Positions 1 to 64,000 of a stretch of 64,000 nucleotides of DNA are shown piece by piece. The stretch is from Haemophilus parainfluenzae ATCC 33392 (GTDB lineage: Bacteria > Pseudomonadota > Gammaproteobacteria > Enterobacterales > Pasteurellaceae), in assembly GCF_031191205.1 (NCBI RefSeq), contig NZ_CP133470.1, forward strand, positions 1,867,501 through 1,931,500, in the 5' to 3' direction. Numbering within the stretch: position 1 is the stretch's first letter; every line of letters starts with the position of its first letter. The position numbers were made by a program, and so were the translations under genes. A model generated the notes under the pieces. The model was not told where the DNA came from. It ran no database searches and worked only from the letters and a program-made list of their open reading frames with translations.

Positions 1-46
1 TAAAATACAGTTTCTAGTTTTTTCATCCTCTATCATCGTAAGCAAA

Positions 47-77
47 GTGCGGTCAATTTGGCCGCCTTTTTTATTTT
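47..77 (+). terminator. USS-containing terminator of an upstream gene
   Basis: GCGG (49-52) can pair with CCGC (62-65) across a short loop, followed by a T-rich run. The left arm is part of an AAGTGCGGT uptake sequence. It probably ends a gene lying left of the window. No gene is visible in 1-249. Confidence 0.4.
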
Positions 78-86
78 GATGTAACG

Positions 87-114
87 ATCATTATATATTT
101 TAATTTATAATTCA
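87..114. promoter_or_regulatory. ModE-like operator upstream of molA paralogue
   Basis: The left half ATCATTATATA fits the ModE half-site ATCGNTATATA at all but one defined position. After a 6-nt spacer comes TTTATAATTCA, which matches the opposite half (TATATAACGAT) at 6 of 11 positions. It lies about 135 bp before the molA-like start, so a leader RNA would be transcribed downstream of it. Assignment is by motif only. Confidence 0.45.
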
Positions 115-209
115 CCGTCGCCGTAGATTTAAGAGACGGAAGGCTATTTTAAGGTGAAAATGGAACTTCATCAGAGGAGATAAAATCTGCTGATTGGTTT
201 CTGAGAAGT
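111..209 (+). promoter_or_regulatory. structured leader of molA paralogue, possible riboswitch
   Basis: The untranslated stretch can fold several ways. TTCACC (111-116) pairs with GGTGAA (153-158). CCGTC (115-119) pairs with GACGG (135-139), an alternative to the first stem. ACTTC (165-169) pairs with GAAGT (205-209) and encloses a hairpin of ATCAG (170-174)/CTGAT (190-194) topped by AGAT/ATCT. The gene handles molybdate or tungstate, so a metal- or cofactor-sensing leader is possible. I do not see the conserved blocks that the moaA leader of this window carries. Confidence 0.3.
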
Positions 210-249
210 ATTGATATTAACTTTTCTAAATATCAGGGAGATAAAAAAT

Positions 250-1272
250 ATGTGGAAAAAGGCGATAAAACTGAGCTTGATTGCTTTATTAGTTGCCCCT
301 TGCTGCGCATTGCAAGCCAAAATGATTGAAGATGTAGCCGGCAATAAAATTGAAATTGCTGATAATGTGCAACGTATCGCGGATTTATGGAATGCAAACA
401 ACCAAATCGTCCTTTTATTGGGCGGAATGGATAAAGTGGTTGCCACCACTAATTATATTCATGATCATCCTTGGTTTGCAGAAGTTTATCCTAAAATCAA
501 AACTGTGACTGCGCTAGGCAACGGACGTGATTTACAGACTGAAGAATTATTAGGTACACAACCAGATGTCGTAATTCTTCCTAGTCAAAACATGGTCGAT
601 GAAGTTAATCGCGCAGGATTAAAAGGGGTTTTAGCCATTTTCAAAGATTTTGATGGACTTAAGAAAACTGTTCGATTAACCGCAGATATTATCGGTGGTG
701 ATGCGAAAAATATTGCAGAAGAGTACATTAAAGAATTAGAAGGTAATATTGCTTTCACCAAGGAAAGAACGAAACATCTTACTGAGTCAGAGAAACCCGT
801 GGTCATGCATATTACAGGCAATGAAAATCTGACTGTGGTAGACGGTGGAAAAAGTATTATCGGAGCCTGGACCCGTCAAGCAGGGGGGAGAAGTGCATTC
901 CCTGAATTAGACAGCGCAGTCGAGGTGGGATTAGAAGAAGTGATTAAAGTTAATCCTGATGTGATTACTGTTGGTGGTCCAAATGCAGCACGTGCAGTTA
1001 CGGAGATTAAACAAAGCCCTCGTTGGCAAAGTATAAGTGCGGTTAAAAATAATCGTATTTTTGTCAACCCAATGGGTATCTTCTTGTGGGATCGTTATAG
1101 TGCAGAAGAAGCCTTGCAAGTTCTTTGGGCCGCACAGGTTTTTCATCCAGACTTGTTTAAAGATTTAGATATGGTAGAAAAAACACAGGCTTTTTATAAA
1201 AAATACTATAACTATGATCTAAGCAAAGAAAATGCACAGCAAATTTTACAAGGCTTACCGCCTTTAAAATAA
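250..1272 (+). CDS. molA: MolA-type molybdate/tungstate periplasmic binding protein (orphan paralogue)
   Basis: A 340-residue class III solute-binding protein with a Sec signal peptide (Met-Trp-Lys-Lys, hydrophobic core, cleavage near residue 22, CALQA|KM). It is clearly paralogous along its whole length to the MolA at 4126-5160: both share the N-terminal VIxDVxGNKIE-type block and a C-terminal FYKKYY stretch. The family delivers molybdate/tungstate to MolBC in Haemophilus. ATG 250 is chosen over the in-frame codon at 211 because a GGGAG ribosome site lies just before it and the signal peptide starts there. No permease or ATPase gene is beside it, so it may share MolBC or serve the convergent outer-membrane receptor. 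Iron-chelate or cobalamin binding is the main alternative. Confidence 0.8.
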   Translation: MWKKAIKLSLIALLVAPCCALQAKMIEDVAGNKIEIADNVQRIADLWNANNQIVLLLGGMDKVVATTNYIHDHPWFAEVYPKIKTVTALGNGRDLQTEELLGTQPDVVILPSQNMVDEVNRAGLKGVLAIFKDFDGLKKTVRLTADIIGGDAKNIAEEYIKELEGNIAFTKERTKHLTESEKPVVMHITGNENLTVVDGGKSIIGAWTRQAGGRSAFPELDSAVEVGLEEVIKVNPDVITVGGPNAARAVTEIKQSPRWQSISAVKNNRIFVNPMGIFLWDRYSAEEALQVLWAAQVFHPDLFKDLDMVEKTQAFYKKYYNYDLSKENAQQILQGLPPLK

Positions 1273-1286
1273 GGTATAGATAAAAT

Positions 1287-1326
1287 AAAAGAGCGATGAA
1301 TATGATTTTTCATCGCTCTTTTTTAT
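1287..1326. terminator. bidirectional terminator between molA paralogue and receptor pseudogene
   Basis: GAGCGATGA (1291-1299) pairs perfectly with TCATCGCTC (1310-1318), with A-run before and T-run after, so it can end transcription from both convergent genes. Confidence 0.85.
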
Positions 1327-1335
1327 TTTAAGAGA

Positions 1336-3603
1336 TTAGAAGCTATATTTTAAAGTTGTGTAATAAGCACGTCCTGGCTCATTATAACTTTGTGCTTTGC
1401 CATCAACATATAATCTTTTATTTAAGATATTGCTGACACCGATGCGCGCACTAAAGTTTTGCCATTTATAACCAATACTTGCGCCCCAAATACCATAACT
1501 ACCTTGGCTTTCTTGAAGCGTTGTATCTTGTGCTAAACCATTACGACTGAAATCCATATAACGTGTTCCTGTCGATTTGCTAAACTGTTTACCAAAACGA
1601 GTATAAGTTGTGGCAAAATCGAGGTTATCTGTCACTTGATAAGAAAGTGTAGAACTAATCGTATATTTTGGTGAAAGATTTAATGGGTTACCTGTTGCAC
1701 GGTTTTTACTTTTTGTGAAATAAGTAAAGTTAGTATTTAAACTTAATTTATTCGCAATAAGAGGTAAGTTTAAATAGCCTTCAAAACCAGCAACTGTTGC
1801 ACGAGTTACATTACCCCATTTATAAATATTGGTGGTTTTAATGTAATCTTTTTGGTTGGCTTTTGTCCCATAACGTGTAACGCGAGAGAAACTTGGGTTA
1901 AAGGTTGTACCAAGCAAGGTTTCATCTGCTTCAATTTTATTTCGATAATCATTATGGAAATAGGTTAAGCCGAATTTATAACCATCTTGATTATGAAGTT
2001 CAAAACCAATCTCTTTATTTACACTGGTTTCAGGTTTGAGATCTTTCGTACCAATGGTATAACATGCGCCCACCGTTCTAATATTGGCAGCGGTTGCAGG
2101 GCAGTTATTTTGACGGTTTGCCAATACATAACCTTCTGTAATTTGATAAAGGTTAGGAGCTTTATAGGCACGAGCGATACCACCTTTTAAGGTTAAATAT
2201 GGATTCACTTCTTGTGAAAGATTTAAGCTCGGTGTCCAGTTACTACCTGAAACACTGTGATGATCAAAGCGAATGGCTGGGGTAACAACTGTTCCTTGAC
2301 CAAAGTCAATGATATCTTCAACAAAGATGCCGTATTCGCTTAAGCTGGTTTCACCACTACGGTTTTCACTTTGTAACCAAGGAATGACACCTAAATTCAT
2401 TGGTTTATTATTTTTTAAGTTATAACTCATTGAACTTGGGTCATTGAGTTTACTGTGATTGGCCTCCATCCCAATAGTCAATAGATGTTCTGCACCCAAT
2501 GTGAATGGAATACGTAACTCATTGCTAAAGCGAGTATTGGTAAGATTACTATCAGTAAAGTTTAAATCACCGCCATTCCAATGTCCTTCCATTGCAAAAC
2601 CCAAGCCAACAGGTAATCGTGCGTTAGTTGTTTTATCAAAAGCAATGTAAGTTTCATTTTCACCCCAAGACCATTTACCTTTATGAGTGAGAGAATAAGC
2701 TTGACGATAAACACGGTTAGTTTCTAAATTTCGTCCCGCTAATTCTTTTTCGCTTTCATTTGCGCCCCAAGATTCACTATCACCGGAATAAATATTGCCT
2801 TGACGGCTATAACTTGCATCTAAGGTTAAAGTTTGATTTGAGGTGATATTCCAATCTAAACGACCGGCAATATCTTTATTGCGTAAACCTTCACGACCTG
2901 CATAAGACCATGTGCCATCTGGATTTTCATTAATAGATGGTGAATCTGCACGAGTTTTACTTCAACTACCATATAAACGGAATCCTAATACATCTTTGAT
3001 TAAAGGACCGCTTAAATTAAACGTCGTACGATTAGTTGTACCGTATTTGCTGTCTTCTGGTAAATTTAAATAATAGGAAAGGCCGCCTTTTAATTCATTT
3101 GTAACAGGTTTTGTTTTGATGTTTACCACACCACCCATCGCACCTGAACCATAACGCGCTGCTGATGTACCACGAATCACTTCAACAGAATCAATTTCTT
3201 CCACCGGAACCCATTTACTGTCACCATGTGTATCACGCGCACCAAATCGTCCGTAACGTGCACTATTACGTGAAGTAGCCGGTTTGCCATCAATTAAAAT
3301 AAGTGTATTTTCTGGCCCCATAGAACGAATATCAATTTGACGTTTATTGCCGTAAGAGCCATTACTATTACCAGATGTAAAGTTCACACCAGGCTGCATT
3401 CTTACTAATTCAGCAATGTCATTAACAACAGGTTGTTTAGCAATTTCTTTAGCTGAGACAACGCTTGTATTAAAACCTTGTTGTGACTGTTCAGCGCTAC
3501 TATTTGCTGATACCTGTATTTCCTCTAATTGTTCTTCTTCATAGGTAAATGCAGAAATGAGCGCCAAACTCAATAAACTGAGTTTGTACTTTTTGTGTAA
3601 CAT
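1336..3603 (-). pseudogene. FepA-like TonB-dependent outer-membrane receptor, interrupted by an in-frame stop
   Basis: Read from ATG 3603 (GGAGG ribosome site) the protein has a signal peptide, a TonB-box-like start (EEIQVSA), a plug domain (MQPGVNF, SMGPENTLILIDG, VEVIRGTSAARYGSGAMGG) and then a 22-strand-type barrel ending in TLKYSF. After residue 213 or so, in ...RLYGS, an in-frame TGA at 2962-2964 interrupts it. Translation continues in the same frame with SKTRADSPSIN..., which is normal for this family, so a single nonsense change explains the break. The rest (ATG 2604 onward) would be a plugless barrel. The plug is most like catecholate-siderophore receptors. A ModE-like site upstream and MolA neighbours suggest a metal-oxyanion or catecholate-molybdate substrate (inference). 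A sequencing error or stop readthrough cannot be excluded. Confidence 0.85.
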
Positions 3604-3628
3604 AAAACCTCCATATGATAAAAACAAA

Positions 3629-3656
3629 TATCTTATATATAATAATATATAACGAT
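3629..3656. promoter_or_regulatory. ModE-like operator upstream of the TonB-dependent receptor
   Basis: The block reads TTATATA-N6-TATATAACGAT. The right half is a perfect match to the ModE consensus half-site and the left half keeps TTATATA. It lies 26-53 bp before the receptor start codon on the minus strand. Confidence 0.55.
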
Positions 3657-3782
3657 AGATAAATTTATCACTAAAACATGAGATGTAAAATACCCCAGAG
3701 GGGATAATATGAAATATTGATGAGATTTTCTGTTTGTTTATAAACAGGTGCGGTCAATTAGGCTGTCTTTTTAAAGAATAAA

Positions 3783-3806
3783 AAACCGCACTTTAAAGTG
3801 CGGCTA
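3783..3806. terminator. USS-pair terminator after mop
   Basis: CCGCACTT (3786-3793) and AAGTGCGG (3796-3803) form a perfect hairpin made of two inverted uptake sequences. On the minus strand it is followed by a T-run, as expected for a mop terminator. Confidence 0.8.
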
Positions 3807-3835
3807 TATAAACTTTTTAAACGGTTTAGTTGAGA

Positions 3836-4045
3836 TTATTCAACACCAACCATTACAGAGGTTGCTTTGATAATCGCATATGCTTCTTTACCAACAGCTA
3901 AACCTAATTCTTTTACTGCATCGATAGAGATGGTAGAAGAAATGATGTTACCGTTACCGATATCAATGTGTACGATTGCATTCACAGAACCGGTTTCGAT
4001 TGATTTTACAGTACCTTTAAGTTGATTTCTTGCGCTAATTTTCAT
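3836..4045 (-). CDS. mop: molybdopterin/molybdate-binding protein Mop (TOBE domain)
   Basis: A 69-residue single TOBE/Mop domain starting MKISARNQLKGTV and ending VMVGVE. It has the family core KGTVKSIETGSVNAIVHI and SISIDAVKELGL. Such proteins form hexamers that bind several oxyanions in the cytoplasm and are thought to buffer or store molybdate. Length is the full family size. It lies 80 bp downstream of molA on the same strand, but it has a ModE-like site in that gap and a terminator behind it, so it is probably its own unit in the same regulon. Confidence 0.93.
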   Translation of the reverse strand: MKISARNQLKGTVKSIETGSVNAIVHIDIGNGNIISSTISIDAVKELGLAVGKEAYAIIKATSVMVGVE

Positions 4046-4077
4046 AAAGCATTTCCTTATGTTAAGTTAAAGTTAAG

Positions 4078-4105
4078 ATCAAAAAATAACGCATATTATA
4101 ACGAC
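4078..4105. promoter_or_regulatory. ModE-like operator upstream of mop
   Basis: ATCAAAAAATA, six bases, then ATTATAACGAC. Each half resembles the ModE half-site (right half keeps TATAACGA). It lies 33-60 bp before the mop start codon, in the molA-mop gap. Confidence 0.4.
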
Positions 4106-4125
4106 AATTTTTAGAAATGCAAATA

Positions 4126-5160
4126 CTACTTAAGAGGTAATGGACCTTTTAAGATTTGCTCAGCATTTTCTTTACTTAGCTCATAACCATAATACTTTTT
4201 ATAGAAGGCTTGTGTTTTTTCCACCATGTTTAAATCTTTAAATTGCTCAGGATGAAAAAGTTGAGCCGCCCAAAGAATTTGTAACGCTTCTTCTGCGCTA
4301 TAGCGATCCCATGGGAACGTGCCGGTTGGGTTGGCATAAATACGATTATTTTTGACCGCACTTATTGATTGCCATGCTGGGTCAGCTTTGATTTTTTCAA
4401 TAGCCGCTTGTGCTTTATTACCGCTGCTGCCGATAATAATGACATCAGGATTCGCTTGAATAATACTTTCTACCGTCACGGTCACCATATTGGCTTCATC
4501 AGGTAACACGCTTTTACCGCCGGCTAATTTAATCCATTCACCAATCATCGATTTTCCGCCGTCAATCATCAATAAGTCAGAACCTTTAGTGATATGTAAC
4601 ACCGTAGGGCGTTGTTCATCTTTGATGCCTTTAAGACGACTTTCCACAAATTGAATATTGCCTTCTAATTCTTTGATATAGTTTTCTGCGATTTCAGGGG
4701 CTTTATCACCTAACACTTCAGCCGTGATGCGTACGGTTTTTTTCAAACCATCAAAATCTTGGAAACTTACACGCACGCCTTTCAAGCCGGCTTGCTCCAC
4801 TTCAGTTAACATCGATTTTTTCGAGAGCAATACCGCATCTGGTTTATGACTTAACAGTTCTTCCGTTTGAATGGTTTCACCGTTGGTTAATACCGGTACG
4901 TTTTTGATATTTGGATACACTTCGCTATACCAAGGATTGGCTGCGATAGATGTGGTCGTGCCAACCAGTTTATTGGCGCCGCCTAATAGTAAGACAATTT
5001 GGTTATTCGCATGCCAAAGATCAGCAACACGTTGAACGTTGTCTGGTAGTTCGATTTTATTTCCTTCAACATCCGTGATAACTTTCGCTTGCAGCGGTAG
5101 GGCAAAACAGGCAGCAAGAGAAAGGGCAATCAAGCCTTTTTTTAGAGAATGTTTCAACAT
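4126..5160 (-). CDS. molA: molybdate/tungstate periplasmic binding protein MolA
   Basis: A 344-residue class III binding protein with a signal peptide (MLKHSLKKGLIALSLAAC..., cleavage near LQA|KV). It lies 21 bp downstream of molC and is the third gene of molB-molC-molA. Haemophilus MolA binds molybdate and tungstate in the periplasm and passes them to MolB2C2, an importer of the B12-uptake structural type. Two closed lobes joined by a long helix are expected. A second copy at 250-1272 is clearly homologous throughout. The in-operon position makes this the cognate partner of MolBC. Confusion with haem or siderophore binding proteins is possible from family alone, but the Mop neighbour supports molybdate. 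Confidence 0.88.
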   Translation of the reverse strand: MLKHSLKKGLIALSLAACFALPLQAKVITDVEGNKIELPDNVQRVADLWHANNQIVLLLGGANKLVGTTTSIAANPWYSEVYPNIKNVPVLTNGETIQTEELLSHKPDAVLLSKKSMLTEVEQAGLKGVRVSFQDFDGLKKTVRITAEVLGDKAPEIAENYIKELEGNIQFVESRLKGIKDEQRPTVLHITKGSDLLMIDGGKSMIGEWIKLAGGKSVLPDEANMVTVTVESIIQANPDVIIIGSSGNKAQAAIEKIKADPAWQSISAVKNNRIYANPTGTFPWDRYSAEEALQILWAAQLFHPEQFKDLNMVEKTQAFYKKYYGYELSKENAEQILKGPLPLK

Positions 5161-5181
5161 ATGAATTTCCTTCTAGTGGGT

Positions 5182-5970
5182 TTATAAATGAGTTATCGCA
5201 CAAATTTGGCGTTGTAATGCAGGTACATCAACTAAGCGCAAATCGGTTTGATAAAGTGCTTTTAAATTAGCTTCAGTAATAATTTCTGGTGCGGTGCCTG
5301 TTTGTAATTTGCCGTGTTCATTTAATATGGTTACGCGGCTATGGGGCAGGGCACTATGCAACAACATCGGATGATCGGGGTTATGTGTTGTCATGATTAT
5401 GGTAAAGCCTTGTAGTGAGAGCTCTTTTATTAGGCTTAAGGTTTTAAAGACATTGCCGTAATCTAATGCCGAAGTGGGTTCATCAAACAAAATCAGTTGC
5501 GGTTGTTGCACCAAAATACGCGCAAGATTGACCAGTTGCTTTTCACCGCCACTCATTTGCATATAAATTCTGTCAGCAAAATGACTGATGCCGAGTTTCT
5601 TTAAGGCTTCATCAACTAATGCAAAATCAGCTTCACTTGGCTTATCAAAAACACCTAAATGCGCAGCACGACCGAGTACCACATAATCACGCACGCGATA
5701 TTGATAGGTTTGTGGGCTGTGTTGCGAGACATAAGCAATTTTCTGAGCAATTTGCTTACTGCTCATTTCGCTTAATTTGCAATTATCCAGCAAAATCTGA
5801 CCGCTCTTTAGTTTTAAAAGCCCCGCGATACAGTTTAATAACGTGGATTTACCACGACCGTTAGCACCAAGAATCGTCAGTAATTCGCCTTTTTGTAAGG
5901 TTAAATCAATGCCATTGAGTAGAGAATGTTCAACATTGTGCCAGTAATACAGATTGTCAATTTTCAGCAT
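5182..5970 (-). CDS. molC: molybdate/tungstate ABC importer ATPase MolC
   Basis: A 262-residue ABC ATPase with Walker A GANGRGKST (near 37), Q-loop region VSQHSP, signature SGGEKQ, Walker B LILFDEPTSALD and H-loop TTHNPDH. It belongs to the FecE/BtuD class that pairs with FecCD-type permeases. Its ATG overlaps the molB stop by one base (TAATG), indicating translational coupling. It works at the inner face of the cytoplasmic membrane to power MolB. The Walker A position usually held by serine or cysteine is an arginine (GANGRGKS), which is seen in some members of the class. Confidence 0.9.
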   Translation of the reverse strand: MLKIDNLYYWHNVEHSLLNGIDLTLQKGELLTILGANGRGKSTLLNCIAGLLKLKSGQILLDNCKLSEMSSKQIAQKIAYVSQHSPQTYQYRVRDYVVLGRAAHLGVFDKPSEADFALVDEALKKLGISHFADRIYMQMSGGEKQLVNLARILVQQPQLILFDEPTSALDYGNVFKTLSLIKELSLQGFTIIMTTHNPDHPMLLHSALPHSRVTILNEHGKLQTGTAPEIITEANLKALYQTDLRLVDVPALQRQICAITHL

Positions 5971-6956
5971 TAGTCCACCACCTTTTGTTTAATCAGTACC
6001 CAAGCAAAGAATGGCGCACCGATAAAGCCGGTGAGAATGCCAAGTGGAATTTCTTGAATGTATAAATTACGGGCGAGGGTATCGATAACGAGCAAGAAAA
6101 TCGCGCCAATAAGTCCAGCAAGCGGCAGGCTTTTGACATTGTTATCGCCGATAAAAAGTCGCGCTAAATGCGGAATCACTAAACCAAGCCAACCGATTGT
6201 CCCGCTTAAGCAAACGGATGAAGCGGTCAACAATGTGGCACAAACCACCATTAAGCCTCGTTCTAATCGAATATTTGCCCCAATTAATTTTGCTTCACGA
6301 TCCCCCAATGAAAGCACATTGATACGCCAACGCATTAAAAATAAGCCAAGAGTAGTAAGTAAAATAATTGGTGAAAGGATGAGCAAGTTGTCGTAGTTAG
6401 ATTTGGTTAGGCTACCTAATTGCCAATACACAATGTCAGCCAGCTGAGTTTCAGGATCAGCAAGATATTTTAATAGGCCTAATGTCGCCATCATAAAACC
6501 TGAAACGATAATGCCTGAAAGCACTAGAACAATCGTAGAATCACGTTGAATCAAACGCGGTAAATTCATAGTAAGTATGACTGCAACCAAACCACCAACA
6601 AAGGCAAAGGTTTGAATGCCAAGCATGCTAGAACCAACTAAAATCGCTAATGCTGCACCAACACAAGCGCCATTAGATACCCCTAAAATATCAGGTGAAA
6701 CCAATGGATTACGGAAAATACCTTGATATACCACGCCAGCAATGGCCAAGGAGGCACCGACAAGTATGGCTGCAATTACACGAGGCAAACGAAGATTAAA
6801 AATAATGTTGTTTTGCACATCATTAGTGTTACCGCCAGTAAGACTTTGTACCACATTCTCAAGTGGAATCGCAAAACGCCCCCAAGAGAGTGAAAATAAA
6901 ACCAACCCGATAAGGAGACAAAGTAAAAGAGGAAAAGTAAGAGAAGATTTGTTCAT
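5970..6956 (-). CDS. molB: molybdate/tungstate ABC importer permease MolB
   Basis: A 328-residue FecCD/BtuC-family permease with many hydrophobic helices across its length and the family blocks LRLPRVIAAILVGASLAIAG and GLVIPHLARL. I start it at ATG 6956 (MNKSSLTFPLLL). The longer reading frame to 7049 would add a basic non-membrane stretch and cover the putative operator. First gene of molBCA. The protein forms the membrane channel through which MolA-delivered oxyanion passes. The family also includes iron and cobalamin permeases. The molybdate call rests on similarity to the Haemophilus system and on Mop nearby. Confidence 0.88.
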   Translation of the reverse strand: MNKSSLTFPLLLCLLIGLVLFSLSWGRFAIPLENVVQSLTGGNTNDVQNNIIFNLRLPRVIAAILVGASLAIAGVVYQGIFRNPLVSPDILGVSNGACVGAALAILVGSSMLGIQTFAFVGGLVAVILTMNLPRLIQRDSTIVLVLSGIIVSGFMMATLGLLKYLADPETQLADIVYWQLGSLTKSNYDNLLILSPIILLTTLGLFLMRWRINVLSLGDREAKLIGANIRLERGLMVVCATLLTASSVCLSGTIGWLGLVIPHLARLFIGDNNVKSLPLAGLIGAIFLLVIDTLARNLYIQEIPLGILTGFIGAPFFAWVLIKQKVVD

Positions 6957-6967
6957 ATAACTCAAAA

Positions 6968-7017
6968 TTCGCTGTTTTTGTAAGTATATAGCGATTGTAT
7001 TTTTTTGTATATAGCGA
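6968..7017. promoter_or_regulatory. ModE-like operator with extra half-site upstream of molBCA
   Basis: On the plus strand TTCGCTGTTTT, six bases, then TATATAGCGAT (6985-6995), whose complement ATCGCTATATA is a perfect ModE half-site. The same GTATATAGCGA word is repeated at 6984-6994 and 7007-7017, 23 bp apart (about two helical turns). It lies 12-61 bp before the molB start. Confidence 0.55.
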
Positions 7018-7284
7018 AATTTGAGTAAAAGGTAACCGCACTTTAGCACGGCAGAATGATGAAATAGAGTGCTACGTAAAACTATTTTATAGTATTTGCG
7101 TTAATTAAGAGTGTTTCTATGAAGCATCACTTAATAGTATTAAGAAATTTATTTATCCCATATAAAATTTAATGATTTAAAAGTTATATTTCTTTACAAA
7201 ACATATAAATATGTCTTCATTTTTCATCCCAACTTTTATAGAATGGTAGCTATTTTAATAAGTTTTAGCCTGCGGAGTTTTTTT
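7018..7284. other. divergent intergenic region between molBCA and the srf-like operon
   Basis: This AT-rich gap holds a USS (7035-7043) and the promoter region of the twelve-gene operon to the right. A possible -10 is TATAGAAT (7237-7244), but I find no convincing -35. I see no open frame longer than 17 codons and no clear operator. Confidence 0.5.
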
Positions 7285-8871
7285 ATGTTAAGTGCATTAT
7301 TGAGAAGTGGTGAAATCAAAAACTATACGCCATTAGGCCAAGATGGCATGGCAGTTTATACGGTAGCATCCCAGTTGCGAGATGCACTTAAGTTTAAGCG
7401 AGGTCGTTCCTTTGCTGAATATTTAGCGATTCCACAGCGTAATGAACAGGGGGATAAAATCGATTGGTATGTACCCTTTGATTCCACTCGTGCAGATGGG
7501 CAATATATGATTATCCCTTGGACTTCGGCTACGGAAGAAGAACGTGAAAATGCCCGCTCAGAATTGAAGATTTTTGAGCGCACAGCATTAGAGTTAGGTA
7601 AAGAGCTGATTCAATCTCCCTCCTCAAAAGGTGACCAATTACTATTTGCTCGTTTGCTTTGCGGTGGAAACCCCGACGATATTACTGATCCTGAAAATCT
7701 CAAAGCCTTACGCTTTCCTAATCCAGAACATGTTTATTTAGTCAATGATCGCCCCGTAATTACCTTCTGGGGATTTCTTGAAAAACATGCCGCTGCTCAT
7801 GGTAATCCATTCCTTTCTTTACAAGCTGCAGCCCCAAAACCAATTAAACCCGCTTCACCTACAACACCAGTGATTGAACCTGTAGTTGCGAAAAAACACC
7901 CTTGTCGTGTGTTCTGGTGGGTATTGCCATTATTACTCGGATTACTTTTATTATTGGCTTGGTGGTTTAAAGATTTATGGTGGCCTAAAGAGGAAACAAC
8001 AGTAAAAAATGACCCTGTCACAGTTTCTGAATCTCAAACCCAAACTGTCAAAAAACCGAAAGAAAAAGAATTACGTAAATTGAAAGATGTTCTTTACCGA
8101 TATCTGAATGGACGCTGGGTTGATGGAAAGGGTGTGGCTGTGACAGATCCTTCAGTTTTAAATCAACTAGGCGATGCTCCAGTTGTTGGAGAAGGAAATA
8201 TGCAAGGTGAAGGTCTTAATACACCATTAACAGAAACAGATGCTGCCAAAGCTGATGAATCAAAAAATGATAAAGCAGATGATGCCAAAGCAGAGCAAAA
8301 TAAAGATGAAAATAAACAACAACCGCCAGTAGACCCTCTAGCAGAGGGTAAATCGGATACTAAAGAGGATCAAAATAAAGTAGATGAAAAAACACAGCAA
8401 CCACCAGTAGATCCGTTAGCCGAAAATAAATCAGATACTCAGGCTGGACAAAATAAAGAAGATGATAAAAAGAATCAAACCACTTCTAATGCTAATGCTA
8501 AACCATTACAAATTCCAACAACTAGTACACAAAATGGTAATGTAGATTTTCTAAATGGCCAGTGGAATGCTGGAGCGGGGATTCAGGATAAAACTACTGG
8601 TAAGCCTCTACGCTTAAAATATGCATTCTCAAATGGCGTAGGTCAAGTACAAGTACAACGCGGTGACGGCGTACAATGCACGGGAGATGTTTCTGCAAAA
8701 ATGCAAGGCAGTGGTTTGAATATTACTAATAAAGGTGTAGCAAAATGTAGCGATGGCTCAAGCTATCAGCTGCCTGAAGTAATTTGTAAACCTGGCGCGA
8801 AGAGTATTGCCGATTGTCAAGGTGGATATGGCTCAGGACAGAGCTTCCCAATGACAATGAAATCGAATTAG
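7285..8871 (+). CDS. srfA: SrfA-like membrane protein, first gene of the srf-like operon
   Basis: 528 residues. The N-terminal cytoplasmic domain (1-205) contains WYVPFD and YLVNDRPVITFWGF (near 150-164). One strong transmembrane helix sits near 208-229 (VFWWVLPLLLGLLLLLAWW). Then comes a Lys/Asp/Gln-rich linker with two copies of a PPVDPLAE unit (near 347 and 372). The C-terminal domain (416-528) has four cysteines, suiting disulfides in the periplasm. The N-terminal domain plus helix is shared with the two vWA proteins at 22504 and 24004. ATG 7285 follows a GGAG site; an upstream in-frame codon at 7243 is less likely. The SrfA name rests on position before srfB-srfC and remembered family resemblance. 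The molecular function is unknown. Confidence 0.7.
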   Translation: MLSALLRSGEIKNYTPLGQDGMAVYTVASQLRDALKFKRGRSFAEYLAIPQRNEQGDKIDWYVPFDSTRADGQYMIIPWTSATEEERENARSELKIFERTALELGKELIQSPSSKGDQLLFARLLCGGNPDDITDPENLKALRFPNPEHVYLVNDRPVITFWGFLEKHAAAHGNPFLSLQAAAPKPIKPASPTTPVIEPVVAKKHPCRVFWWVLPLLLGLLLLLAWWFKDLWWPKEETTVKNDPVTVSESQTQTVKKPKEKELRKLKDVLYRYLNGRWVDGKGVAVTDPSVLNQLGDAPVVGEGNMQGEGLNTPLTETDAAKADESKNDKADDAKAEQNKDENKQQPPVDPLAEGKSDTKEDQNKVDEKTQQPPVDPLAENKSDTQAGQNKEDDKKNQTTSNANAKPLQIPTTSTQNGNVDFLNGQWNAGAGIQDKTTGKPLRLKYAFSNGVGQVQVQRGDGVQCTGDVSAKMQGSGLNITNKGVAKCSDGSSYQLPEVICKPGAKSIADCQGGYGSGQSFPMTMKSN

Positions 8872-8907
8872 TGAACCAATAAACAACGAATAGAAGCGAG
8901 AATAAAA

Positions 8908-11900
8908 ATGTTACCGGATTTACATCATTACGGAAAAGAAATCTCACTAATTATGAATAGTGGGGTGCAATTTTTAGACTTCGGTTTAAAAATTGATTGG
9001 AAAGACAAAGAATGGCGTACCAAAAGTATGGGAAACTTCGCCTCTGGCGGTGAAAACCATCCAATTCGTCGATTAGTTGAACATCGTAGCGGTGAAGGTT
9101 ATTGTGATAGCAGTGATTTGAGCCGAATGGTTAAAGTAGAACATGAAATCAGTGTAGAACAGTCATTCAAATTATTAGATGGTGTTTGGTTACCTATTCC
9201 TGTTTTGCGTACAGTAGCTTCTACAGATGGTTTTGATGAAGGCCCTTATAACTGGGCGCGTGCACGAATTGTTAAACTAGCTGAACCAGATGTAGAAGGC
9301 AATACTTATCGAGTTACTTTAGCTTTTGATACTAAAATTTTTCCTAATCGTGCTGATGTTGCTTACCTTGCACCAACTGAAGAAGATGTGCGTTCTGGCG
9401 CGGTTTTTGGTCTCGCTTATCAATCTCATCAAATGTCGTGGTTTTTGGACTACAAATGGATAAATGAATGGTTATTGGAGCTTTTCACTGAACTAGCGCC
9501 AGAAAATGATCGTTTAAAAATTCATCCTGATGATCTGAAAATGGACATTGCTGCTAAATTTCATCAAGGTCATTACTTGAATATTTTGGCTATTCTAGGT
9601 GAAGAAATTGATATTCCACGGATTAAAATGATTTCCAATCGTTCTGATGAAATTAATCGTGCAATTCCAGTTGATATGGTATTGGATGTAGGAAACTCCC
9701 GCACTTGTGGAATTTTAATTGAAGATCACGTGCAGGAAAAAGATGGTTTGAAAAAACGCTATGAATTGGAATTACGTGATTTAACGCGCCCGGAACGAGT
9801 GTACTCCGAACCATTTGAAAGTCGAGTTGAATTTGCCCAAGCGTTTTTTGGCAAAGATCATTTTTCTGTACAAAGTGGGCGTCGTGATGCTTTCCAATGG
9901 GCAACAATTGCGCGTGTAGGGAAGGAAGCCGCTCGTTTAGCAAGTCGTCGAGAGGGAAATGAAGGTTCAACAGGTTTATCTAGTCCAAAACGTTATTTAT
10001 GGGATGATGCTCGTTACGAACAAGGCTGGCGTTTTAACTCATCCTATGTAAAAACAGATTACGAGCCTTATGCAACAGCAGATCCGCTTTCTGGATTAAT
10101 CAATGAGTATGGTGAAGCATTACATATTTTGCGGGATGATATTGATGAAGAATTTGAACGCAAAATGCCTGTATTCCAACCTAAATATTCTCGTCGTTCA
10201 TTGATGACGTTTATGTTATCAGAAGTGTTGATGCAAGCATTAATGCAGATTAACAGCCCTGCTCAACGAGCTAAATTGGAACATTCTAAAGCACCGCGTT
10301 TTTTACGTTCGATTATTTTGACTGTACCACCAGCAATGCCTAAACCTGAACGAGAAATTTTCCGTCAATCTATTTATCAGGCTATCGGCTTAGTTTGGAA
10401 ATCTCTTGGCTGGGATAAATCTGATGATGATTTTGACTTCAATTCACAAAGTGCAAGAGAAAAATATTGGCCGATTTTACCTGAGGTGATTATTCAATGG
10501 GATGAAGCAACCTGTGGGCAAGTTGTTTATCTATTTAATGAAACTCAAAATAACTATGGCGGTCGACCAGAAGAATTTATTGCTGCATTGCAACGTCCAG
10601 ATAAAAAAGAAAAGGATCGTATTACTATCGCAACTATTGATATAGGTGGTGGTACAACAGACTTAGTAATCAACGATTACTCGCTGGATTATGGAGAAAA
10701 CGGTGGTTCAGGTAGTAATGCCTATATTATCCCGACTCAGCGTTTCCGTGATGGTTTCAAAGTGGCCGGTGATGATATTTTGCTAGATATGATTCGTAAT
10801 GTAGTAGTGGAATCTTTAACTGTTGGTTTGAAAAATGCAGGTTTACGTGATCCTGAACCTATTCTTTCTGAATTGATTGGCGATCAGGCATTAAAAGTAC
10901 AAGATGCATTATTACGCCAACAATTGACATTACAAGTATTCAGCCCAATTGGCTTGCGCGTATTGAAAGAGTACGAAGGTTATGATCCAATGCAAAAGAC
11001 CAATGCATTAAATGGGAAGACTTTTGGTGAATTATTAGAAGACGTAGAACAGCCTACAGAAAGTGTGTTGGACTATATTAATGAACCGATTCGCCGTGCC
11101 TTAGGTCGTTCAGATTTTAATATTTTAGATTTACCGGTTCAGGTGAATTTAGAACGTATTCACAGTTTATTTATTCGTGGTGATTATTTTGATATCTGCA
11201 AAACCTTCAACGCTTTGTGTGAGGTCGTCAACAGCTATCAATGTGATGTGTTGTTACTGACTGGCCGACCATCTCGTTTGCCTGGTGTACAATCCTTCTT
11301 CCGTTCTCGTTTACCTTTACCAGTCGGACGGATTTTACCATTACATCATTACCGCACAGGAAACTGGTATCCATTCCACAAACAAGGTCGTATAGATGAT
11401 CCAAAAACGACTGCAGCAGTGGGTGCTATGCTTTGTTTCTTATGTAAAGATATGCGTTTAACCAACTTCTATTTACGTTCAATGGCAATGACAGCTTATT
11501 CCACAGTGAAATACATTGGGTATTTAGATAACAATAACGTAATTAAAGACAGCAACGTTTATTATCACGATATTGATTTAGACAATGAGGATTATGATTT
11601 CCCAGATACTTCCTTTGAAGTACGCGGTGATACCCGTTTAGGTTTCCGCCAATTAAATGTGGAGCGTTGGGTTGCTTCTCCACTTTATATGCTTTCTATA
11701 GAAAGCCGTGAATGGAAAGCGATGTTGAATAATGAAGGTGTGGTATTACAAGTAACATTAGGTATAAAAAATAGCCGTAATAGCCAAGAAAGAGCAGAAA
11801 ATTTCTACATAAAAAATGTGACAGCATCAAATGGCCGTTCTTGCGTACGAGAAAGGGATATTACCCTTCATCTAAACACAATGACCGATGCGGGACTTGG

Positions 11901-11946
11901 TGATCAAAAATTATATTGGTTAGATACTGGCTGTGTGAAACGATAG
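8908..11946 (+). CDS. srfB: SrfB-family actin/Hsp70-like ATPase
   Basis: 1012 residues, full length for the SrfB virulence-protein family (start MLPDLHHYGKEISLIMNSG). Three actin/Hsp70-fold nucleotide motifs are visible in order: phosphate-1 MVLDVGNSRTCGIL (near 255), phosphate-2 IATIDIGGGTTDLV (near 573) and an adenosine-type loop LLLTGRPSRLPG (near 782). No signal peptide or membrane helix is seen, so it is probably cytosolic. SrfB was named in Salmonella as an SsrB-regulated gene; its biochemical role is unsettled. It sits 36 bp after the SrfA-like gene and 12 bp before srfC, so it likely acts with them. The ribosome site (GCGAG) is weak, and the start is fixed by family alignment from memory. 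Confidence 0.9.
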   Translation: MLPDLHHYGKEISLIMNSGVQFLDFGLKIDWKDKEWRTKSMGNFASGGENHPIRRLVEHRSGEGYCDSSDLSRMVKVEHEISVEQSFKLLDGVWLPIPVLRTVASTDGFDEGPYNWARARIVKLAEPDVEGNTYRVTLAFDTKIFPNRADVAYLAPTEEDVRSGAVFGLAYQSHQMSWFLDYKWINEWLLELFTELAPENDRLKIHPDDLKMDIAAKFHQGHYLNILAILGEEIDIPRIKMISNRSDEINRAIPVDMVLDVGNSRTCGILIEDHVQEKDGLKKRYELELRDLTRPERVYSEPFESRVEFAQAFFGKDHFSVQSGRRDAFQWATIARVGKEAARLASRREGNEGSTGLSSPKRYLWDDARYEQGWRFNSSYVKTDYEPYATADPLSGLINEYGEALHILRDDIDEEFERKMPVFQPKYSRRSLMTFMLSEVLMQALMQINSPAQRAKLEHSKAPRFLRSIILTVPPAMPKPEREIFRQSIYQAIGLVWKSLGWDKSDDDFDFNSQSAREKYWPILPEVIIQWDEATCGQVVYLFNETQNNYGGRPEEFIAALQRPDKKEKDRITIATIDIGGGTTDLVINDYSLDYGENGGSGSNAYIIPTQRFRDGFKVAGDDILLDMIRNVVVESLTVGLKNAGLRDPEPILSELIGDQALKVQDALLRQQLTLQVFSPIGLRVLKEYEGYDPMQKTNALNGKTFGELLEDVEQPTESVLDYINEPIRRALGRSDFNILDLPVQVNLERIHSLFIRGDYFDICKTFNALCEVVNSYQCDVLLLTGRPSRLPGVQSFFRSRLPLPVGRILPLHHYRTGNWYPFHKQGRIDDPKTTAAVGAMLCFLCKDMRLTNFYLRSMAMTAYSTVKYIGYLDNNNVIKDSNVYYHDIDLDNEDYDFPDTSFEVRGDTRLGFRQLNVERWVASPLYMLSIESREWKAMLNNEGVVLQVTLGIKNSRNSQERAENFYIKNVTASNGRSCVRERDITLHLNTMTDAGLGDQKLYWLDTGCVKR

Positions 11947-11958
11947 GTGGAAGAGAAA

Positions 11959-14640
11959 ATGACGGATAATCAATTAACAGAATCTTGGGATAAGGTATTC
12001 CAAGCATCACAACAAGCGATTGATTGGGTAAATGATGTTCGCCCAAATGTTGCCCGTTTAAATAATGAGGCTGATGGTTTAATTCTTGAATTAAGACGTT
12101 TACGTAATACAGCAAAACGCCTAGGTGCCGTTTCTTCTAAACCAATTACAGCTGGTTTTTTTGGGTTATCACAGGCAGGTAAATCTTTCTTAATTTCAGC
12201 ACTGGCAGCCGATCAAAAGGGCAACTTGGAAACGATTTTTGACGGTCAACAGTTGGATTTCATTAAACATATCAATCCTCCTGGTGGCGGAAAAGAAGCA
12301 ACGGGTTTGGTTACTCGTTTTACTCGCTCAGCAAAAGCGGCTGTTACAGGCTATCCTTTAGAACTTCGCTTATTTCATGAAATTGAAGTTGCCAAAATTT
12401 TAGTTAATGCTTATTTCAACGATTTTGATAAAGAACGTGTGACTTATCAATTGGAACAATCTCGCATTAATGAAATACTTAAACCTTTAAATGCTAAATT
12501 AAATGCTCAGCCTGTAAAAGGTGTTAATGAAGATGACGTAGTTGATTTGCAGGATTACGCCCAGGAAAGCTTCGGAAAATCTTTATCTGTATTACAGGCT
12601 AATTATTGGGCTAGAGCGATAGCCATGGCACCAAGACTGAGCATTGAAGATAGAGCAACCTTATTCTCCATATTATGGGCAGAAATTCCAGAGTTGACTC
12701 AAATCTATATTCAATTTGCAAAAACACTGGCTAAATTAGGTAATCCTGAACGTGTTTATGCACCGCTTACCGCAGTAGTAAAAGATAATGGTACTGGCGG
12801 TCTTTCTCAAGCTGACAGTATTATGAACGTTGATATGCTTGAGCGTTTAGGTACAAATCGAGATGAACAAATTGCTGTTCGTCCTCTTATTGAAGAAGGC
12901 CATGTTGGTGAGCCTGTTTCCATTTCTTTGGCTGAATTAACCGCACTTACCGCAGAATTAGTTTTCCCGTTGATTAACCCAACTAAAGTGCCGGCTGTTG
13001 AAACGGTTGATTTATTAGATTTCCCAGGGTACCGTGGTCGTTTAGCAATCACTTCTTTAAGTGAAGTAAAAGAAGGTAATCCTGTATCTCAACTCATTTT
13101 AAGGGGCAAAGTAGCTTATCTTTTTGAGCGTTATACCGATAGTCAAGAAATGAACATTTTGATTGTTTGTACTCCATCAACCAAACAATCCGATGTGAAT
13201 AGTGTAGGTCCTGTATTGGAGCGCTGGATTAATAAAACGCAAGGAGATAATCCGACTGATCGTGCTAAACGTAAACCCGGACTTCTTTGGGCGATAACCA
13301 TGTTTGATATGCGTATCAGTAGTGATTTGGCCAAAGATGAAGATATGCTGAAAATGTCTTGGGGACAAGGTGGATTGCTGAAACAAACGATTTTAGAGCG
13401 CTTCGGAAACTATTCTTGGCTAAATGAATGGGCAAATGGCAAGCCGTTTGATAATGTTTTTTTAGTACGTAAACCGGGTTTCAAAGTGGCTTTTTTAGAT
13501 ATGGATAATACTGAAGAATTAGCCATTAATCCAAAAGAGGCTGGGCAGCTTAATCTTTTACGTAGTACTTTTGCTAATGACCCTGATATTCAAAAACATG
13601 TTGCTCAACCTCAAGAAGCCTGGGATGCAATGATGAAATTGAATGATGGTGGGATGCAACGAATTAGTGATTATTTGAAAACGATTGCTTTGCCAGAAGT
13701 GAAAGCTCAACGTTTAACTGAGCAACTTAATGAATCTATCCATCATATTGTAGAAAACCGTTTTTCTTCTTGGTATCAAAGTGAAGGTGCTGAAGAAGTC
13801 AATAAAAAACGTCAATTAGCACAAATGATTGTTGGTGAATTAAGTAAAAAAGGACTTTTGGTCGGTGAGTTTTTACGTTGTCTTCAATTACCTGAAGAGA
13901 CAATTCGTTCTTTATATTTTTCTGATTATGAAGAGGTCTTACTAAACAAAGGTGAAGAAGAAACTAAAGCACAAGAAAATTCAGCAAATACCTTTGATGC
14001 TGGTTTTGGTTTTAGTTCAGAAGGATTTGATTTATTTGCTGAACCGGCTCCTGTTGTTGTAGAAGAGAAACCGGCTGAAAAAATTGTGGAATCTCGTTTT
14101 GCTATGGCTGCATTTAAATCCTGGATTGAACATTTGCGTTCAATTTCTTCTGATCAGCATTTGATGCAATTCTTTGGTTTTACTAAAGAAGCCGTTGAAG
14201 GTTTAGTTGGTGAATTGATTACTGGTGCAAATCGTCTTCATTTACAGGATAAACTTTCTAAGGTCGTTTTCCGTAATGAAAACGCAGGAAGTAAACGTGA
14301 TCAATTAGCTGAGCGTCAAGTATTTTCCATTAATACTGAAATTGCGGATTTTATTGCATGGTTGGATTTTGTTAATCAACCACTGACTCAACGTCCGGCT
14401 AGTCGCGTGATGAATGAGCGAGCAATATTTGAAAATAGGGAAGTTGAAAAGGTAAACGGTTTACCTAAATTAGATGACCAAACTAATAATTACACTAAAA
14501 ATTATCTTTTTGACTGGTTTGTAGCCTTTGGTCACTTTGCTGAAGGAAATGCCGGACACAGCGCTGGACGGGAAATTGATCAGGTCAGCAATACAAGGTT
14601 AGGTTCGGTATTAGATTTATATCGTTCTGCACAATGCTAA
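11959..14640 (+). CDS. srfC: SrfC-family dynamin-like GTPase
   Basis: 893 residues from ATG 11959, preceded by GGAAGAG (a GTG at 11947 is also in frame). Long helical N-terminus, then a P-loop GLSQAGKS (near 69-76), a G3-type DLLDFPGYRGR (near 353) and a G4-like AITMFDMR (near 444), followed by a long helical region and an acidic linker (PAPVVVEEKPAE). This order fits a large TRAFAC/dynamin-type GTPase. The family is annotated only as a putative virulence factor. No membrane segment or signal peptide. It is probably the partner of SrfB, since the genes are 12 bp apart and are known to travel together. Some literature treats SrfABC as a toxin-antitoxin set; I cannot check that here. Confidence 0.88.
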   Translation: MTDNQLTESWDKVFQASQQAIDWVNDVRPNVARLNNEADGLILELRRLRNTAKRLGAVSSKPITAGFFGLSQAGKSFLISALAADQKGNLETIFDGQQLDFIKHINPPGGGKEATGLVTRFTRSAKAAVTGYPLELRLFHEIEVAKILVNAYFNDFDKERVTYQLEQSRINEILKPLNAKLNAQPVKGVNEDDVVDLQDYAQESFGKSLSVLQANYWARAIAMAPRLSIEDRATLFSILWAEIPELTQIYIQFAKTLAKLGNPERVYAPLTAVVKDNGTGGLSQADSIMNVDMLERLGTNRDEQIAVRPLIEEGHVGEPVSISLAELTALTAELVFPLINPTKVPAVETVDLLDFPGYRGRLAITSLSEVKEGNPVSQLILRGKVAYLFERYTDSQEMNILIVCTPSTKQSDVNSVGPVLERWINKTQGDNPTDRAKRKPGLLWAITMFDMRISSDLAKDEDMLKMSWGQGGLLKQTILERFGNYSWLNEWANGKPFDNVFLVRKPGFKVAFLDMDNTEELAINPKEAGQLNLLRSTFANDPDIQKHVAQPQEAWDAMMKLNDGGMQRISDYLKTIALPEVKAQRLTEQLNESIHHIVENRFSSWYQSEGAEEVNKKRQLAQMIVGELSKKGLLVGEFLRCLQLPEETIRSLYFSDYEEVLLNKGEEETKAQENSANTFDAGFGFSSEGFDLFAEPAPVVVEEKPAEKIVESRFAMAAFKSWIEHLRSISSDQHLMQFFGFTKEAVEGLVGELITGANRLHLQDKLSKVVFRNENAGSKRDQLAERQVFSINTEIADFIAWLDFVNQPLTQRPASRVMNERAIFENREVEKVNGLPKLDDQTNNYTKNYLFDWFVAFGHFAEGNAGHSAGREIDQVSNTRLGSVLDLYRSAQC

Positions 14641-14650
14641 GGAATAGAAA

Positions 14651-15640
14651 ATGTTACGAATTCAATTAGAGGAAGATCGTCCAGGATACGCTAAATTCAC
14701 TGCGACGAAATGGAATGGTAGTACAGAAGTTGAAATTGCAGTACAGCGAAATCAGGATGGCTGCTATTTTAATGGCAATGATACTCCATGGAATCCAGAA
14801 CCAGTATGGCATAAGGTGGAGGGATTAACCTTAGAAAATGATGTATTGCAAGGTGTTATTGGTAAATGGCTAATTGATAGCCTTGTTCAACAGATCGGTA
14901 ATGTGCGTTATATGATGTCTGTCCGTGATGTACAGAACGGTACGATTGTTGATAGTGGCCCAGTCAGAATGGTTGGTAATATCTTAGCTTCTCTTGCTGG
15001 TGGTGACTCCAGTCGAGAAGACAATGTACAAAGTCATGTGCAAGCTGAACCAGAACCAGTCATTGAAGAGCCTTTGGTGGAACCCATTGTTGTAGCTGAA
15101 AATGAGCAATCAACAGAACCAGCTATAGTATTTGAAGATTTAGCGCAAAACGAAACACAGACTGAGCCAGCAGAGAATATTGAAGTACCAGTTACAGTAG
15201 AGCAAAAGAAAAAAGGTAAAGGAGGCTTAATTGCCTTAATTTTAGCTCTGTTAATTGGCGGTGGTGTTGGAGCTTATTTCTTCTTAAATAAGAAAGATGA
15301 GCCAGTGGCAAAATCTGACTGTGCAGTGGATACAAATACTAATGATGAATTGGCGTTTATTCAGAGCTGTCTGAAAACTAAACCAGAGCCAAAACAAATT
15401 TTAGAAATTATTGCTTCGGCTAAACAAGCAAATAAATGTGCGATTGCTCAACGACTTTATGCCAACCAAGCTCAAGGTGGCAATGTAGAGATTGCACTGG
15501 CTTATGCAGAGGAATATGAAAAAGGTAGTTCTTGTTTCCAAGCTGATAAGGAAACAGCAATTTATTGGTATGAAACTGCATTAAGTAATGATCCGAATAA
15601 TGCGACAGCTAAAGAAAAATTAGAGGCATTGAAAAAATAA
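14651..15640 (+). CDS. single-pass membrane protein with periplasmic Sel1/TPR-like tail
   Basis: 329 residues that I do not recognise as a named family. Residues 1-115 form a compact cytoplasmic domain (LRIQLEEDRPGYAKF, VWHKVEGLTL). Residues 120-190 are Glu/Pro-rich. A transmembrane helix follows near 190-213 (LIALILALLIGGGVGAYFF). The tail (215-329) has paired cysteines (KSDCAVD, IQSCLKT, NKCAIAQ, SSCFQ) and a repeat-like helical pattern ending DNPNNATAKEKLEAL, as in Sel1/TPR proteins. It starts 10 bp after srfC and overlaps the next gene by one base (TAATG), so it is translationally coupled to the vWA gene. It may link the cytosolic Srf proteins to periplasmic components (inference). Confidence 0.75.
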   Translation: MLRIQLEEDRPGYAKFTATKWNGSTEVEIAVQRNQDGCYFNGNDTPWNPEPVWHKVEGLTLENDVLQGVIGKWLIDSLVQQIGNVRYMMSVRDVQNGTIVDSGPVRMVGNILASLAGGDSSREDNVQSHVQAEPEPVIEEPLVEPIVVAENEQSTEPAIVFEDLAQNETQTEPAENIEVPVTVEQKKKGKGGLIALILALLIGGGVGAYFFLNKKDEPVAKSDCAVDTNTNDELAFIQSCLKTKPEPKQILEIIASAKQANKCAIAQRLYANQAQGGNVEIALAYAEEYEKGSSCFQADKETAIYWYETALSNDPNNATAKEKLEALKK

Positions 15641-17643
15641 TGAAACAGTTAAGACTTTCTACTTTATCTCTTTGTTGCTTAACAGCAATCATGTCTCCGT
15701 CAGTTTTTGCTGAAGAGATAAAACCATTACTGCAAGAAGGTAAAACCACACTTTACCAACGCGTGTTAAGTACACCAAGTTGTGAGTTATTAGAAAAAAG
15801 TGATGCTAAGAGCGGTCAAAAAATTCCTGCTTTTTCCCGCTATTATGTATATAAACGGGAAAATGTAGGAAATAAGGCTTTATTACAGGTAGGCCCAGAT
15901 AGCTTTGGTAAAACTGTCGGTTGGTTAGATGCTAATTGTGCTGTACCTTGGAATATGCAAATGACAATGGTCTTTACTAACCCATCCGATCGGGGGTCTT
16001 TATTATTCTTTAAGGATAAAGCAACTCTTGAAAGTATTATTAATGACAATTCTCCAGCAAAAGCAGTTGAGTCAATTCGTGCTGAACTTTCCCAAAAGAA
16101 AAGTAGTGAGAAAGTGTTAGCGGAAGAACCAAAGGAATTTGTAGATTTCCAAAAAAACTTCTATCTATTACCTGTTTTACAGGGAGAAGAAGTGATGGAT
16201 AGTCAAGGATTTTATGAGCGCTTGTTAGAAGTCGCATCTGTCAGCAAAAATGATAAGCCGGTCACTCAACCAACTACAAGTACAACAAACAATAATCAAA
16301 CCAACAAAACAGGTCAAAACCAACCTCAAGAAATTGTTGGGTTTAGTGCTGCGGTAGTATTTGTTATTGATTCGACGATTTCTATGGACCCCTACATCAA
16401 TAGAACGCGCGATGCAATTAAAAAAGTTTATGAAAAAATCGAAAAAGAGAACTTGGGTAAACAGGTTAAGTTTGGTTTAGTGGCGTTCCGTTCAAGCACT
16501 AAAGCAGTACCTGGATTAGAGTACACTTCGAAAATGTTCGTTGATCCAAGTACCGTAAAAGATGGTAAAGATTTCATGGATAAAGTGGCGAATTTAAAAC
16601 AAGCTACTGTTTCTTCAAAAGAATTTAGTGAAGATGCTTATGCCGGTGTGTCACAGGCATTAAATGAAATTAATTGGAACAATTTTGGAGGCCGTTATTT
16701 AGTATTGATTACTGACGCCGGTGCGATTGAAGGGGATAATCCAATTTCGACTACGGGGTTAGATGCAAAACAATTACGTTTAGAGGCTCAGCATCGAGGT
16801 GTTGCACTTTATACATTACATCTAAAAACACCATCTGGTAAAAATAACCATGAAATAGCTCAAGCACAGTATAATGAACTCTCTTTCAACAATTATTTGA
16901 ATAAACCACTTTACTATCCAGTAAATGCTGGTGATGTAAATGAGTTCGGACAAAAAGTTGATACTCTTGCCAGTGCTTTAACTGCTCAAGTCAAACAAGC
17001 TTATTCAGGTGAAGAGGCTGCTGGTAGCGTATTAACAGCCACCACAAAAACAGGCGGAGATCCGAAAAAATCTGAAATTGAAGAAGATGCTGTTTTATTA
17101 GGTAAAGCAATGCAATTGGCATATTTAGGGGAAGTAAAAGGTACAAAAGCACCACCAGTATTTAAAGCTTGGGTGAGTGACCGTGATTTTGCTAAACCAA
17201 CAGTCCCAACCGCCGAGGCTCGAGTATTACTAACAAAATCACAACTAAGTGATTTGAGTGATGTAGTAAAGAAAATTGCGGATGCGGCAAATAGCGGGTT
17301 AATTTCACCAACAGATATGTTTTCACAACTTCGTTCAGTAGCTGCAGCAATGGGACAAGATCCAAATAAAATTAAGGAAGATAAATCAACTAAATTGGCA
17401 GATTTAGGTTTACTTGGTGAATATTTGGATGGCATTCCTTATAAGAGTCAAGTGACCGGAATTGATGAAGATACTTGGAAAGGTATGAGTGTGCAGGAAC
17501 AAGAGAAATTTATTCGCGATCTGCATAGTAAGTTACGTCATTATCGTATTTTTAACGAGGACCAATCTCGTTGGATTTCTTTATCAGAAGGAGCCGATCC
17601 TCGCGATAATGTATATCCAGTACCATTGGATGCCTTACCATAG
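15640..17643 (+). CDS. periplasmic vWA protein resembling the outer half of PpkA
   Basis: 667 residues with a signal peptide (cleavage near VFA|EE, 25). Next is an SH3-like region (YYVYKRENVGNKALLQV, GWLDANC), the block VPWNMQMTMVFTNPSDRGS, and a vWA domain near 236-430 with MIDAS-type FVIDSTISM and VLITDAG. A long helical C-terminus ends in DNVYPVPLDALP. The SH3-like/vWA layout matches, from memory, the periplasmic part of the type VI secretion kinase PpkA, but there is no kinase domain or membrane helix here. The next three genes look like TagT, TagS and TagR, which work upstream of PpkA in Pseudomonas. It may therefore be the sensor or ligand of that module (inference). Confidence 0.75.
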   Translation: MKQLRLSTLSLCCLTAIMSPSVFAEEIKPLLQEGKTTLYQRVLSTPSCELLEKSDAKSGQKIPAFSRYYVYKRENVGNKALLQVGPDSFGKTVGWLDANCAVPWNMQMTMVFTNPSDRGSLLFFKDKATLESIINDNSPAKAVESIRAELSQKKSSEKVLAEEPKEFVDFQKNFYLLPVLQGEEVMDSQGFYERLLEVASVSKNDKPVTQPTTSTTNNNQTNKTGQNQPQEIVGFSAAVVFVIDSTISMDPYINRTRDAIKKVYEKIEKENLGKQVKFGLVAFRSSTKAVPGLEYTSKMFVDPSTVKDGKDFMDKVANLKQATVSSKEFSEDAYAGVSQALNEINWNNFGGRYLVLITDAGAIEGDNPISTTGLDAKQLRLEAQHRGVALYTLHLKTPSGKNNHEIAQAQYNELSFNNYLNKPLYYPVNAGDVNEFGQKVDTLASALTAQVKQAYSGEEAAGSVLTATTKTGGDPKKSEIEEDAVLLGKAMQLAYLGEVKGTKAPPVFKAWVSDRDFAKPTVPTAEARVLLTKSQLSDLSDVVKKIADAANSGLISPTDMFSQLRSVAAAMGQDPNKIKEDKSTKLADLGLLGEYLDGIPYKSQVTGIDEDTWKGMSVQEQEKFIRDLHSKLRHYRIFNEDQSRWISLSEGADPRDNVYPVPLDALP

Positions 17644-17656
17644 AAAAGGATATAGC

Positions 17657-18376
17657 GTGCTAACCATTAAAGATTTATCCATAACTCGCGGACAAGGGGA
17701 GCAAAGTTTTACGGTTTCCCTACCGCATTTATCTTTGGCTGAAGGTGAGGTCGTTTCACTTTGTGGTTCGAGCGGTTGTGGAAAAAGCACGCTATTGGAA
17801 ATGATGGGGCTAATTTTAAAACCGGATAACTTGAGCCAATATGAATTGAGCTCAGCTACTTTAAGCATGGATTTAGCCCCCCTTATTCTGAGTAATAAGC
17901 AAAAGACTTTGGCTGAGATTCGCTCTAAAAATCTTGGCTTTATGTTACAAAATGGTGGGCTATTACCTTTTTTAAGCGTATGGCAAAATATTCTGCTACC
18001 TTGTCAAACAAATGGAATTTTAGCTGATGAAAGTTGGTTACATCATCTATGCGAAAAACTAAACATCAATCATTTAATGACAAAATATCCAAAGCAGCTT
18101 TCTATAGGTGAACGTCAACGGGTCGCTTTTGTTCGCTCTATTGCCCATAAACCACTTTTATTATTAGCGGATGAGCCAACATCTGCATTAGATCCCCACC
18201 ACTCAGAGATTTTATTTCATTTAATGCTATCCTTAGCAAAACAGCAAAAAATTGCCGTGCTGCTAGTAACTCACGATTGGGATTTAGTGCAACGTAATGA
18301 ACTTCGTACTTTTAGTGCAAAATTGGATATGTCTTTACGTCAGTCTTGTTTTATTGAACAAGCCAATAATGACTAG
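17657..18376 (+). CDS. ABC transporter ATPase, TagT/LolD/MacB type
   Basis: 239 residues read from GTG 17657, which has AAAAGGA six bases before it; an upstream in-frame ATG would lie inside the previous gene. Walker A GSSGCGKST, signature LSIGERQR (the usual second glycine is isoleucine), Walker B LLLADEPTSALD and H-loop LVTHDWD are all present, so it should be active. It is followed 18 bp later by its FtsX-type permease. ATPases of this class power extraction or mechanotransmission in the envelope rather than import. With the SUMF1 protein next door the closest functional analogue is TagT of the type VI threonine-phosphorylation pathway. Confidence 0.88.
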   Translation: MLTIKDLSITRGQGEQSFTVSLPHLSLAEGEVVSLCGSSGCGKSTLLEMMGLILKPDNLSQYELSSATLSMDLAPLILSNKQKTLAEIRSKNLGFMLQNGGLLPFLSVWQNILLPCQTNGILADESWLHHLCEKLNINHLMTKYPKQLSIGERQRVAFVRSIAHKPLLLLADEPTSALDPHHSEILFHLMLSLAKQQKIAVLLVTHDWDLVQRNELRTFSAKLDMSLRQSCFIEQANND

Positions 18377-18394
18377 CAAGAATAGGGTATCTTG

Positions 18395-19603
18395 ATGAAA
18401 AATAGATTTACATTATTGGCAAAATTAGCACTAAACGATATTTTCTATGATCGTAAGGTTTCTTTTTGTATTATTGCTTCATTGGTAGCAGTAATTGCTC
18501 CTTTATTGCTTCTTTTTAGTTTGAAATATGGCATTGTTTCTCAATTACGTCATCAGTTGGTTAATGATCCAACCAATTTAGAAATTAAAATTGTTGGTAA
18601 TTTAAATCTTTCTCAAGACTGGTTTGATTGGCTTAAACAACAGCCGGAAACCCAATTCTCTATTCCATTAACGCGTTCACTTAATACAATTATTGATTTG
18701 AAGAAAGAGGCAAATTTTGTTCGTAATGTGGAGTTAATTCCAACCACTTCAGGCGATCCAATTACTCAACAATCTTTGCAAAATGAGAATTCCATTATTT
18801 TAAGTGCATTAAGTGCAGAAAAACTACAAGCTAAACAAGGTGAAAGTATTACTTTAGTTGCAACTCGAAATGAAAATGGACAAGAAGAAAAGGCATTATT
18901 GCAATTAAAAGTGCAGGCTATTTTAAATGAGCAACAATTTCCTCGTGCTGCAATTTTTGTGCCTATGTCATTATTAATTGGTGTTGAAGACTTTCGCGAT
19001 GGTATGAAAACGGAACTTTTCCCTGCAGCAAGTGGAAAGCCAAATGATAAACTCCGTAAAAATTTTGCTAGAGCGAGAATTTATGCTAGAAGCTTGGATG
19101 ATGTGGCACCTCTAGCACTAAAGCTACGTGAACAATTTCATATTGATACTCGAACGGAATCCAAAGCGATTGAAAATGTAAAAGCGATTGATAGTGTATT
19201 AAATGTTATTTTTATGGTTATTGCTTTTACTTCTGTAGTGGGCTGCGTGCTATCTCTTATTGGCGCATTTCTTGCAAATATTGATCGAAAACGTAAGGAT
19301 ATTGCTGTTTTACGTTTAATAGGTTTTCAACAAAGTGCGGTTGGTATTTATTTAGTTTTTCAAGCAATCGTACTCAGTAGTATTGCTTTCATTTTATCTT
19401 ATGGGCTGTATTTGTTTGGCAGTCAATTATTTAATCAAATACTAGGAACAAGCTTAAGTGGCTCCCATTTTGTTAGCCGTTTGGCTCCAATACATTTATG
19501 CTTGGCTTTTATTTTCTCTTTTCTACTTGCTGGCGTGGTTGCTGCTATAGGGGCAGTTCGCGCAGTAAAAATTCAACCTGCGGAGAGTCTGCGAGATGTT
19601 TAA
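18395..19603 (+). CDS. FtsX-domain ABC permease, TagS/LolC/MacB type
   Basis: 402 residues from ATG 18395 (AGGG site). One transmembrane helix near 30-52 is followed by a large periplasmic domain (55-265). Three helices make up the C-terminal FtsX domain (VIFMVIAFTSVVGCVLSLIG; IAVLRLIGFQQSAVG; LAFIFSFLLAGVVAAIGAV). The four-helix topology is that of mechanotransmitter permeases (MacB, LolC/E, TagS). It pairs with the upstream ATPase, and its last 8 bases overlap the SUMF1 gene start. Substrate is not evident from sequence; lipoprotein handling or signal transmission across the membrane is plausible given the adjacent lipoproteins. Confidence 0.87.
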   Translation: MKNRFTLLAKLALNDIFYDRKVSFCIIASLVAVIAPLLLLFSLKYGIVSQLRHQLVNDPTNLEIKIVGNLNLSQDWFDWLKQQPETQFSIPLTRSLNTIIDLKKEANFVRNVELIPTTSGDPITQQSLQNENSIILSALSAEKLQAKQGESITLVATRNENGQEEKALLQLKVQAILNEQQFPRAAIFVPMSLLIGVEDFRDGMKTELFPAASGKPNDKLRKNFARARIYARSLDDVAPLALKLREQFHIDTRTESKAIENVKAIDSVLNVIFMVIAFTSVVGCVLSLIGAFLANIDRKRKDIAVLRLIGFQQSAVGIYLVFQAIVLSSIAFILSYGLYLFGSQLFNQILGTSLSGSHFVSRLAPIHLCLAFIFSFLLAGVVAAIGAVRAVKIQPAESLRDV

Positions 19604-21173
19604 ATATCGTTTTTCTTTATTAGCATTAATTATGGCCAGTACGGCTGTATTAGCCCAACCTTGGGAAGAAAAATTTTTTAATCCGAAAAAATTAGATGGT
19701 GATATTGTATTACCCATGCCTTGTGAAGGGAGTATGGTTTTTCGAGTAATTAAAACTAACACCAAAAAACCATTAGAAGATATTAAAGTCACTCTCGGTG
19801 GCAATAGCAATGATGAAGATGGTTATGCGCAATATGCTACGCCAAATTATATTTCGGGTAGTTTTGCCAATGAAAAACAAGAACGCTATTTCTTAATGGG
19901 AAAATATGAGGTGACAGAAGCTCAGTTTAATGCCGTAATGAAAGGCGAGCAATGTCCTTCAGTAAATATGAAAACCAGTTTACCCGCAATTAATATGAGT
20001 TGGTTTGATGCGATAGAATTTACCCATAAATATAATGAATGGCTACTTAAAAATGCAGCAGATAAACTTCCAACGGAAGATGGAAGTAAAGGTTTTGTCC
20101 GTTTGCCAACTAATGCTGAATGGGAATTTGCTTCTCGAGGTGGGGTTGCGGTTGATGAAGCTGCATTCCGTGAAAATACCTTTCCTATGCCAGATGGTAT
20201 TGCTCGTTATGCATGGTCATCTAAAAATGCTAATGGTCGTTTGCAAGTTATAGGTTTACTTGAGCCGAATCCACTTGGTTTATTTGATACATTGGGGAAT
20301 GTTTCTGAAATGGTATTTGACGGTTTTCGTGCTAATAAGCTAAGTCGCTATCATGGTCAAGAGGGAGGCATGATTGCCCGAGGTGGAAGCTATATTAAAG
20401 GAGAAAGTGAAGTCAACAATACTTCACGTATTGAGGTTCCTTATTACGATAATAATGGCACGATGAAGAAAAAAGATATGGGATTCCGTGTAGCAATTAC
20501 CGCACCTTTATTAACATCAAATAATCGTATTAATCAATTACGTCAAGAATGGTCTGCTTTAGGCTCAGATAGTAAAGAAAGTAATGATCCAAATATTGTC
20601 GGTAAACTGGAAAAATTAGCGTCGAACGTTGAAGATGAAAAACTTAAACAAGAAATTACTAAGACCAAAGATGAATTGCGAGCAGCAAACCTGGCACGAG
20701 ATGAACAGCGAGATGCCGCAATTCGTTCGGCCTTACAATTAGGTGGATTCCTTTGTGCTAATGTTTCTGATTTACAGGCAGAAGTAGAACAGCAAGAAAC
20801 AGCAGTAAAAGCTTTTGCTGAGGAAATAAAAAATGAACAGGATACCGATTTAAAACAAATTTATCAGCAAAAAGAATCTGATTTTAAACAACGATTACAA
20901 GAAGCTGAAAAGGCTAGAGATTTTGTTGTGCAATATTATGCAGGCACAATTACTAGTACATTTGACACTTATAGCCTTGCTAATGTAAAAGAACAAGTAG
21001 AAAGAACAAAATCCATGATGAATGAGAAAAAACTTGCTAATGGACAAGCGACGAATTTGAGCCAGTACCTTGATTTATATTGGAAACATTTAAGCCAATA
21101 TTATCAGAATGGCAAAATTACCCGAGAACAATGGTTACAGCAATGTAATCAAATTAAACCTCAAACTCACTAA
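19596..21173 (+). CDS. periplasmic SUMF1/FGE-fold protein with coiled-coil tail, TagR-like
   Basis: 525 residues with a signal peptide (cleavage near VLA|QP, 21). A formylglycine-generating-enzyme fold spans about 70-305: MGKYEVTEAQFNAVMKG, RLPTNAEWEFASRGG, LGNVSEM, ARGGSY and MGFRVA. A long charged helical region (320-480) is likely coiled coil. True FGEs carry a catalytic cysteine pair just after the RGGS block; here that stretch reads RGGSYIKGESEVNNTSR with none, so enzyme activity is unlikely. TagR, the SUMF1-fold sensor of type VI regulation, is the best analogue. ATG 19596 overlaps the permease stop by 8 bases. Confidence 0.82.
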   Translation: MFKYRFSLLALIMASTAVLAQPWEEKFFNPKKLDGDIVLPMPCEGSMVFRVIKTNTKKPLEDIKVTLGGNSNDEDGYAQYATPNYISGSFANEKQERYFLMGKYEVTEAQFNAVMKGEQCPSVNMKTSLPAINMSWFDAIEFTHKYNEWLLKNAADKLPTEDGSKGFVRLPTNAEWEFASRGGVAVDEAAFRENTFPMPDGIARYAWSSKNANGRLQVIGLLEPNPLGLFDTLGNVSEMVFDGFRANKLSRYHGQEGGMIARGGSYIKGESEVNNTSRIEVPYYDNNGTMKKKDMGFRVAITAPLLTSNNRINQLRQEWSALGSDSKESNDPNIVGKLEKLASNVEDEKLKQEITKTKDELRAANLARDEQRDAAIRSALQLGGFLCANVSDLQAEVEQQETAVKAFAEEIKNEQDTDLKQIYQQKESDFKQRLQEAEKARDFVVQYYAGTITSTFDTYSLANVKEQVERTKSMMNEKKLANGQATNLSQYLDLYWKHLSQYYQNGKITREQWLQQCNQIKPQTH

Positions 21174-21193
21174 TGATAAATAAGGAAAATCTT

Positions 21194-21898
21194 ATGAAAT
21201 TGAAAAAGACCTTTGGTGTACTAATTTTATCTAGTTCATTAGCCCTTGCAGGCTGTGCTGGTACAGGTAGTAGTTCAAGCAGCTTAGATAGCGGTGATGA
21301 TGCTAAATTTTTTAGCTCATCAGGCTGGGGTTCTTGTGCTTGGGGAGCTGCAGGAGGTGCTGCATTAGGTGCTTTAACAGGATTATTGACTGGTGGTGAT
21401 ACTGAAAGTACAGTAGCGGGTGCCGTAATTGGTGGCGCTGCAGGCTGTGCAGCTGGTATGACTTCAAACTACTATTTAGAAAAGCAACGTAAAACTTATG
21501 CGAAAAAAGAAGATCGCCTAAATGCTTATATTGCTGATGTTCGTCAAAATTCACAGATGGTACAAAAATCTACTGCAAAACTAAATGCTGCAACAGCTAA
21601 AAATAACCAGTTGATCGCAAAAGTGAATAGTCAATTAAAATCAGGAGCAATCCAAAAAGCTGAAGCAAAACAACAGTTAGCCCAAGTTGATGCTGATATT
21701 AAAGCTGCCCAAGAGCGCTTAACTGCAATGAAATCTAATTTAAATATGCTTAGCGAAGCCGCTAGATCTGAACGCTCTTCTGGTAGTGCAAGCAAAAGAT
21801 TAGATCAAGATATTCTTCAATTAAAAAAACAAGTTTCAACTTATGAGCAAGCATTACAAGCTCAAGTAAAACAACGTTCAGCAATTCAAGTTGGCTAA
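21194..21898 (+). CDS. lipoprotein with glycine zipper and coiled coil
   Basis: 234 residues from ATG 21194 with AAGGAAAA just before it; an upstream ATG at 21173 overlaps the previous stop but would bury the signal peptide. The lipobox LALAGC gives a mature N-terminal lipidated cysteine. A Gly/Ala-rich stretch (about 50-95: AAGGAALGALTGLLTGG, GAVIGGAAGCAAG) is a glycine-zipper, which can insert in or lie on membranes. The remainder (100-234) is Gln/Lys/Ala-rich and helical, probably coiled coil. With Ser after the lipid cysteine region rather than Asp, outer-membrane sorting is likely. It may occupy the TagQ place of the module, though I see no clear sequence kinship. Confidence 0.8.
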   Translation: MKLKKTFGVLILSSSLALAGCAGTGSSSSSLDSGDDAKFFSSSGWGSCAWGAAGGAALGALTGLLTGGDTESTVAGAVIGGAAGCAAGMTSNYYLEKQRKTYAKKEDRLNAYIADVRQNSQMVQKSTAKLNAATAKNNQLIAKVNSQLKSGAIQKAEAKQQLAQVDADIKAAQERLTAMKSNLNMLSEAARSERSSGSASKRLDQDILQLKKQVSTYEQALQAQVKQRSAIQVG

Positions 21899-21913
21899 TA
21901 AGGGGAGGGGGAT

Positions 21914-22399
21914 GTGAAAATAATTAAATTATTAACCGCACTTTCAGCCACAGCATTATTAGCATCTTGTTCTGCAACACCAGAAGAATGTAATCCCAAT
22001 GTAGAACAAAGCATTTGGGGAAAAATGGCTTGTGTTAATTCGGGTAGTTATGATGCTCGCGTTCAACGTAAAGAAAGTGAATTATCACAAGAGCAAGCTA
22101 AGAACGCGGAATTATTGGCTAAAAACAAGCATGCCCAAGAAGCTAAAAATAAATCAGCTAAACAACTTAATCAAAAGAAAGCCGCATTAGCTAATTTAAA
22201 TAAAGACTTGCAAAATAATGCAGCTTTACTTAAACAAAAAGCAAAAGGTAATAGTGAAGTATTAGCAAAAATTCAAGAAGTAGAACAACAGATGAGTCAA
22301 GTAAATACTTCTGATGCTTCTGATGAGGCAAAAGCGAAAGAGTTGCAAGCGTTACAGCGTAAATTAACAGCTTATAAAAAAGCACTTGCTATCAAGTAA
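21914..22399 (+). CDS. small coiled-coil lipoprotein
   Basis: 161 residues from GTG 21914, which follows a very strong AGGGGAGGGG site. Signal peptide with lipobox LLASC (cysteine near 19), then a short region with two more cysteines (EECNPN, MACVNSG) and a long Lys/Gln/Ala-rich coiled coil (55-160) much like the tail of the lipoprotein before it. The two probably form a pair or hetero-oligomer at the outer membrane (inference). A USS lies inside its signal-peptide codons. No family is recognised. Confidence 0.72.
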   Translation: MKIIKLLTALSATALLASCSATPEECNPNVEQSIWGKMACVNSGSYDARVQRKESELSQEQAKNAELLAKNKHAQEAKNKSAKQLNQKKAALANLNKDLQNNAALLKQKAKGNSEVLAKIQEVEQQMSQVNTSDASDEAKAKELQALQRKLTAYKKALAIK

Positions 22400-22410
22400 T
22401 CATAAGGATT

Positions 22411-22438
22411 AAGAGCTGATCTTTTCAGGTCAGCTCTT
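22411..22438 (+). terminator. hairpin after the lipoprotein genes, weak terminator or attenuator
   Basis: AAGAGCTGA (22411-22419) pairs with TCAGCTCTT (22430-22438). The following bases are only mildly T-rich, so it may reduce rather than stop transcription into the two vWA genes. Confidence 0.55.
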
Positions 22439-22440
22439 GT

Positions 22441-22477
22441 TATTAGAATAAGAATATCATTCGTTTTTATTCTAATA
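22441..22477. repeat. 11-bp perfect inverted repeat before the vWA pair
   Basis: TATTAGAATAA (22441-22451) and TTATTCTAATA (22467-22477) are exact inverted copies with a 15-nt spacer. The dyad is AT-rich and sits between the lipoprotein hairpin and the first vWA gene, where an operator or internal promoter would be. Confidence 0.7.
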
Positions 22478-22503
22478 ATACAGACTCAAACATAGAGGAC
22501 TTT

Positions 22504-23994
22504 ATGCAACGTTTAGCACGTTTTAAACTAGATGAGATTAATCAAAATGCCATTGTGTTATTTGAACACTATGATGAAATAATCAAAATAATACGATCTC
22601 ATCTTCCACCAAGTACAGCAACTTTATTTGCTAAACCAGAAATAAAATCAGATCAAGTTACTGTGGAATGGTATAGCGAATTAGAGGGTCAGCCTTATCT
22701 TGTATCCAGTAATGAATCTGGAAATACGATATTACAGAAAATAGCACCACTTATTCAGCAGCGTTTAAATGCAATTAATAGTCTTACGCAAAGTCTTACA
22801 CAGAAAGGCTTAATTACGCCTGAACAAAACGCTTGGTTAACACAATTAGTTGAAGGTGCTAGTCATGATACCAAACAAATTTATTTAGTAAATAATGAAC
22901 CGGTTATTACTGGTTGGGGTATCGGAAAAAAAGTAGAACCACCGGCTCCGCCACCGATTGTCCCTGTGGCAACACCTAAACACCGTTGGTGCTATTGGTT
23001 ATTACCGCTTCTTTTATTGCTACTCGGTTTATTGGCTTGGTGGTGGTTTAATCGTGAGCCTGTTGTTCCCCCTAAAGTGGAACCGCCTAAGGTAGAAGAA
23101 CCGAAAAAAGAAGAACCAAAAATTGAGGAGCCTAAACCAGAACCTCCAAAAGAAGAGCCAAAGGTTGAAGAGCCTAAACCGGAGCCTCTAAAGGAGGAAC
23201 CAAAGATTGAGGAGCCTAAACCAGAGCCTGTTCAAGAGCCTATTAAGGAAGAGCCGAAAGTAGAACCTCCTGTTGTTGAGCCACCGAAGGAAGAGCCTAA
23301 ACAACCACCACAAAAAGTGTGTAAGCCGAAATACAAACCAGGTGAAACACCACAGATGGTAATGATTTTTGATAATTCTGCATCAATGCTTTATAGTTTG
23401 TTAGAGAACTCACAAACTATAAGTAATTTTGAACAGCGTTGGGATGCGTATGGTGTAAGTAATGAGGAGCTTGAGTATATGCGTCGTTTACCAAATCGCT
23501 TAGCCACTGCCAAAAAAGCCTCTTCCAATATTATTAATAGCATTGGCAAAAATGTAGATATCGGCTTAGTCTCATTAAAAACTTGTCCGGCTGCAACTAA
23601 CCATGGTTTCTATTCACCAGGTAAACGTAATGCACTTAAAGCCAAAATTCAAGCAATGAAACCAGGAGAAGAGAATAGCGGAACTCCTCTATATAATGGA
23701 TTACAAATTGCAAGCAGCATGATTGATGGTGTAAAACGCGATGCCTTTATTTTGCTTCTAAGTGATGGCAAAGATAGCTGTACTACAGCAGATATTTGTG
23801 GCCTAGCCAATCAAATAGCCAAAGAAAAACCGCGTTTAAAAGTGAATGTGGTTGATATTGGTGGGGCTAGAGCTGCCAACTGTGTAGCCAGCGCTACTGG
23901 CGGAAAAGTATTTACCGCAAATAATCAGAAACAAGTTGTGAGTATGGTGAATCAAGCTATTAAACCTATGACTAAAACTGATGAGTGTGAATAA
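22504..23994 (+). CDS. membrane-anchored vWA protein with TonB-like stalk (copy 1)
   Basis: 496 residues. A cytoplasmic domain (1-158; WYSELEGQ, YLVNNEPVITGWG near 125-139) and a helix near 161-182 (WLLPLLLLLLGLLAWWW) resemble the SrfA-like protein. A Pro/Glu/Lys stalk follows (about 190-275, repeats of KPEPPKEEPKVEE) that could span the periplasm as TonB does. The vWA domain (285-496) has an intact MIDAS: DNSAS, GTP and LLSDGKD. Cysteines in CKPKYK, KTCP, DSCTTADIC and ANCV suggest disulfides outside. Its tandem copy starts 9 bp after its stop. It is likely a metal-dependent adhesive or scaffold arm of the same system. Confidence 0.8.
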   Translation: MQRLARFKLDEINQNAIVLFEHYDEIIKIIRSHLPPSTATLFAKPEIKSDQVTVEWYSELEGQPYLVSSNESGNTILQKIAPLIQQRLNAINSLTQSLTQKGLITPEQNAWLTQLVEGASHDTKQIYLVNNEPVITGWGIGKKVEPPAPPPIVPVATPKHRWCYWLLPLLLLLLGLLAWWWFNREPVVPPKVEPPKVEEPKKEEPKIEEPKPEPPKEEPKVEEPKPEPLKEEPKIEEPKPEPVQEPIKEEPKVEPPVVEPPKEEPKQPPQKVCKPKYKPGETPQMVMIFDNSASMLYSLLENSQTISNFEQRWDAYGVSNEELEYMRRLPNRLATAKKASSNIINSIGKNVDIGLVSLKTCPAATNHGFYSPGKRNALKAKIQAMKPGEENSGTPLYNGLQIASSMIDGVKRDAFILLLSDGKDSCTTADICGLANQIAKEKPRLKVNVVDIGGARAANCVASATGGKVFTANNQKQVVSMVNQAIKPMTKTDECE

Positions 23995-24003
23995 GGAACG
24001 CTT

Positions 24004-25452
24004 ATGCAACGTCTAGCTCGTTTTAAATTGCAAGAAATTAATCAAAATGTGACCGCACTTTTTGTCCATTATGATGAAATAATTAAAATCTTGCGTAGCC
24101 ATTTGCCACCAAGTACCGCCACTTTATTTGCAAAACCAGAAATAAAAGCCGATCAGGTTACAGTGGAATGGTATAGCGAGCTAGAAGGCCAGCCAGTCTT
24201 GATTACTCAAGAAATGCAAGAAGATAAGCGATTTAAACCAACAATTTCACTGATTCAACAGCGCCTAAATGCGATTATGACATTGAATCAGGAGCTTATG
24301 ACTAAAGGTGTACTGACACCCGAACAAAGTGCTTGGTTAGCTCAATTGGTGGAAGGGGCGACTCATGATACCCGTCAAATTTATTTAGTAAATAATGAAC
24401 CAGTTATTACTGGTTGGGGTATTGGAAAAAAAGTAGAACCACCGGCTCCGCCACCAGTTGTTCCCCTTACTGCACCAAAACACCGTTGGTGCTATTGGCT
24501 TTTACCGCTTCTTTTATTACTACTAGGCTTATTGGCTTGGTGGTGGCTCAATCGCGAACCGGTTGTACCGCCTAAAGTAGAACCACCTAAGGTCGAAGAA
24601 CCGAAGAAAGAAGAGCCTAAACCAGAGCCACCGAAAGAGGAGCCTAAAGTAGAAGAACCAAAACCGGAGCCGGTTCAAGAACCACCAAAAGAAGAACCGA
24701 AAGTAGAGGAGCCCAAACCAGAACCGAAGAAAAACTGCCGAGTAGTGGAAAAACCAACTGATGCACCGCAACTGGCTATTATTTTTAATAATGCTTCAGG
24801 GATGCGCTATACCTTATTAGAAAGCGCCAAAAAAGTAGCGATTTTTGACGAAAAATTAAGAAATCCAGCAAAATATGGCATCACGCAACAAGATGTCTAT
24901 TATATGTACCGTAAACCAAATCGGTCCGTAGCTTCTAAAAAATCGGTAGCGGAATTAATTAATAATATTCCAACAGCAGTGGATATTGGTTTAGTCGAAC
25001 TAAAAAGTTGTTTATCTACCTCGAAAAAAGCATCTTATGCTACCAATCATGGCATATTTACTGCGGCACAACGCAGTACATTAAAAACTAAACTTAATAA
25101 AATGCAGGTGCGGGAAAATCAGGTTCCAGGCACACCAATTTATGAAGGGTTACAAAAAGCCTTAACTATTATTGATGGTAAAGAACGTGAAGCGTTAATT
25201 GTGTTAATTACCGAAGGTAATGGTGATTGCACTAATAGAAACGTCTGTGAGCTCATTAAAAAAGAAGCGAAAGAAAGACCAAAATTAAAAATTAATATCG
25301 TTAATATTAATTCGCCTTGGCATAATACGGATTGCCTAGCTAAGACAACTGGTGGTGAAATTCTAAACGGTGATATGACGAATCAAGTTAAATTAACTGA
25401 AGCCATTAAGAAATCAATGGAACCAGTACAGCAAGAAATCTGTGATGAATAA
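24004..25452 (+). CDS. membrane-anchored vWA protein with degenerate MIDAS (copy 2)
   Basis: 482 residues with the same plan as the preceding paralogue: cytoplasmic domain, helix near 161-182, shorter Pro/Glu/Lys stalk (190-240) and vWA domain (from about 255). The metal site is altered: DxSxS becomes NNASG, and the LLSDG of the paralogue becomes LITEG, although the GTP loop (PGTPIYEG) remains. Metal-dependent binding is therefore probably lost or changed, and it may be a structural partner of copy 1. Cysteines CRVV, SCLST, GDCTNRNVC and TDCL are placed similarly. It is the last gene of the operon, followed by a strong terminator. Confidence 0.8.
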   Translation: MQRLARFKLQEINQNVTALFVHYDEIIKILRSHLPPSTATLFAKPEIKADQVTVEWYSELEGQPVLITQEMQEDKRFKPTISLIQQRLNAIMTLNQELMTKGVLTPEQSAWLAQLVEGATHDTRQIYLVNNEPVITGWGIGKKVEPPAPPPVVPLTAPKHRWCYWLLPLLLLLLGLLAWWWLNREPVVPPKVEPPKVEEPKKEEPKPEPPKEEPKVEEPKPEPVQEPPKEEPKVEEPKPEPKKNCRVVEKPTDAPQLAIIFNNASGMRYTLLESAKKVAIFDEKLRNPAKYGITQQDVYYMYRKPNRSVASKKSVAELINNIPTAVDIGLVELKSCLSTSKKASYATNHGIFTAAQRSTLKTKLNKMQVRENQVPGTPIYEGLQKALTIIDGKEREALIVLITEGNGDCTNRNVCELIKKEAKERPKLKINIVNINSPWHNTDCLAKTTGGEILNGDMTNQVKLTEAIKKSMEPVQQEICDE

Positions 25453-25453
25453 T

Positions 25454-25480
25454 GGAAAGGGCGTTTAACGCCCTTTTTTT
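25454..25480 (+). terminator. terminator of the srf-like operon
   Basis: AAAGGGCGTT (25456-25465) and AACGCCCTTT (25467-25476) form a strong hairpin ending in a T-run. Confidence 0.88.
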
Positions 25481-25510
25481 CAATATAAGAATTCTTTTAA
25501 ATTTTTTCTA

Positions 25511-25542
25511 AAAAAATAACCGCACTTTATCGCGCGGTTACG
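25511..25542 (-). terminator. USS-containing terminator of tusE
   Basis: TAACCGC (25517-25523) pairs with GCGGTTA (25534-25540). The minus strand has a T-run downstream and the left arm includes a USS. Confidence 0.6.
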
Positions 25543-25547
25543 TTATT

Positions 25548-25877
25548 CTATAAGCATTTAGCTGGCTTTGGCAGACCCGCCAGTTTGGTTGCTTGTTTAG
25601 CAGGTCCGTCAGGGAAGAGTCGTTGCAAATGGCGGCTATTGCCTTTATCGGCGCCTAATTTTTCTGACATTGCTTTTACCAGCATTCGAATCGCAGGGGA
25701 GGTGTTATATTCTTGATAGAAATCACGCACAAAATAAATCACTTCCCAGTGAGCTTCGGTCAGTTCTACACCTTCTAGCTGAGCGATGTGTTTTGCTACA
25801 TCCTCATTCCAATCAGCAATATTAAGTAAATAGCCAAAGGCGTCGGTTTCGATTTGTTTTCCTTGTACGGTAATCAT
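25548..25877 (-). CDS. tusE: sulfurtransferase TusE (DsrC family)
   Basis: 109 residues of the DsrC/TusE fold ([42 protein letters not shown]). The conserved penultimate cysteine that accepts sulfur is present (KPAKCL end). TusE takes persulfide sulfur from TusBCD and hands it to MnmA for 2-thiouridine in tRNA. The gene starts one base after ttcA ends, forming a two-gene unit for tRNA thiolation. The length is normal. Confidence 0.95.
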
Positions 25878-25878
25878 A

Positions 25879-26808
25879 TTAATTCACTTCTTTAAAGCTG
25901 ATCATTTCATTATCGGAATAGTCAGACGCATCTTCATCATCAAATTTCATTGGTTCGATACGTTCTTCATCAAATGCGGTATCACCTTCTATGCCATCAA
26001 GTGATTGACCATGTTTAATGCCTTTGAAATCGAAGAGTTTTGGGTCACATAAGTGTGACAACGTAATGTTTTGCATGGCGCTAAACATGGTTTCTAAGCG
26101 TCCAGGATATTGACGGTCCCAAGTATTCAACATTTCTTTCACCACTTGACGTTGTAGATTAGGTTGAGAACCACATAAATTACAAGGGATAATTGGGAAT
26201 TCTTTGGCTATGGCATATTTTTCAATATCCTTTTCTTTACAATAAGCCAATGGACGAATCACAATTTGCTTGCCGTCATCTGAAATTAATTTCGGTGGCA
26301 TCGATTTTAATTTTCCACCGTAGAACATATTCAGAAACAGGGTAGCTAACATATCATCACGATGATGACCAAGTGCAATTTTTGTTGCACCAAGTTCAGT
26401 TGCTGTACGATATAAAATACCACGGCGTAGGCGAGAGCAGAGAGAACACGTTGTTTTACCTTCTGGGATTTTCTCTTTTACGATGCCATAAGTATTTTCT
26501 TCAACGATTTTATAATCCACACCAATACTTTGCAGATATTCAGGTAAAACATGCTCAGGAAAACCGGGCTGTTTTTGGTCTAAATTGACTGCAACGATAT
26601 CAAATTTAATCGGTGCGCTTTGTTGTAAATTCAACAAAATATCAAGAAGTGTATAGCTGTCTTTACCACCAGAAAGACAAACCATCACTTTATCGCCATC
26701 TTCAATCATGCCAAAATCAGCAATTGCGTTGCCTACATTACGGCGAAGACGTTTTTGCAGTTTATTGAAATTATAAGTTTGTTTTTTATCTTGGTTTTGT
26801 TCTGTCAT
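25879..26808 (-). CDS. ttcA: tRNA 2-thiocytidine synthase TtcA
   Basis: 309 residues. The PP-loop LSGGKDS (near 45) binds ATP for adenylation of C32 in tRNA. Two CxxC pairs (TTCSLC near 125 and PCNLCG near 210) hold the [4Fe-4S] cluster. The acidic C-terminal tail ([15 protein letters not shown]) is typical of gamma-proteobacterial members. It is cytosolic and lies upstream of tusE and downstream of the tRNA-Leu gene on the same strand. Full length, nothing unusual. Confidence 0.96.
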
Positions 26809-26828
26809 ATTGATTACTTTAGCTAATA

Positions 26829-26858
26829 AAAAAGCCCTGAATCAACTTCAGAGCTTAT
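26829..26858 (-). terminator. terminator after tRNA-Leu
   Basis: On the minus strand AAGCTCTGA and TCAGGGCTT flank a short loop and are followed by a T-run. It separates the tRNA gene from ttcA. Confidence 0.65.
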
Positions 26859-26866
26859 AAATTCTG

Positions 26867-26953
26867 TGGTGCCTAGGGTCGGACTCGAACCGACACGGTT
26901 ATTCACCGGCGGATTTTGAATCCGCTGCGTCTACCAATTTCGCCACCCAGGCA
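26867..26953 (-). tRNA. tRNA-Leu (anticodon CAA)
   Basis: 87 nt with an acceptor stem (GCCTGGG-type 5' end), a D-arm, an anticodon stem GCGGA/TCCGC with loop TTCAAAA (anticodon CAA), a long variable arm as expected for leucine, a T-arm GGTTCGAGTCC and an encoded CCA end. The class II shape supports leucine. Confidence 0.96.
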
Positions 26954-27107
26954 TTTAGGTTGTTCTGAATTATACGTTTATCTTACTTCGTTGCAAGTAA
27001 AATTTCATTAAAAACGTGTGGTTGTTTTAAATTTCATCAACTTGCATTCAAAGATGAAAGGGAAGTTTAAAATAATTTGATACGTTGTCACTATTTATGA
27101 GTAAAAT

Positions 27108-27135
27108 AAAAGCTTAGTATTTCTACTAAGCTTTA
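27108..27135. terminator. terminator after the ferritin genes
   Basis: AAGCTTAGTA (27110-27119) pairs with TACTAAGCTT (27124-27133), with an A-run before it, so it can end minus-strand transcription. Confidence 0.75.
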
Positions 27136-27146
27136 TGATTATCTAA

Positions 27147-27647
27147 TTAAGCGGTTTGACCTGCAAGGTTACCTAAATCTTTATCAATTAAGAATAAACC
27201 TTTGCCATCTTCGCCAAGAAGATTTAACTTGTCTAAAATACCGCTGAATAATTTCTCTTCTTCGTGTTGTTCTGCAACATACCATTGTAAGAAATTGAAT
27301 GCTGAGTAATCTTTTTCTTCAAAAGTTTTACCCACTAATTCATTGATTTTACTTGTGATCAATTTTTCGTGTTCGTAAGTTAATTCAATGATTTCTTTTA
27401 ATGATTTGTACTCATGCGCAGGCGCTTCAATTGCAGTGATTACCGCTAATGCACCAGTTTCATTTAAATAAGTGAATAATTTACGCATGTGTTGCATTTC
27501 TTCTGCAGCGTGAGCTGATAAGAATTTAGCTGCACCTTCAAAACCGTTTTGTTCGCACCATGCGCTCATTTGTAAGTAAAGGTTTGAAGAGTAGAACTCA
27601 AGGTTCATTTGATCATTTAATAATTTGATTACGTTTGATGATAACAT
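27147..27647 (-). CDS. ftnB: non-haem ferritin, second copy
   Basis: 166 residues, a four-helix ferritin. Ferroxidase ligands of the family are in place: Glu17 (in NLEFYSSN) and Glu50/His53 in AEEMQHM. A later EEEKLF block carries further ligands. It forms 24-mer shells storing ferric iron in the cytoplasm. It is the second gene of a pair, 19 bp downstream of its paralogue, so mixed shells are likely. Which member is called FtnA or FtnB is by position only. Confidence 0.93.
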
Positions 27648-27666
27648 TTGTATTCTCCTTTTTAAA

Positions 27667-28152
27667 TTATAAAGTTGCTAAATCACGATCGATAAAGTAA
27701 AGCGAACGACCGTCTTCACCCACCAAGTTAAATTTATCAATAATGCTATTGAATAATTTTTCTTCTTCGTGTTGTTCTGCAACGTACCATTGTAAGAAGT
27801 TAAAAGTAGAATAGTCTTTGTTTGCAAAAGTCACTTCAACTAATTCATTAATTTTAGAAGTAATGAATTTTTCGTGTTCAAGTGTGGTTTCAAATACTTC
27901 CTTAAGTGATTTGTAGTCATTTTTAGGTGCATCAATTTTACCTAAAAGTGGCATACCACTTGTTTCACTTACATATTGGAATAATTTTTGCATATGTTCT
28001 AATTCTTCATCAGCATGACGAAGTAAGAATGCTGCAGCACCTTCGTAACCGTGCTTGCTACACCAAGAACTCATTTGTAAATAAACATTAGAAGAGTAGA
28101 ACTCTAAATTGATTTGTTCATTTAACTTATCTGCGATTGCTTTATTAAGCAT
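27667..28152 (-). CDS. ftnA: non-haem ferritin, first copy
   Basis: 161 residues. Glu17, Glu50 and His53 are conserved ([16 protein letters not shown]), as is the [18 protein letters not shown] block shared with the downstream paralogue. It is a cytoplasmic iron-storage shell subunit. The promoter region to the right contains three AATGAGAATAAT/ATTCTCATTATCA words that look like Fur sites, in keeping with iron control. ATG 28152 follows an AAGGAAAGGAG-like site. Confidence 0.93.
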
Positions 28153-28238
28153 AAACCAACTCCTTTCCTTATTAAGTAGAGATTAAAAATAAAAACAAGA
28201 CTGCTTAACTTGTCATCGGTGTGCATTCTAATCTCACA

Positions 28239-28356
28239 AATGAGAATAATCAAGTATTTTTTTAAAATATTTTTTATAACTCACTAATAATAAAAGAAAA
28301 ATCAATGTTAATTATTCTCATTTATGAGATGTTTGTAAAATAAATTCTCATTATCA
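28239..28356. promoter_or_regulatory. cluster of Fur-like boxes before the ferritin pair
   Basis: AATGAGAATAAT at 28239-28250 is repeated inverted as ATTATTCTCATT at 28311-28322, and ATTCTCATTATCA lies at 28344-28356. All are close to the GATAAT/ATTATC hexamers of Fur sites. Confidence 0.55.
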
Positions 28357-28402
28357 GATCAAGAATGATGAAATCTGGTGAATTGATGTACGTAATTGTA
28401 TT

Positions 28403-28804
28403 CAGAATTCACGTAGCGTTATCTAAAAATTTCAGACTAATTCTAATTATTCCATTTCAAAGACATCCATTTATTTCTTTTATATCCATAACCCAAAATC
28501 ACCTTATTTTAACCAGTGCATAAAAGTAGGATAGTTATCTGTTTTGATTGGTGACGTACCCATATATTCGATTTAACATAATATACATTGTGCGAAATCA
28601 ATTACAAGGTTAGTGAAAGCTACGTATTAATAAAATCACAGAGTTATACACAGGTTGTAAATACCACTTAAGCGATGCAAAACCTGGCTCTAAAGCACCT
28701 TGCAATAAGATGAAGTAATGATTTATACACTCTAAAGTTGTTATGTAAGGAAAAAATAAAGAAGTTTATATGTATCAAATAATGACAACGTTACGTGAAT
28801 TCTG
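28403..28804. repeat. non-coding segment bounded by 18-bp inverted repeats
   Basis: CAGAATTCACGTAGCGTT (28403-28420) recurs inverted at 28787-28804 with one mismatch (17 of 18). The 366 bp between hold no intact frame. The whole gap from 28357 to 28844 has no supported gene. A short minus-strand frame near 28620-28715 (contains GALEPGFASLKWYLQP) resembles part of a membrane transporter and may be a relic. Confidence 0.6.
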
Positions 28805-28844
28805 CGTTATTTTATGAGGTGAATATCATCAGATTTAAAAAAGA

Positions 28845-28879
28845 AAAACGTAAATCTCAGGGATTAGGATTTACGTTTT
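28845..28879. terminator. terminator of sbcB
   Basis: AAAACGTAAATC (28845-28856) and GATTTACGTTTT (28868-28879) form a 12-bp perfect stem, with a T-run on the minus strand. Confidence 0.82.
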
Positions 28880-28921
28880 GATGAATGGCATTTGTGTGAC
28901 TATGTCTCGATATGTATAAGA

Positions 28922-30343
28922 TTAAGATAACAGTTTTGCTCCGTATTCATAAACCTGTTGCAGTAAATTCAGTTTGGTTGGATTATCAGAATATTCCTCT
29001 GCTAACTGCTGTAAGCTTTCTTCAAATTTAACCGCACTTTGTTCTAATTTACGTTGGCGATATTTTTGCCATTTTATTTGCTCAGCACGATTTAGGGTTT
29101 TGTAGAAATGTCTTGCACGATAATGGAACAACAATTCAGGAATCCGTTTATCTTCAAATGCTAAACCATGTCCAGCTAATTTCTCAGCTGGTAAATCCCG
29201 TAAAATAGCCATATTATTTTTATCGGCACTGCTAAAGAAGCCGTTATAAAGCTCAGTTTCTACATTATCACTCGGCTCAAATTCACGCTCTTCTGAGAAG
29301 ATTTCAATAACTTTCTCGCGAATATCTAAGGATTGGCGCAATTTTGCTAAATTATCTAAGCAATGTTGTCTATCTATCCCTAAACGAGCCGCATTTTCTG
29401 GCAGTAAAGTTTTTGCAGGCGCCAAAATTGGGCATTTATTTATATGAACCAATTTTAATGGAACTGATGAAACTCCCCTTTCTTCTAGCTCGCTTTTCTT
29501 GGTATATAAATCTTGTCGCAAATCAACCGCACTTTTACTGAGTAAATTATCAATATCACCTGATAAATCACAGACGATTACGGCATTTTGATTAGTTGGA
29601 TGCCATGCTAATGGTGCTACCCAAGCACAATTACCGCGATAATTCCCTAGCATGCCCGAAACGTGCACTAATGGTGTCATTTCAGCGGTGTCGAGCAGTT
29701 TCTCAATTTCCTTTTTGCCTCTATGCTCAAAGAAGAATTGAAATAATTTAGGCTGCTTTTCTTTGATTAATTTAGCCATAGCGATAGTTGCATACACATC
29801 CGCCATGGCATCATGAGCATTTTCATGCTCAATGCCATTTGCTTTGGTTAGCTTTTCTAAGCGAAAGCTTGGCATGCCATCATCGTCATAAGCCCAATTA
29901 ATACCCTCAGGACGCAAAGCATAACAGGCGCGTACTAAATCCAGTAAATCCCACCGAGAATTGCCATTTTTCCAGCTATATTCATAGGGATCGATGAAGT
30001 TACGGTAAAAGGTATAACGAGTCATTTCATCGTCATAACGAATGTTGTTGTAACCCATCACACAAGTATTGGGTTGTGAAAATTCAGCTAGAATTTTTGC
30101 GGCGAATTCAGGTTCAGGAATTCCCTTTTCATTACATTCTTGTGGTGTAATTCCTGTGACCATTACGGCTTCCGGGGCAGGCAAATAATCATTGGTTTGC
30201 TTGCAATACAACATAACAGGCTCGCCAATAATATTAAAATTTGCATCGGTACGAATACCAGCAAATTGAGCAGGACGATCACTTGCCGGATTGATACCAA
30301 AACTTTCGTAATCGTAGATAAAAAAACTAAAATCGTTTGCCAT
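28922..30343 (-). CDS. sbcB: exodeoxyribonuclease I
   Basis: 473 residues. The DEDDh nuclease starts with FFIYDYESFGINPASDRPAQ (Asp and Glu metal ligands) and has the late motif HDAMADVYATIAMA. The remainder forms the SH3-like and helical ExoI C-terminal domains. It degrades single-stranded DNA 3' to 5' and helps in recombination and mismatch repair. It is separated from the upstream transporter gene by two bases, which suggests co-transcription. Length is normal for the family. Confidence 0.96.
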   Translation of the reverse strand: MANDFSFFIYDYESFGINPASDRPAQFAGIRTDANFNIIGEPVMLYCKQTNDYLPAPEAVMVTGITPQECNEKGIPEPEFAAKILAEFSQPNTCVMGYNNIRYDDEMTRYTFYRNFIDPYEYSWKNGNSRWDLLDLVRACYALRPEGINWAYDDDGMPSFRLEKLTKANGIEHENAHDAMADVYATIAMAKLIKEKQPKLFQFFFEHRGKKEIEKLLDTAEMTPLVHVSGMLGNYRGNCAWVAPLAWHPTNQNAVIVCDLSGDIDNLLSKSAVDLRQDLYTKKSELEERGVSSVPLKLVHINKCPILAPAKTLLPENAARLGIDRQHCLDNLAKLRQSLDIREKVIEIFSEEREFEPSDNVETELYNGFFSSADKNNMAILRDLPAEKLAGHGLAFEDKRIPELLFHYRARHFYKTLNRAEQIKWQKYRQRKLEQSAVKFEESLQQLAEEYSDNPTKLNLLQQVYEYGAKLLS

Positions 30344-30345
30344 AA

Positions 30346-31218
30346 TTAAGCCAAAATTTTATCTAAATAATATAAACAGAAAATTGCTGAAAGACTGATA
30401 AGTACGCCAAACCAGTTTATTTTGCTGATTTTTTCTTTAAAGAAAAATGCGCCGGTGATGGTGCCTAAACAAATAACACCAATGTTCATTCCCGCAAAAA
30501 CTAAGGTTGGATTTTGTCCGAAACTTTGGTGCGCTTTAATGTAAAACAGGATGTTGAAGAAATTCAATACACCTAAAATGATTCCACCAATAAAGCTTGG
30601 CACAGTCCATTGAGTACGTTTTAGGAATAAATATAGGAACATGACACAAGCGGCTAATGAGAAAGCGATGAATAATGTAGTTGGGAATGCTCCCCCGCTT
30701 TTGGCCACTTGTTTAAATAAAATATCAATGGTGCCATAGCCAAACCAAACACCGATTAAGCCTAAAACACCTTTAAAAGTGACCGCACTTTGTTCATTTG
30801 ATTTGTTCAAAATACAAAATAAACCGATGAATGCCAAAATAATACCAACGATTTTTGGCTGGCTTAATGTTTCATGGAAGATAATAAAAGACGCAACAAT
30901 CGGTAGAAATAACGATAAGCGTTGTGCTGCATCTGAACGCACGATACCCGCAAATTCAACGGCTTTAGACATAATGATAAATACGGTTGGTAATAAAATC
31001 CCTAACGCCAGGAAAATAGGTGTGCTATCACTTTGCGCTAAATATTCAGTAAATTCTAATCCTTTAAAATCAGGTTTGAGTAAGAAATAGCTTAATGAAA
31101 TGGCGACAATATAGTTAAACGCAATGGCTTGTTCAATAATGATATTTTTCTTGCGCGCAACTTTGAGTAATACCGATACGGCAACACTACATAGAATGGC
31201 TAAAATAAGGTTATGCAT
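30346..31218 (-). CDS. EamA/DMT-superfamily transporter
   Basis: 290 residues with about ten hydrophobic helices (LAILCSVAVSVLLKVA at the start, LSLSAIFCLYYL near the end) and basic loops, the pattern of the drug/metabolite transporter superfamily. Substrate cannot be read from sequence. It lies between mukB and sbcB on the same strand, with a terminator hairpin separating it from mukB, so it probably has its own promoter and continues into sbcB. A USS lies inside the gene. Confidence 0.82.
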   Translation of the reverse strand: MHNLILAILCSVAVSVLLKVARKKNIIIEQAIAFNYIVAISLSYFLLKPDFKGLEFTEYLAQSDSTPIFLALGILLPTVFIIMSKAVEFAGIVRSDAAQRLSLFLPIVASFIIFHETLSQPKIVGIILAFIGLFCILNKSNEQSAVTFKGVLGLIGVWFGYGTIDILFKQVAKSGGAFPTTLFIAFSLAACVMFLYLFLKRTQWTVPSFIGGIILGVLNFFNILFYIKAHQSFGQNPTLVFAGMNIGVICLGTITGAFFFKEKISKINWFGVLISLSAIFCLYYLDKILA

Positions 31219-31251
31219 AATTCGTCCTAAATTCTCATAAAAATAACAATG

Positions 31252-31287
31252 AAAAAAGCGGCCAATTGCTTTGACCGCTTTAAAAAA
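31252..31287 (-). terminator. terminator of mukFEB
   Basis: AAAGCGG (31255-31261) pairs with CCGCTTT (31275-31281). The minus strand continues with six T's. Confidence 0.75.
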
Positions 31288-34200
31288 CTACTCTGTTGCG
31301 CCAAAGCCACGCAAACCAACCACATGAACTTGTTCTTGGTTGCCGGCAATTTTACGCACCAGTTTATAGGTTGTCCCTTTTTCAGGGCTGATATTCTCTG
31401 GCGCAGCGATAAGTAATTGCATATCCAAACGTTCGCAAAGTTCGAACAAGGTAGAAATAGATTTACCATCTAAACGCGCTGCTTCATCTAAGAATAGTAA
31501 GCGGCATGGTACGATGTCTTTACCGCGAATTCGGCGACTTTCCTCTTCCCAGCTTTGTACAACCATTAATAGGATTGACATACCCGTACCGATCGCTTCA
31601 CCTGTCGATAATGCGCCACTTTCAGCGCGTAACCAGCCATCCGCACCACGGAAGACTTCAACTTCTAGCTCTAGGTAATTACGGTAATCTAATAATTCTT
31701 CACCGATAGTTTGTGCTGTGCGTTGGCCCATATCAATATGCGGGTTAATACGTTGATAAAGTTTCGCAATGGCTTCAGAGAAGGTAATACGATTATCACT
31801 GAATAAATCTTGATATTCTTCCTGTTTACCTGACAGTGCATCAAGCAACATCGCATGTGTATCACGAATGTTGACCACTAAACGTACCGATTTCACCTGA
31901 CCGAAGGCAATATTTTGTAAACCTTGGTTTAACATGCGAATACGATTTTGTTCACGTTGAATGGTTTTACGCATAATATTTGCCACACTTTCAGAACTAA
32001 TCGCCAATTTTTTCTCACGGCCAGTCAATTCTTCTGTTAAGCGATTAAGCTCAATTTCCATTTGCTCAATTGCATCAATCGGATCATCTGTTTTAATAAT
32101 ATCCTGACGAATACGTTCACGAAGATGTTGATATACCGCAATGAAGAAGCGGACTTTATTTTCTGGTTTACGGCTGTCTTCAGAAATACGCAATGCATCG
32201 CGTAGATATTCATTATCTGCCACCGCAGTACGTAGCGCACCTAAGGCTTTATCCGACATTGAACGTAACTCATCAGCAGATAAATAAGCTAACTCACGGC
32301 GATTGAGTCGTTTTTCCACATCAGAATTGCGAGATAAACGCAGAACCACACACCAGCTGACTTTCGCAGCTACAACCAATTCACGTTGAGTTTTATAATC
32401 ACGTTCTGCTTTACGAATACGTTTATTTAAGTTATCCGCTTCACTTTCAATGAGTGTTAATTGTTTTTCGACATAAGAACGACGTTGACGGATGGTTGAA
32501 AGTTGTTGATATAACTCATCACGGCGATTTCTCGCACGTTCCTCTGCTCCTTCATCAGCACGTACGCCCAATTCACTAATCTCAGCAATTAATTCTTTCA
32601 ACAATTGATTTTTACTGTCGTAAGAACTTTGCAATTGAATAAATACTTGATTGTATTGTGCAAATTGGCTTTGTTTTTGACGTAATTGTTCACGTTGAGC
32701 ATCACGTTGTGACTGCAATTGTTCCAAACGTTGACGAAGTTGCTCATTAAGCTCTGATGTTTCTGCTTGCCCCCCATCTTCATAACTGAAGTGATTTTTA
32801 CGTTGCACCACATCCGCTAAAGCAAATACACGTTGTTGTACTTGTTTTTGGCGTTCAATGGCTTGGGTTAAATCAGCTTTTAAGCGCTCATAGTTTTCTG
32901 GGTCACTTTGTAAGGTATTGGCAATCGGCTCTAATTGTGACAACGCAACTCCATGTTGACGAATGAAGCTTTCATCTTGTTCCGCAATATCTAGTTGTTC
33001 ACGGCATTCTTCAATGCGATCAAGTAATTCTTCATCAGCAAGTAAGTTAAGCTGCGGCATTAACTTATTCAACAATTGCATTTTTTCTTTGGCATTATCC
33101 AATTTAATGCGAATTTGTTGCTCAGTACTTGAGAATTGATTGAGTTCGCGATCAATTTCATTGCGTTCTTGATTGATTTCCGCCATAACCTCTTCAGGGT
33201 TTGGTTGGAACGCAAGCGCTAAATGTAAGCCAACAAATTGACTAAAGTGTTCGTGTAAACGTTGACATTTTTGTACATCAAAGGCGATTTGTGCGTATTC
33301 TTCCGCAATCTCATCACGTTTAGCTTGTAATTCTTCTAAATGTTTTTCACGTGCAGCACGGCCGAATAATGGAATTTGCGGGAATTTTGAATAACGCAAT
33401 TCACGATCAGACACTTGCACCACAACGCCCATTTCAAGTTCTTGGGCTGAAAGTACGCTGTCATCAAAGGCATTTGGGTCACCTTCGATTAAATATAAAT
33501 CGTCTGGACAATCTTCTAAATTAGCTAATTGTTCGCGTACCGTGTTGAGATCACGAACAACGATAGCATGACGCGCAGGACCATAAAGTGCAGAGAAATA
33601 AGGTGCATCTTCAATTGGAACATCATCATATAATTCAGAAAGCAATACCCCACCAAAACGTTCTGCAAGCACATTTAAACGAGCATCTTCAGAACCATCT
33701 GGTTGGCTTAAACGAGAAATTTGCTCGTCTAATTGTTGACGTTGTTTCTCTAAATTGTCACGTTGAATAGTCAGCTCACGTTCTTTCACCAATTGTGATT
33801 GCATAAAATGCATTACATCTTGGCTATGCTCGAAGGTTTCACCACTTTGCTCTTGTAAACGTTCTAAAGCGGCTTGAGCAGTTAACCAAGCCGGTGCTTT
33901 ACGAGCATTTTCTTCGTAAAGTGCTGTTAAACTTTCACGTTTTTGACGTAAGGTTGAACGGTTTTCCACTTGCTCTGAAAGTTCTTCATTCAAACTTTCA
34001 ATGAGTTCTTCTTGTTCAGCGTGGTATGCTTCGAGTTCATCAGCGGTTTCTAAAGATAAATCAGCGCGCTGATTAAAATCAGCCAATAATTTAACCGCAC
34101 TTTGTTGTTGAGCATAACGCTGCTCTAACTCATGTAATTTTGCACGTAATTGAGGTGTTTGTTGTGCCTGAATTTTTTGTGTTGGATATTCACGCAATAA

Positions 34201-35805
34201 TTCTTTAGCACTTTCCCAAGCACTTGAACGTGGCATATCGCCAGCAATTTTGCACACCAACTGATAGGCTTTATCAAATTGCGATTTAGCCGCTTCAGAA
34301 ATAGACATTTTATGTTCTAACTCAAGCACTTGCTCGGTAAGACTTTCTGCATGGGCAGCAAATTCCGCATGGTAATCTTCCGCATTTTTCACGCTTAAAT
34401 CCGCTAAACCACATAAGGTTTTCGCTTTTTCAAGCGCGGCAATTGCTTGTTGATATTGCAATGCACGGGTTTGTTGTGCATCTAATGCTTGTTGATAATC
34501 CGCAAGTTGCGCACGTACTTGGTCAATTTCAAGTTCAGTTTGCTCAAATTGTGCTTGGCTTTCTTCAAGCTGTTCGGTTGCGGTTTCCACAACCATTTTT
34601 TGTTCTTCTAATTTTTCTGTAAGCTCAGCTACGTCTTCTTGATAGCGCGATACTTTTTCTTGATGACGTAACGCATTTAATACCAAGTTTAGATGGTCTG
34701 CCGCACTTTGGTGATCTACTTCTAAAGTACGTTCATTTTCTGCCAATTCTGCAGTTTCACGGCTTAAGTCAATTAAGCGATGTTGTGATAACTCTTGCTC
34801 AGCTTTTGCTTTATACCAATCACGACGGAAACCTAGAGCCGCTTCAATATTGCCTCGGCGTTCATTGGCATTACGCATATAATCTGATGCCACATAATTA
34901 GTGGTTTCGGTAATTAAATGTTTAAATAAATCACGGTCAGATTGGGTAACTTTAATTGCTTCAAGGGTCATGCGGTTTTCACGTAATGCACTTTCCATAT
35001 CCTGGAAAGCTTTGCGTACACCAAAGTTTTCTGGCAATAAGTAATCACGTAAAGAACGGGTAATAGCGCTGGAAATACCACCGTATAAAGAAGCTTCGAT
35101 TAATTTATAGAATTTGCTACGGTCTGAGGCACTACGTAAGCGTTTTGGAATGATGCCCAAATCAAACATCATGCCGTGATAATCGGTGATGGAATGATAT
35201 TGCTTGAATTGCGCACCAAGGTTTTCAATTTTGTCTTTTAATTCGTTTAAATTGAGTACGCGTGCTTGACGTTCACCGACTGTTTCGGTGAAAAGTGCGG
35301 TCGGATTTAAGGATAATTCTACCCCTTGAATCGAGAAGGTTTTTAAATCCACTTTCTTATCACGACCCGCAATTTGTTGCAGACGCACACCCACGAGAAT
35401 TCGTTGGTGACGGGAATTGATGGTATCCAATACTGCGTAACAAACGCCAGGACGCAATTTACCGTGTAACCCTTTATCACGCGAACCGCCTGTCGAGCCT
35501 GCTTCTGTGGTATTACGGAAATGCAATAAGGTTAAGTCTGGAATTAATGCTGTGACAAAACCCGCCATGGTTGTTGATTTACCGGCACCGTTACCACCGG
35601 AAAGTGTGGTCACCAATTCATCCAAATCAAAGGTACGGGCAAAGAAACCATTCCAGTTAATTAAGGTCAGTGAACGGAATTTACCTCGTTCTACCCCATT
35701 ATGTTGGTTTAATACAGGAGCAATGAATTCTTCTTCAACCTGTTCAGTTGATTGCTCAGGTTCGTCTTGATAGATTTCGTTTTCAAGTTCTAATACATCA
35801 GACAT
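31288..35805 (-). CDS. mukB: chromosome-condensation SMC-like protein MukB
   Basis: 1505 residues, close to the 1486 of E. coli. The N-terminal head has Walker [11 protein letters not shown] (near 75). Long coiled-coil arms (about 340-680 and 860-1110) flank a hinge. The C-terminal head has the signature [14 protein letters not shown] and Walker [12 protein letters not shown]. MukB dimers clamp DNA and, with MukE and the kleisin MukF, fold and segregate the chromosome. Its ATG overlaps the mukE stop by one base. Two USS copies lie in the coiled-coil codons. Confidence 0.97.
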
Positions 35806-36557
35806 TATTCTTGTTCTCCTGCATCATCAAATTCTTCATCAATTTCGACCGCACTTTCTTCATCATCAAGATCATCAGCATTGCTCGCCGCTTTTGCTTG
35901 TTTTTCCAATTCCAGAGATTGCGGTGTTGCAGCTTCCCCATCACGAATTAAGCGAGCTTGTGCTTCTAACGGGTCATCACCAGAACGCACTTCAGCCCCA
36001 AAACGGAAGACTGATTCTGAAATAGTAAATTTACTGCTGTGTTGTTCACCCACGGTATGAATCATACCTAAACGGCGTAAACGACCGATCGCCGCGCGTA
36101 CTTTTTCAGATAATTTTTGCTTATCTAAATCTGAACCGCTGGAACGTTGATTGACAGCTTTCAACAACTTGCCTTCATCCGCTAAATTCAGCAATTCATC
36201 ATAGACTTCTTGCATGCTGAAGATACCTTGCTGCGCCAAACGTTCTGGACTTAAATACAAATAACAAAGTACTTTCCCAACCAACATTTCTAATTCAGAA
36301 AGCACTGAACGTGCAATTAAGGTTGTTGCTTTCGGACGTAAATAGAAAAAGCCCTCTGGAGCACAAATTAATTCCACATTGTAACGGCGATAAAAACCAT
36401 CCAACTCATTTTGGAAATCCATTAAAAAAGCATGATTATCTAATTGATCGGTGCTGATATGGCGACCTGAACGCAACAAGCTGTCCACTGTCGGGAAAAT
36501 AGGATTCGCAATGGCATTTGCCAATTTCGGGGAAATTACATCTTGAATATCTGTCAT
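35805..36557 (-). CDS. mukE: chromosome partition protein MukE
   Basis: 250 residues beginning [19 protein letters not shown], with winged-helix regions ([31 protein letters not shown]) and a very acidic tail ([18 protein letters not shown]). MukE binds the middle of MukF and DNA within the MukBEF complex. It is the middle gene of mukF-mukE-mukB; it lies 46 bp after mukF and is coupled to mukB. The acidic tail is a little longer than in E. coli. Confidence 0.95.
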
Positions 36558-36603
36558 AGTTAATTTCTCATTTTATGAATTCGTTTTTGGGTAAGCCACG
36601 AAA

Positions 36604-37938
36604 TTAATATTTATCAATCACATGCGCTTGCACTTCTGCGCCGTAATCGTTAATTTCCTGCCATTGCGGATAAATACCGGCTAAATCATCATTTGCCATA
36701 CCTAAACGCACAGCTTGATCCACTATAATACGCGCCACATCGAAATGACGGGAAAGCGGATAAGCTTCTAATTGTTCTTTTAAGACTAAACTTAAATCAA
36801 TCGGACGATTATTTTCACGATATTGAATTAATAAGCCTTGCATATGCTCGACGATTTGATCATGTAAATCAGCCAAAGACTCGTATTGCAATTCTTCAGG
36901 TAATTCCCCCAATGCATCATCTTCACGTAATACCATTTCTTCATCACGCAGATCGACCAAACGTTCCGCTTGAGCAGTCCACAAGAACCAAGGATGATCG
37001 AAATAGCTATGGATAGAATTACGCAAGCGTTGTGAGAATACACGGTTTTTATCCATATCAATGGCGGTACGGATAAATTTATGCACGTGACGGTCATAAC
37101 CAATCCAGAGATCGATGGCTTGTTGCCCCCAGCTAATAATGCGGTCGAGCTTAGATTGTAAATCGGTAATTAATTGTTCAATAAAATACAGCTCATCATG
37201 ACCAATTACACAATCTTGAATACGTAATAATTGAGCCTGTAACTTGTCACCCGCTGCATTTAAGGTGTCTTGTAACTCACGTAAATTGCCTGAGGTTTCA
37301 TCTAATAAACGTTCACAGCTAGAAATTGCCGCCTGCCAATCTTTTGTAAGCAAATTCGCAATTTCTTCCTTAATGCTTTGCTGATTTTCATCCATCACAC
37401 GTTGTGATAAATCGATACTATCGAAAATCTCTGCTACAGAATATTTTAATGGTGCAAATACATTACGACGCCAAAAATGCTCATTTTCCCCTTTTGCAGT
37501 CCCTTCCTCTGCTGCATCGGATGCACGCTGAATTTCATCTGCCACAATAGAGAGCTGTACAGAAAGACGCAATGCAGAAAATTCACGCTGACGAATATAA
37601 TAATCTGATACACCAACGCCTAATGGGGTTAAACGATAAATAGAAAGCCCTTCAGTAAACTCGCTACTGAAACGATTAAGAAAACGCTGCTTCACCAATT
37701 CATTGATAGCATTATTCGCACGGGTGGCAATCGCATCCGTTGATTGGTCAAAGGCACTGGTTGTGTGGCGGAAAATATCCACTAAATCGGCTTCTAGCAT
37801 CTCACCGTCTAAGCGTTCGTTGTTATAGATAGCGATGGCCAGTAAAAACACTAAGCGCTCTGTCGGCAGATTTAACGAAAATTCCCGCTCTTTCGCCCAT
37901 GAGACGAGCTCAGGAATGGTTTGTGAGGTTTCTATCAT
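36604..37938 (-). CDS. mukF: kleisin MukF
   Basis: 444 residues from ATG 37938 ([16 protein letters not shown]), the usual kleisin length; the frame is open further to 38031, but the added residues are not family-like. An N-terminal winged helix ([20 protein letters not shown]), a helical dimerisation region and a C-terminal domain ([20 protein letters not shown]) are recognisable. MukF bridges the MukB heads and recruits MukE. First gene of the operon. A USS overlaps the promoter zone near 38026. Confidence 0.95.
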
Positions 37939-38090
37939 TCGGTTACAAAAGCTTAAAATTGAACAAAAAATTTTTGAGATTATACAGGATTTTTCGTCAA
38001 TCTTGAAAATCTTCTTATGAATTGACCGCACTTTTTGTATTTAATACCGCTTGATCATTTATTTATAACGTACTTTAGCCATCCTAAAAA

Positions 38091-38164
38091 CTTACAAAGC
38101 ATACATTAATTTACATAGATTTACATTTAATTACAAATCTTTACAAAAGAAGTCAACTATTTAC
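38091..38164. promoter_or_regulatory. 10-bp-phased TTTAC array upstream of the autotransporter (CpxR-like)
   Basis: TTTAC occurs at 38110, 38120, 38140 and 38160, with one-mismatch copies at 38130 (ATTAC) and a shifted CTTAC at 38091, so the spacing is exactly 10 bp or multiples. On the other strand this reads GTAAA-N5-GTAAA, the consensus of CpxR, an OmpR-family regulator. It lies about 220-295 bp before the adhesin gene. Confidence 0.45.
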
Positions 38165-38227
38165 TTCACTATCAGAACTAAACAAACTACAATGCTGAAG
38201 CACGCAAGCGCGCACTTATTCTCTTAA

Positions 38228-38335
38228 ATGAAGAATATTATTACCAATATGATTTTCTTAATCAGTATCAGTTCATTACTCGCTTGCTGCATTTCCATCT
38301 ATTTTTATAGATTTCACCAAGTTACCCAACTCTAG
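38228..38335 (+). CDS. possible 35-residue membrane peptide in the autotransporter leader
   Basis: A short frame starting MKNIITNMIFLISISSLLAC and ending with a basic, polar tail (RFHQVTQL) predicts one membrane helix. No good ribosome site precedes it (upstream is TTCTCTTAA), so it may be chance. If real, it could be a leader peptide or small toxin-like protein. It lies 50 bp before the adhesin start, with no terminator between. Confidence 0.25.
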   Translation: MKNIITNMIFLISISSLLACCISIYFYRFHQVTQL

Positions 38336-38385
38336 TTTTTACACAATTGCTGTGTCAAAAAACATTCTTTTAAAGCGAGGAAATA

Positions 38386-40563
38386 ATGAAAAACTTTAAA
38401 ATCAATGCAATTACAGCATTAGTCGTAGGATTAAATGTAGCAACAGCTCATGCGGCAAGAACCACAAATCCTGAGCCTAATCAAAACGTACTATATTCGG
38501 GCGGTTCAGTATTCCTAAATCATGCAGACGCAACTAATGTAGATGAACCTAGCCACACAGCTATCGGGCAAAGTAATTTGATTTATTCAGTGCCTGAATC
38601 AAATGACCCAACTGAAGATCAAGGATCTAGTTCTGCATTCGGTAACCAAAATACAATTAGAGGTCAACATGCTAACGCTTTTGGCGATGGTAATGATGCA
38701 TATGGTAAACAAACTCAAAGCTTTGGAGACGGCAATAAAGTTTATGCAAATGAATCTATTGGATATGGCATCAAGAATCAAATTGGTACACAACCGTCTG
38801 ATGCTAAATCGCCTAAAGCAACACGAGAAGCTGATACAAATACAAATTCAGCTTCTGTATTTGGTTTAAATAATACAGTGGTTGGAAACAATATCCTTAC
38901 TTTAGGCAAAGATAATAAAATTACAGATACTTCAACAACAAATGCAACTGTTATTGGATTTAATTCAACAGCAAATGCGACTAATGCCATTGTAATTGGC
39001 ACTGAATCTCAAGCTTCTGCTAATGAAACCATTGCAATTGGCCAAAAAGCGAAAGCGAGCGGTCAAAATAGCAATGCATTTGGATCACAAGCAAATGCTT
39101 TGGGAACTAGCTCATTAGCCGTCGGAACAGGAGCCCAAGCCAAACAGGATTCTGCTGTCGCAATTGGTAATGATTCAAATGCAACAGCAAAATCTTCTGT
39201 TGCCTTAGGTGAATCTACAAATGCAACTGCTATTTTTGCAACTGCTGTTGGAGATAGCGCTACGGCCTCTGGTGTGCGTAGTTTTGCAGCTGGTTTAAAT
39301 TCTAATGCTCAGTCAGATGATTCTATTGCTATCGGTGCAAATACAAGCTCAACAGTTCGAGGAATTTCTATTGGTGCAGAAGCTTCAGCATATCATCAAG
39401 GCATTTCTGTCGGCTATAAGAGCAATGCTTCTGGTATTGGTTCCATTGCAACAGGTGTCGAAACATCAGCTTCTGGTTTATCCTCTATAGCAAGCGGTTC
39501 AAACGCCGTAGCTTCAAGTACAGGATCTGTTGCTATTGGTGAACAATCAAAAGCAACTGCAGGATATGGTTTAGCTATCGGTGCAAAAGCAAAAGCGGAA
39601 CATAGCTCAAGTGTAGCATTAGGTAATGGTTCAGAGACCAAACAAGCTAAAAGTGTTAAAAATGCAACTGTTAATAATCTTTCTTATGGTAATTTTGCAG
39701 GAACTGATGCAACTGCCACTGTATCAGTCGGTGCAACACAAAATGCACAATACACTCGTCAAATTGTGAATGTTGGTGCTGGTGAAATATCTAAAACATC
39801 TACAGATGCAATTAATGGCTCACAACTTTATTCCGTTACGGATACCGTCGGTAATATCGCAAACTCAATGAAAAATATTATTGGAGGAAATGCAACTATT
39901 AATCCAAACGGCACTATTAATGCAACTAATATTGGTAATACTGGAAAAAACACAATACATGAAGCTATTGAGAGCATTAAACAAAGTGCTCAAAATGGCA
40001 AAGATGTTGAAGTGACAGCTGGCGATAACATTGTTGTTGAAAAAACAACTAGCACAACTAATCCACAAAAAACCTTTAAAGTAAGTACATCAAAAAACCT
40101 TAAAGCAGATTCATATAGCGTCAACAATTCAAATATTAAAATTGATCAAAATGGAATTAATGCAGGTAATAAGAACATTACCAATGTTGCGGAAGGAACA
40201 AATGCAACGGATGCTGTGAATGTATCACAATTGAATAAAGTAAAATCGAGTATTACAAATAACACTCAAGCTATTTCAAACAATACGAGAGCAATCAATA
40301 ATTTAAATAAGAAAGTAAATGATGTTGATCGCAAATCTCGTGCTGGAATTGCTGGCGTTGCAGCGATTGCTTCTGCCCCATCTGCACGTAAGGATGGTAA
40401 GAGCATGATTTCAACAGGTGTTGCTCATCACCGAGGCGAAAGCGCAATTGCAATCAAAGCCTCTCGCAATTCAGATAATGGTCATTGGTCATCAAATGTA
40501 AACGGTGCAGCAGATACTCGAGGTCAATGGACTGTTGGGGCTGGTGTTGGTTACGAATGGTAA
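38386..40563 (+). CDS. YadA-like trimeric autotransporter adhesin
   Basis: 725 residues. Signal peptide (NVATAHA|ARTT, near 24). The long head consists of degenerate 14-residue YadA-type repeats (for example AVAIGNDSNATAKSSVALGE, with Ala/Ser/Gly-rich left-handed-roll pattern) to about 420. A neck follows (INGSQLYSVTDTVGNI), then a short stalk, a second neck (TNATDAVNVSQLNKV), coiled coil, and the C-terminal YadA anchor (RAGIAGVAAIASAPSARKDG ... VGAGVGYEW). Trimers insert the anchor in the outer membrane and display the head for binding to host cells or matrix. The head DNA is repetitive and could recombine. GCGAGGAA precedes ATG 38386. Confidence 0.94.
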   Translation: MKNFKINAITALVVGLNVATAHAARTTNPEPNQNVLYSGGSVFLNHADATNVDEPSHTAIGQSNLIYSVPESNDPTEDQGSSSAFGNQNTIRGQHANAFGDGNDAYGKQTQSFGDGNKVYANESIGYGIKNQIGTQPSDAKSPKATREADTNTNSASVFGLNNTVVGNNILTLGKDNKITDTSTTNATVIGFNSTANATNAIVIGTESQASANETIAIGQKAKASGQNSNAFGSQANALGTSSLAVGTGAQAKQDSAVAIGNDSNATAKSSVALGESTNATAIFATAVGDSATASGVRSFAAGLNSNAQSDDSIAIGANTSSTVRGISIGAEASAYHQGISVGYKSNASGIGSIATGVETSASGLSSIASGSNAVASSTGSVAIGEQSKATAGYGLAIGAKAKAEHSSSVALGNGSETKQAKSVKNATVNNLSYGNFAGTDATATVSVGATQNAQYTRQIVNVGAGEISKTSTDAINGSQLYSVTDTVGNIANSMKNIIGGNATINPNGTINATNIGNTGKNTIHEAIESIKQSAQNGKDVEVTAGDNIVVEKTTSTTNPQKTFKVSTSKNLKADSYSVNNSNIKIDQNGINAGNKNITNVAEGTNATDAVNVSQLNKVKSSITNNTQAISNNTRAINNLNKKVNDVDRKSRAGIAGVAAIASAPSARKDGKSMISTGVAHHRGESAIAIKASRNSDNGHWSSNVNGAADTRGQWTVGAGVGYEW

Positions 40564-40583
40564 TCTGACTTAAACTTAAAAAC

Positions 40584-40616
40584 AAAGAGCCACAAATTGT
40601 GTTGTGGCTCTTTTTT
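40584..40616 (+). terminator. terminator of the autotransporter gene
   Basis: AAAGAGCCACAA (40584-40595) pairs with TTGTGGCTCTTT (40602-40613), followed by T's. Confidence 0.88.
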
Positions 40617-40651
40617 ATCCTCTAAAACAATGAAAAATTTGACCGCACTTA

Positions 40652-40747
40652 TTACAAGATATATCGCCAAACAAATGCACTGACTAAAATAATCAACATA
40701 ATAATAATTTGTATTAAACGTTTTTTGGTTAATTTTTCTGCTGCCAT
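40652..40747 (-). CDS. 31-residue single-helix membrane protein
   Basis: This frame is too short for most gene callers: MAAEKLTKKRLIQ, then about 15 hydrophobic residues, then AFVWRYIL. A basic N-terminus followed by one helix and an aromatic-basic end is typical of small inner-membrane proteins. It is divergent from fnr, about 100 bp from its start, and a USS follows its stop. Upstream GAG/AGG bases give only a modest ribosome site. The general look resembles small E. coli membrane proteins such as YniD, but I cannot assign it. Confidence 0.5.
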   Translation of the reverse strand: MAAEKLTKKRLIQIIIMLIILVSAFVWRYIL

Positions 40748-40799
40748 ACCTATTTACTCGTAGATAACTTCTTTAATTTACTATTTAGTGGTAGAATAA

Positions 40800-40813
40800 T
40801 TGCGTTAGATCAA
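40800..40813. promoter_or_regulatory. candidate FNR site in the fnr promoter
   Basis: TTGCGTTAGATCAA matches TTGAT-N4-ATCAA at 8 of 10 positions, with one perfect half. It lies about 33 bp before the fnr start codon, where autoregulation would act. Confidence 0.5.
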
Positions 40814-40845
40814 TTTTACACTATATTTATCGATTTGAGGAACTA

Positions 40846-41619
40846 ATGAATAATTTCGTTTCAGAAACTAAATCAGGGCGCAGAGTTCAATCTGGTGGTT
40901 GTGCGATTCATTGCCAGGATTGCAGCATTAGTCAACTTTGTATTCCTTTCACATTAAACGAACATGAGCTCGATCAGCTTGATAATATTATTGAGCGTAA
41001 AAAGCCTATACAAAAATCTCAAGTCCTTTTTAAAGCGGGTGATACGCTTAATTCTATTTATGCGATCCGTTCTGGCACCATTAAAACTTACACCATTAAT
41101 GAAGCAGGTGAAGAACAAATCACCTCTTTTCACTTACCTGGCGATTTAGTGGGATTTGATGCTATCACCAATATGCAACACCCCAGTTTTGCTCAAGCGT
41201 TGGAAACTGCTATGGTATGTGAAATTCCATTTGATATCTTGGATGATTTATCTGGCAAAATGCCGAAACTTCGTCAACAAATTATGCGTTTAATGAGTAG
41301 TGAAATCAAAAGTGATCAAGAAATGATTTTATTACTGTCTAAAATGAATGCTGAAGAACGTTTAGCCGCATTCATCCATAACCTATCCAAACGCTATTCG
41401 GCTCGTGGTTTCTCGGCGAAAGAATTCCGTTTAACTATGACTCGTAGCGATATTGGTAATTACCTCGGTCTAACGGTTGAGACGATCAGTCGTTTGCTTG
41501 GACGTTTCCAAAAATTAGGTGTACTCTCTGTTCAAGGGAAATACATTACTATTAATGATATAAATGCCTTAGTTGATTTAACTGGCGTACATAAAACTAA
41601 AATCCAATTAGCCGAATAG
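40846..41619 (+). CDS. fnr: anaerobic regulator FNR
   Basis: 257 residues of the CRP/FNR family. The cluster cysteines are present ([14 protein letters not shown], residues 19-32, and Cys125 in MVCEIPF), giving the oxygen-labile [4Fe-4S] centre. An effector-type beta-roll follows ([21 protein letters not shown]), and a helix-turn-helix [20 protein letters not shown] with the Glu, Ser and Arg that read TTGAT sites. It switches genes for growth without oxygen. uspE follows it, as in relatives. Confidence 0.97.
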
Positions 41620-41621
41620 AT

Positions 41622-41648
41622 AAAAAGCGTGAACATTCACGCTTTTTT
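41622..41648 (+). terminator. terminator of fnr
   Basis: AAAAAGCGTGAA (41622-41633) pairs with TTCACGCTTTTT, ending in T's. Confidence 0.87.
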
Positions 41649-41753
41649 AGTATTTGAAAAAAAATTTGCACGAGATCACTTTTTTTACAATCGGTTCTTG
41701 TCATCACTTAAAATCTTTTCTATCCTATTGATATCCCATATCTTGGAGGCTTT

Positions 41754-42677
41754 ATGAAATTTAATAATATTCTTGTTGTACTCAACCCTGATAACGAAAA
41801 ACAATATGCGCTTGCTCGTGCTGTTCGTCTTGTTAAAGAACAGCAAAATGAGACAAAAGTAAAAATCACCACTCTGCTGAGTGTCTATGACTTATCTTAT
41901 GAAATGTCTGCGCTTCTTTCTTCGGAAGAACGTAGCCAAATGCATAAAACAGCCATTGAACAACAACGTCAAGCCGTCCAATTTTATTTAGATAAATATG
42001 CGGATCCAGAAATTGAGTTTGAATCTCACATCGTCTGGAGCAGCAATGAAGCGGATGCTATTCGTGAAGAAGTTGAAAAAAATCAATACGATCTCGTTGT
42101 AAAATACACCAAAGATGAAGAAAGTTTCACTTCATTAATTTTTACACCAGTAGATTGGCAATTATTACGTAAATGTCCAATTCCAGTATTAATGGTGCGT
42201 GATGGTGACTGGAAACACCAACGCCGCATTTTAGTCGCCGTGAATGTATCGGGTGAACAAGAATATCAAGATGAATTCAACCAAGAATTAGTTTCAACAG
42301 GGATGAATTTAGCGGAGAACTTAAACCGTGGTAACGTACATTTAGTGGCGGCCTACCCTGTTGCACCAATTAATATGGCGATTGATTTACCTGAATTTAA
42401 TACTTCAGGTTATGAAAATGGTATTCGTGGCCAACACCTCATCAATATGAAATCCTTGCGTCAAAAATTTGGCATTGATGAAGATCATACCCACGTACGT
42501 GAAGGTTTCCCTGAAGAAGTGATTCCTGAAGTGGCGAAAGAAATTGAAGCTGAATTAGTGATTTTAGGTACAGTGGGAAGAACGGGTTTATCTGCAGCGT
42601 TATTAGGTAATACAGCGGAACATGTGATTAGTAAATTAAGTTGTAACCTATTAGCTATTAAACCTTCTAAAAAATAA
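41754..42677 (+). CDS. uspE: universal stress protein UspE
   Basis: 307 residues with two tandem Usp domains, about 1-150 (FNNILVVLNPDNEKQYALAR) and 155-307 (RRILVAVNVSGEQEY ... LVILGTVGRTGLSAALLGNT). The second has the ATP-binding-type GxxG...GNTAE pattern. A cytoplasmic stress-survival protein. A TTGGAGG site precedes ATG 41754. It is separated from fnr by a terminator, so it has its own promoter. TTGCACGAGATCAC near 41668 resembles an FNR site only loosely. Confidence 0.93.
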   Translation: MKFNNILVVLNPDNEKQYALARAVRLVKEQQNETKVKITTLLSVYDLSYEMSALLSSEERSQMHKTAIEQQRQAVQFYLDKYADPEIEFESHIVWSSNEADAIREEVEKNQYDLVVKYTKDEESFTSLIFTPVDWQLLRKCPIPVLMVRDGDWKHQRRILVAVNVSGEQEYQDEFNQELVSTGMNLAENLNRGNVHLVAAYPVAPINMAIDLPEFNTSGYENGIRGQHLINMKSLRQKFGIDEDHTHVREGFPEEVIPEVAKEIEAELVILGTVGRTGLSAALLGNTAEHVISKLSCNLLAIKPSKK

Positions 42678-42703
42678 GCCAATTTAGCCTTTAATTTAAA
42701 ATT

Positions 42704-42748
42704 AAGTGCGGTCAAAAAAACAATTGTTTTAATGACCGCGCTTTTTTG
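42704..42748. terminator. USS-type terminator of uspE
   Basis: AAGTGCGGTCA (42705-42715) pairs with TGACCGCGCTT (42733-42743) with one G-T wobble, then T's. The second arm is an imperfect USS. Confidence 0.78.
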
Positions 42749-42876
42749 TTAAAAAAATGTGAAGTTTCTCACAAAATCAACTTTTTCTATTCGTCTCATT
42801 ATTTCTTTTTCGCTATACTCATCCGCCCTATCGAAGACTTTCTATAAATTGATTTATTAATTAAAAAGGAAAGAGA

Positions 42877-43710
42877 ATGAAAAAAACATTAATTGCGGCA
42901 CTAATTGGCTTATCTGCGCTTGCGCAAGCTCATGAAGTTTGGGTTGCAACACCGGCACAAATTGCTTCTAATAGCGTTTTAAAAGCTGATTTAGCTTATG
43001 GTGACTACCCTTACGTTGAAAAAATTCCCGAAAAACGTCTTGCTATTTTCCCCCCAATGGAACTCATCAATCAAGATGGCGAAATGCAAACCTTAGTACA
43101 AAAAGGTGAGAACTACCAATATCAATCAGAAAAACCGTTAAAAGACGGTTCATATTGGGTAACGGCGACTTATAAACCAACTTTCTGGTCACAAAATAAT
43201 GAAGGCTGGAAAATGGATAACTTACAAGGCACACCAAATGCATTCTATTGCGAACAAACTCAAATGTTTGGTAAAGCTTTTACTGTGGTAGGTAAAAAAC
43301 CATTGAATGCGGAGATGGCAATGACACGCATCGGTTTACCACTTGAAATTGTGCCACTCAAAGATCCAAAAACAATCAAAGCTGGCGAAGCTTTCCCACT
43401 TCAAATTTTCTATAAAGACAAACCACTTGCGGGTGAAACGATTATTGCAACGTCTGATACGTTTGTCGTGAAAGATATGGAAGCGGCGACATCTCATCGT
43501 GAACCACAAGCGTTTTCAGGTAAAACAGATAGTGAAGGTAAAGTTAATTTTATCCCATTAATTGAAGGTGTTTGGAAACTTAAAGTGATTCATAAAGAAC
43601 CATTTGAAGATCAAAAAGTTTGTCAACATTCAGCGAATTACGCGACGTTAATTCTCCCTGTTGGTAAAGCTAGAGCTAAACTCCCACCAAAACCAGAACA
43701 TCATCATTAA
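42877..43710 (+). CDS. DUF4198 periplasmic protein
   Basis: 277 residues with a clear signal peptide ([11 protein letters not shown], near 18). The fold is DUF4198, with beta-rich segments (GQAF-type: [40 protein letters not shown]). Family members are often linked to nickel or cobalt uptake. It ends in KPEHHH and has other histidines, which could bind metal, but no transporter genes are next to it here. AAGGAAAGAG precedes ATG 42877. Role unknown beyond that. Confidence 0.75.
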
Positions 43711-43717
43711 TCATAAA

Positions 43718-43745
43718 AAAGTGCGGTCAAATTTAACCGCACTTT
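43718..43745. terminator. USS-pair terminator before the IS element
   Basis: AAAGTGCGGT (43718-43727) and ACCGCACTTT (43736-43745) are perfect inverted uptake sequences. The IS element starts at the last base of this hairpin. Confidence 0.78.
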
Positions 43746-43789
43746 GATCTGCACCCCAAAACCTGGACACCTAATTTGAGGTGCAGATT

Positions 43790-44165
43790 ATGTCCTACTC
43801 TTATCAATTTCGTTTAAAAATTATCACACTCGTCACTGAACAGGATTATGGTATCCGTGAGGTGGCTAAACTTCATAAAATTTCCCACGCTCTCGTCATT
43901 TATTGGCTAAAAGCATTTCGGGAAAGAGGGCTTGATGGCGTAAAATCGCCTCATACAAACCTTCACCCCCCCGAAAATAGTGAAGCCAAAGATGAAAAAG
44001 AAAGACATTGAAATTCCAGAAACCACAGACTTTTCACCTAAAGCGTTTAAAAAGCTGCAGCGAGAGCTCGCCTTGGCTCGAGCGGAGATTGCTTACCTAA
44101 AGGAGTTGGAGAAGCTCGACCGTCAAAAACAACGACAGAAAAAAGAAAAATTATTGAAAGATTGA
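43790..44165 (+). pseudogene. IS3-family orfA, frameshifted
   Basis: The first part (MSYSYQFRLKIITLVTEQ ... FRERGLDGVKSPHTNLHPP) is a helix-turn-helix OrfA. At a run of seven C's (43966-43972) the frame is lost and stops at 44011. The remainder (KPKMKKKDIEIPETTDF ... LARAEIAYLKELEKL, leucine-zipper-like) continues in the +1 frame to 44165. Six C's would restore one frame. OrfA is needed for transposition, so the copy is probably inactive. Confidence 0.83.
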
Positions 44166-44968
44166 AGCCAGACCACGCGTTAAATGATTTACTTCGTGTG
44201 ACTAAAATGCCTCGCTCAAGCTTTTACTATAAAGAGATTAAGCGAAATTATCACGAAGCTAAAGAAGCTATCTTATCGCTGTATAAAAAAAACAGAAAAC
44301 GAGATGGTTATCGCCCCATGACGTTTAAATTACGCCAAATGGGTTTTCATTTGAATCATAAAACGGTGTTAAAGCTGATGAACGAGTTAGGTATTCATTC
44401 CATTTTACGCAAAAAAAGACATGGAAAACGTGGAAAAACATCGCATATTGCCCAGAATTTACTGAATCGTGATTTTACAGCAACGGCACTCAATCAAAAA
44501 TGGGTAACGGATGTAACGGAATTTCATGTTGGGCAAGAAAAGCTTTATTTTTCACCGTTGATGGACTTGGCTAACCGAGAAATTATTGCCTATAACTTTG
44601 CGACACGCCCGAAGTTTTCATTGGTAAAAAAGATGTTAGAACAAGGGCTTAGTAGGATTAAACCAACAGAATGTCCGATTATTCATAGCGACCGAGGTGT
44701 ATTGTATGGCTCGGCGGAATGGGTAAAGATGTTGAAGGGTAAAGCGGTGCAAAGTATGAGTCGCCGAGGAAATTGCTATGATAATGCGGTGATTGAAAGC
44801 TTTTTTGCCATATTAAAATCAGAGTGCTTTTACTCTCGGACTTATCATTCAATTGCTGAATTACAGGCTGACATTGAAGAATATTTAGTGTATTACAACC
44901 AAAAACGAATTAAACTTGGTTTAAAAGGATTGAGCCCAGTGCAATACCGAGCTCAATATTTAAGTTAA
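44162..44968 (+). CDS. IS3-family transposase OrfB
   Basis: 268 residues as read from TTG 44162, but normally made as an OrfAB fusion by -1 frameshifting in the A-rich run 44139-44150; the frame is open upstream (KRKIIERLKPDHALND). The rve/DDE integrase core is visible: WVTDVTEF (first Asp), IIHSDRGVLYGS (second Asp) and NCYDNAVIESFFAILKSE (Glu), ending QKRIKLGLKGLSPVQYR. The catalytic triad is intact, but the upstream frameshift probably prevents fusion synthesis. Confidence 0.9.
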   Translation: MKPDHALNDLLRVTKMPRSSFYYKEIKRNYHEAKEAILSLYKKNRKRDGYRPMTFKLRQMGFHLNHKTVLKLMNELGIHSILRKKRHGKRGKTSHIAQNLLNRDFTATALNQKWVTDVTEFHVGQEKLYFSPLMDLANREIIAYNFATRPKFSLVKKMLEQGLSRIKPTECPIIHSDRGVLYGSAEWVKMLKGKAVQSMSRRGNCYDNAVIESFFAILKSECFYSRTYHSIAELQADIEEYLVYYNQKRIKLGLKGLSPVQYRAQYLS

Positions 44969-45003
44969 CTACCTGTCCAACTTTTTGGGGGCAGATCACT
45001 TTT

Positions 45004-45564
45004 TTAATATGTTCTTAACGCTGGAGGTTGGTAATGTTCAATAAAGGTTTCGATTTCTTGAAGATTATTCGAGAATAAAATCTTCTCAAAATCACCTTGA
45101 GTAAAGAAGCCTTCTTTCACCATATGGCTAAAAAAGGACTTTAGTGAATCAAAATACCCCTTTTCATTAAACAAAATACAAGGATTATTATTTTTCCCTA
45201 TTCGAGCCCAAGAAATCACTTCAATAATCTCTTCTAAAGTGCCTGGTCCGCCAGGCAAAGCAATATAAGCATCGCCAAGCTCAACCATTTTATTTTTTCG
45301 CTCAGACATGCTTTCAACAATCACGGTCTTGGTCAAATTAGGATGTGAAACTTCTCTGTCTTGTAAAAATTGAGGGATAATGCCAATTACTTTAGTTTGA
45401 TGAGCAAGTACAGTATCTGCAACCACGCCCATTAATCCCAATTTTCCGCCACCATAGACTAAAGTATGTTGACCATCGGCAATCCATTTTCCTAATTTTT
45501 TTGCGGCAGCCTGATAGGCAGAATCATTACCTAAACTGGCACCGCAATAAACCGTGATGTTCAT
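45004..45564 (-). CDS. LOG-family nucleotide phosphoribohydrolase
   Basis: 186 residues with the LOG signature PGGPGTLEEIIEV and the nucleotide loop YGGGKLGLMG. The family releases free base from nucleoside 5'-monophosphates (first known for cytokinins in plants). The bacterial role is unclear. The gene begins one base after topA ends and is probably co-transcribed with it. Its stop codon lies 6 bp from the IS element, so any native terminator may have been displaced. Confidence 0.88.
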   Translation of the reverse strand: MNITVYCGASLGNDSAYQAAAKKLGKWIADGQHTLVYGGGKLGLMGVVADTVLAHQTKVIGIIPQFLQDREVSHPNLTKTVIVESMSERKNKMVELGDAYIALPGGPGTLEEIIEVISWARIGKNNNPCILFNEKGYFDSLKSFFSHMVKEGFFTQGDFEKILFSNNLQEIETFIEHYQPPALRTY

Positions 45565-45565
45565 C

Positions 45566-48172
45566 CTACTTTTTCCGTTCTACCCATTTTCCATCAATAT
45601 AATCCACAATCCATTTTGTGGCTTTGCCATTCTTTTCAGATGTCACATATTGATGTTTTTCTTTACGGCTGAAGCGGATAATGGCTTCATTACCCTCAGG
45701 GTCTTTTTGTGGCGCATCGGCTAAATAACGTAATTTTTCCGGTAAACGATCACGATAAAGCGCTAATTCAGCCACTTTTGCCGGTCGTGTTTCACGTGAT
45801 TTAGGGAAGTTATGTGCTGACATAAACACGCCACTTGCACCATCACGTAATACAAAATACGCATCAGATTTTTCACATTTCAATTCAGGGAAATGAACGG
45901 GCTCTTCTTTTGGTGGTGCAACTTCGCCGTTTTTCAAAATCTTACGGGTATTATCACAGCTGGTACAGCCCATATATTTACCAAAACGACCGAGTTTTAA
46001 ATGCATATCTGAACCGCACTTATCACATTCTACAATCGGACCATCATAGCCTTTAATTTTGAATTGGCCTTGTTCAACCAAATAACCATCACAATTCGGA
46101 TTATTACCACAAATATGCAATTTACGATGAGGGTCAATGATGTAACTGTCCATCGCTGTACCACATTTCGGACAACGTTTACGATCCATTAAGGCTTTAG
46201 TTTCAGAAGCCTCATCCAATACATTGAGTAATTCCGCCTCAGGAATGAGATTAATCGTCGTTTTACAACGCTCTTTCGGTGGTAAAGCATAACCAGAACA
46301 ACCAAGAAATACACCTGTACTTGCTGTGCGAATGGCCATTTTTCGGCTACAAGTCGGACAATCAATATTGGTGAGTACAAGGCTATTCGGCTTCATTCCA
46401 CCTTCTAATTCATCCAATTCAGCCGTAGAAAGTTGAGTAGAAAAATCTTTGAAGAATTGATTTAACTCAGCCTTCCAATTTTTCTCACCTGATGCTATTT
46501 GGTCTAATACGTTTTCCATGTTGGCAGTGAAATCGTAGCTCATCAAATCAGTAAAGGATTGATTTAAGCGATCAGTAACTATTTCGCCCATTTTCTCGGC
46601 ATAGAAACGACGATTTTCAATGCGCACATAACCACGTTCTTGGATAGTTGAAATAATTGCCGCATAAGTAGAAGGACGACCAATACCACGTTTCTCCAAT
46701 TCTTTAACCAATGCAGCTTCGGTAAAACGAGCGGGCGGTTTAGTGAAGTGTTGGCTTGGCGAAACCGTTTTTAGTGCCAATGTTTCATTCAAACTCACAG
46801 CCGGTAAAATTTGGTCTTCCGGATTTTTACCTACTTGTGGCAACACTTTTGTCCAACCATCAAAACGTAAAATACGGCCTTTAGCTTTCAATTCATAATC
46901 GCCAGCCATTACGGTAACCGTTGTGCTGTCATATTGTGCAGCCGGCATTTGGCAGGCTACAAATTGACGCCAGATTAAATCATACAAGCGCACAGCATCT
47001 TTATCCATGCCACTTAAATGATCTGCGAGCGTTTTTACATCAGAAGGACGAATCGCTTCGTGCGCTTCTTGAGCGTTTTCTTTACTCGAGTAGAAATTCG
47101 GTTTAGCTGGCAAATAATCTTTACCGAAATGGCTTTCGATATAAGAGCGTACCATATTTAACGCATCTTGGCTCAAGTTGGTAGAGTCAGTACGCATATA
47201 AGTAATGTAACCGGCTTCATATAAACGTTGTGCTAACATCATGGTTTTCTTCACCCCAAAACCTAAACGCGTGCTTGCAGTTTGTTGTAAGGTTGAAGTA
47301 ATAAATGGGGCTCTTGGTTTAGAACCTGTTGGTTTTGTTTCTAAATCTGTGACAACGTAATGTGATTTATTTAAGAAATCGACCGCACTTTGTGCTTCTT
47401 TTTCAGTTTTCGGCTCAAATTTCTTGCCTTTATACTGCACCACATCCAAAAGTAAGTCTTCTTTCTTACTCGTTTGGGTTAGCGCTTCAATTTCCCAAAA
47501 TTCTTCCGGTTGAAATGCTTTGATTTCACGTTCACGCTCTACCACCAATTTCACGGCAACAGATTGCACTCGTCCGGCAGATAGACCGCGTGCCACTTTT
47601 TTCCATAATAATGGCGACACCATAAAGCCTACCACGCGGTCTAAGAAACGACGGGTTTGCTGAGCATTAACCTGGTCCATATTAATGTGCGCAGGATGCT
47701 GAAACGCTTTTTCAATCGCTTTTTTAGTAATCTCATTAAATACAACGCGACTAAAACGACTATCATCGCCACCAATGACTTCGCGTAAATGCCACGCGAT
47801 AGCCTCTCCTTCTCTATCCAAGTCGGTGGCGAGATAAATATGATCTGATTTTTTAGCGAGAGATTTTAATTCGGCTACCACTTTTTCTTTACCTGGTAGA
47901 ATTTGGTAATTGGCTTTCCAATCGTCATAGGGGTCAATCCCCATACGTTTTACTAAGGCCGCACGGTCTTTTTCTGCTTTAATTTTGTTTTTTTCTTCCG
48001 CACTTAATCCTTTAGTGGAAACTGGTTTGGCCTTTTCGCCTGTGCTACTCCCTGCAGTAGGCAAATCACAAATATGCCCTACGCTGGATTTCACCACATA
48101 CTGGCTACCTAAATATTTATTGATGGTTTTCGCTTTGGCTGGCGACTCCACAATCACTAAAGATTTGCTCAT
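45566..48172 (-). CDS. topA: DNA topoisomerase I
   Basis: 868 residues. TOPRIM domain ([18 protein letters not shown]; acidic triad [14 protein letters not shown]), catalytic region [14 protein letters not shown] with the active tyrosine, and three C-terminal four-cysteine zinc ribbons (IDCPTC ... ERCK; RCPKCG ... NPNC; ECDKCG ... GCTSC). It relaxes negative supercoils by nicking and passing one strand. Divergent from the LysR gene across a 97-bp gap. Full length, with two USS copies nearby. Confidence 0.97.
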
Positions 48173-48269
48173 TTGCTTACCTAAAATATAACTAGAATTC
48201 TGTAAAATTGGCGATATACTGCAAACTTACGCCGATAAAATCAAGCTTTTTTTCAAAAAGGATTTATAA

Positions 48270-49169
48270 ATGGATAAACTCAATGCAATTTCGGTTTTCT
48301 GTAAAGTGATCGAAACGCAAAGTTTTACACAAGCCGCAAACCAACAGAATATTTCTGTAGCGATGGCGAGTAAACTAGTTTCACAATTAGAAGAACATTT
48401 AAAAACACGATTATTACAACGTACAACACGAAAAATTGTACCAACTGAAGCGGGGATGCTTTATTACCAACGTTGCCAAGCCATTTTATTAGATTTAAGC
48501 GAGGCTGATTCTAGCATTAGCAATATGGCAACAAGCTTACAAGGTAATTTATTAATCTCTGTGCCGCGTGATTTTGGTTTACTTTATATCTCGCCTAACT
48601 TACCTAAATTTATTGAGCTTCACCCTAATTTACACGTAGAAATTGAATTTGAAGACAAACGTGTTGATCTCGTTGCTGAGGGCTATGACTTAGCATTACG
48701 GATTGGCTATATGCAAGATAGCTCACTTGTTGCGCGTAAAATTAGTAGCTCCCCTATGCATTTTGTTGCCTCTCCAAGTTATTTAGAAGCACGAGGCACA
48801 CCACTTACACCAGATGATTTAGAATATCACCAAGGTTTACTTTACAAATCATCATTAAATCAAGTGCATTGGCAATCAACAAAAGCCAATCAAATTCAAC
48901 GGTATAAAATTCAATCTAAAGTAGTTTCTAATAACGGTATGGCATTGTTAGAAATGACAAAAGCGGGATTAGGCATCAGTAATGCACCGAGCTTCTTTGT
49001 CAAAGATGCGCTTGCTTCAGGTGAATTAGTTGAAATTTTGTCTGAATATAAACAAAAACCTTTAGATATTTATGTGGTTTATCCAAATCGTCGTCATTTA
49101 CCGGCAAAAGTTCGCGCATTTATTGAATTTCTCGCGAGTCTCGGTTTGTGTGAGAACAGTCAAATATAA
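48270..49169 (+). CDS. LysR-family transcriptional regulator
   Basis: 299 residues with an N-terminal winged helix-turn-helix (MDKLNAISVFCKVIETQSFTQ at the start; RLLQRTTRKIVPTEAG) and the periplasmic-binding-like effector domain (LQGNLLISVPRDFGLLY; VSNNGMALLEMTKAGLG). It falls in the CrgA/DsdC-like subgroup with short linker. Target and effector are not evident; the neighbours topA and the PHP nuclease are not obvious targets. AAGGA precedes ATG 48270. Confidence 0.9.
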   Translation: MDKLNAISVFCKVIETQSFTQAANQQNISVAMASKLVSQLEEHLKTRLLQRTTRKIVPTEAGMLYYQRCQAILLDLSEADSSISNMATSLQGNLLISVPRDFGLLYISPNLPKFIELHPNLHVEIEFEDKRVDLVAEGYDLALRIGYMQDSSLVARKISSSPMHFVASPSYLEARGTPLTPDDLEYHQGLLYKSSLNQVHWQSTKANQIQRYKIQSKVVSNNGMALLEMTKAGLGISNAPSFFVKDALASGELVEILSEYKQKPLDIYVVYPNRRHLPAKVRAFIEFLASLGLCENSQI

Positions 49170-49171
49170 AA

Positions 49172-49199
49172 AATAAGGGCGGATTGACCGCCCTTTATT
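49172..49199. terminator. bidirectional terminator between LysR and PHP genes
   Basis: AAGGGCGG and CCGCCCTT arms flank a short ATTGA loop, with A-run and T-run on either side. Confidence 0.82.
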
Positions 49200-50025
49200 A
49201 TTCAAATAATGTCCAAATCGGTTTTACCTCTTCAGGTAAAAATAAATTCTTTCCTAATTCAATCCATCCGCAAGGAAAATGAAAGTCTGACCCTAAAGAG
49301 GCGGCTAAGTCATATTCATTCGCTAAACGCGCAAGATATTGACGTTGATCTTTGGTCTGTCTACTATCTGCCACTTCCATACCATCACCGCCCCATTGTT
49401 TAAAATCAACAATTAATCGACGAATCCATTTCCCTGTCATGTTATAGCGCATAGGATGGGCAATGACTGCGACACCGCCTGCTGCATGAATCGTATCAAT
49501 TGCTGTTGGAATATCTACCCATTCAGCTTTGACAAAACACGATTTTCCACTGCCTAGATAACGTTTAAAGGCTTGCCCATCATTTGAAATCTTGCCGATT
49601 TGTACCAAATAACGCGCATAATGTGCACGAGTTACTTCCCCATTGGCCAACGCTTTTGCGCCTTCATAGGTATTTGGGATGCCTGCTTTTTCTAGTTTAT
49701 GGCCAATTTCAACCGCTCTTTTTTCTCTCAGTGATTTTTGTTCGGCTAAAAGTGCGGTCATTTTTGGATGCGTTTTATCAAAATTTAATCCAACAATATG
49801 GATGCCACGACCTTCCCAATTCGTTGAAATTTCCACGCCATTAATCAGCTCAATGCCTAATTTATCTGCTTCAATTTGGGCTTCATCAATACCCATCACG
49901 GTGTCGTGATCACATAAAGCAAGCACATTGACACCTTGTTCATGAGCTCGTTGCACAAGCTCCGTAGGCGTTAAAACACCATCTGAAGCCGTACTATGGC
50001 AATGTAAATCATATTTTTTTGTCAT
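49198..50025 (-). CDS. rnm: PHP-domain 5'-3' exoribonuclease (YciV/RNase AM family)
   Basis: 275 residues. PHP metal motifs are in order: DLHCHSTASDG (7-17), LCDHDTVMG, IAHPMRY and GSDFHFP. This is the TrpH/YciV group; the E. coli member trims RNA and nucleotides from the 5' end and matures rRNA. It is cytosolic and metal-dependent. The gene begins directly at the pyrD stop and is likely co-transcribed with it. A USS sits within it. Confidence 0.88.
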   Translation of the reverse strand: MTKKYDLHCHSTASDGVLTPTELVQRAHEQGVNVLALCDHDTVMGIDEAQIEADKLGIELINGVEISTNWEGRGIHIVGLNFDKTHPKMTALLAEQKSLREKRAVEIGHKLEKAGIPNTYEGAKALANGEVTRAHYARYLVQIGKISNDGQAFKRYLGSGKSCFVKAEWVDIPTAIDTIHAAGGVAVIAHPMRYNMTGKWIRRLIVDFKQWGGDGMEVADSRQTKDQRQYLARLANEYDLAASLGSDFHFPCGWIELGKNLFLPEEVKPIWTLFE

Positions 50026-51045
50026 TTATTTAATCGCTTTCACTAATTCTTTAACTAAACTTGGGCCATGATAAATCAAGCCCGAATAAACTTGTAACAA
50101 TTCAGCACCCGCTTCAATTTTCTCTTGTGCGTTTTGTACGCCATCAATGCCACCACTCCCAATAATCGGAATTTGACCTTTTAGCTCTTGATGCAATCTT
50201 CGTATAATTTCTGTGCTTTTATGCTGTAACGGTTTTCCACTTAAGCCGCCTTGTTGCTCAACATTTTTCAAACCAGCGACGTTGTCACGAGAAATGGTGG
50301 TATTAGTAGCTATCACCCCATCCATTTGATGACGAATTAACGTATCAGCAATTTGAACGAGCTCAGCCTCAGATAAATCAGGTGCAATTTTTACGGCAAT
50401 CGGCACATATTTATTATATTGCTCAGCTAATACTTTTTGACGCTGTTTTATACTTTGCAGTAAATCATCAAAGTAATCACCATACTGTAATTGGCGTAAA
50501 TCTGGAGTATTCGGTGATGAAATATTTACCGTAATATAATCCGCATAGTTATAAGCTTTGTTTAAGCAAAATAAGTAATCATCTTTACCCTTTTCAATTG
50601 GTGTGACTTTATTTTTGCCAATATTAATCCCAATTACGCCATCAAATTTTGCCTTTTTAACATTCTCAATCGCATAATCAATACCATAATTATTGAATCC
50701 GTTACGGTTAATAATCCCTTCTGCTTCCACTAAACGGAATTGACGAGGTTTCGCATTTCCCTCTTGCGCTAAAGGCGTAACCGTTCCTACTTCAATAAAA
50801 CCAAATCCCATCGCACCAAATCCATCAATGGCTTCGGCATTTTTATCTGCGCCCGCTGCTAACCCAATAGGATTTTTAAAGGTAATGCCCATTACTTGCT
50901 TAGGTGTGCCTTGTGGACAAGCCAAAAGCTGCTTTAATAAAAATTGGCAAGGCGATTTACCCGCTAAGTGCAATGATTTAATCACTAAATCATGGGCAGT
51001 TTCAGGGTCAAGGGAAAAGATGGCTTTACGGATTAAAGAATACAT
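50026..51045 (-). CDS. pyrD: quinone-dependent dihydroorotate dehydrogenase
   Basis: 339 residues, class 2. FMN-barrel blocks are visible: [15 protein letters not shown], the substrate loop [11 protein letters not shown], the catalytic-serine region [14 protein letters not shown], and phosphate-binding IIGSGGI. An N-terminal amphipathic helix ([18 protein letters not shown]) anchors it to the inner membrane. It makes orotate in pyrimidine synthesis. Normal length. Confidence 0.96.
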
Positions 51046-51081
51046 ACTCGTTTATCTCTCAGGATAGTTCACTGTAAATGG

Positions 51082-51115
51082 AAAGTGCGGTCAAAATTAA
51101 CCGCACTTTTTGTTT
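51082..51115. terminator. USS-pair terminator between pepN and pyrD
   Basis: AAAGTGCGGT (51082-51091) and ACCGCACTTT (51100-51109) form a perfect stem, with T's on the plus strand and A/T-rich sequence on the minus. Confidence 0.75.
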
Positions 51116-53724
51116 TATTGCAAGGCTTTTTCAATCTTCTCAAATAAATCTTTTGAGAGATCTTCAACAGCACTTAATCGTTCTAAGGCACGTTTCATTA
51201 AGGTTTGACGTTGTGCATCAAAACGTGAGAAACGAATCAATGGCTCAATTAAACGTGCTGCCACTTGTGGATTGCTTTCATTTAAACGAATTAAAACATC
51301 CGTTAAGAAGCGATAGCCTGAACCACTAATATGATGGAACGCTTTTAAGTTGTGATTTGCAAAGCTACCCACTAATGAACGTAAACGGTTTGGATTGTTG
51401 AAGTTAAAGCTTGGGTGATCCATTAATGCTTGTACAATTTCCAATACGTTTTCATCAGGACGAGTTGCTTGTAAAGCAAACCATTTATCCATGACTAAGC
51501 CATCATGTTGCCATTTTTGTTCAAAATCCGCTAACAAGGTATCACGGCAAGATAACGAGGCTTTGGTTGCCATATTTAATGCAGCCAGCGTATCTGTCAT
51601 ATTATTGGCATTATTGTAATGTTTTTGAACTACATTGTTGCCTAGATTGGTGTAAGCCAAATAACTTAAACAAAGATTACGCATTGCTCGTAAGGCAATA
51701 TCTTCTTGCGTCACTCGATAATCTTCAAGACGAATATGGGTGTAAATACGCAATAAATCTTCTTTTAAGTATTCTGCAATTTGCACCAACATAAATTCTC
51801 TAGCAGCAGCAATACCATCTGGATCAATTGTTTTAAAGTTTTCTGCAAACTCAATGTCTTTTGGTAAGGTTAGAATTAATGTGGCTAATTCGATATCCTG
51901 TTCGTAATTTTCCAATACATGCGCAAGTGCGGTTAAAACATCAGGTGAAATCTCAAAGGTTTCACCTTGTTGGAAATGCGCCACATTACGACGCAATTCT
52001 TGAGTAAACAGCATTTGTGCTGCATCCCAACGAGCAAATTGGTTATCAGCGAATTTAAGCAAACCTAATAACTGCTCTGTGGTGTAATCATAATCCAGTT
52101 TCACCGGTGCAGAGAAATCACATAATAACGCAGGAATTGGGCGACCATAAATACCATGGAACTCAAACACTTGGTCTTTTTCTGTTACATTTAATACATC
52201 ACTTAACAATTCACCGTTATGCTGTAACATTTGTTTGGTGCCGTTGGCATCATAAAGCGCAATTTTCAATGGAATATGTAAGTTTACTTTTTCCATTTGA
52301 TCTGCTGTTGGTGGCGTAGATTGCGAAACAGTTAAACGATAAGTATGAGTTTGTTCGTCATAGGCATCACTAATCAATAATTCTGGCGTACCTGATTGGC
52401 TATACCAACGACGGAATTGTACTAAATCAACATTATTCGCACGTTCCATTGCGGAAACAAAATCTTCACAAGTTGCTGCTTTACCGTCATTTTCTGCAAT
52501 ATAAAGTTGCATTCCTTTTTGGAAACCTTGTTCACCTAATAAGGTATGCAACATACGAATCACTTCAGCCCCTTTTTCATATACAGTCACGGTATAGAAG
52601 TTATTCATTTCAATGACTTTTTCAGGGCGAATTGGGTGTGACATTGGGCTCGCATCTTCGGCAAATTGTACCGTACGTAAGAATTTCACGTTATTAATGC
52701 GATTAACAGCTCGAGAACCCGTATCAGATGAAAATTCTTGATCACGGAAAACCGTTAAACCTTCTTTCAAACTTAATTGGAACCAATCACGGCAAGTTAC
52801 ACGGTTTCCTGTCCAGTTATGGAAATACTCATGCGCAATCACGCTTTCAATAGCGAGATAATCATCATCGGTTGCTGTTTGTGGATTTGCCAACACAAAT
52901 TTAGAGTTGAAAATATTCAACCCTTTATTTTCCATGGCGCCCATATTGAAGAAGTCCACAGCAACAATCATGTAAATATCTAAGTCGTATTCTAAATTGA
53001 AACGGTCTTCATCCCATTTCATGGATTTTTTCAGACTTTCCATTGCCCACGAAGCGCGATCAAGATTGCCACGGTCAACATAAAGCTCTAAGGCTACTTC
53101 ACGACCACTTTTTGTCGTAAAGGTATCTTGTAATAAATCAAAATCACCTGCCACTAAAGCGAATAAATAGCTTGGTTTCGGGAAAGGGTCATTCCATTCA
53201 ACCCAATGACGACCATCCTCTAATTCACCACTTGCAATGCGGTTACCATTAGAAAGCAAGTAAGGATATTTAGTTTTATCAGCGGTAATTTTGGTTGTAT
53301 AGCGAGCTAATACATCAGGACGATCAAGCATATAGGTAATTTGACGGAAACCTTCTGCTTCGCATTGAGTACAAATGCCTTCACCTGATTGATAAAGCCC
53401 TTGTAAAGAGGTGTTTTGTGCAGGCTCTAGATTCGTCACAATTTCAAGTTCAAAATTGGCCGCACTTTGGTTAGTTAAATCTAACGTTAAACTTTCATGG
53501 TCTTGATGATAATGTTTGAAATCTTCGCCATTGAATTTAATGGAGGCAAATTGGAAGCCATGACCATCTAATCGTAGGTGTGTTGCTTCGTCGTTTAAAC
53601 GTTGGAAGGTTGTTTTTGCAGTGACAACGGTATGATTAGGATCTAATTGAAAATCAAGGAAAATATCCGTAACTGTAAAATCAGGTTGTTTGTAATCTTT
53701 TCTATATTTCGCTTTAGCTAACAT
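51115..53724 (-). CDS. pepN: aminopeptidase N
   Basis: 869 residues, M1 family. GAMENKG (substrate N-terminus site) is followed by the zinc motif HEYFHNWTGNRV with the distal glutamate in LKEGLTVFRDQEF. The C-terminal half is the helical bowl. It removes N-terminal residues from peptides in the cytoplasm. It lies on the minus strand, divergent from purE. Full family length (E. coli 870). One USS lies inside. Confidence 0.96.
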   Translation of the reverse strand: MLAKAKYRKDYKQPDFTVTDIFLDFQLDPNHTVVTAKTTFQRLNDEATHLRLDGHGFQFASIKFNGEDFKHYHQDHESLTLDLTNQSAANFELEIVTNLEPAQNTSLQGLYQSGEGICTQCEAEGFRQITYMLDRPDVLARYTTKITADKTKYPYLLSNGNRIASGELEDGRHWVEWNDPFPKPSYLFALVAGDFDLLQDTFTTKSGREVALELYVDRGNLDRASWAMESLKKSMKWDEDRFNLEYDLDIYMIVAVDFFNMGAMENKGLNIFNSKFVLANPQTATDDDYLAIESVIAHEYFHNWTGNRVTCRDWFQLSLKEGLTVFRDQEFSSDTGSRAVNRINNVKFLRTVQFAEDASPMSHPIRPEKVIEMNNFYTVTVYEKGAEVIRMLHTLLGEQGFQKGMQLYIAENDGKAATCEDFVSAMERANNVDLVQFRRWYSQSGTPELLISDAYDEQTHTYRLTVSQSTPPTADQMEKVNLHIPLKIALYDANGTKQMLQHNGELLSDVLNVTEKDQVFEFHGIYGRPIPALLCDFSAPVKLDYDYTTEQLLGLLKFADNQFARWDAAQMLFTQELRRNVAHFQQGETFEISPDVLTALAHVLENYEQDIELATLILTLPKDIEFAENFKTIDPDGIAAAREFMLVQIAEYLKEDLLRIYTHIRLEDYRVTQEDIALRAMRNLCLSYLAYTNLGNNVVQKHYNNANNMTDTLAALNMATKASLSCRDTLLADFEQKWQHDGLVMDKWFALQATRPDENVLEIVQALMDHPSFNFNNPNRLRSLVGSFANHNLKAFHHISGSGYRFLTDVLIRLNESNPQVAARLIEPLIRFSRFDAQRQTLMKRALERLSAVEDLSKDLFEKIEKALQ

Positions 53725-53810
53725 AATCTGCTCTATTTCTAAGAAAAAAACTCATATTAGGATAAGATTTTATGACAAAACTTGCAATGGAATTTTCAGT
53801 TTTTACCATA

Positions 53811-53826
53811 TAGCAAACGTTTGCTT
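53811..53826. promoter_or_regulatory. PurR operator upstream of purE
   Basis: TAGCAAACGTTTGCTT contains the palindrome AGCAAACGTTTGCT and matches ACGCAAACGTTTGCGT at the central 12 positions. It overlaps a possible -35 (TTGCTT, 53822) with TATGCT/TATTCT boxes beyond, so repression of purEK by guanine- or hypoxanthine-bound PurR is expected. Confidence 0.85.
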
Positions 53827-53885
53827 AAAAGTGGGCAAATATGCTATTCTACGCATCGTTTTTTATCAGATAAATTTTTAAAAAT

Positions 53886-54380
53886 ATGTCAAATACCGCA
53901 CAAATTGCTATTGTTATGGGCTCAAAAAGCGATTGGGCAACCATGCAAGAAGCCACTCAAATTTTAGATGAACTCAATGTGGCATATCATGTTGAAGTCG
54001 TTTCTGCACATCGAACCCCCGACAAATTGTTTGAATTTGCCGAAAATGCACAAAAAAATGGTTACAAAGTGATTATTGCAGGTGCAGGTGGTGCAGCGCA
54101 TTTGCCGGGTATGATCGCAGCCAAAACACTTGTGCCAGTACTTGGGGTACCTGTTAAAAGCTCTATATTAAGCGGTGTAGATAGTCTCTATTCTATCGTA
54201 CAAATGCCTAAAGGTATTCCTGTTGGTACCTTAGCAATTGGCCCTGCTGGCGCAGCTAATGCAGGATTACTCGCCGCACAAATTCTTGCTGGTTGGGATG
54301 ATGCGTTATTTGCTCGCCTACAAGCATTCCGCGAAAATCAAACTAATGTGGTATTGGATAATCCTGATCCACGTAAATAA
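53886..54380 (+). CDS. purE: N5-carboxyaminoimidazole ribonucleotide mutase PurE
   Basis: 164 residues. Motifs [10 protein letters not shown] (12-21), SAHRTPDKL and [16 protein letters not shown] are those of class I PurE, which rearranges N5-CAIR to CAIR in purine synthesis. It assembles as an octamer in the cytosol. The PurR operator lies 60 bp upstream. purK follows 69 bp later, with a USS hairpin between that may only partly stop transcription. Confidence 0.97.
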
Positions 54381-54396
54381 AACACCTTTCATTTTG

Positions 54397-54426
54397 ACCG
54401 CACTTTTTAAAGTGCGGTTGTTTTTT
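54397..54426. terminator. USS-pair hairpin between purE and purK
   Basis: ACCGCACTTT (54397-54406) and AAAGTGCGGT (54409-54418) pair, followed by six T's. It may act as an attenuator within purEK. Confidence 0.7.
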
Positions 54427-54449
54427 AGCTAGATTTGATGAGAAATTTT

Positions 54450-55538
54450 ATGCAAAACTCTACCCTCTATCCTACCGTTTATGTGCTTGGTAATGGTCAA
54501 CTCGGCAGAATGTTACGTTACGCCGGCGCACCATTAGACATTCATGTTCAACCACTTGAGTTTAATGCGCCAGTATTTGATTTACCTAAAGATGCCATCA
54601 TCACCGCAGAAATTGAACGTTGGGAAAAAACACCTTTAACTGAATTATTAGGTCATCATAAAAATTTCGTTAATCAGAATGTTTTTGGCTTATTAGCCGA
54701 TCGCTTTACCCAAAAATCTTTACTGGATGAACTCAATCTCTCTACCTCACCATGGTGTTTATTAAAAGATAAAACGCAATGGCCTGAAGTATTTAAAAAC
54801 GTAGGCGAAAAAGTCGTGGTAAAACGTCGCACAGGTGGTTATGACGGTCGCGGTCAATGGATTATTACTGAAAGTAATCAACGTGACATTACAGACGATT
54901 TATTTGGTGAAGTTATCGCAGAAAAATTCATTCCTTTTGATTATGAAGTGTCTATCGTTGGCGCAAGATTTAAAAATGGTGAAAAACGCTTCTATCCAGT
55001 AACTCATAATCTACAGCAAAATGGCATTTTACGTTACAGTGTGACAGATACTTCATTCCCACAACAAAAAAACCAACAAATTCAGGCTGAATCTATGTTA
55101 GGAAAAATCATGGATAAGCTTGAATATGTGGGTGTAATGGCGATGGAATGCTTTGTGGTGGGGGATAAATTATTAATTAATGAACTTGCCCCTCGTGTGC
55201 ATAACAGTGGACATTGGACACAACTCGGCTGTGCCATTAGTCAATTTGAATTGCATCTACGTGCTTTATTAGATTTACCCACTCCATCATTACAATCCAT
55301 TGCACCAAGTGTCATGGTCAATTTAATTGGTACAGAACATAATCCACAATGGTTGAACACGCCTTTCTCCCAGTTACATTGGTATGGTAAAGAAGTTCGT
55401 CCAGGTAGAAAATTAGGTCATATCAATATTACGCATACTGACAAAACGATCATTATTCAACAGCTTGAAAAACTTCGTCACGAACTCCCTGAAGATTATC
55501 AATCTGGTTTAAATTGGGCGATTGAGAAATTAAAATAA
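54450..55538 (+). CDS. purK: N5-carboxyaminoimidazole ribonucleotide synthase PurK
   Basis: 362 residues of ATP-grasp type: N-terminal YVLGNGQLGRMLRYAG, central VVKRRTGGYDGRGQW, and ELAPRVHNSGHWT (metal and substrate binding). It makes N5-CAIR from AIR, bicarbonate and ATP. ATG 54450 (MQNSTLYPTV) gives the usual length; in-frame codons at 54435 and 54438 are possible but add a non-conserved extension. Confidence 0.94.
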   Translation: MQNSTLYPTVYVLGNGQLGRMLRYAGAPLDIHVQPLEFNAPVFDLPKDAIITAEIERWEKTPLTELLGHHKNFVNQNVFGLLADRFTQKSLLDELNLSTSPWCLLKDKTQWPEVFKNVGEKVVVKRRTGGYDGRGQWIITESNQRDITDDLFGEVIAEKFIPFDYEVSIVGARFKNGEKRFYPVTHNLQQNGILRYSVTDTSFPQQKNQQIQAESMLGKIMDKLEYVGVMAMECFVVGDKLLINELAPRVHNSGHWTQLGCAISQFELHLRALLDLPTPSLQSIAPSVMVNLIGTEHNPQWLNTPFSQLHWYGKEVRPGRKLGHINITHTDKTIIIQQLEKLRHELPEDYQSGLNWAIEKLK

Positions 55539-55549
55539 TCGAAAAAAGA

Positions 55550-55600
55550 ACCGCACTTTTTGATGAATATCTAAAAACATCAAAGTGCGGTTGATTTTTA
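55550..55600. terminator. extended USS-pair terminator after purK
   Basis: ACCGCACTTTTTGATG (55550-55565) and CATCAAAGTGCGGT (55578-55591) form a long stem, followed by T's. Confidence 0.8.
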
Positions 55601-55676
55601 TCAGGTTCTTCTTGATAAAATCTATCGGCTGAAGTATAAATTTACTCATCCCACAACACATACATAAGGAAAAGCT

Positions 55677-56867
55677 ATGTTTGAACATATCAAAGCGGCT
55701 CCAGCCGATCCTATCTTAGGCTTAGGCGAAGCATTCAAATCTGAAACACGTGAAAATAAAATCAACTTAGGTATTGGCGTTTATAAAGATGCACAAGGTT
55801 CAACGCCGATTATGCGTGCAGTAAAAGAAGCTGAAAAACGCTTATTTGATAACGAAAAAACGAAAAACTATCTGACTATCGATGGTATTGCAGATTATAA
55901 CGAACGCACAAAAGAACTCCTTTTCGGTAAAGATTCAGAAGTCATTAAAGCGAATCGCGCAAGAACTGCGCAAAGTTTAGGTGGCACGGGTGCGCTACGT
56001 ATTGCTGCTGAATTCATCAAACGTCAAACCAAAGCTCAAAATGTGTGGATTAGTACGCCAACATGGCCAAACCATAATGCGATTTTCAATGCGGTGGGCA
56101 TGACGATTCGTGAATATCGTTATTATGATGCTGAACGCAAAGCCCTTGACTGGGAACATTTACTTGAAGATTTAAGTCAAGCAAGCGAAGGTGATGTGGT
56201 GCTGTTACACGGTTGTTGCCACAACCCAACCGGTATTGACCCAACCCCTGAACAATGGCAAGAATTAGCCGCACTTTCAGCAAAAAATGGCTGGTTACCA
56301 CTCTTTGACTTTGCTTATCAAGGTTTAGCCAATGGCTTAGACCAAGATGCTTACGGTTTACGTGCTTTTGCGGCAAATCATAAAGAATTATTAGTGGCGA
56401 GTTCATTCTCTAAAAACTTTGGTTTATACAATGAGCGTGTCGGTGCCTTTACCCTTGTGGCAGAAAATGCAGAAATTGCTTCAACTGCATTAACACAGGT
56501 GAAATCAATTATTCGTACCCTCTACTCTAATCCAGCATCTCACGGTGGGGCGACCGTAGCGACAGTGTTAAATGATCCACAACTTCGCCAAGAATGGGAA
56601 AATGAATTGACTGAAATGCGTGAACGCATCAAAAAAATGCGTCATTTATTTGTTCAGTTATTAAAAGAATATGGTGCAGAACAAGATTTCAGCTTTATCA
56701 TGGAACAAAACGGTATGTTCTCTTTCAGCGGTTTATCGCCTGAACAAGTTGATCGCTTAAAAGAAGAATTTGCGATTTACGCTGTTCGTTCTGGTCGTAT
56801 CAATGTGGCCGGTATCACTGAAGACAATATTCGTTATTTATGCGAAAGCATCGTTAAAGTACTTTAA
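55677..56867 (+). CDS. aspC: aspartate/aromatic aminotransferase
   Basis: 396 residues of class I PLP aminotransferases. The lysine motif is [15 protein letters not shown], the cofactor-stacking region [10 protein letters not shown], and the substrate arginine lies in the C-terminal IRYL/RINVAG part. It interconverts aspartate or aromatic amino acids with oxo-acids. TyrB-like specificity cannot be excluded. AAGGAAAAG precedes ATG 55677. It is a single gene between two terminators. Confidence 0.94.
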
Positions 56868-56875
56868 TTAACGCA

Positions 56876-56912
56876 ATCAGACAGCCAATAATGGCTGTCT
56901 GATATTTTTTAT
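56876..56912. terminator. bidirectional terminator between aspC and res
   Basis: ATCAGACAGCCA (56876-56887) and TGGCTGTCTGAT (56892-56903) form a 12-bp perfect stem, followed by T's; on the minus strand it lies at the res stop. Confidence 0.88.
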
Positions 56913-59518
56913 ACATTTTCAGTTAATTCATCTATACTTTGCACAACCCGATATTCTAAATCATCGTAATCTCTATGGAGATATTCAAAATTCTTTCTGG
57001 CATAAGCAATTTTCATTTGTTCTGAAAGATCTAACTTGCTTTCATCCACACCATGCTGAATACCCTTACCGGTATTTTTGGTTTCCGCCACAAAGTAAAC
57101 TTTATTCTGCCCTTTAAATACTACAGCCCAGTCGGGATTATAATTCCCCAATGGCGTTGGAATTTTAAAATTTTTCGGTAACTTAAAATAAAACTCGACA
57201 TTTTCACTGCTTTCACAATGGCGGGCAAACGTATTTTCCGTGTTGGAATCTAGGGAAATATAGCCCTCATAAATGGTTTTTGATTGATTACTCACAGAAA
57301 AACTGTATTGATTAAGATAAAACTCAAAATCCTTAAATAACGTCATTTCATAGGTGCGATCTGCAATGCGGTGATATTCCACACCATCCGCCATAATTTG
57401 ACTTAACGCTTCATTAATTTTTTCTGCAACCAAATCAATAAAACGTTGTGGATTATGATAAATCTCAGCCAGTCGTTTTGATTTTTGCAAAATACGGCAA
57501 ATGGTTTGACGGGTTAACCCGGTTTTCTTCTGTAATTCGCCCAACACATCGGGAATATCCCAGTGAGTTTTTGAGGTTACCTGATTGGAAGAACGATATT
57601 CGGTCGTCACGCCTTTTTCATTAATCGCAAATGCGACCTTTTCATGTCGAATTTTCACCTCATCAATACGTGGCATTTTGACCAAATTTTTGACCGCACT
57701 TTCGATCAAATCATACTGTGAAAAATTGACCCGATAAGTCGTTTGGTGCTTAATACGTTCCCAAATCGCGGAAAATTCAGGGTGTTGGCTAAAATCTTTG
57801 CGATAACGCACATATTTTCGATCCAGCTTATTTTTAATTTGCCCTTTATCAAAGGACACACCGCAATCTTCTTCAATTTCCCGTTGTAATTTGGTCGCAA
57901 ATTCCTCATAGCTTTCATTGGCAATCACTGTCAGGATATTTTTATCCCGCTCACGGCTTCTTACGCCAAGCTGATTCACCGGCAAGCGCAATCCACGTCC
58001 GATTTCTTGTCGTTTTTTAATTTCCGAATGGGTATCGTTTAACGTACAAATTTGGAACACATTCGGATTATCCCACCCCTCACGCAAAGCCGAGTGAGAG
58101 AAAATAAAACGCAACGGATTACCCAACGACAGCAAGGATTCTTTATCCCGCATAATTAAATGATACGTGTCATTATCCGCCTGTGTCGTGCCGTTGGTAT
58201 CTTTCAAGACGCCTTTTTTATCTTTGGAAAAATAACCTTCATGCACGCCAACGGGGTCTTTTCCATGGGTTAATTCGCGATAAATTTCCTCAAACCATTG
58301 ATAAAATTTGCCGTCGTTGCGGTAATTATCCACTTTATCAATAAAAAATAGCGACAATACTTTAATGCCTAATGGATTTAAGATTTTTTCCTTGCGTAAA
58401 TGTTCTTCTATTGTGCGACGAATTTGCATTTTTTGAATGTCATCTTTCAAGAGAGAATTATCAACGCCTTTCGTCACTTTTAATCCGCCGGAAAACTCAA
58501 TCTGTTGTTCCTCAACATTCATTCCTTCCAAAATATAACCACTGCGATAAACTTCATTTTGTCTGGAAAGATCAAATAAGTCTTGCTTCGGCTTAACGGT
58601 GACGACTTTCTTCTTTATCGACTTATCATTCACCAAGATTTCCACTTTCGCCGACCAACTTTTCGCGCCGGCGTTAATTCCTTTTAACGCCACATAAGCG
58701 CCATTCACATCATTATCTGCCAACACGCTGTCCACTTCGATTTGCTTCACTAAGCCTAATTCGTACGCCTGCACGGGATTGAGGCTAAAAATCGGGTTAT
58801 AGGCGTTTTTATGGGTTGCCGAATAGCGCAGAGTGAATAAAGGATTGAGACTTGCAATAGCATGACGGCGAATATCCGTTTCCATATTCTGCGGTTCATC
58901 AATAATCACAATAGGATTGACGTTTTGAATATAACGAATGGGCGCATCGCCACTTTCATTTTGTGTATTAATCACATTGCTTTCTTTGGCAAAGGCATCA
59001 ATATTCATCACCAAAATTTCAATATGATTGCCGGTAGCAAAGGCTTTTAAGCGGGAAAGTTGATTACTCTTATATTCATATTTCGGATTTACGCTCGGGT
59101 TATCAAACAGGGTGGCAAAGTGGCTACGCGTTGTTTCCAAGGTATGTAATACGCCCTCACGAATAGGCACACTCGGCACCACAATCACAAATTTCTGCCA
59201 ACCATATTGACGATTCAATTCAAAAATCGTACGTAAATAAACATAGGTTTTCCCCGTTCCGGTTTCCATTTCTACGGTAAAATTTCTACCCTGTTCCTCA
59301 ATTAAAGTGCGGTAAAAATTAAAAGTATTTTGTTGCTTGCCCAAGTTTTGTTGCAACTGTTCATCATTAATTTGTAACGGCAAATTCGCCACGAAACGCA
59401 TATCATTCTGCGCTTTCAAACCGAATTCCGTTTGCTGATTAGGCTGTCCGATGAACAAATCTACCGCCGCTTGAATCGCATGCGTTTGGTAATCCAAGGT
59501 TTCAAATTGAAGTTCCAT
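56909..59518 (-). CDS. res: type III restriction enzyme, Res subunit
   Basis: 869 residues. The superfamily 2 helicase part has Walker A METGTGKTYVYL (near 85), the DEAD-type box IVIIDEPQN, and later motif VI QEIGRGLRLPVNQ. The C-terminal nuclease PD-(D/E)xK site is visible as NYNPDWAVVF ... FVAETKNT. With Mod it cuts DNA between two inversely oriented unmethylated sites. It starts 9 bp after mod. All motifs are intact, so restriction should be possible when mod is in frame. The last residues (SIDELTENV) reach the shared terminator. Confidence 0.94.
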   Translation of the reverse strand: MELQFETLDYQTHAIQAAVDLFIGQPNQQTEFGLKAQNDMRFVANLPLQINDEQLQQNLGKQQNTFNFYRTLIEEQGRNFTVEMETGTGKTYVYLRTIFELNRQYGWQKFVIVVPSVPIREGVLHTLETTRSHFATLFDNPSVNPKYEYKSNQLSRLKAFATGNHIEILVMNIDAFAKESNVINTQNESGDAPIRYIQNVNPIVIIDEPQNMETDIRRHAIASLNPLFTLRYSATHKNAYNPIFSLNPVQAYELGLVKQIEVDSVLADNDVNGAYVALKGINAGAKSWSAKVEILVNDKSIKKKVVTVKPKQDLFDLSRQNEVYRSGYILEGMNVEEQQIEFSGGLKVTKGVDNSLLKDDIQKMQIRRTIEEHLRKEKILNPLGIKVLSLFFIDKVDNYRNDGKFYQWFEEIYRELTHGKDPVGVHEGYFSKDKKGVLKDTNGTTQADNDTYHLIMRDKESLLSLGNPLRFIFSHSALREGWDNPNVFQICTLNDTHSEIKKRQEIGRGLRLPVNQLGVRSRERDKNILTVIANESYEEFATKLQREIEEDCGVSFDKGQIKNKLDRKYVRYRKDFSQHPEFSAIWERIKHQTTYRVNFSQYDLIESAVKNLVKMPRIDEVKIRHEKVAFAINEKGVTTEYRSSNQVTSKTHWDIPDVLGELQKKTGLTRQTICRILQKSKRLAEIYHNPQRFIDLVAEKINEALSQIMADGVEYHRIADRTYEMTLFKDFEFYLNQYSFSVSNQSKTIYEGYISLDSNTENTFARHCESSENVEFYFKLPKNFKIPTPLGNYNPDWAVVFKGQNKVYFVAETKNTGKGIQHGVDESKLDLSEQMKIAYARKNFEYLHRDYDDLEYRVVQSIDELTENV

Positions 59519-59527
59519 TTTGCCTCC

Positions 59528-61453
59528 TTAAAGCACAAAGAAGGCAATGCCTGCATCATTCATTTGCAACTCGGCATTTTTCTTTAAGGCATCATCGCCA
59601 TTAAACAGCGAATCTAACGTCACGACTTTTTTCGGCTGGGCAGAAATCACCTGATCCAATAAATCCGCACTCAGGGTTTCAAGCAACAAGGCAAACTGTT
59701 GCCCGCTTTCATCACTCACCCAAAACACCTGATTTTCCGACCGCACTTTTGCCGTCAATTTCAATCCTAAACGCAACAACATTTCATAAAGCATGGCGTC
59801 AGGCATTGCCTCTTTCCGTACAGGATCGACAAATAATTCGATTTGTTGCGCTAAATTTTCTGCCGACGGCGATTGCCATTGTTTAAAGTGACTGTTGGTC
59901 AGCTTAAATACTTTAAAACCGGTATCTATTCGCTTGTCTGGGTGATTTTCAGCAATTTGTTTACCGGCCCGACGGATGCGTTCTTTGGAAATTTCGGCGA
60001 TGTTTGTAGATAACTTATTCGATTTACAAAAATCATATGCTATTTTTTGTTCTTTATCTTTGGGATCTAATTGCTCAGGTAACTGAACAACAATAAATTT
60101 TCTATTCCCGCCATCTTTATTTAATTCCATTATTGCATGGGCTGTCGTACCTGAACCACTGAAAAAATCAAGGATAATATCATTTGAATTTTTTTCTGTT
60201 GAAAGACTTAGAATTCGTTGCAACAACCCAATCGGTTTCGGATTACTAAATACCGCTGTTCCATCAAACATTTTCTTTAATAATTGAGTACCATTAGTTG
60301 TTGTTTCTACATCATCCCAAATAGTCTTAGTGACTTTCCCTCGTTCTTCAGCTTCCCATTTGAAGCGTTTTCTTAATGGTGCACCATCTCCTGTTTTTCC
60401 AAAAATGATTCGATTATCTTTTACAAGCTCTTGGTATTTTTCATAATCGTTTTTCCAACTTGCACCTTCATTTGGGGTATAAACTTTCCCCGTTTTAGGA
60501 TTGACAATCTCATATTGTTGATTTGGTCTCCAACCACCGACTTGGAAAGGGTCGGCTTTCCATTCTCCCCTAGGATCATTATCTGGATTTGAAAATCCTT
60601 CCCCATCTTCAGGTAATCTGAATTTCTCCCGATTCTTGATGTAATAGTCAATATTTTTTGCATAAATTAAAGTATATGTGTGAGATACAGAAATTAATGC
60701 CGTATTAGTCACTGATTTTGTTGAATTCCAAATTACATCAGCAATGAAATTTTCTTCACCAAATACCTCATCACACAACAACTTTAACTGAGCCTGTTCA
60801 TTGTCATCAATGGAAATAAAAATCACACCGTCATCTTTCAGTAAATTCTTTGCCAAATGCAAACGAGGCAACATCATATTTAGCCATTTGCTGTGGAAGT
60901 GCCCGTTTTCCTTGCTGTTTTTCTTGAAAGCCAGTTTGAGTTTGCCTTCGTCATCCAATTCGCCGCTTTTTTCCTGGTAATCTTTAAGATCCTGCTTGAA
61001 ATTGTCGTTATAAACAAAATCATTACCTGTGTTATAAGGCGGATCGATATAAATCATTTTGATGCTATTGAAATAGGATTTTTGTAACACTTTCAACACA
61101 TCCAGGTTTTCCCCTTCAATAAATATATTTTCAGTGGAATCAAAATTGACACTTTCCGCAGGTTGCGGTGTGAGGGTTTTGCAAGTTTGTGCTTGTAATA
61201 CGCGATAGGCTTCCGATTTTCCCGCCCAGTTCAACATATAACGCTCGGGCTCGGTGGTGATGTGTTCAGAAAAAAGTTGTTGGAATTTTTGAAAATCAAT
61301 TTGCTCTTCGCAAAAAATTTCAGGTAGAAGTAATTTGAGTTGCGTTAATTTAATGGATAGGTTATCCAAGTGCTGTGCTGTGCTGTGCTGTGCTGTGCTG
61401 TGCTGTGCTGTGCTGTGCTGTGCTGTGCTGTGCTGTGCTGTGCTGTCAGGCAT
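59528..61453 (-). CDS. mod: phase-variable type III DNA methyltransferase Mod
   Basis: 641 residues in the present ON frame. After MPD, the pentanucleotide tract encodes five copies of STAQH, then the conserved NLSIKLTQLKLLLPEIF. The beta-class order is present: IYIDPPYNTGND (motif IV, near 135) before LDFFSGSGTTAHA (motif I, near 430), with a variable target-recognition region between. It methylates adenine in an asymmetric site. AAGGAG precedes ATG 61453. Repeat gain or loss of a number not divisible by three would switch it off, and a changed methylome can alter many genes. The recognition site is unknown. Confidence 0.94.
   Translation of the reverse strand: MPDSTAQHSTAQHSTAQHSTAQHSTAQHLDNLSIKLTQLKLLLPEIFCEEQIDFQKFQQLFSEHITTEPERYMLNWAGKSEAYRVLQAQTCKTLTPQPAESVNFDSTENIFIEGENLDVLKVLQKSYFNSIKMIYIDPPYNTGNDFVYNDNFKQDLKDYQEKSGELDDEGKLKLAFKKNSKENGHFHSKWLNMMLPRLHLAKNLLKDDGVIFISIDDNEQAQLKLLCDEVFGEENFIADVIWNSTKSVTNTALISVSHTYTLIYAKNIDYYIKNREKFRLPEDGEGFSNPDNDPRGEWKADPFQVGGWRPNQQYEIVNPKTGKVYTPNEGASWKNDYEKYQELVKDNRIIFGKTGDGAPLRKRFKWEAEERGKVTKTIWDDVETTTNGTQLLKKMFDGTAVFSNPKPIGLLQRILSLSTEKNSNDIILDFFSGSGTTAHAIMELNKDGGNRKFIVVQLPEQLDPKDKEQKIAYDFCKSNKLSTNIAEISKERIRRAGKQIAENHPDKRIDTGFKVFKLTNSHFKQWQSPSAENLAQQIELFVDPVRKEAMPDAMLYEMLLRLGLKLTAKVRSENQVFWVSDESGQQFALLLETLSADLLDQVISAQPKKVVTLDSLFNGDDALKKNAELQMNDAGIAFFVL
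61370..61445. repeat. 15-copy pentanucleotide tract at the start of mod
   Basis: TGCTG repeats 15 times without interruption from 61371 to 61445 (AGCAC-type on the coding strand), with one more G at 61370. It begins 5 codons or fewer after the mod start, where slipped-strand mispairing changes the frame. Fifteen units (75 bp) keep the frame open. Confidence 0.97.
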
Positions 61454-61511
61454 TATGATTCTCCTTTTAAATATGTCAATAATAGAATATAAAACAACAA
61501 ATTTTTATTAT

Positions 61512-61964
61512 TTACCACTTCTCTAACGCTTCTGTATCGCTCTCTCTTGCTTCAATCCAACGTTCACCTTGATTAGTTTGTTCTTTTTTCCAGAACGGCG
61601 CTTTGGATTTTAAGAAGTCCATAATAAATTCATTGGCGTGGTAAGCATCACCTCGGTGAGCCGAACTGATGCCGACTAAAACAATTTCATCGCCGGTATG
61701 TAAAAGTCCTACACGATGAATCACAGACACTCGTTGGATATCCCAACGCGCTTTCGCCTGCTCCACAATTTCACGTAAGGCTTTTTCTGTCATGGCGGGA
61801 TAATGTTCTAAGTATAAGCTGGATACCTCATCGCCTAAATTAAGATCGCGCACTTTACCTACAAAAATAACCGTTGCACCAACCGAATGTTGCTCAGAAA
61901 GCCATTGGTAAACGGCATTTTGATCGAAAGGTTGTTCTTGTACTGAAATCTGAATATCCGTCAT
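61512..61964 (-). CDS. moaE: molybdopterin synthase large subunit MoaE
   Basis: 150 residues. Active-site region IHRVGLLHTGDEIVLVGISS, and the C-terminal KSKAPFWKKEQT with the lysine pair that binds precursor and contacts the MoaD tail. With thiocarboxylated MoaD it turns cyclic pyranopterin monophosphate into molybdopterin. ATG directly abuts the moaD stop. It is the last gene of moaACDE. The type III restriction genes lie downstream. Confidence 0.96.
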   Translation of the reverse strand: MTDIQISVQEQPFDQNAVYQWLSEQHSVGATVIFVGKVRDLNLGDEVSSLYLEHYPAMTEKALREIVEQAKARWDIQRVSVIHRVGLLHTGDEIVLVGISSAHRGDAYHANEFIMDFLKSKAPFWKKEQTNQGERWIEARESDTEALEKW

Positions 61965-62210
61965 TTAGCCCCCTGTTACTGGTGGGAAAAACGCAATTTC
62001 ATCGCCATTTTTGACCGCACTTTCTAATGGCATTAAAGTTTGATTAATGGCAACTAAAAGCTTCCCTTTTTCTAACGCTAACGCCCATCTATCACCTTTT
62101 TGAGCAAGATGTTCACGCACCGCTTCCGCTGTCGTAAAATCGCCTTCAAGCTGAATAGAATCTTCACCAATTAATTCACGAGTTTGAGCAAAAAATAAAA
62201 CATTTAACAT
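61965..62210 (-). CDS. moaD: molybdopterin synthase sulfur-carrier subunit MoaD
   Basis: 81 residues of ubiquitin fold from ATG 62210 (MLNVLFFAQTREL), with GGAGG nine bases before. It ends in FFPPVTGG; the terminal double glycine is adenylated by MoeB and thiocarboxylated. The longer frame to 62249 lies inside moaC and is not needed. It is coupled to moaE. A USS is in the codons near 62009. Confidence 0.95.
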   Translation of the reverse strand: MLNVLFFAQTRELIGEDSIQLEGDFTTAEAVREHLAQKGDRWALALEKGKLLVAINQTLMPLESAVKNGDEIAFFPPVTGG

Positions 62211-62211
62211 C

Positions 62212-62694
62212 TTACTTTTCCTCCGCAATAAAATGACCAGATTTTCCACCGATCTTTTCTAACAGGCGAACATGCTCAATCACCATGTCTTTTTGTACGG
62301 CTTTACACATATCGTAAATGGTTAAGGCTGCTACGCTTGCTGCCGTTAATGCTTCCATTTCTACGCCGGTTTTTCCGGTTAATTTACAAAGGGATTGAAT
62401 ACGAACTTGGTTGGTTTCAAGTAACGGTTCTAAATTCACTTCCACTTTAGAAAGTAACAATGGATGGCAAAGCGGGATAAGTTCCCAAGTGCGTTTTGCG
62501 GCTTGAATACCTGCAATACGCGCAGTAGCAAACACATCACCTTTATGATGTTTACCTTCCACAATCATGGAAAGCGTTTCTTTTGACATGGTTACAATGG
62601 CTTCAGCACGAGCTTCGCGAACAGTCTCTACCTTTGCAGAAACATCCACCATATTGGCTTCGCCTTGAGAATTGATATGCGTAAATGTAGTCAT
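62212..62694 (-). CDS. moaC: cyclic pyranopterin monophosphate synthase MoaC
   Basis: 160 residues from ATG 62694 ([20 protein letters not shown]), the usual start. The active-site blocks are [32 protein letters not shown] and YDMCKA. It rearranges the MoaA product 3',8-cH2GTP to cPMP. The frame is open to 62772, but that extension is hydrophobic and overlaps a USS. It lies 88 bp after moaA, within the same operon. Confidence 0.95.
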
Positions 62695-62782
62695 AATAAA
62701 ATAAAGTGCGGTTAAAATATTGAATGTTTTACATGTGTGATAAAAGCAAAATAAGTGAATAGCAAAATTCACCTATTTTCTT

Positions 62783-63796
62783 TTAGCCACCGATAGAAGC
62801 TAAATGATTTCTTACGCCACTATCACCGATATGCAAATAATGATGTTCACGTTTGCCTTGAAGTGCGGCAAAAATACGGGCTTGCAAAATATCTTGCTGC
62901 TCATGTGATTGCAATAAATCACGTAATTCAATGCCTTCTTCACCAAATAAACAAAGATGAAGTTTGCCCTTCGCTGATACTCTGAGACGATTACAGCTTG
63001 CGCAGAAATTCTTCTCATAAGGCATGATTAAGCCAATTTCGCCTGCATAATCAGGATGCGTGAATACTTTAGCTGGACCATCAGTATGGGATTTGTGTTG
63101 TAATTGCCAACCGTTTTGCAGCAATTTATCCGCTAATACCTGTCCTGAAAGATGGAATTTATCAAAGAAACTATCCATTTCGCCCGTTTGCATGAGTTCG
63201 ATAAAGCGCATTTGAATTGGGCGATCTTTCACCCAAACAAGGAATTGCTCAAACTCTTTGTCATTCAAATTTTTCATCAAAACTGAATTGACTTTGACTT
63301 TGTTGTAACCCACTTCAAATGCACGATCGATACCACGCATCACGTCATCAAATTTATTGATGCCTGTAATTTGATGGAACATTTTCGGATCTAAGCTATC
63401 AACACTGACGTTAATAGACGTAATTCCTGCTTTCTTCCAATCAGCCACATCTTTTGCCATGCGATAGCCATTTGTCGTAACAGCTAATTGACGAATGCCA
63501 TCAATATTAGCAATGCTTTCAGCAATAGAAATAAAATCTTTGCGTAAAGTGGGTTCGCCACCCGTTAAACGGATTTTCTCTGTGCCCATTTCAGCAAATG
63601 CTTGGGCAAGATGGGTAATTTCTTTTAACGTTAAGAAACTTGGCTTGTTAGCTTCGGGTTGATAACCATCCGGCAAACAATAGGTACAACGAAAATTACA
63701 CTGATCGGTAATCGACAGTCGTAGATAGTAATATTGACGTTGGAAAGGATCGACTAAGCGAGACTCTCCTACGTTCTTGATAGGAATGGATTGCAT
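62783..63796 (-). CDS. moaA: GTP 3',8-cyclase MoaA
   Basis: 337 residues, radical SAM. The N-terminal cluster motif is CNFRCTYC (near 33-40). The C-terminal second cluster is CASCNRLR ... CLFG. It ends in the catalytically required double glycine (LASIGG). It starts molybdenum-cofactor synthesis by cyclising GTP. AAAGGTG precedes ATG 63796, and a Moco-type leader with promoter lies upstream. First gene of moaA-moaC-moaD-moaE. Confidence 0.97.
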
Positions 63797-63814
63797 TTTA
63801 CACCTTTCTAAATA

Positions 63815-63920
63815 TGGAGAGGATAAACCGTTTCCAGCGTATCCCTGAATAACGTACCGCGTTATTGGCTTGCCACCATATTTCTTGTGAAACTTAGGCT
63901 AAACAAGCTCGGAGTTATGC
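63815..63920 (-). promoter_or_regulatory. Moco-type riboswitch leader of moaA
   Basis: On the minus strand the leader contains CTCCGAGC, GCCTAAGTTTC, GAAATATGGTGGCAAGCC and then a perfect hairpin AATAACG/CGTTATT (63848-63866). GCTTG can pair with CAAGC, and GTTTC with GAAAT. These blocks and their order match my memory of the Moco RNA motif that sits before moaA in gamma-proteobacteria. Its last part adjoins the moaA ribosome site, so cofactor could repress translation. Confidence 0.72.
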
Positions 63921-63942
63921 GTTAAAAATAAATTGTGTTGGT

Positions 63943-63972
63943 ATTGTAATAAAAGCAAGCGGTTAATAGCAA
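63943..63972 (-). promoter_or_regulatory. candidate promoter of moaACDE
   Basis: On the minus strand TTGCTA, 18 bases, TACAAT, about 20 bp before the riboswitch begins. From here to 64000 no gene is seen. Confidence 0.45.
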
Positions 63973-64000
63973 TAATTTGGTAAAATAACCCGACTATATT

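Follow-up and report, generated by a model that had tools for sequence, protein, structure and literature searches.

A conserved twelve-gene operon of Haemophilus parainfluenzae links SrfABC to an ABC-SUMF1-vWA envelope module and encodes a predicted dynamin-like GTPase

The srfABC genes of Haemophilus parainfluenzae ATCC 33392 belong to a twelve-gene operon that is one conserved unit: its gene order recurs, and it is present or absent as a whole block. According to a structural model, its SrfC is a predicted dynamin-like GTPase. The enterobacterial three-gene srfABC appears, from sequence comparison, to be a derived remnant that is without the envelope half and, in most sampled members, has a degenerate SrfC GTPase. 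We tentatively favor a role for the full operon as a trans-envelope sensing or force-transmitting machine whose action on the inner membrane would run via SrfB and SrfC.

ORF reading of the window (the whole 64,000-nucleotide stretch analyzed here) gave twelve ORFs on the plus strand, from 7243 (or the ATG at 7285) to 25452 (Table 1). Profile searches and reading of the sequences gave the families in the order of the initial annotation, with SrfA, SrfB and SrfC in consecutive genes 1 to 3. Successive intergenic gaps are 36, 0, 10 and -1 bp over genes 1 to 5, uncertain between genes 5 and 6 (about +13 bp if the ABC gene begins at GTG 17657), and 15, -8, -1, 15, 104 and 9 bp over genes 6 to 12. 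Two congeners (G441 and G448) are without the 18.5-kb block at the same site: their alignments stop at 7043 and 7045 and restart at 25509, and copies of the USS hairpin (7035 and 25519) flank the block, one immediately outside either end. Because these two genomes lack the same block at the same place and the order recurs widely, the gene order goes beyond chance, and the proposed joining of SrfABC to an ABC-SUMF1-vWA-lipoprotein envelope module holds. The promoter scan found no excess of promoter-like sites (52, versus 55.8 in shuffles); a separate promoter may lie inside the 104-bp gap between genes 10 and 11. Terminator-like sites did exceed shuffles (34 versus 14.1), some of them on the plus strand within the operon, e.g., at 17551-17575. 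The hairpin 3' of the last gene was recognized by eye and is absent from the terminator scan's list.

Table 1. Features of the operon, in positions of the window
Feature	Position	Strand	Remarks
Whole block	7044..25508	+	present or absent as one unit in congeners
Gene 1 (A), SrfA	7285..8871	+	NF040486 SrfA_fam, 346.7 bits; ATG 7285, ORF opens at 7243
Gene 2 (B), SrfB	8908..11946	+	PF07520, 1393.8 bits; predicted actin/Hsp70-fold ATPase, motif-based
Gene 3 (C), SrfC	11947..14640	+	'Virul_Fac' PF10139, 1150.9 bits
Gene 4 (D), membrane protein	14651..15640	+	N-domain of about 190 aa, one TM, Sel1-like tail
Gene 5 (E), secreted vWA protein	15640..17643	+	PF00092, 28.7 bits; metal-site motif DSTIS; signal peptide by reading
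Gene 6 (F), ABC ATPase	17657..18376	+	PF00005, 84.9 bits; start uncertain, GTG 17657 likely
Gene 7 (G), FtsX/LolC-type permease	18392..19603	+	PF02687, 44.4 bits
Gene 8 (H), SUMF1/FGE-fold protein	19596..21173	+	PF03781 (FGE-sulfatase), 124 bits; signal peptide by reading
Gene 9 (I), glycine-zipper lipoprotein	21173..21898	+	lipobox by reading; all models below cut-off
Gene 10 (J), coiled-coil lipoprotein	21914..22399	+	lipobox by reading
Gene 11 (K)	22504..23994	+	SrfA-type N-domain, TM, Pro-rich linker, vWA with intact metal site; VWA_2 match
Gene 12 (L)	24004..25452	+	paralogue of gene 11, 60% identical; vWA metal site broken
Terminator-like hairpin and T-run	25456..25480	+	3' of last gene

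How widely does this arrangement occur? The gene order, with the ABC-SUMF1-vWA genes linked to srfB and srfC, recurs across Pasteurellaceae, Orbaceae, Taylorella, Alphaproteobacteria and Klebsiella plasmids, and B-C-D-E-F-G-H is conserved from alpha- to gammaproteobacteria. Carriers include bee symbionts (bee-gut Gilliamella) and soil alphaproteobacteria. Presence is patchy (3 of 11 congeners), and 142 records are of plasmid carriage. SrfB exceeded the cut-off in 100 distinct genomes, that of the window included; of the other 99, 75 supplied the regions that were fetched. Regions L125-L159 partly duplicate the genomes of L049-L124 and, except for L158, were kept out of the unit-conservation, SrfC-motif and 85-region family counts; the 77 E proteins analyzed for vWA include them. 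J stood together with the nine other families in 35 of the 85 regions examined, window included.

The vWA-ABC-permease genes also occur as stand-alone D-E-F-G modules without SrfB and SrfC, the closest other relatives found; hence, the output may not depend on SrfB and SrfC. Strong E and strong G matches came from the identical 26 of 369 class genomes, and 22 genomes with strong matches to both are without SrfB. Nineteen of these were fetched, as 20 regions, leaving out G174, G303 and G366. Profiles detected neither I nor J lipoproteins in these 20 loci. The N-terminal domains of A, D, K and L were likewise not found in the stand-alone modules: the first 150 profile positions of D are unmatched in 15 of 15 stand-alone D proteins, and the extra N-domain of D was seen only beside SrfB and SrfC. 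Srf-linked E proteins form one clade except for two alphaproteobacterial rows. Elsewhere, the vWA-ABC-SUMF1 half adjoins a MotA/ExbB-like gene (L204, a weak match), and SrfB-SrfC adjoins an OmpA-domain gene (L112).

SrfB carries the motifs DVGNSRTC, DIGGGTTD and GRPS, which we take to be the phosphate-1, phosphate-2 and adenosine motifs of actin/Hsp70 ATPases, and none of the 21 aligned rows departs from the key residues. These motifs agree with the annotation of SrfB as a putative actin/Hsp70-like ATPase; no PDB sequence match to it was found. Reading the sequences revealed no obvious N-terminal signal in either SrfB or SrfC. The SrfB-like protein PM1819 of P. multocida was reported from outer-membrane sub-fractions (PMC2816674).

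SrfC contains a G1 motif, GLSQAGKS (pattern GxxxxGK[ST]), and a G3 motif, DFPG (pattern DxxG). Its AlphaFold2 model (pLDDT 83.7) predicts a GTPase domain and a helical stalk, and a fold search with the model matched SynDLP, mitofusin and a bacterial dynamin pair. Ranks 1 to 32 were all chains that we take to belong to the dynamin superfamily, eight with E <= 0.001. Since none of the 50 matches listed has a global TM-score above 0.44 (by target length), which is low, the family call rests on the E-values and this unanimity. Together with the intact G1 and G3, the predicted model supports the suggestion of a dynamin-like GTPase.

Alignment and a TM scan give SrfA an N-domain, one TM, a Pro-rich linker and a Cys-containing tail. 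The N-domain is presumably cytoplasmic, and that of gene 4 probably is too. The Sel1-like tail of gene 4 scored 18.7 bits, under the 30.7 cut-off. The N-termini of genes 11 and 12 match the SrfA family at 41.6 and 45.7 bits, below the 150-bit cut-off. These genes had been described as two membrane vWA proteins. The vWA of gene 11 is indeed intact, but both are SrfA-vWA fusions, and gene 12, with its broken metal site, gave no match to a VWA model in the profile search.

In the envelope half, the NCBIfam model that fits the gene 6 ATPase best, LolD, scored 130.4 bits against a cut-off of 307.75. The best PDB matches of the permease profile are LolC, LolE, LolF and YtrF, led by LolC (E 2.7e-13) over the C-terminal third only. 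Gene 9 scored 23.2 bits, just under the cut-off of 24.2, against the 17-kDa-antigen model, which stands for the type of outer-membrane lipoprotein that TagQ is. H also matches PorK/GldK, which are SUMF1-fold lipoproteins of type IX secretion. Formylglycine-generating enzymes, with which H shares the SUMF1/FGE fold family, have a catalytic Cys shortly after an RGGS motif; this Cys is absent in 12 of 12 aligned H sequences.

In a SrfB tree of 81 rows, the enterobacterial three-gene srfABC forms one clade nested among full operons. The tree came from a quick search and has long branches; six short-contig rows were given no state, and two SrfB proteins of less than 850 aa, both with a full neighborhood, were left out (L069, interrupted by a stop, and L070, truncated where its contig begins). 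Both SrfC GTPase motifs are kept in 45 of 45 full-operon proteins versus 4 of 26 three-gene-clade proteins; among the 118 scorable relatives found for one Citrobacter/Salmonella-type SrfC, none keeps both. Salmonella srfC mutants swarm poorly and swim normally (PMC4219756), so some activity may persist in the reduced form; PMC3792023 cites a mutant whose motility was normal. Motif loss in the Salmonella version may help explain why function stayed unclear. SrfABC was named virulence factor, effector or toxin mostly from Salmonella and Xenorhabdus data. The literature searched, partly in excerpt, contained no knock-out phenotype of the full operon. If the Salmonella form is reduced and its GTPase degenerate, the form in which to study function is the full operon, as carried by Pasteurellaceae, bee-gut Gilliamella and plasmids of Klebsiella; full-operon SrfC would then hydrolyze GTP and Salmonella-type SrfC would not.

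How might these parts work together? We infer as follows how the machine is arranged in the envelope, what signal it receives, how it passes on force and what it does to the membrane. The outer-membrane lipoproteins I and J, with periplasmic H (a catalytically dead SUMF1) and E (vWA), would read the state of the envelope. The LolC-type ABC pair F and G would carry conformational work across the inner membrane, and the single-span A, D, K and L would couple this pair to SrfB and SrfC, which may remodel, tether or stabilize the inner membrane at the coupled site. A broader claim would be that this is a trans-envelope machine of a new class: a LolC-kind ABC transporter would take up a signal or a force at the outer-membrane lipoproteins and relay it to the inner membrane, where an actin-fold ATPase and a dynamin-like GTPase receive it; the halves would be exchangeable modules, and the textbook SrfABC a remnant with a degenerate GTPase. 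Taken whole, that claim is doubtful.

Perhaps the operon instead extracts and displays lipoproteins or surface proteins, with F-G acting LolCDE-like on I and J, the SUMF1 and vWA proteins helping, and SrfB and SrfC organizing the site? The Lol-type matches of permease and ATPase, the two encoded lipoproteins and the PorK/GldK likeness of H fit this idea, but profiles detected neither I nor J in the 20 stand-alone loci and the LolC match is confined to part of the permease; we judge it unlikely. Phage defense by a dynamin with an envelope sensor is improbable. Bacterial dynamins occur in other defense systems, and patchy presence and plasmid carriage would suit such a role, but PADLOC gave no system-specific match in the ten of twelve proteins scanned (24 generic matches for the ABC ATPase, the best mad3 at 75.1 bits, and two weak ones for the permease). 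There is a still smaller chance that SrfABC forms a tripartite toxin that is secreted, the other genes serving its export and regulation. Xenorhabdus SrfABC expressed in E. coli is reported to be cytotoxic (PMC6950479). However, SrfB and SrfC bear the signatures of a cytoplasmic ATPase and a dynamin and lack an obvious N-terminal signal, one TM is predicted in SrfA, and the carriers of the operon extend to bee symbionts and soil alphaproteobacteria.

Profile searches found no T6SS families among the operon proteins or the eight flanking genes scanned and, as the initial annotation had held, no kinase domain in the twelve operon proteins. "Without type VI secretion" is thus true of the locus but not of the genome, which has a TssC gene at C1:240662-241561, away from the operon. 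The 32 kb around that gene (L238, L239) had no matches to ten operon profiles or the kinase pattern. Among 37 chosen carriers, all with E and G, a TssC match was absent in 21, including 14 of 17 Pasteurellaceae. Four T6SS query ORFs had no matches in the 20 stand-alone loci, L240, L242, L243 and L245, a modest negative from four queries. TagF was searched in 284 genomes, and 20 of 39 listed places were fetched. In these 20 T6SS loci there was no permease match (E <= 0.01) and no ABC/FtsX pair of the operon type; the ABC profile gave two trace matches (3e-3 and 4e-3), SUMF1 one clear match (L228, E 1e-13) and weak ones (L225, L228, L234, L237), and the kinase pattern appeared in 3. Tag names were absent among the protein database matches listed for H (best 120 of 680) and G (best 120 of 1040). 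A TagQRST-PpkA-type regulator of a T6SS in trans would fit the parts list and order, the TssC of this genome and the tagQRST and ppkA labels of such genes in PMC3608642, but is very improbable given the missing kinase, the carriers without TssC and the surroundings of TssC. The likeness to the Tag pathway is one of parts list and order; descent of the operon from that pathway is not supported by the absence of such an ABC/FtsX pair from the 20 TagF loci, by LolC as the solved structure nearest to the permease, or by the stand-alone D-E-F-G modules as the closest other relatives found.

The H1-T6SS TagQRST-PpkA system of P. aeruginosa, whose PpkA has a vWA part, shows the same linear order, vWA-ABC-permease-SUMF1-lipoprotein, when compared by parts and locus-tag order in the direction of transcription of ppkA/pppA-tagTSRQ, but our operon is without kinase and linked T6SS. 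H, a SUMF1-fold protein with a signal peptide, resembles TagR at the fold level only. In P. aeruginosa, ppkA/pppA and tagT, S, R and Q are PA0075 to PA0070 (PMC6657622). The TagQRST-PpkA path, which is built comparably to our operon, is reported to sense damage to the outer membrane (PMC11881912). The combination of SrfABC with tag-labeled genes is not new: in 2013, srfABC was described beside tagQRST/ppkA-labeled genes, mostly without T6SS, in host-associated Deltaproteobacteria (PMC3608642). In the available part of that paper, T6SS machinery is stated for only one genome, the likeness is by gene labels, Hap-like and LigA-labeled genes are also present, and no order-of-loss or motif analysis appears. 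F and G belong to the same ATPase and permease families as LolCDE, MacB and FtsEX but are accompanied by the secreted vWA protein E. With the bacterial dynamin-like proteins SynDLP and the bacterial dynamin pair, SrfC would share fold and GTPase motifs, but at only about 9-13% identity and with SrfB as partner ATPase. Salmonella/Citrobacter srfABC has the SrfA, SrfB and SrfC families in common with the full operon but consists of three genes only (in the literature and in 26 three-gene regions here), and its SrfC has about 714-725 aa, versus about 890, and has lost G1 and G3. The nesting of the three-gene clade among full operons, the retention versus loss of the SrfC motifs and the modeling of SrfC as a dynamin are new.

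The initial annotation read twelve same-strand genes of the window as one operon, and this operon is real, its order being conserved in other genomes. We call the genes A to L: SrfA, SrfB, SrfC (a predicted GTPase), a membrane protein with a Sel1-like tail (D), a secreted vWA protein (E), an ABC ATPase (F), an FtsX/LolC-type permease (G), a SUMF1-fold protein (H), a glycine-zipper (I) and a coiled-coil (J) lipoprotein, and K and L; E-F-G-H and the genes that go with them form the envelope half. The kind had already been noted. According to the excerpts available from published work, a joint srfABC/tag-type neighborhood was reported in 2013 (PMC3608642), T6SS-control genes lie near srfABC of X. 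stockiae (PMC6950479), srfB, srfC, and PM1821 rise in a fis mutant and PM1819 occurs in outer-membrane fractions (PMC2816674; both repeated in PMC12057170), an srfC mutant swarms poorly (PMC4219756), srfABC rises without CpxR (PMC6829429), and srfABC-like genes rise under anaerobic conditions (PMC3792023).

A hairpin with a T-run directly follows the last gene; internal promoters or attenuation may also operate within the operon. The only FGE-sulfatase match in the genome is the operon's own gene H, whose protein is 95% identical to one labelled Haemophilus pittmaniae; by protein identity, the host appears close to that species. K and L had been annotated as membrane vWA proteins. A SrfA-type N-domain at their start, below the model's cut-off, had been overlooked, and with it the operon encodes three SrfA-type proteins. 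Also overlooked was the broken metal site of L (NNASG, ITEG); that of K is intact (DNSAS, LSDG). Mixed intact/broken pairs or triplets occurred in 8 of 38 groups examined, with the window genes counted apart and some loci repeating a genome.

Features and their coordinates in the window and in compared regions
Sequence	Coordinates	Feature
Window	7243/7285-25452	Operon, 12 genes, one strand
Window	22504-25452	Paired vWA proteins, metal site intact in one, broken in the other
Window	7043 and 7045	Alignment with G441/G448 DNA ends
Window	25509	Alignment with G441/G448 DNA resumes
Window	7035, 25519	Hairpin copies just outside the block ends
L112	8291-16278	SrfB-SrfC with unknown proteins; OmpA-domain protein (31.6 bits) five genes on; usual envelope half absent
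L204	1419-5980	E-F-G-H, then MotA/ExbB-like protein (17.8 bits, below cut-off) and coiled-coil protein
L243 (Azospirillum plasmid)	4940-17485	E-F-G-H-I-J and protein with weak PG-binding match

SrfB exceeded the cut-off in 7/369 class, 17/140 family, and 84/394 order genomes, samples that overlap. We annotated 76 regions from 75 genomes and 35 named loci with profiles built from the window proteins. In this neighborhood comparison, which the initial annotation had proposed, the ABC-SUMF1-vWA genes proved to be linked to srfB/srfC in Pasteurellaceae and several enterobacterial genomes. The order to gene J was kept in all 16 other Pasteurellaceae regions (one of them truncated at its start within SrfB by the contig end, another with SrfB and gene I each split) and in 9/9 regions of Gilliamella and its kin (family f207); Taylorella and several enterobacterial genomes share it. 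Most long-enough regions of family f184, probably Succinivibrionaceae, agree, with vWA genes preceding the lipoproteins; L111 and L112 differ. Cereibacter carries B-C-D-E-F-G-H. Among 72,556 plasmid records, 142 encoded SrfB and 125 each the permease and the vWA protein, Klebsiella accounting for 114 in each case. Read gene by gene, the Klebsiella IncFIB plasmid L216 (NZ_MN543582.1) and pENTE01 carry A to H in order; on the IncFIB plasmid a glycine-zipper gene lies upstream of SrfA, and the operon sits between IS1 and IS66-type transposase genes.

Within the genus, 3/11 genomes encode SrfB. In two that do not (G441, G448), genes that we take, partly from Pfam, to be ttcA-dsrC directly adjoin fecCD, with no operon between. 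The absent stretch, 18.5 kb, is the operon and little more, and about 20 bases are common to both its ends; the other six SrfB-less congeners are uninformative, none of them having, at an E-value limit of 1e-30, a fecCD match that exceeds 48% identity. The empty sites hold a single uptake-sequence hairpin, and the window has a copy at each edge. The block itself is poor in these sequences, with 4 over its 18.5 kb against 32 over the 45.5 kb around it. The edge hairpins and the few inside copies suggest that the block was gained or lost via natural transformation.

How did three-gene srfABC operons arise? Of 81 proteins in an SrfB tree (a quick method with long branches, the two alphaproteobacterial root rows not falling on one side of a branch), 45 came from regions with E and G and 36 from regions without, six of these on short contigs. 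Among the remaining 30, 26 enterobacterial three-gene operons, Rahnella pRAHAQ01 included, formed one clade (SH-aLRT 100) whose nearest neighbors are full operons; the fewest changes on the tree are three. As a new result, enterobacterial three-gene srfABC appears to be a reduced, degenerate branch. The other four rows are L111, L112, and two loci with SrfB and no SrfC (L052, L053), in whose whole genomes E and G were not found; in L052, SrfB adjoins genes for an AMP-binding enzyme and a coiled-coil-type protein.

Motifs G1 and G3 of SrfC are both intact in 45/45 full-operon proteins. In the three-gene clade, 19 of 26 have lost both, three have lost one, and four retain both (L071, L072, L076, and Rahnella L244). 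Both motifs are also present in eight of the remaining ten rows, which include L069 and L070; the two exceptions, L051 and L123, are truncated before G3. Of the best 120 of 297 relatives of one 719-residue SrfC (L078), neighbors of a short form rather than a sample of all SrfC, 118 fail both patterns; the remaining pair, of which one is marked partial, is gapped at G1. Among these 120 are sequences annotated as S. bongori and S. enterica subsp. diarizonae, arizonae, and salamae. Aligned with the window's SrfC, short forms also lack about 80 residues at roughly positions 460 to 545. Key nucleotide residues of SrfB are kept in 21/21 aligned rows, four of them three-gene. Motif loss in SrfC with SrfB residues kept indicates that the GTPase, and not the ATPase, was relaxed as the envelope half disappeared. 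Intact motifs in four three-gene rows suggest that the envelope half went before the motifs did, or that motifs can persist in its absence.

A second new result is the modelled dynamin fold of SrfC. When the structure predicted by AlphaFold2 from 16 rows (mean pLDDT 83.7, pTM 0.81) was compared by Foldseek, ranks 1-32 were all dynamin-superfamily chains, including SynDLP (E 3.8e-8), mitofusin-1 (2.7e-4), MxB, a bacterial dynamin pair, Fzo1, OPA1, Drp1, EHD4, and Mgm1. TM-scores were low, probably owing to differing domain arrangement. Judged by title, no open-licence paper that we found ties SrfC to a GTPase or dynamin, and none found treats SrfB with von Willebrand and operon.

The envelope half also occurs alone. 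E and G profiles each matched 30/369 class genomes, the same 26 strongly; the four weak matches of each fell in different genomes. Only 4/26 strong genomes also encode SrfB (G000, G013, G136, G162), and neither E nor G was found in SrfB genomes G060, G068, and G199. The strong E and G matches in the other 22 point to a stand-alone D-E-F-G module, for which we encountered no name. In 20 regions (L188-L207) from 19 of these 22, E, F, and G were present in 20/20, a D-like gene in 15/20, a full SUMF1 gene in 2/20 (L204, L207), and SrfA/B/C in 0/20. Stand-alone D matched the transmembrane segment and Sel1-like tail, leaving the first 150 profile positions unmatched in 15/15, so the D N-domain accompanies SrfB/C. 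When the E proteins were placed in a tree, the 28 non-alphaproteobacterial Srf-linked rows grouped in a single clade (99), and 18 stand-alone rows in a second (100); L204, L207, L241, L243, and two alphaproteobacterial rows lay apart from both. L204, L112, and the Azospirillum plasmid show swaps of partner genes. The MotA/ExbB-like protein of L204 is a possible motor partner. On the Azospirillum plasmid, a divergent PP2C phosphatase gene lies beside the module, with no T6SS match within 49 kb.

TssC was found in 16 of 37 chosen genomes, all carriers and the window's own included, and in 3/17 Pasteurellaceae carriers; the genome's own T6SS stretch had no profile matches. The initial annotation had likened the operon to the TagQRST-PpkA pathway of the P. 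aeruginosa H1-T6SS. Descent from that pathway is unproven; there is a likeness in gene order, the vWA-F-G-H-I order of the operon being the locus-tag order around PA0075-PA0070 (PMC6657622).
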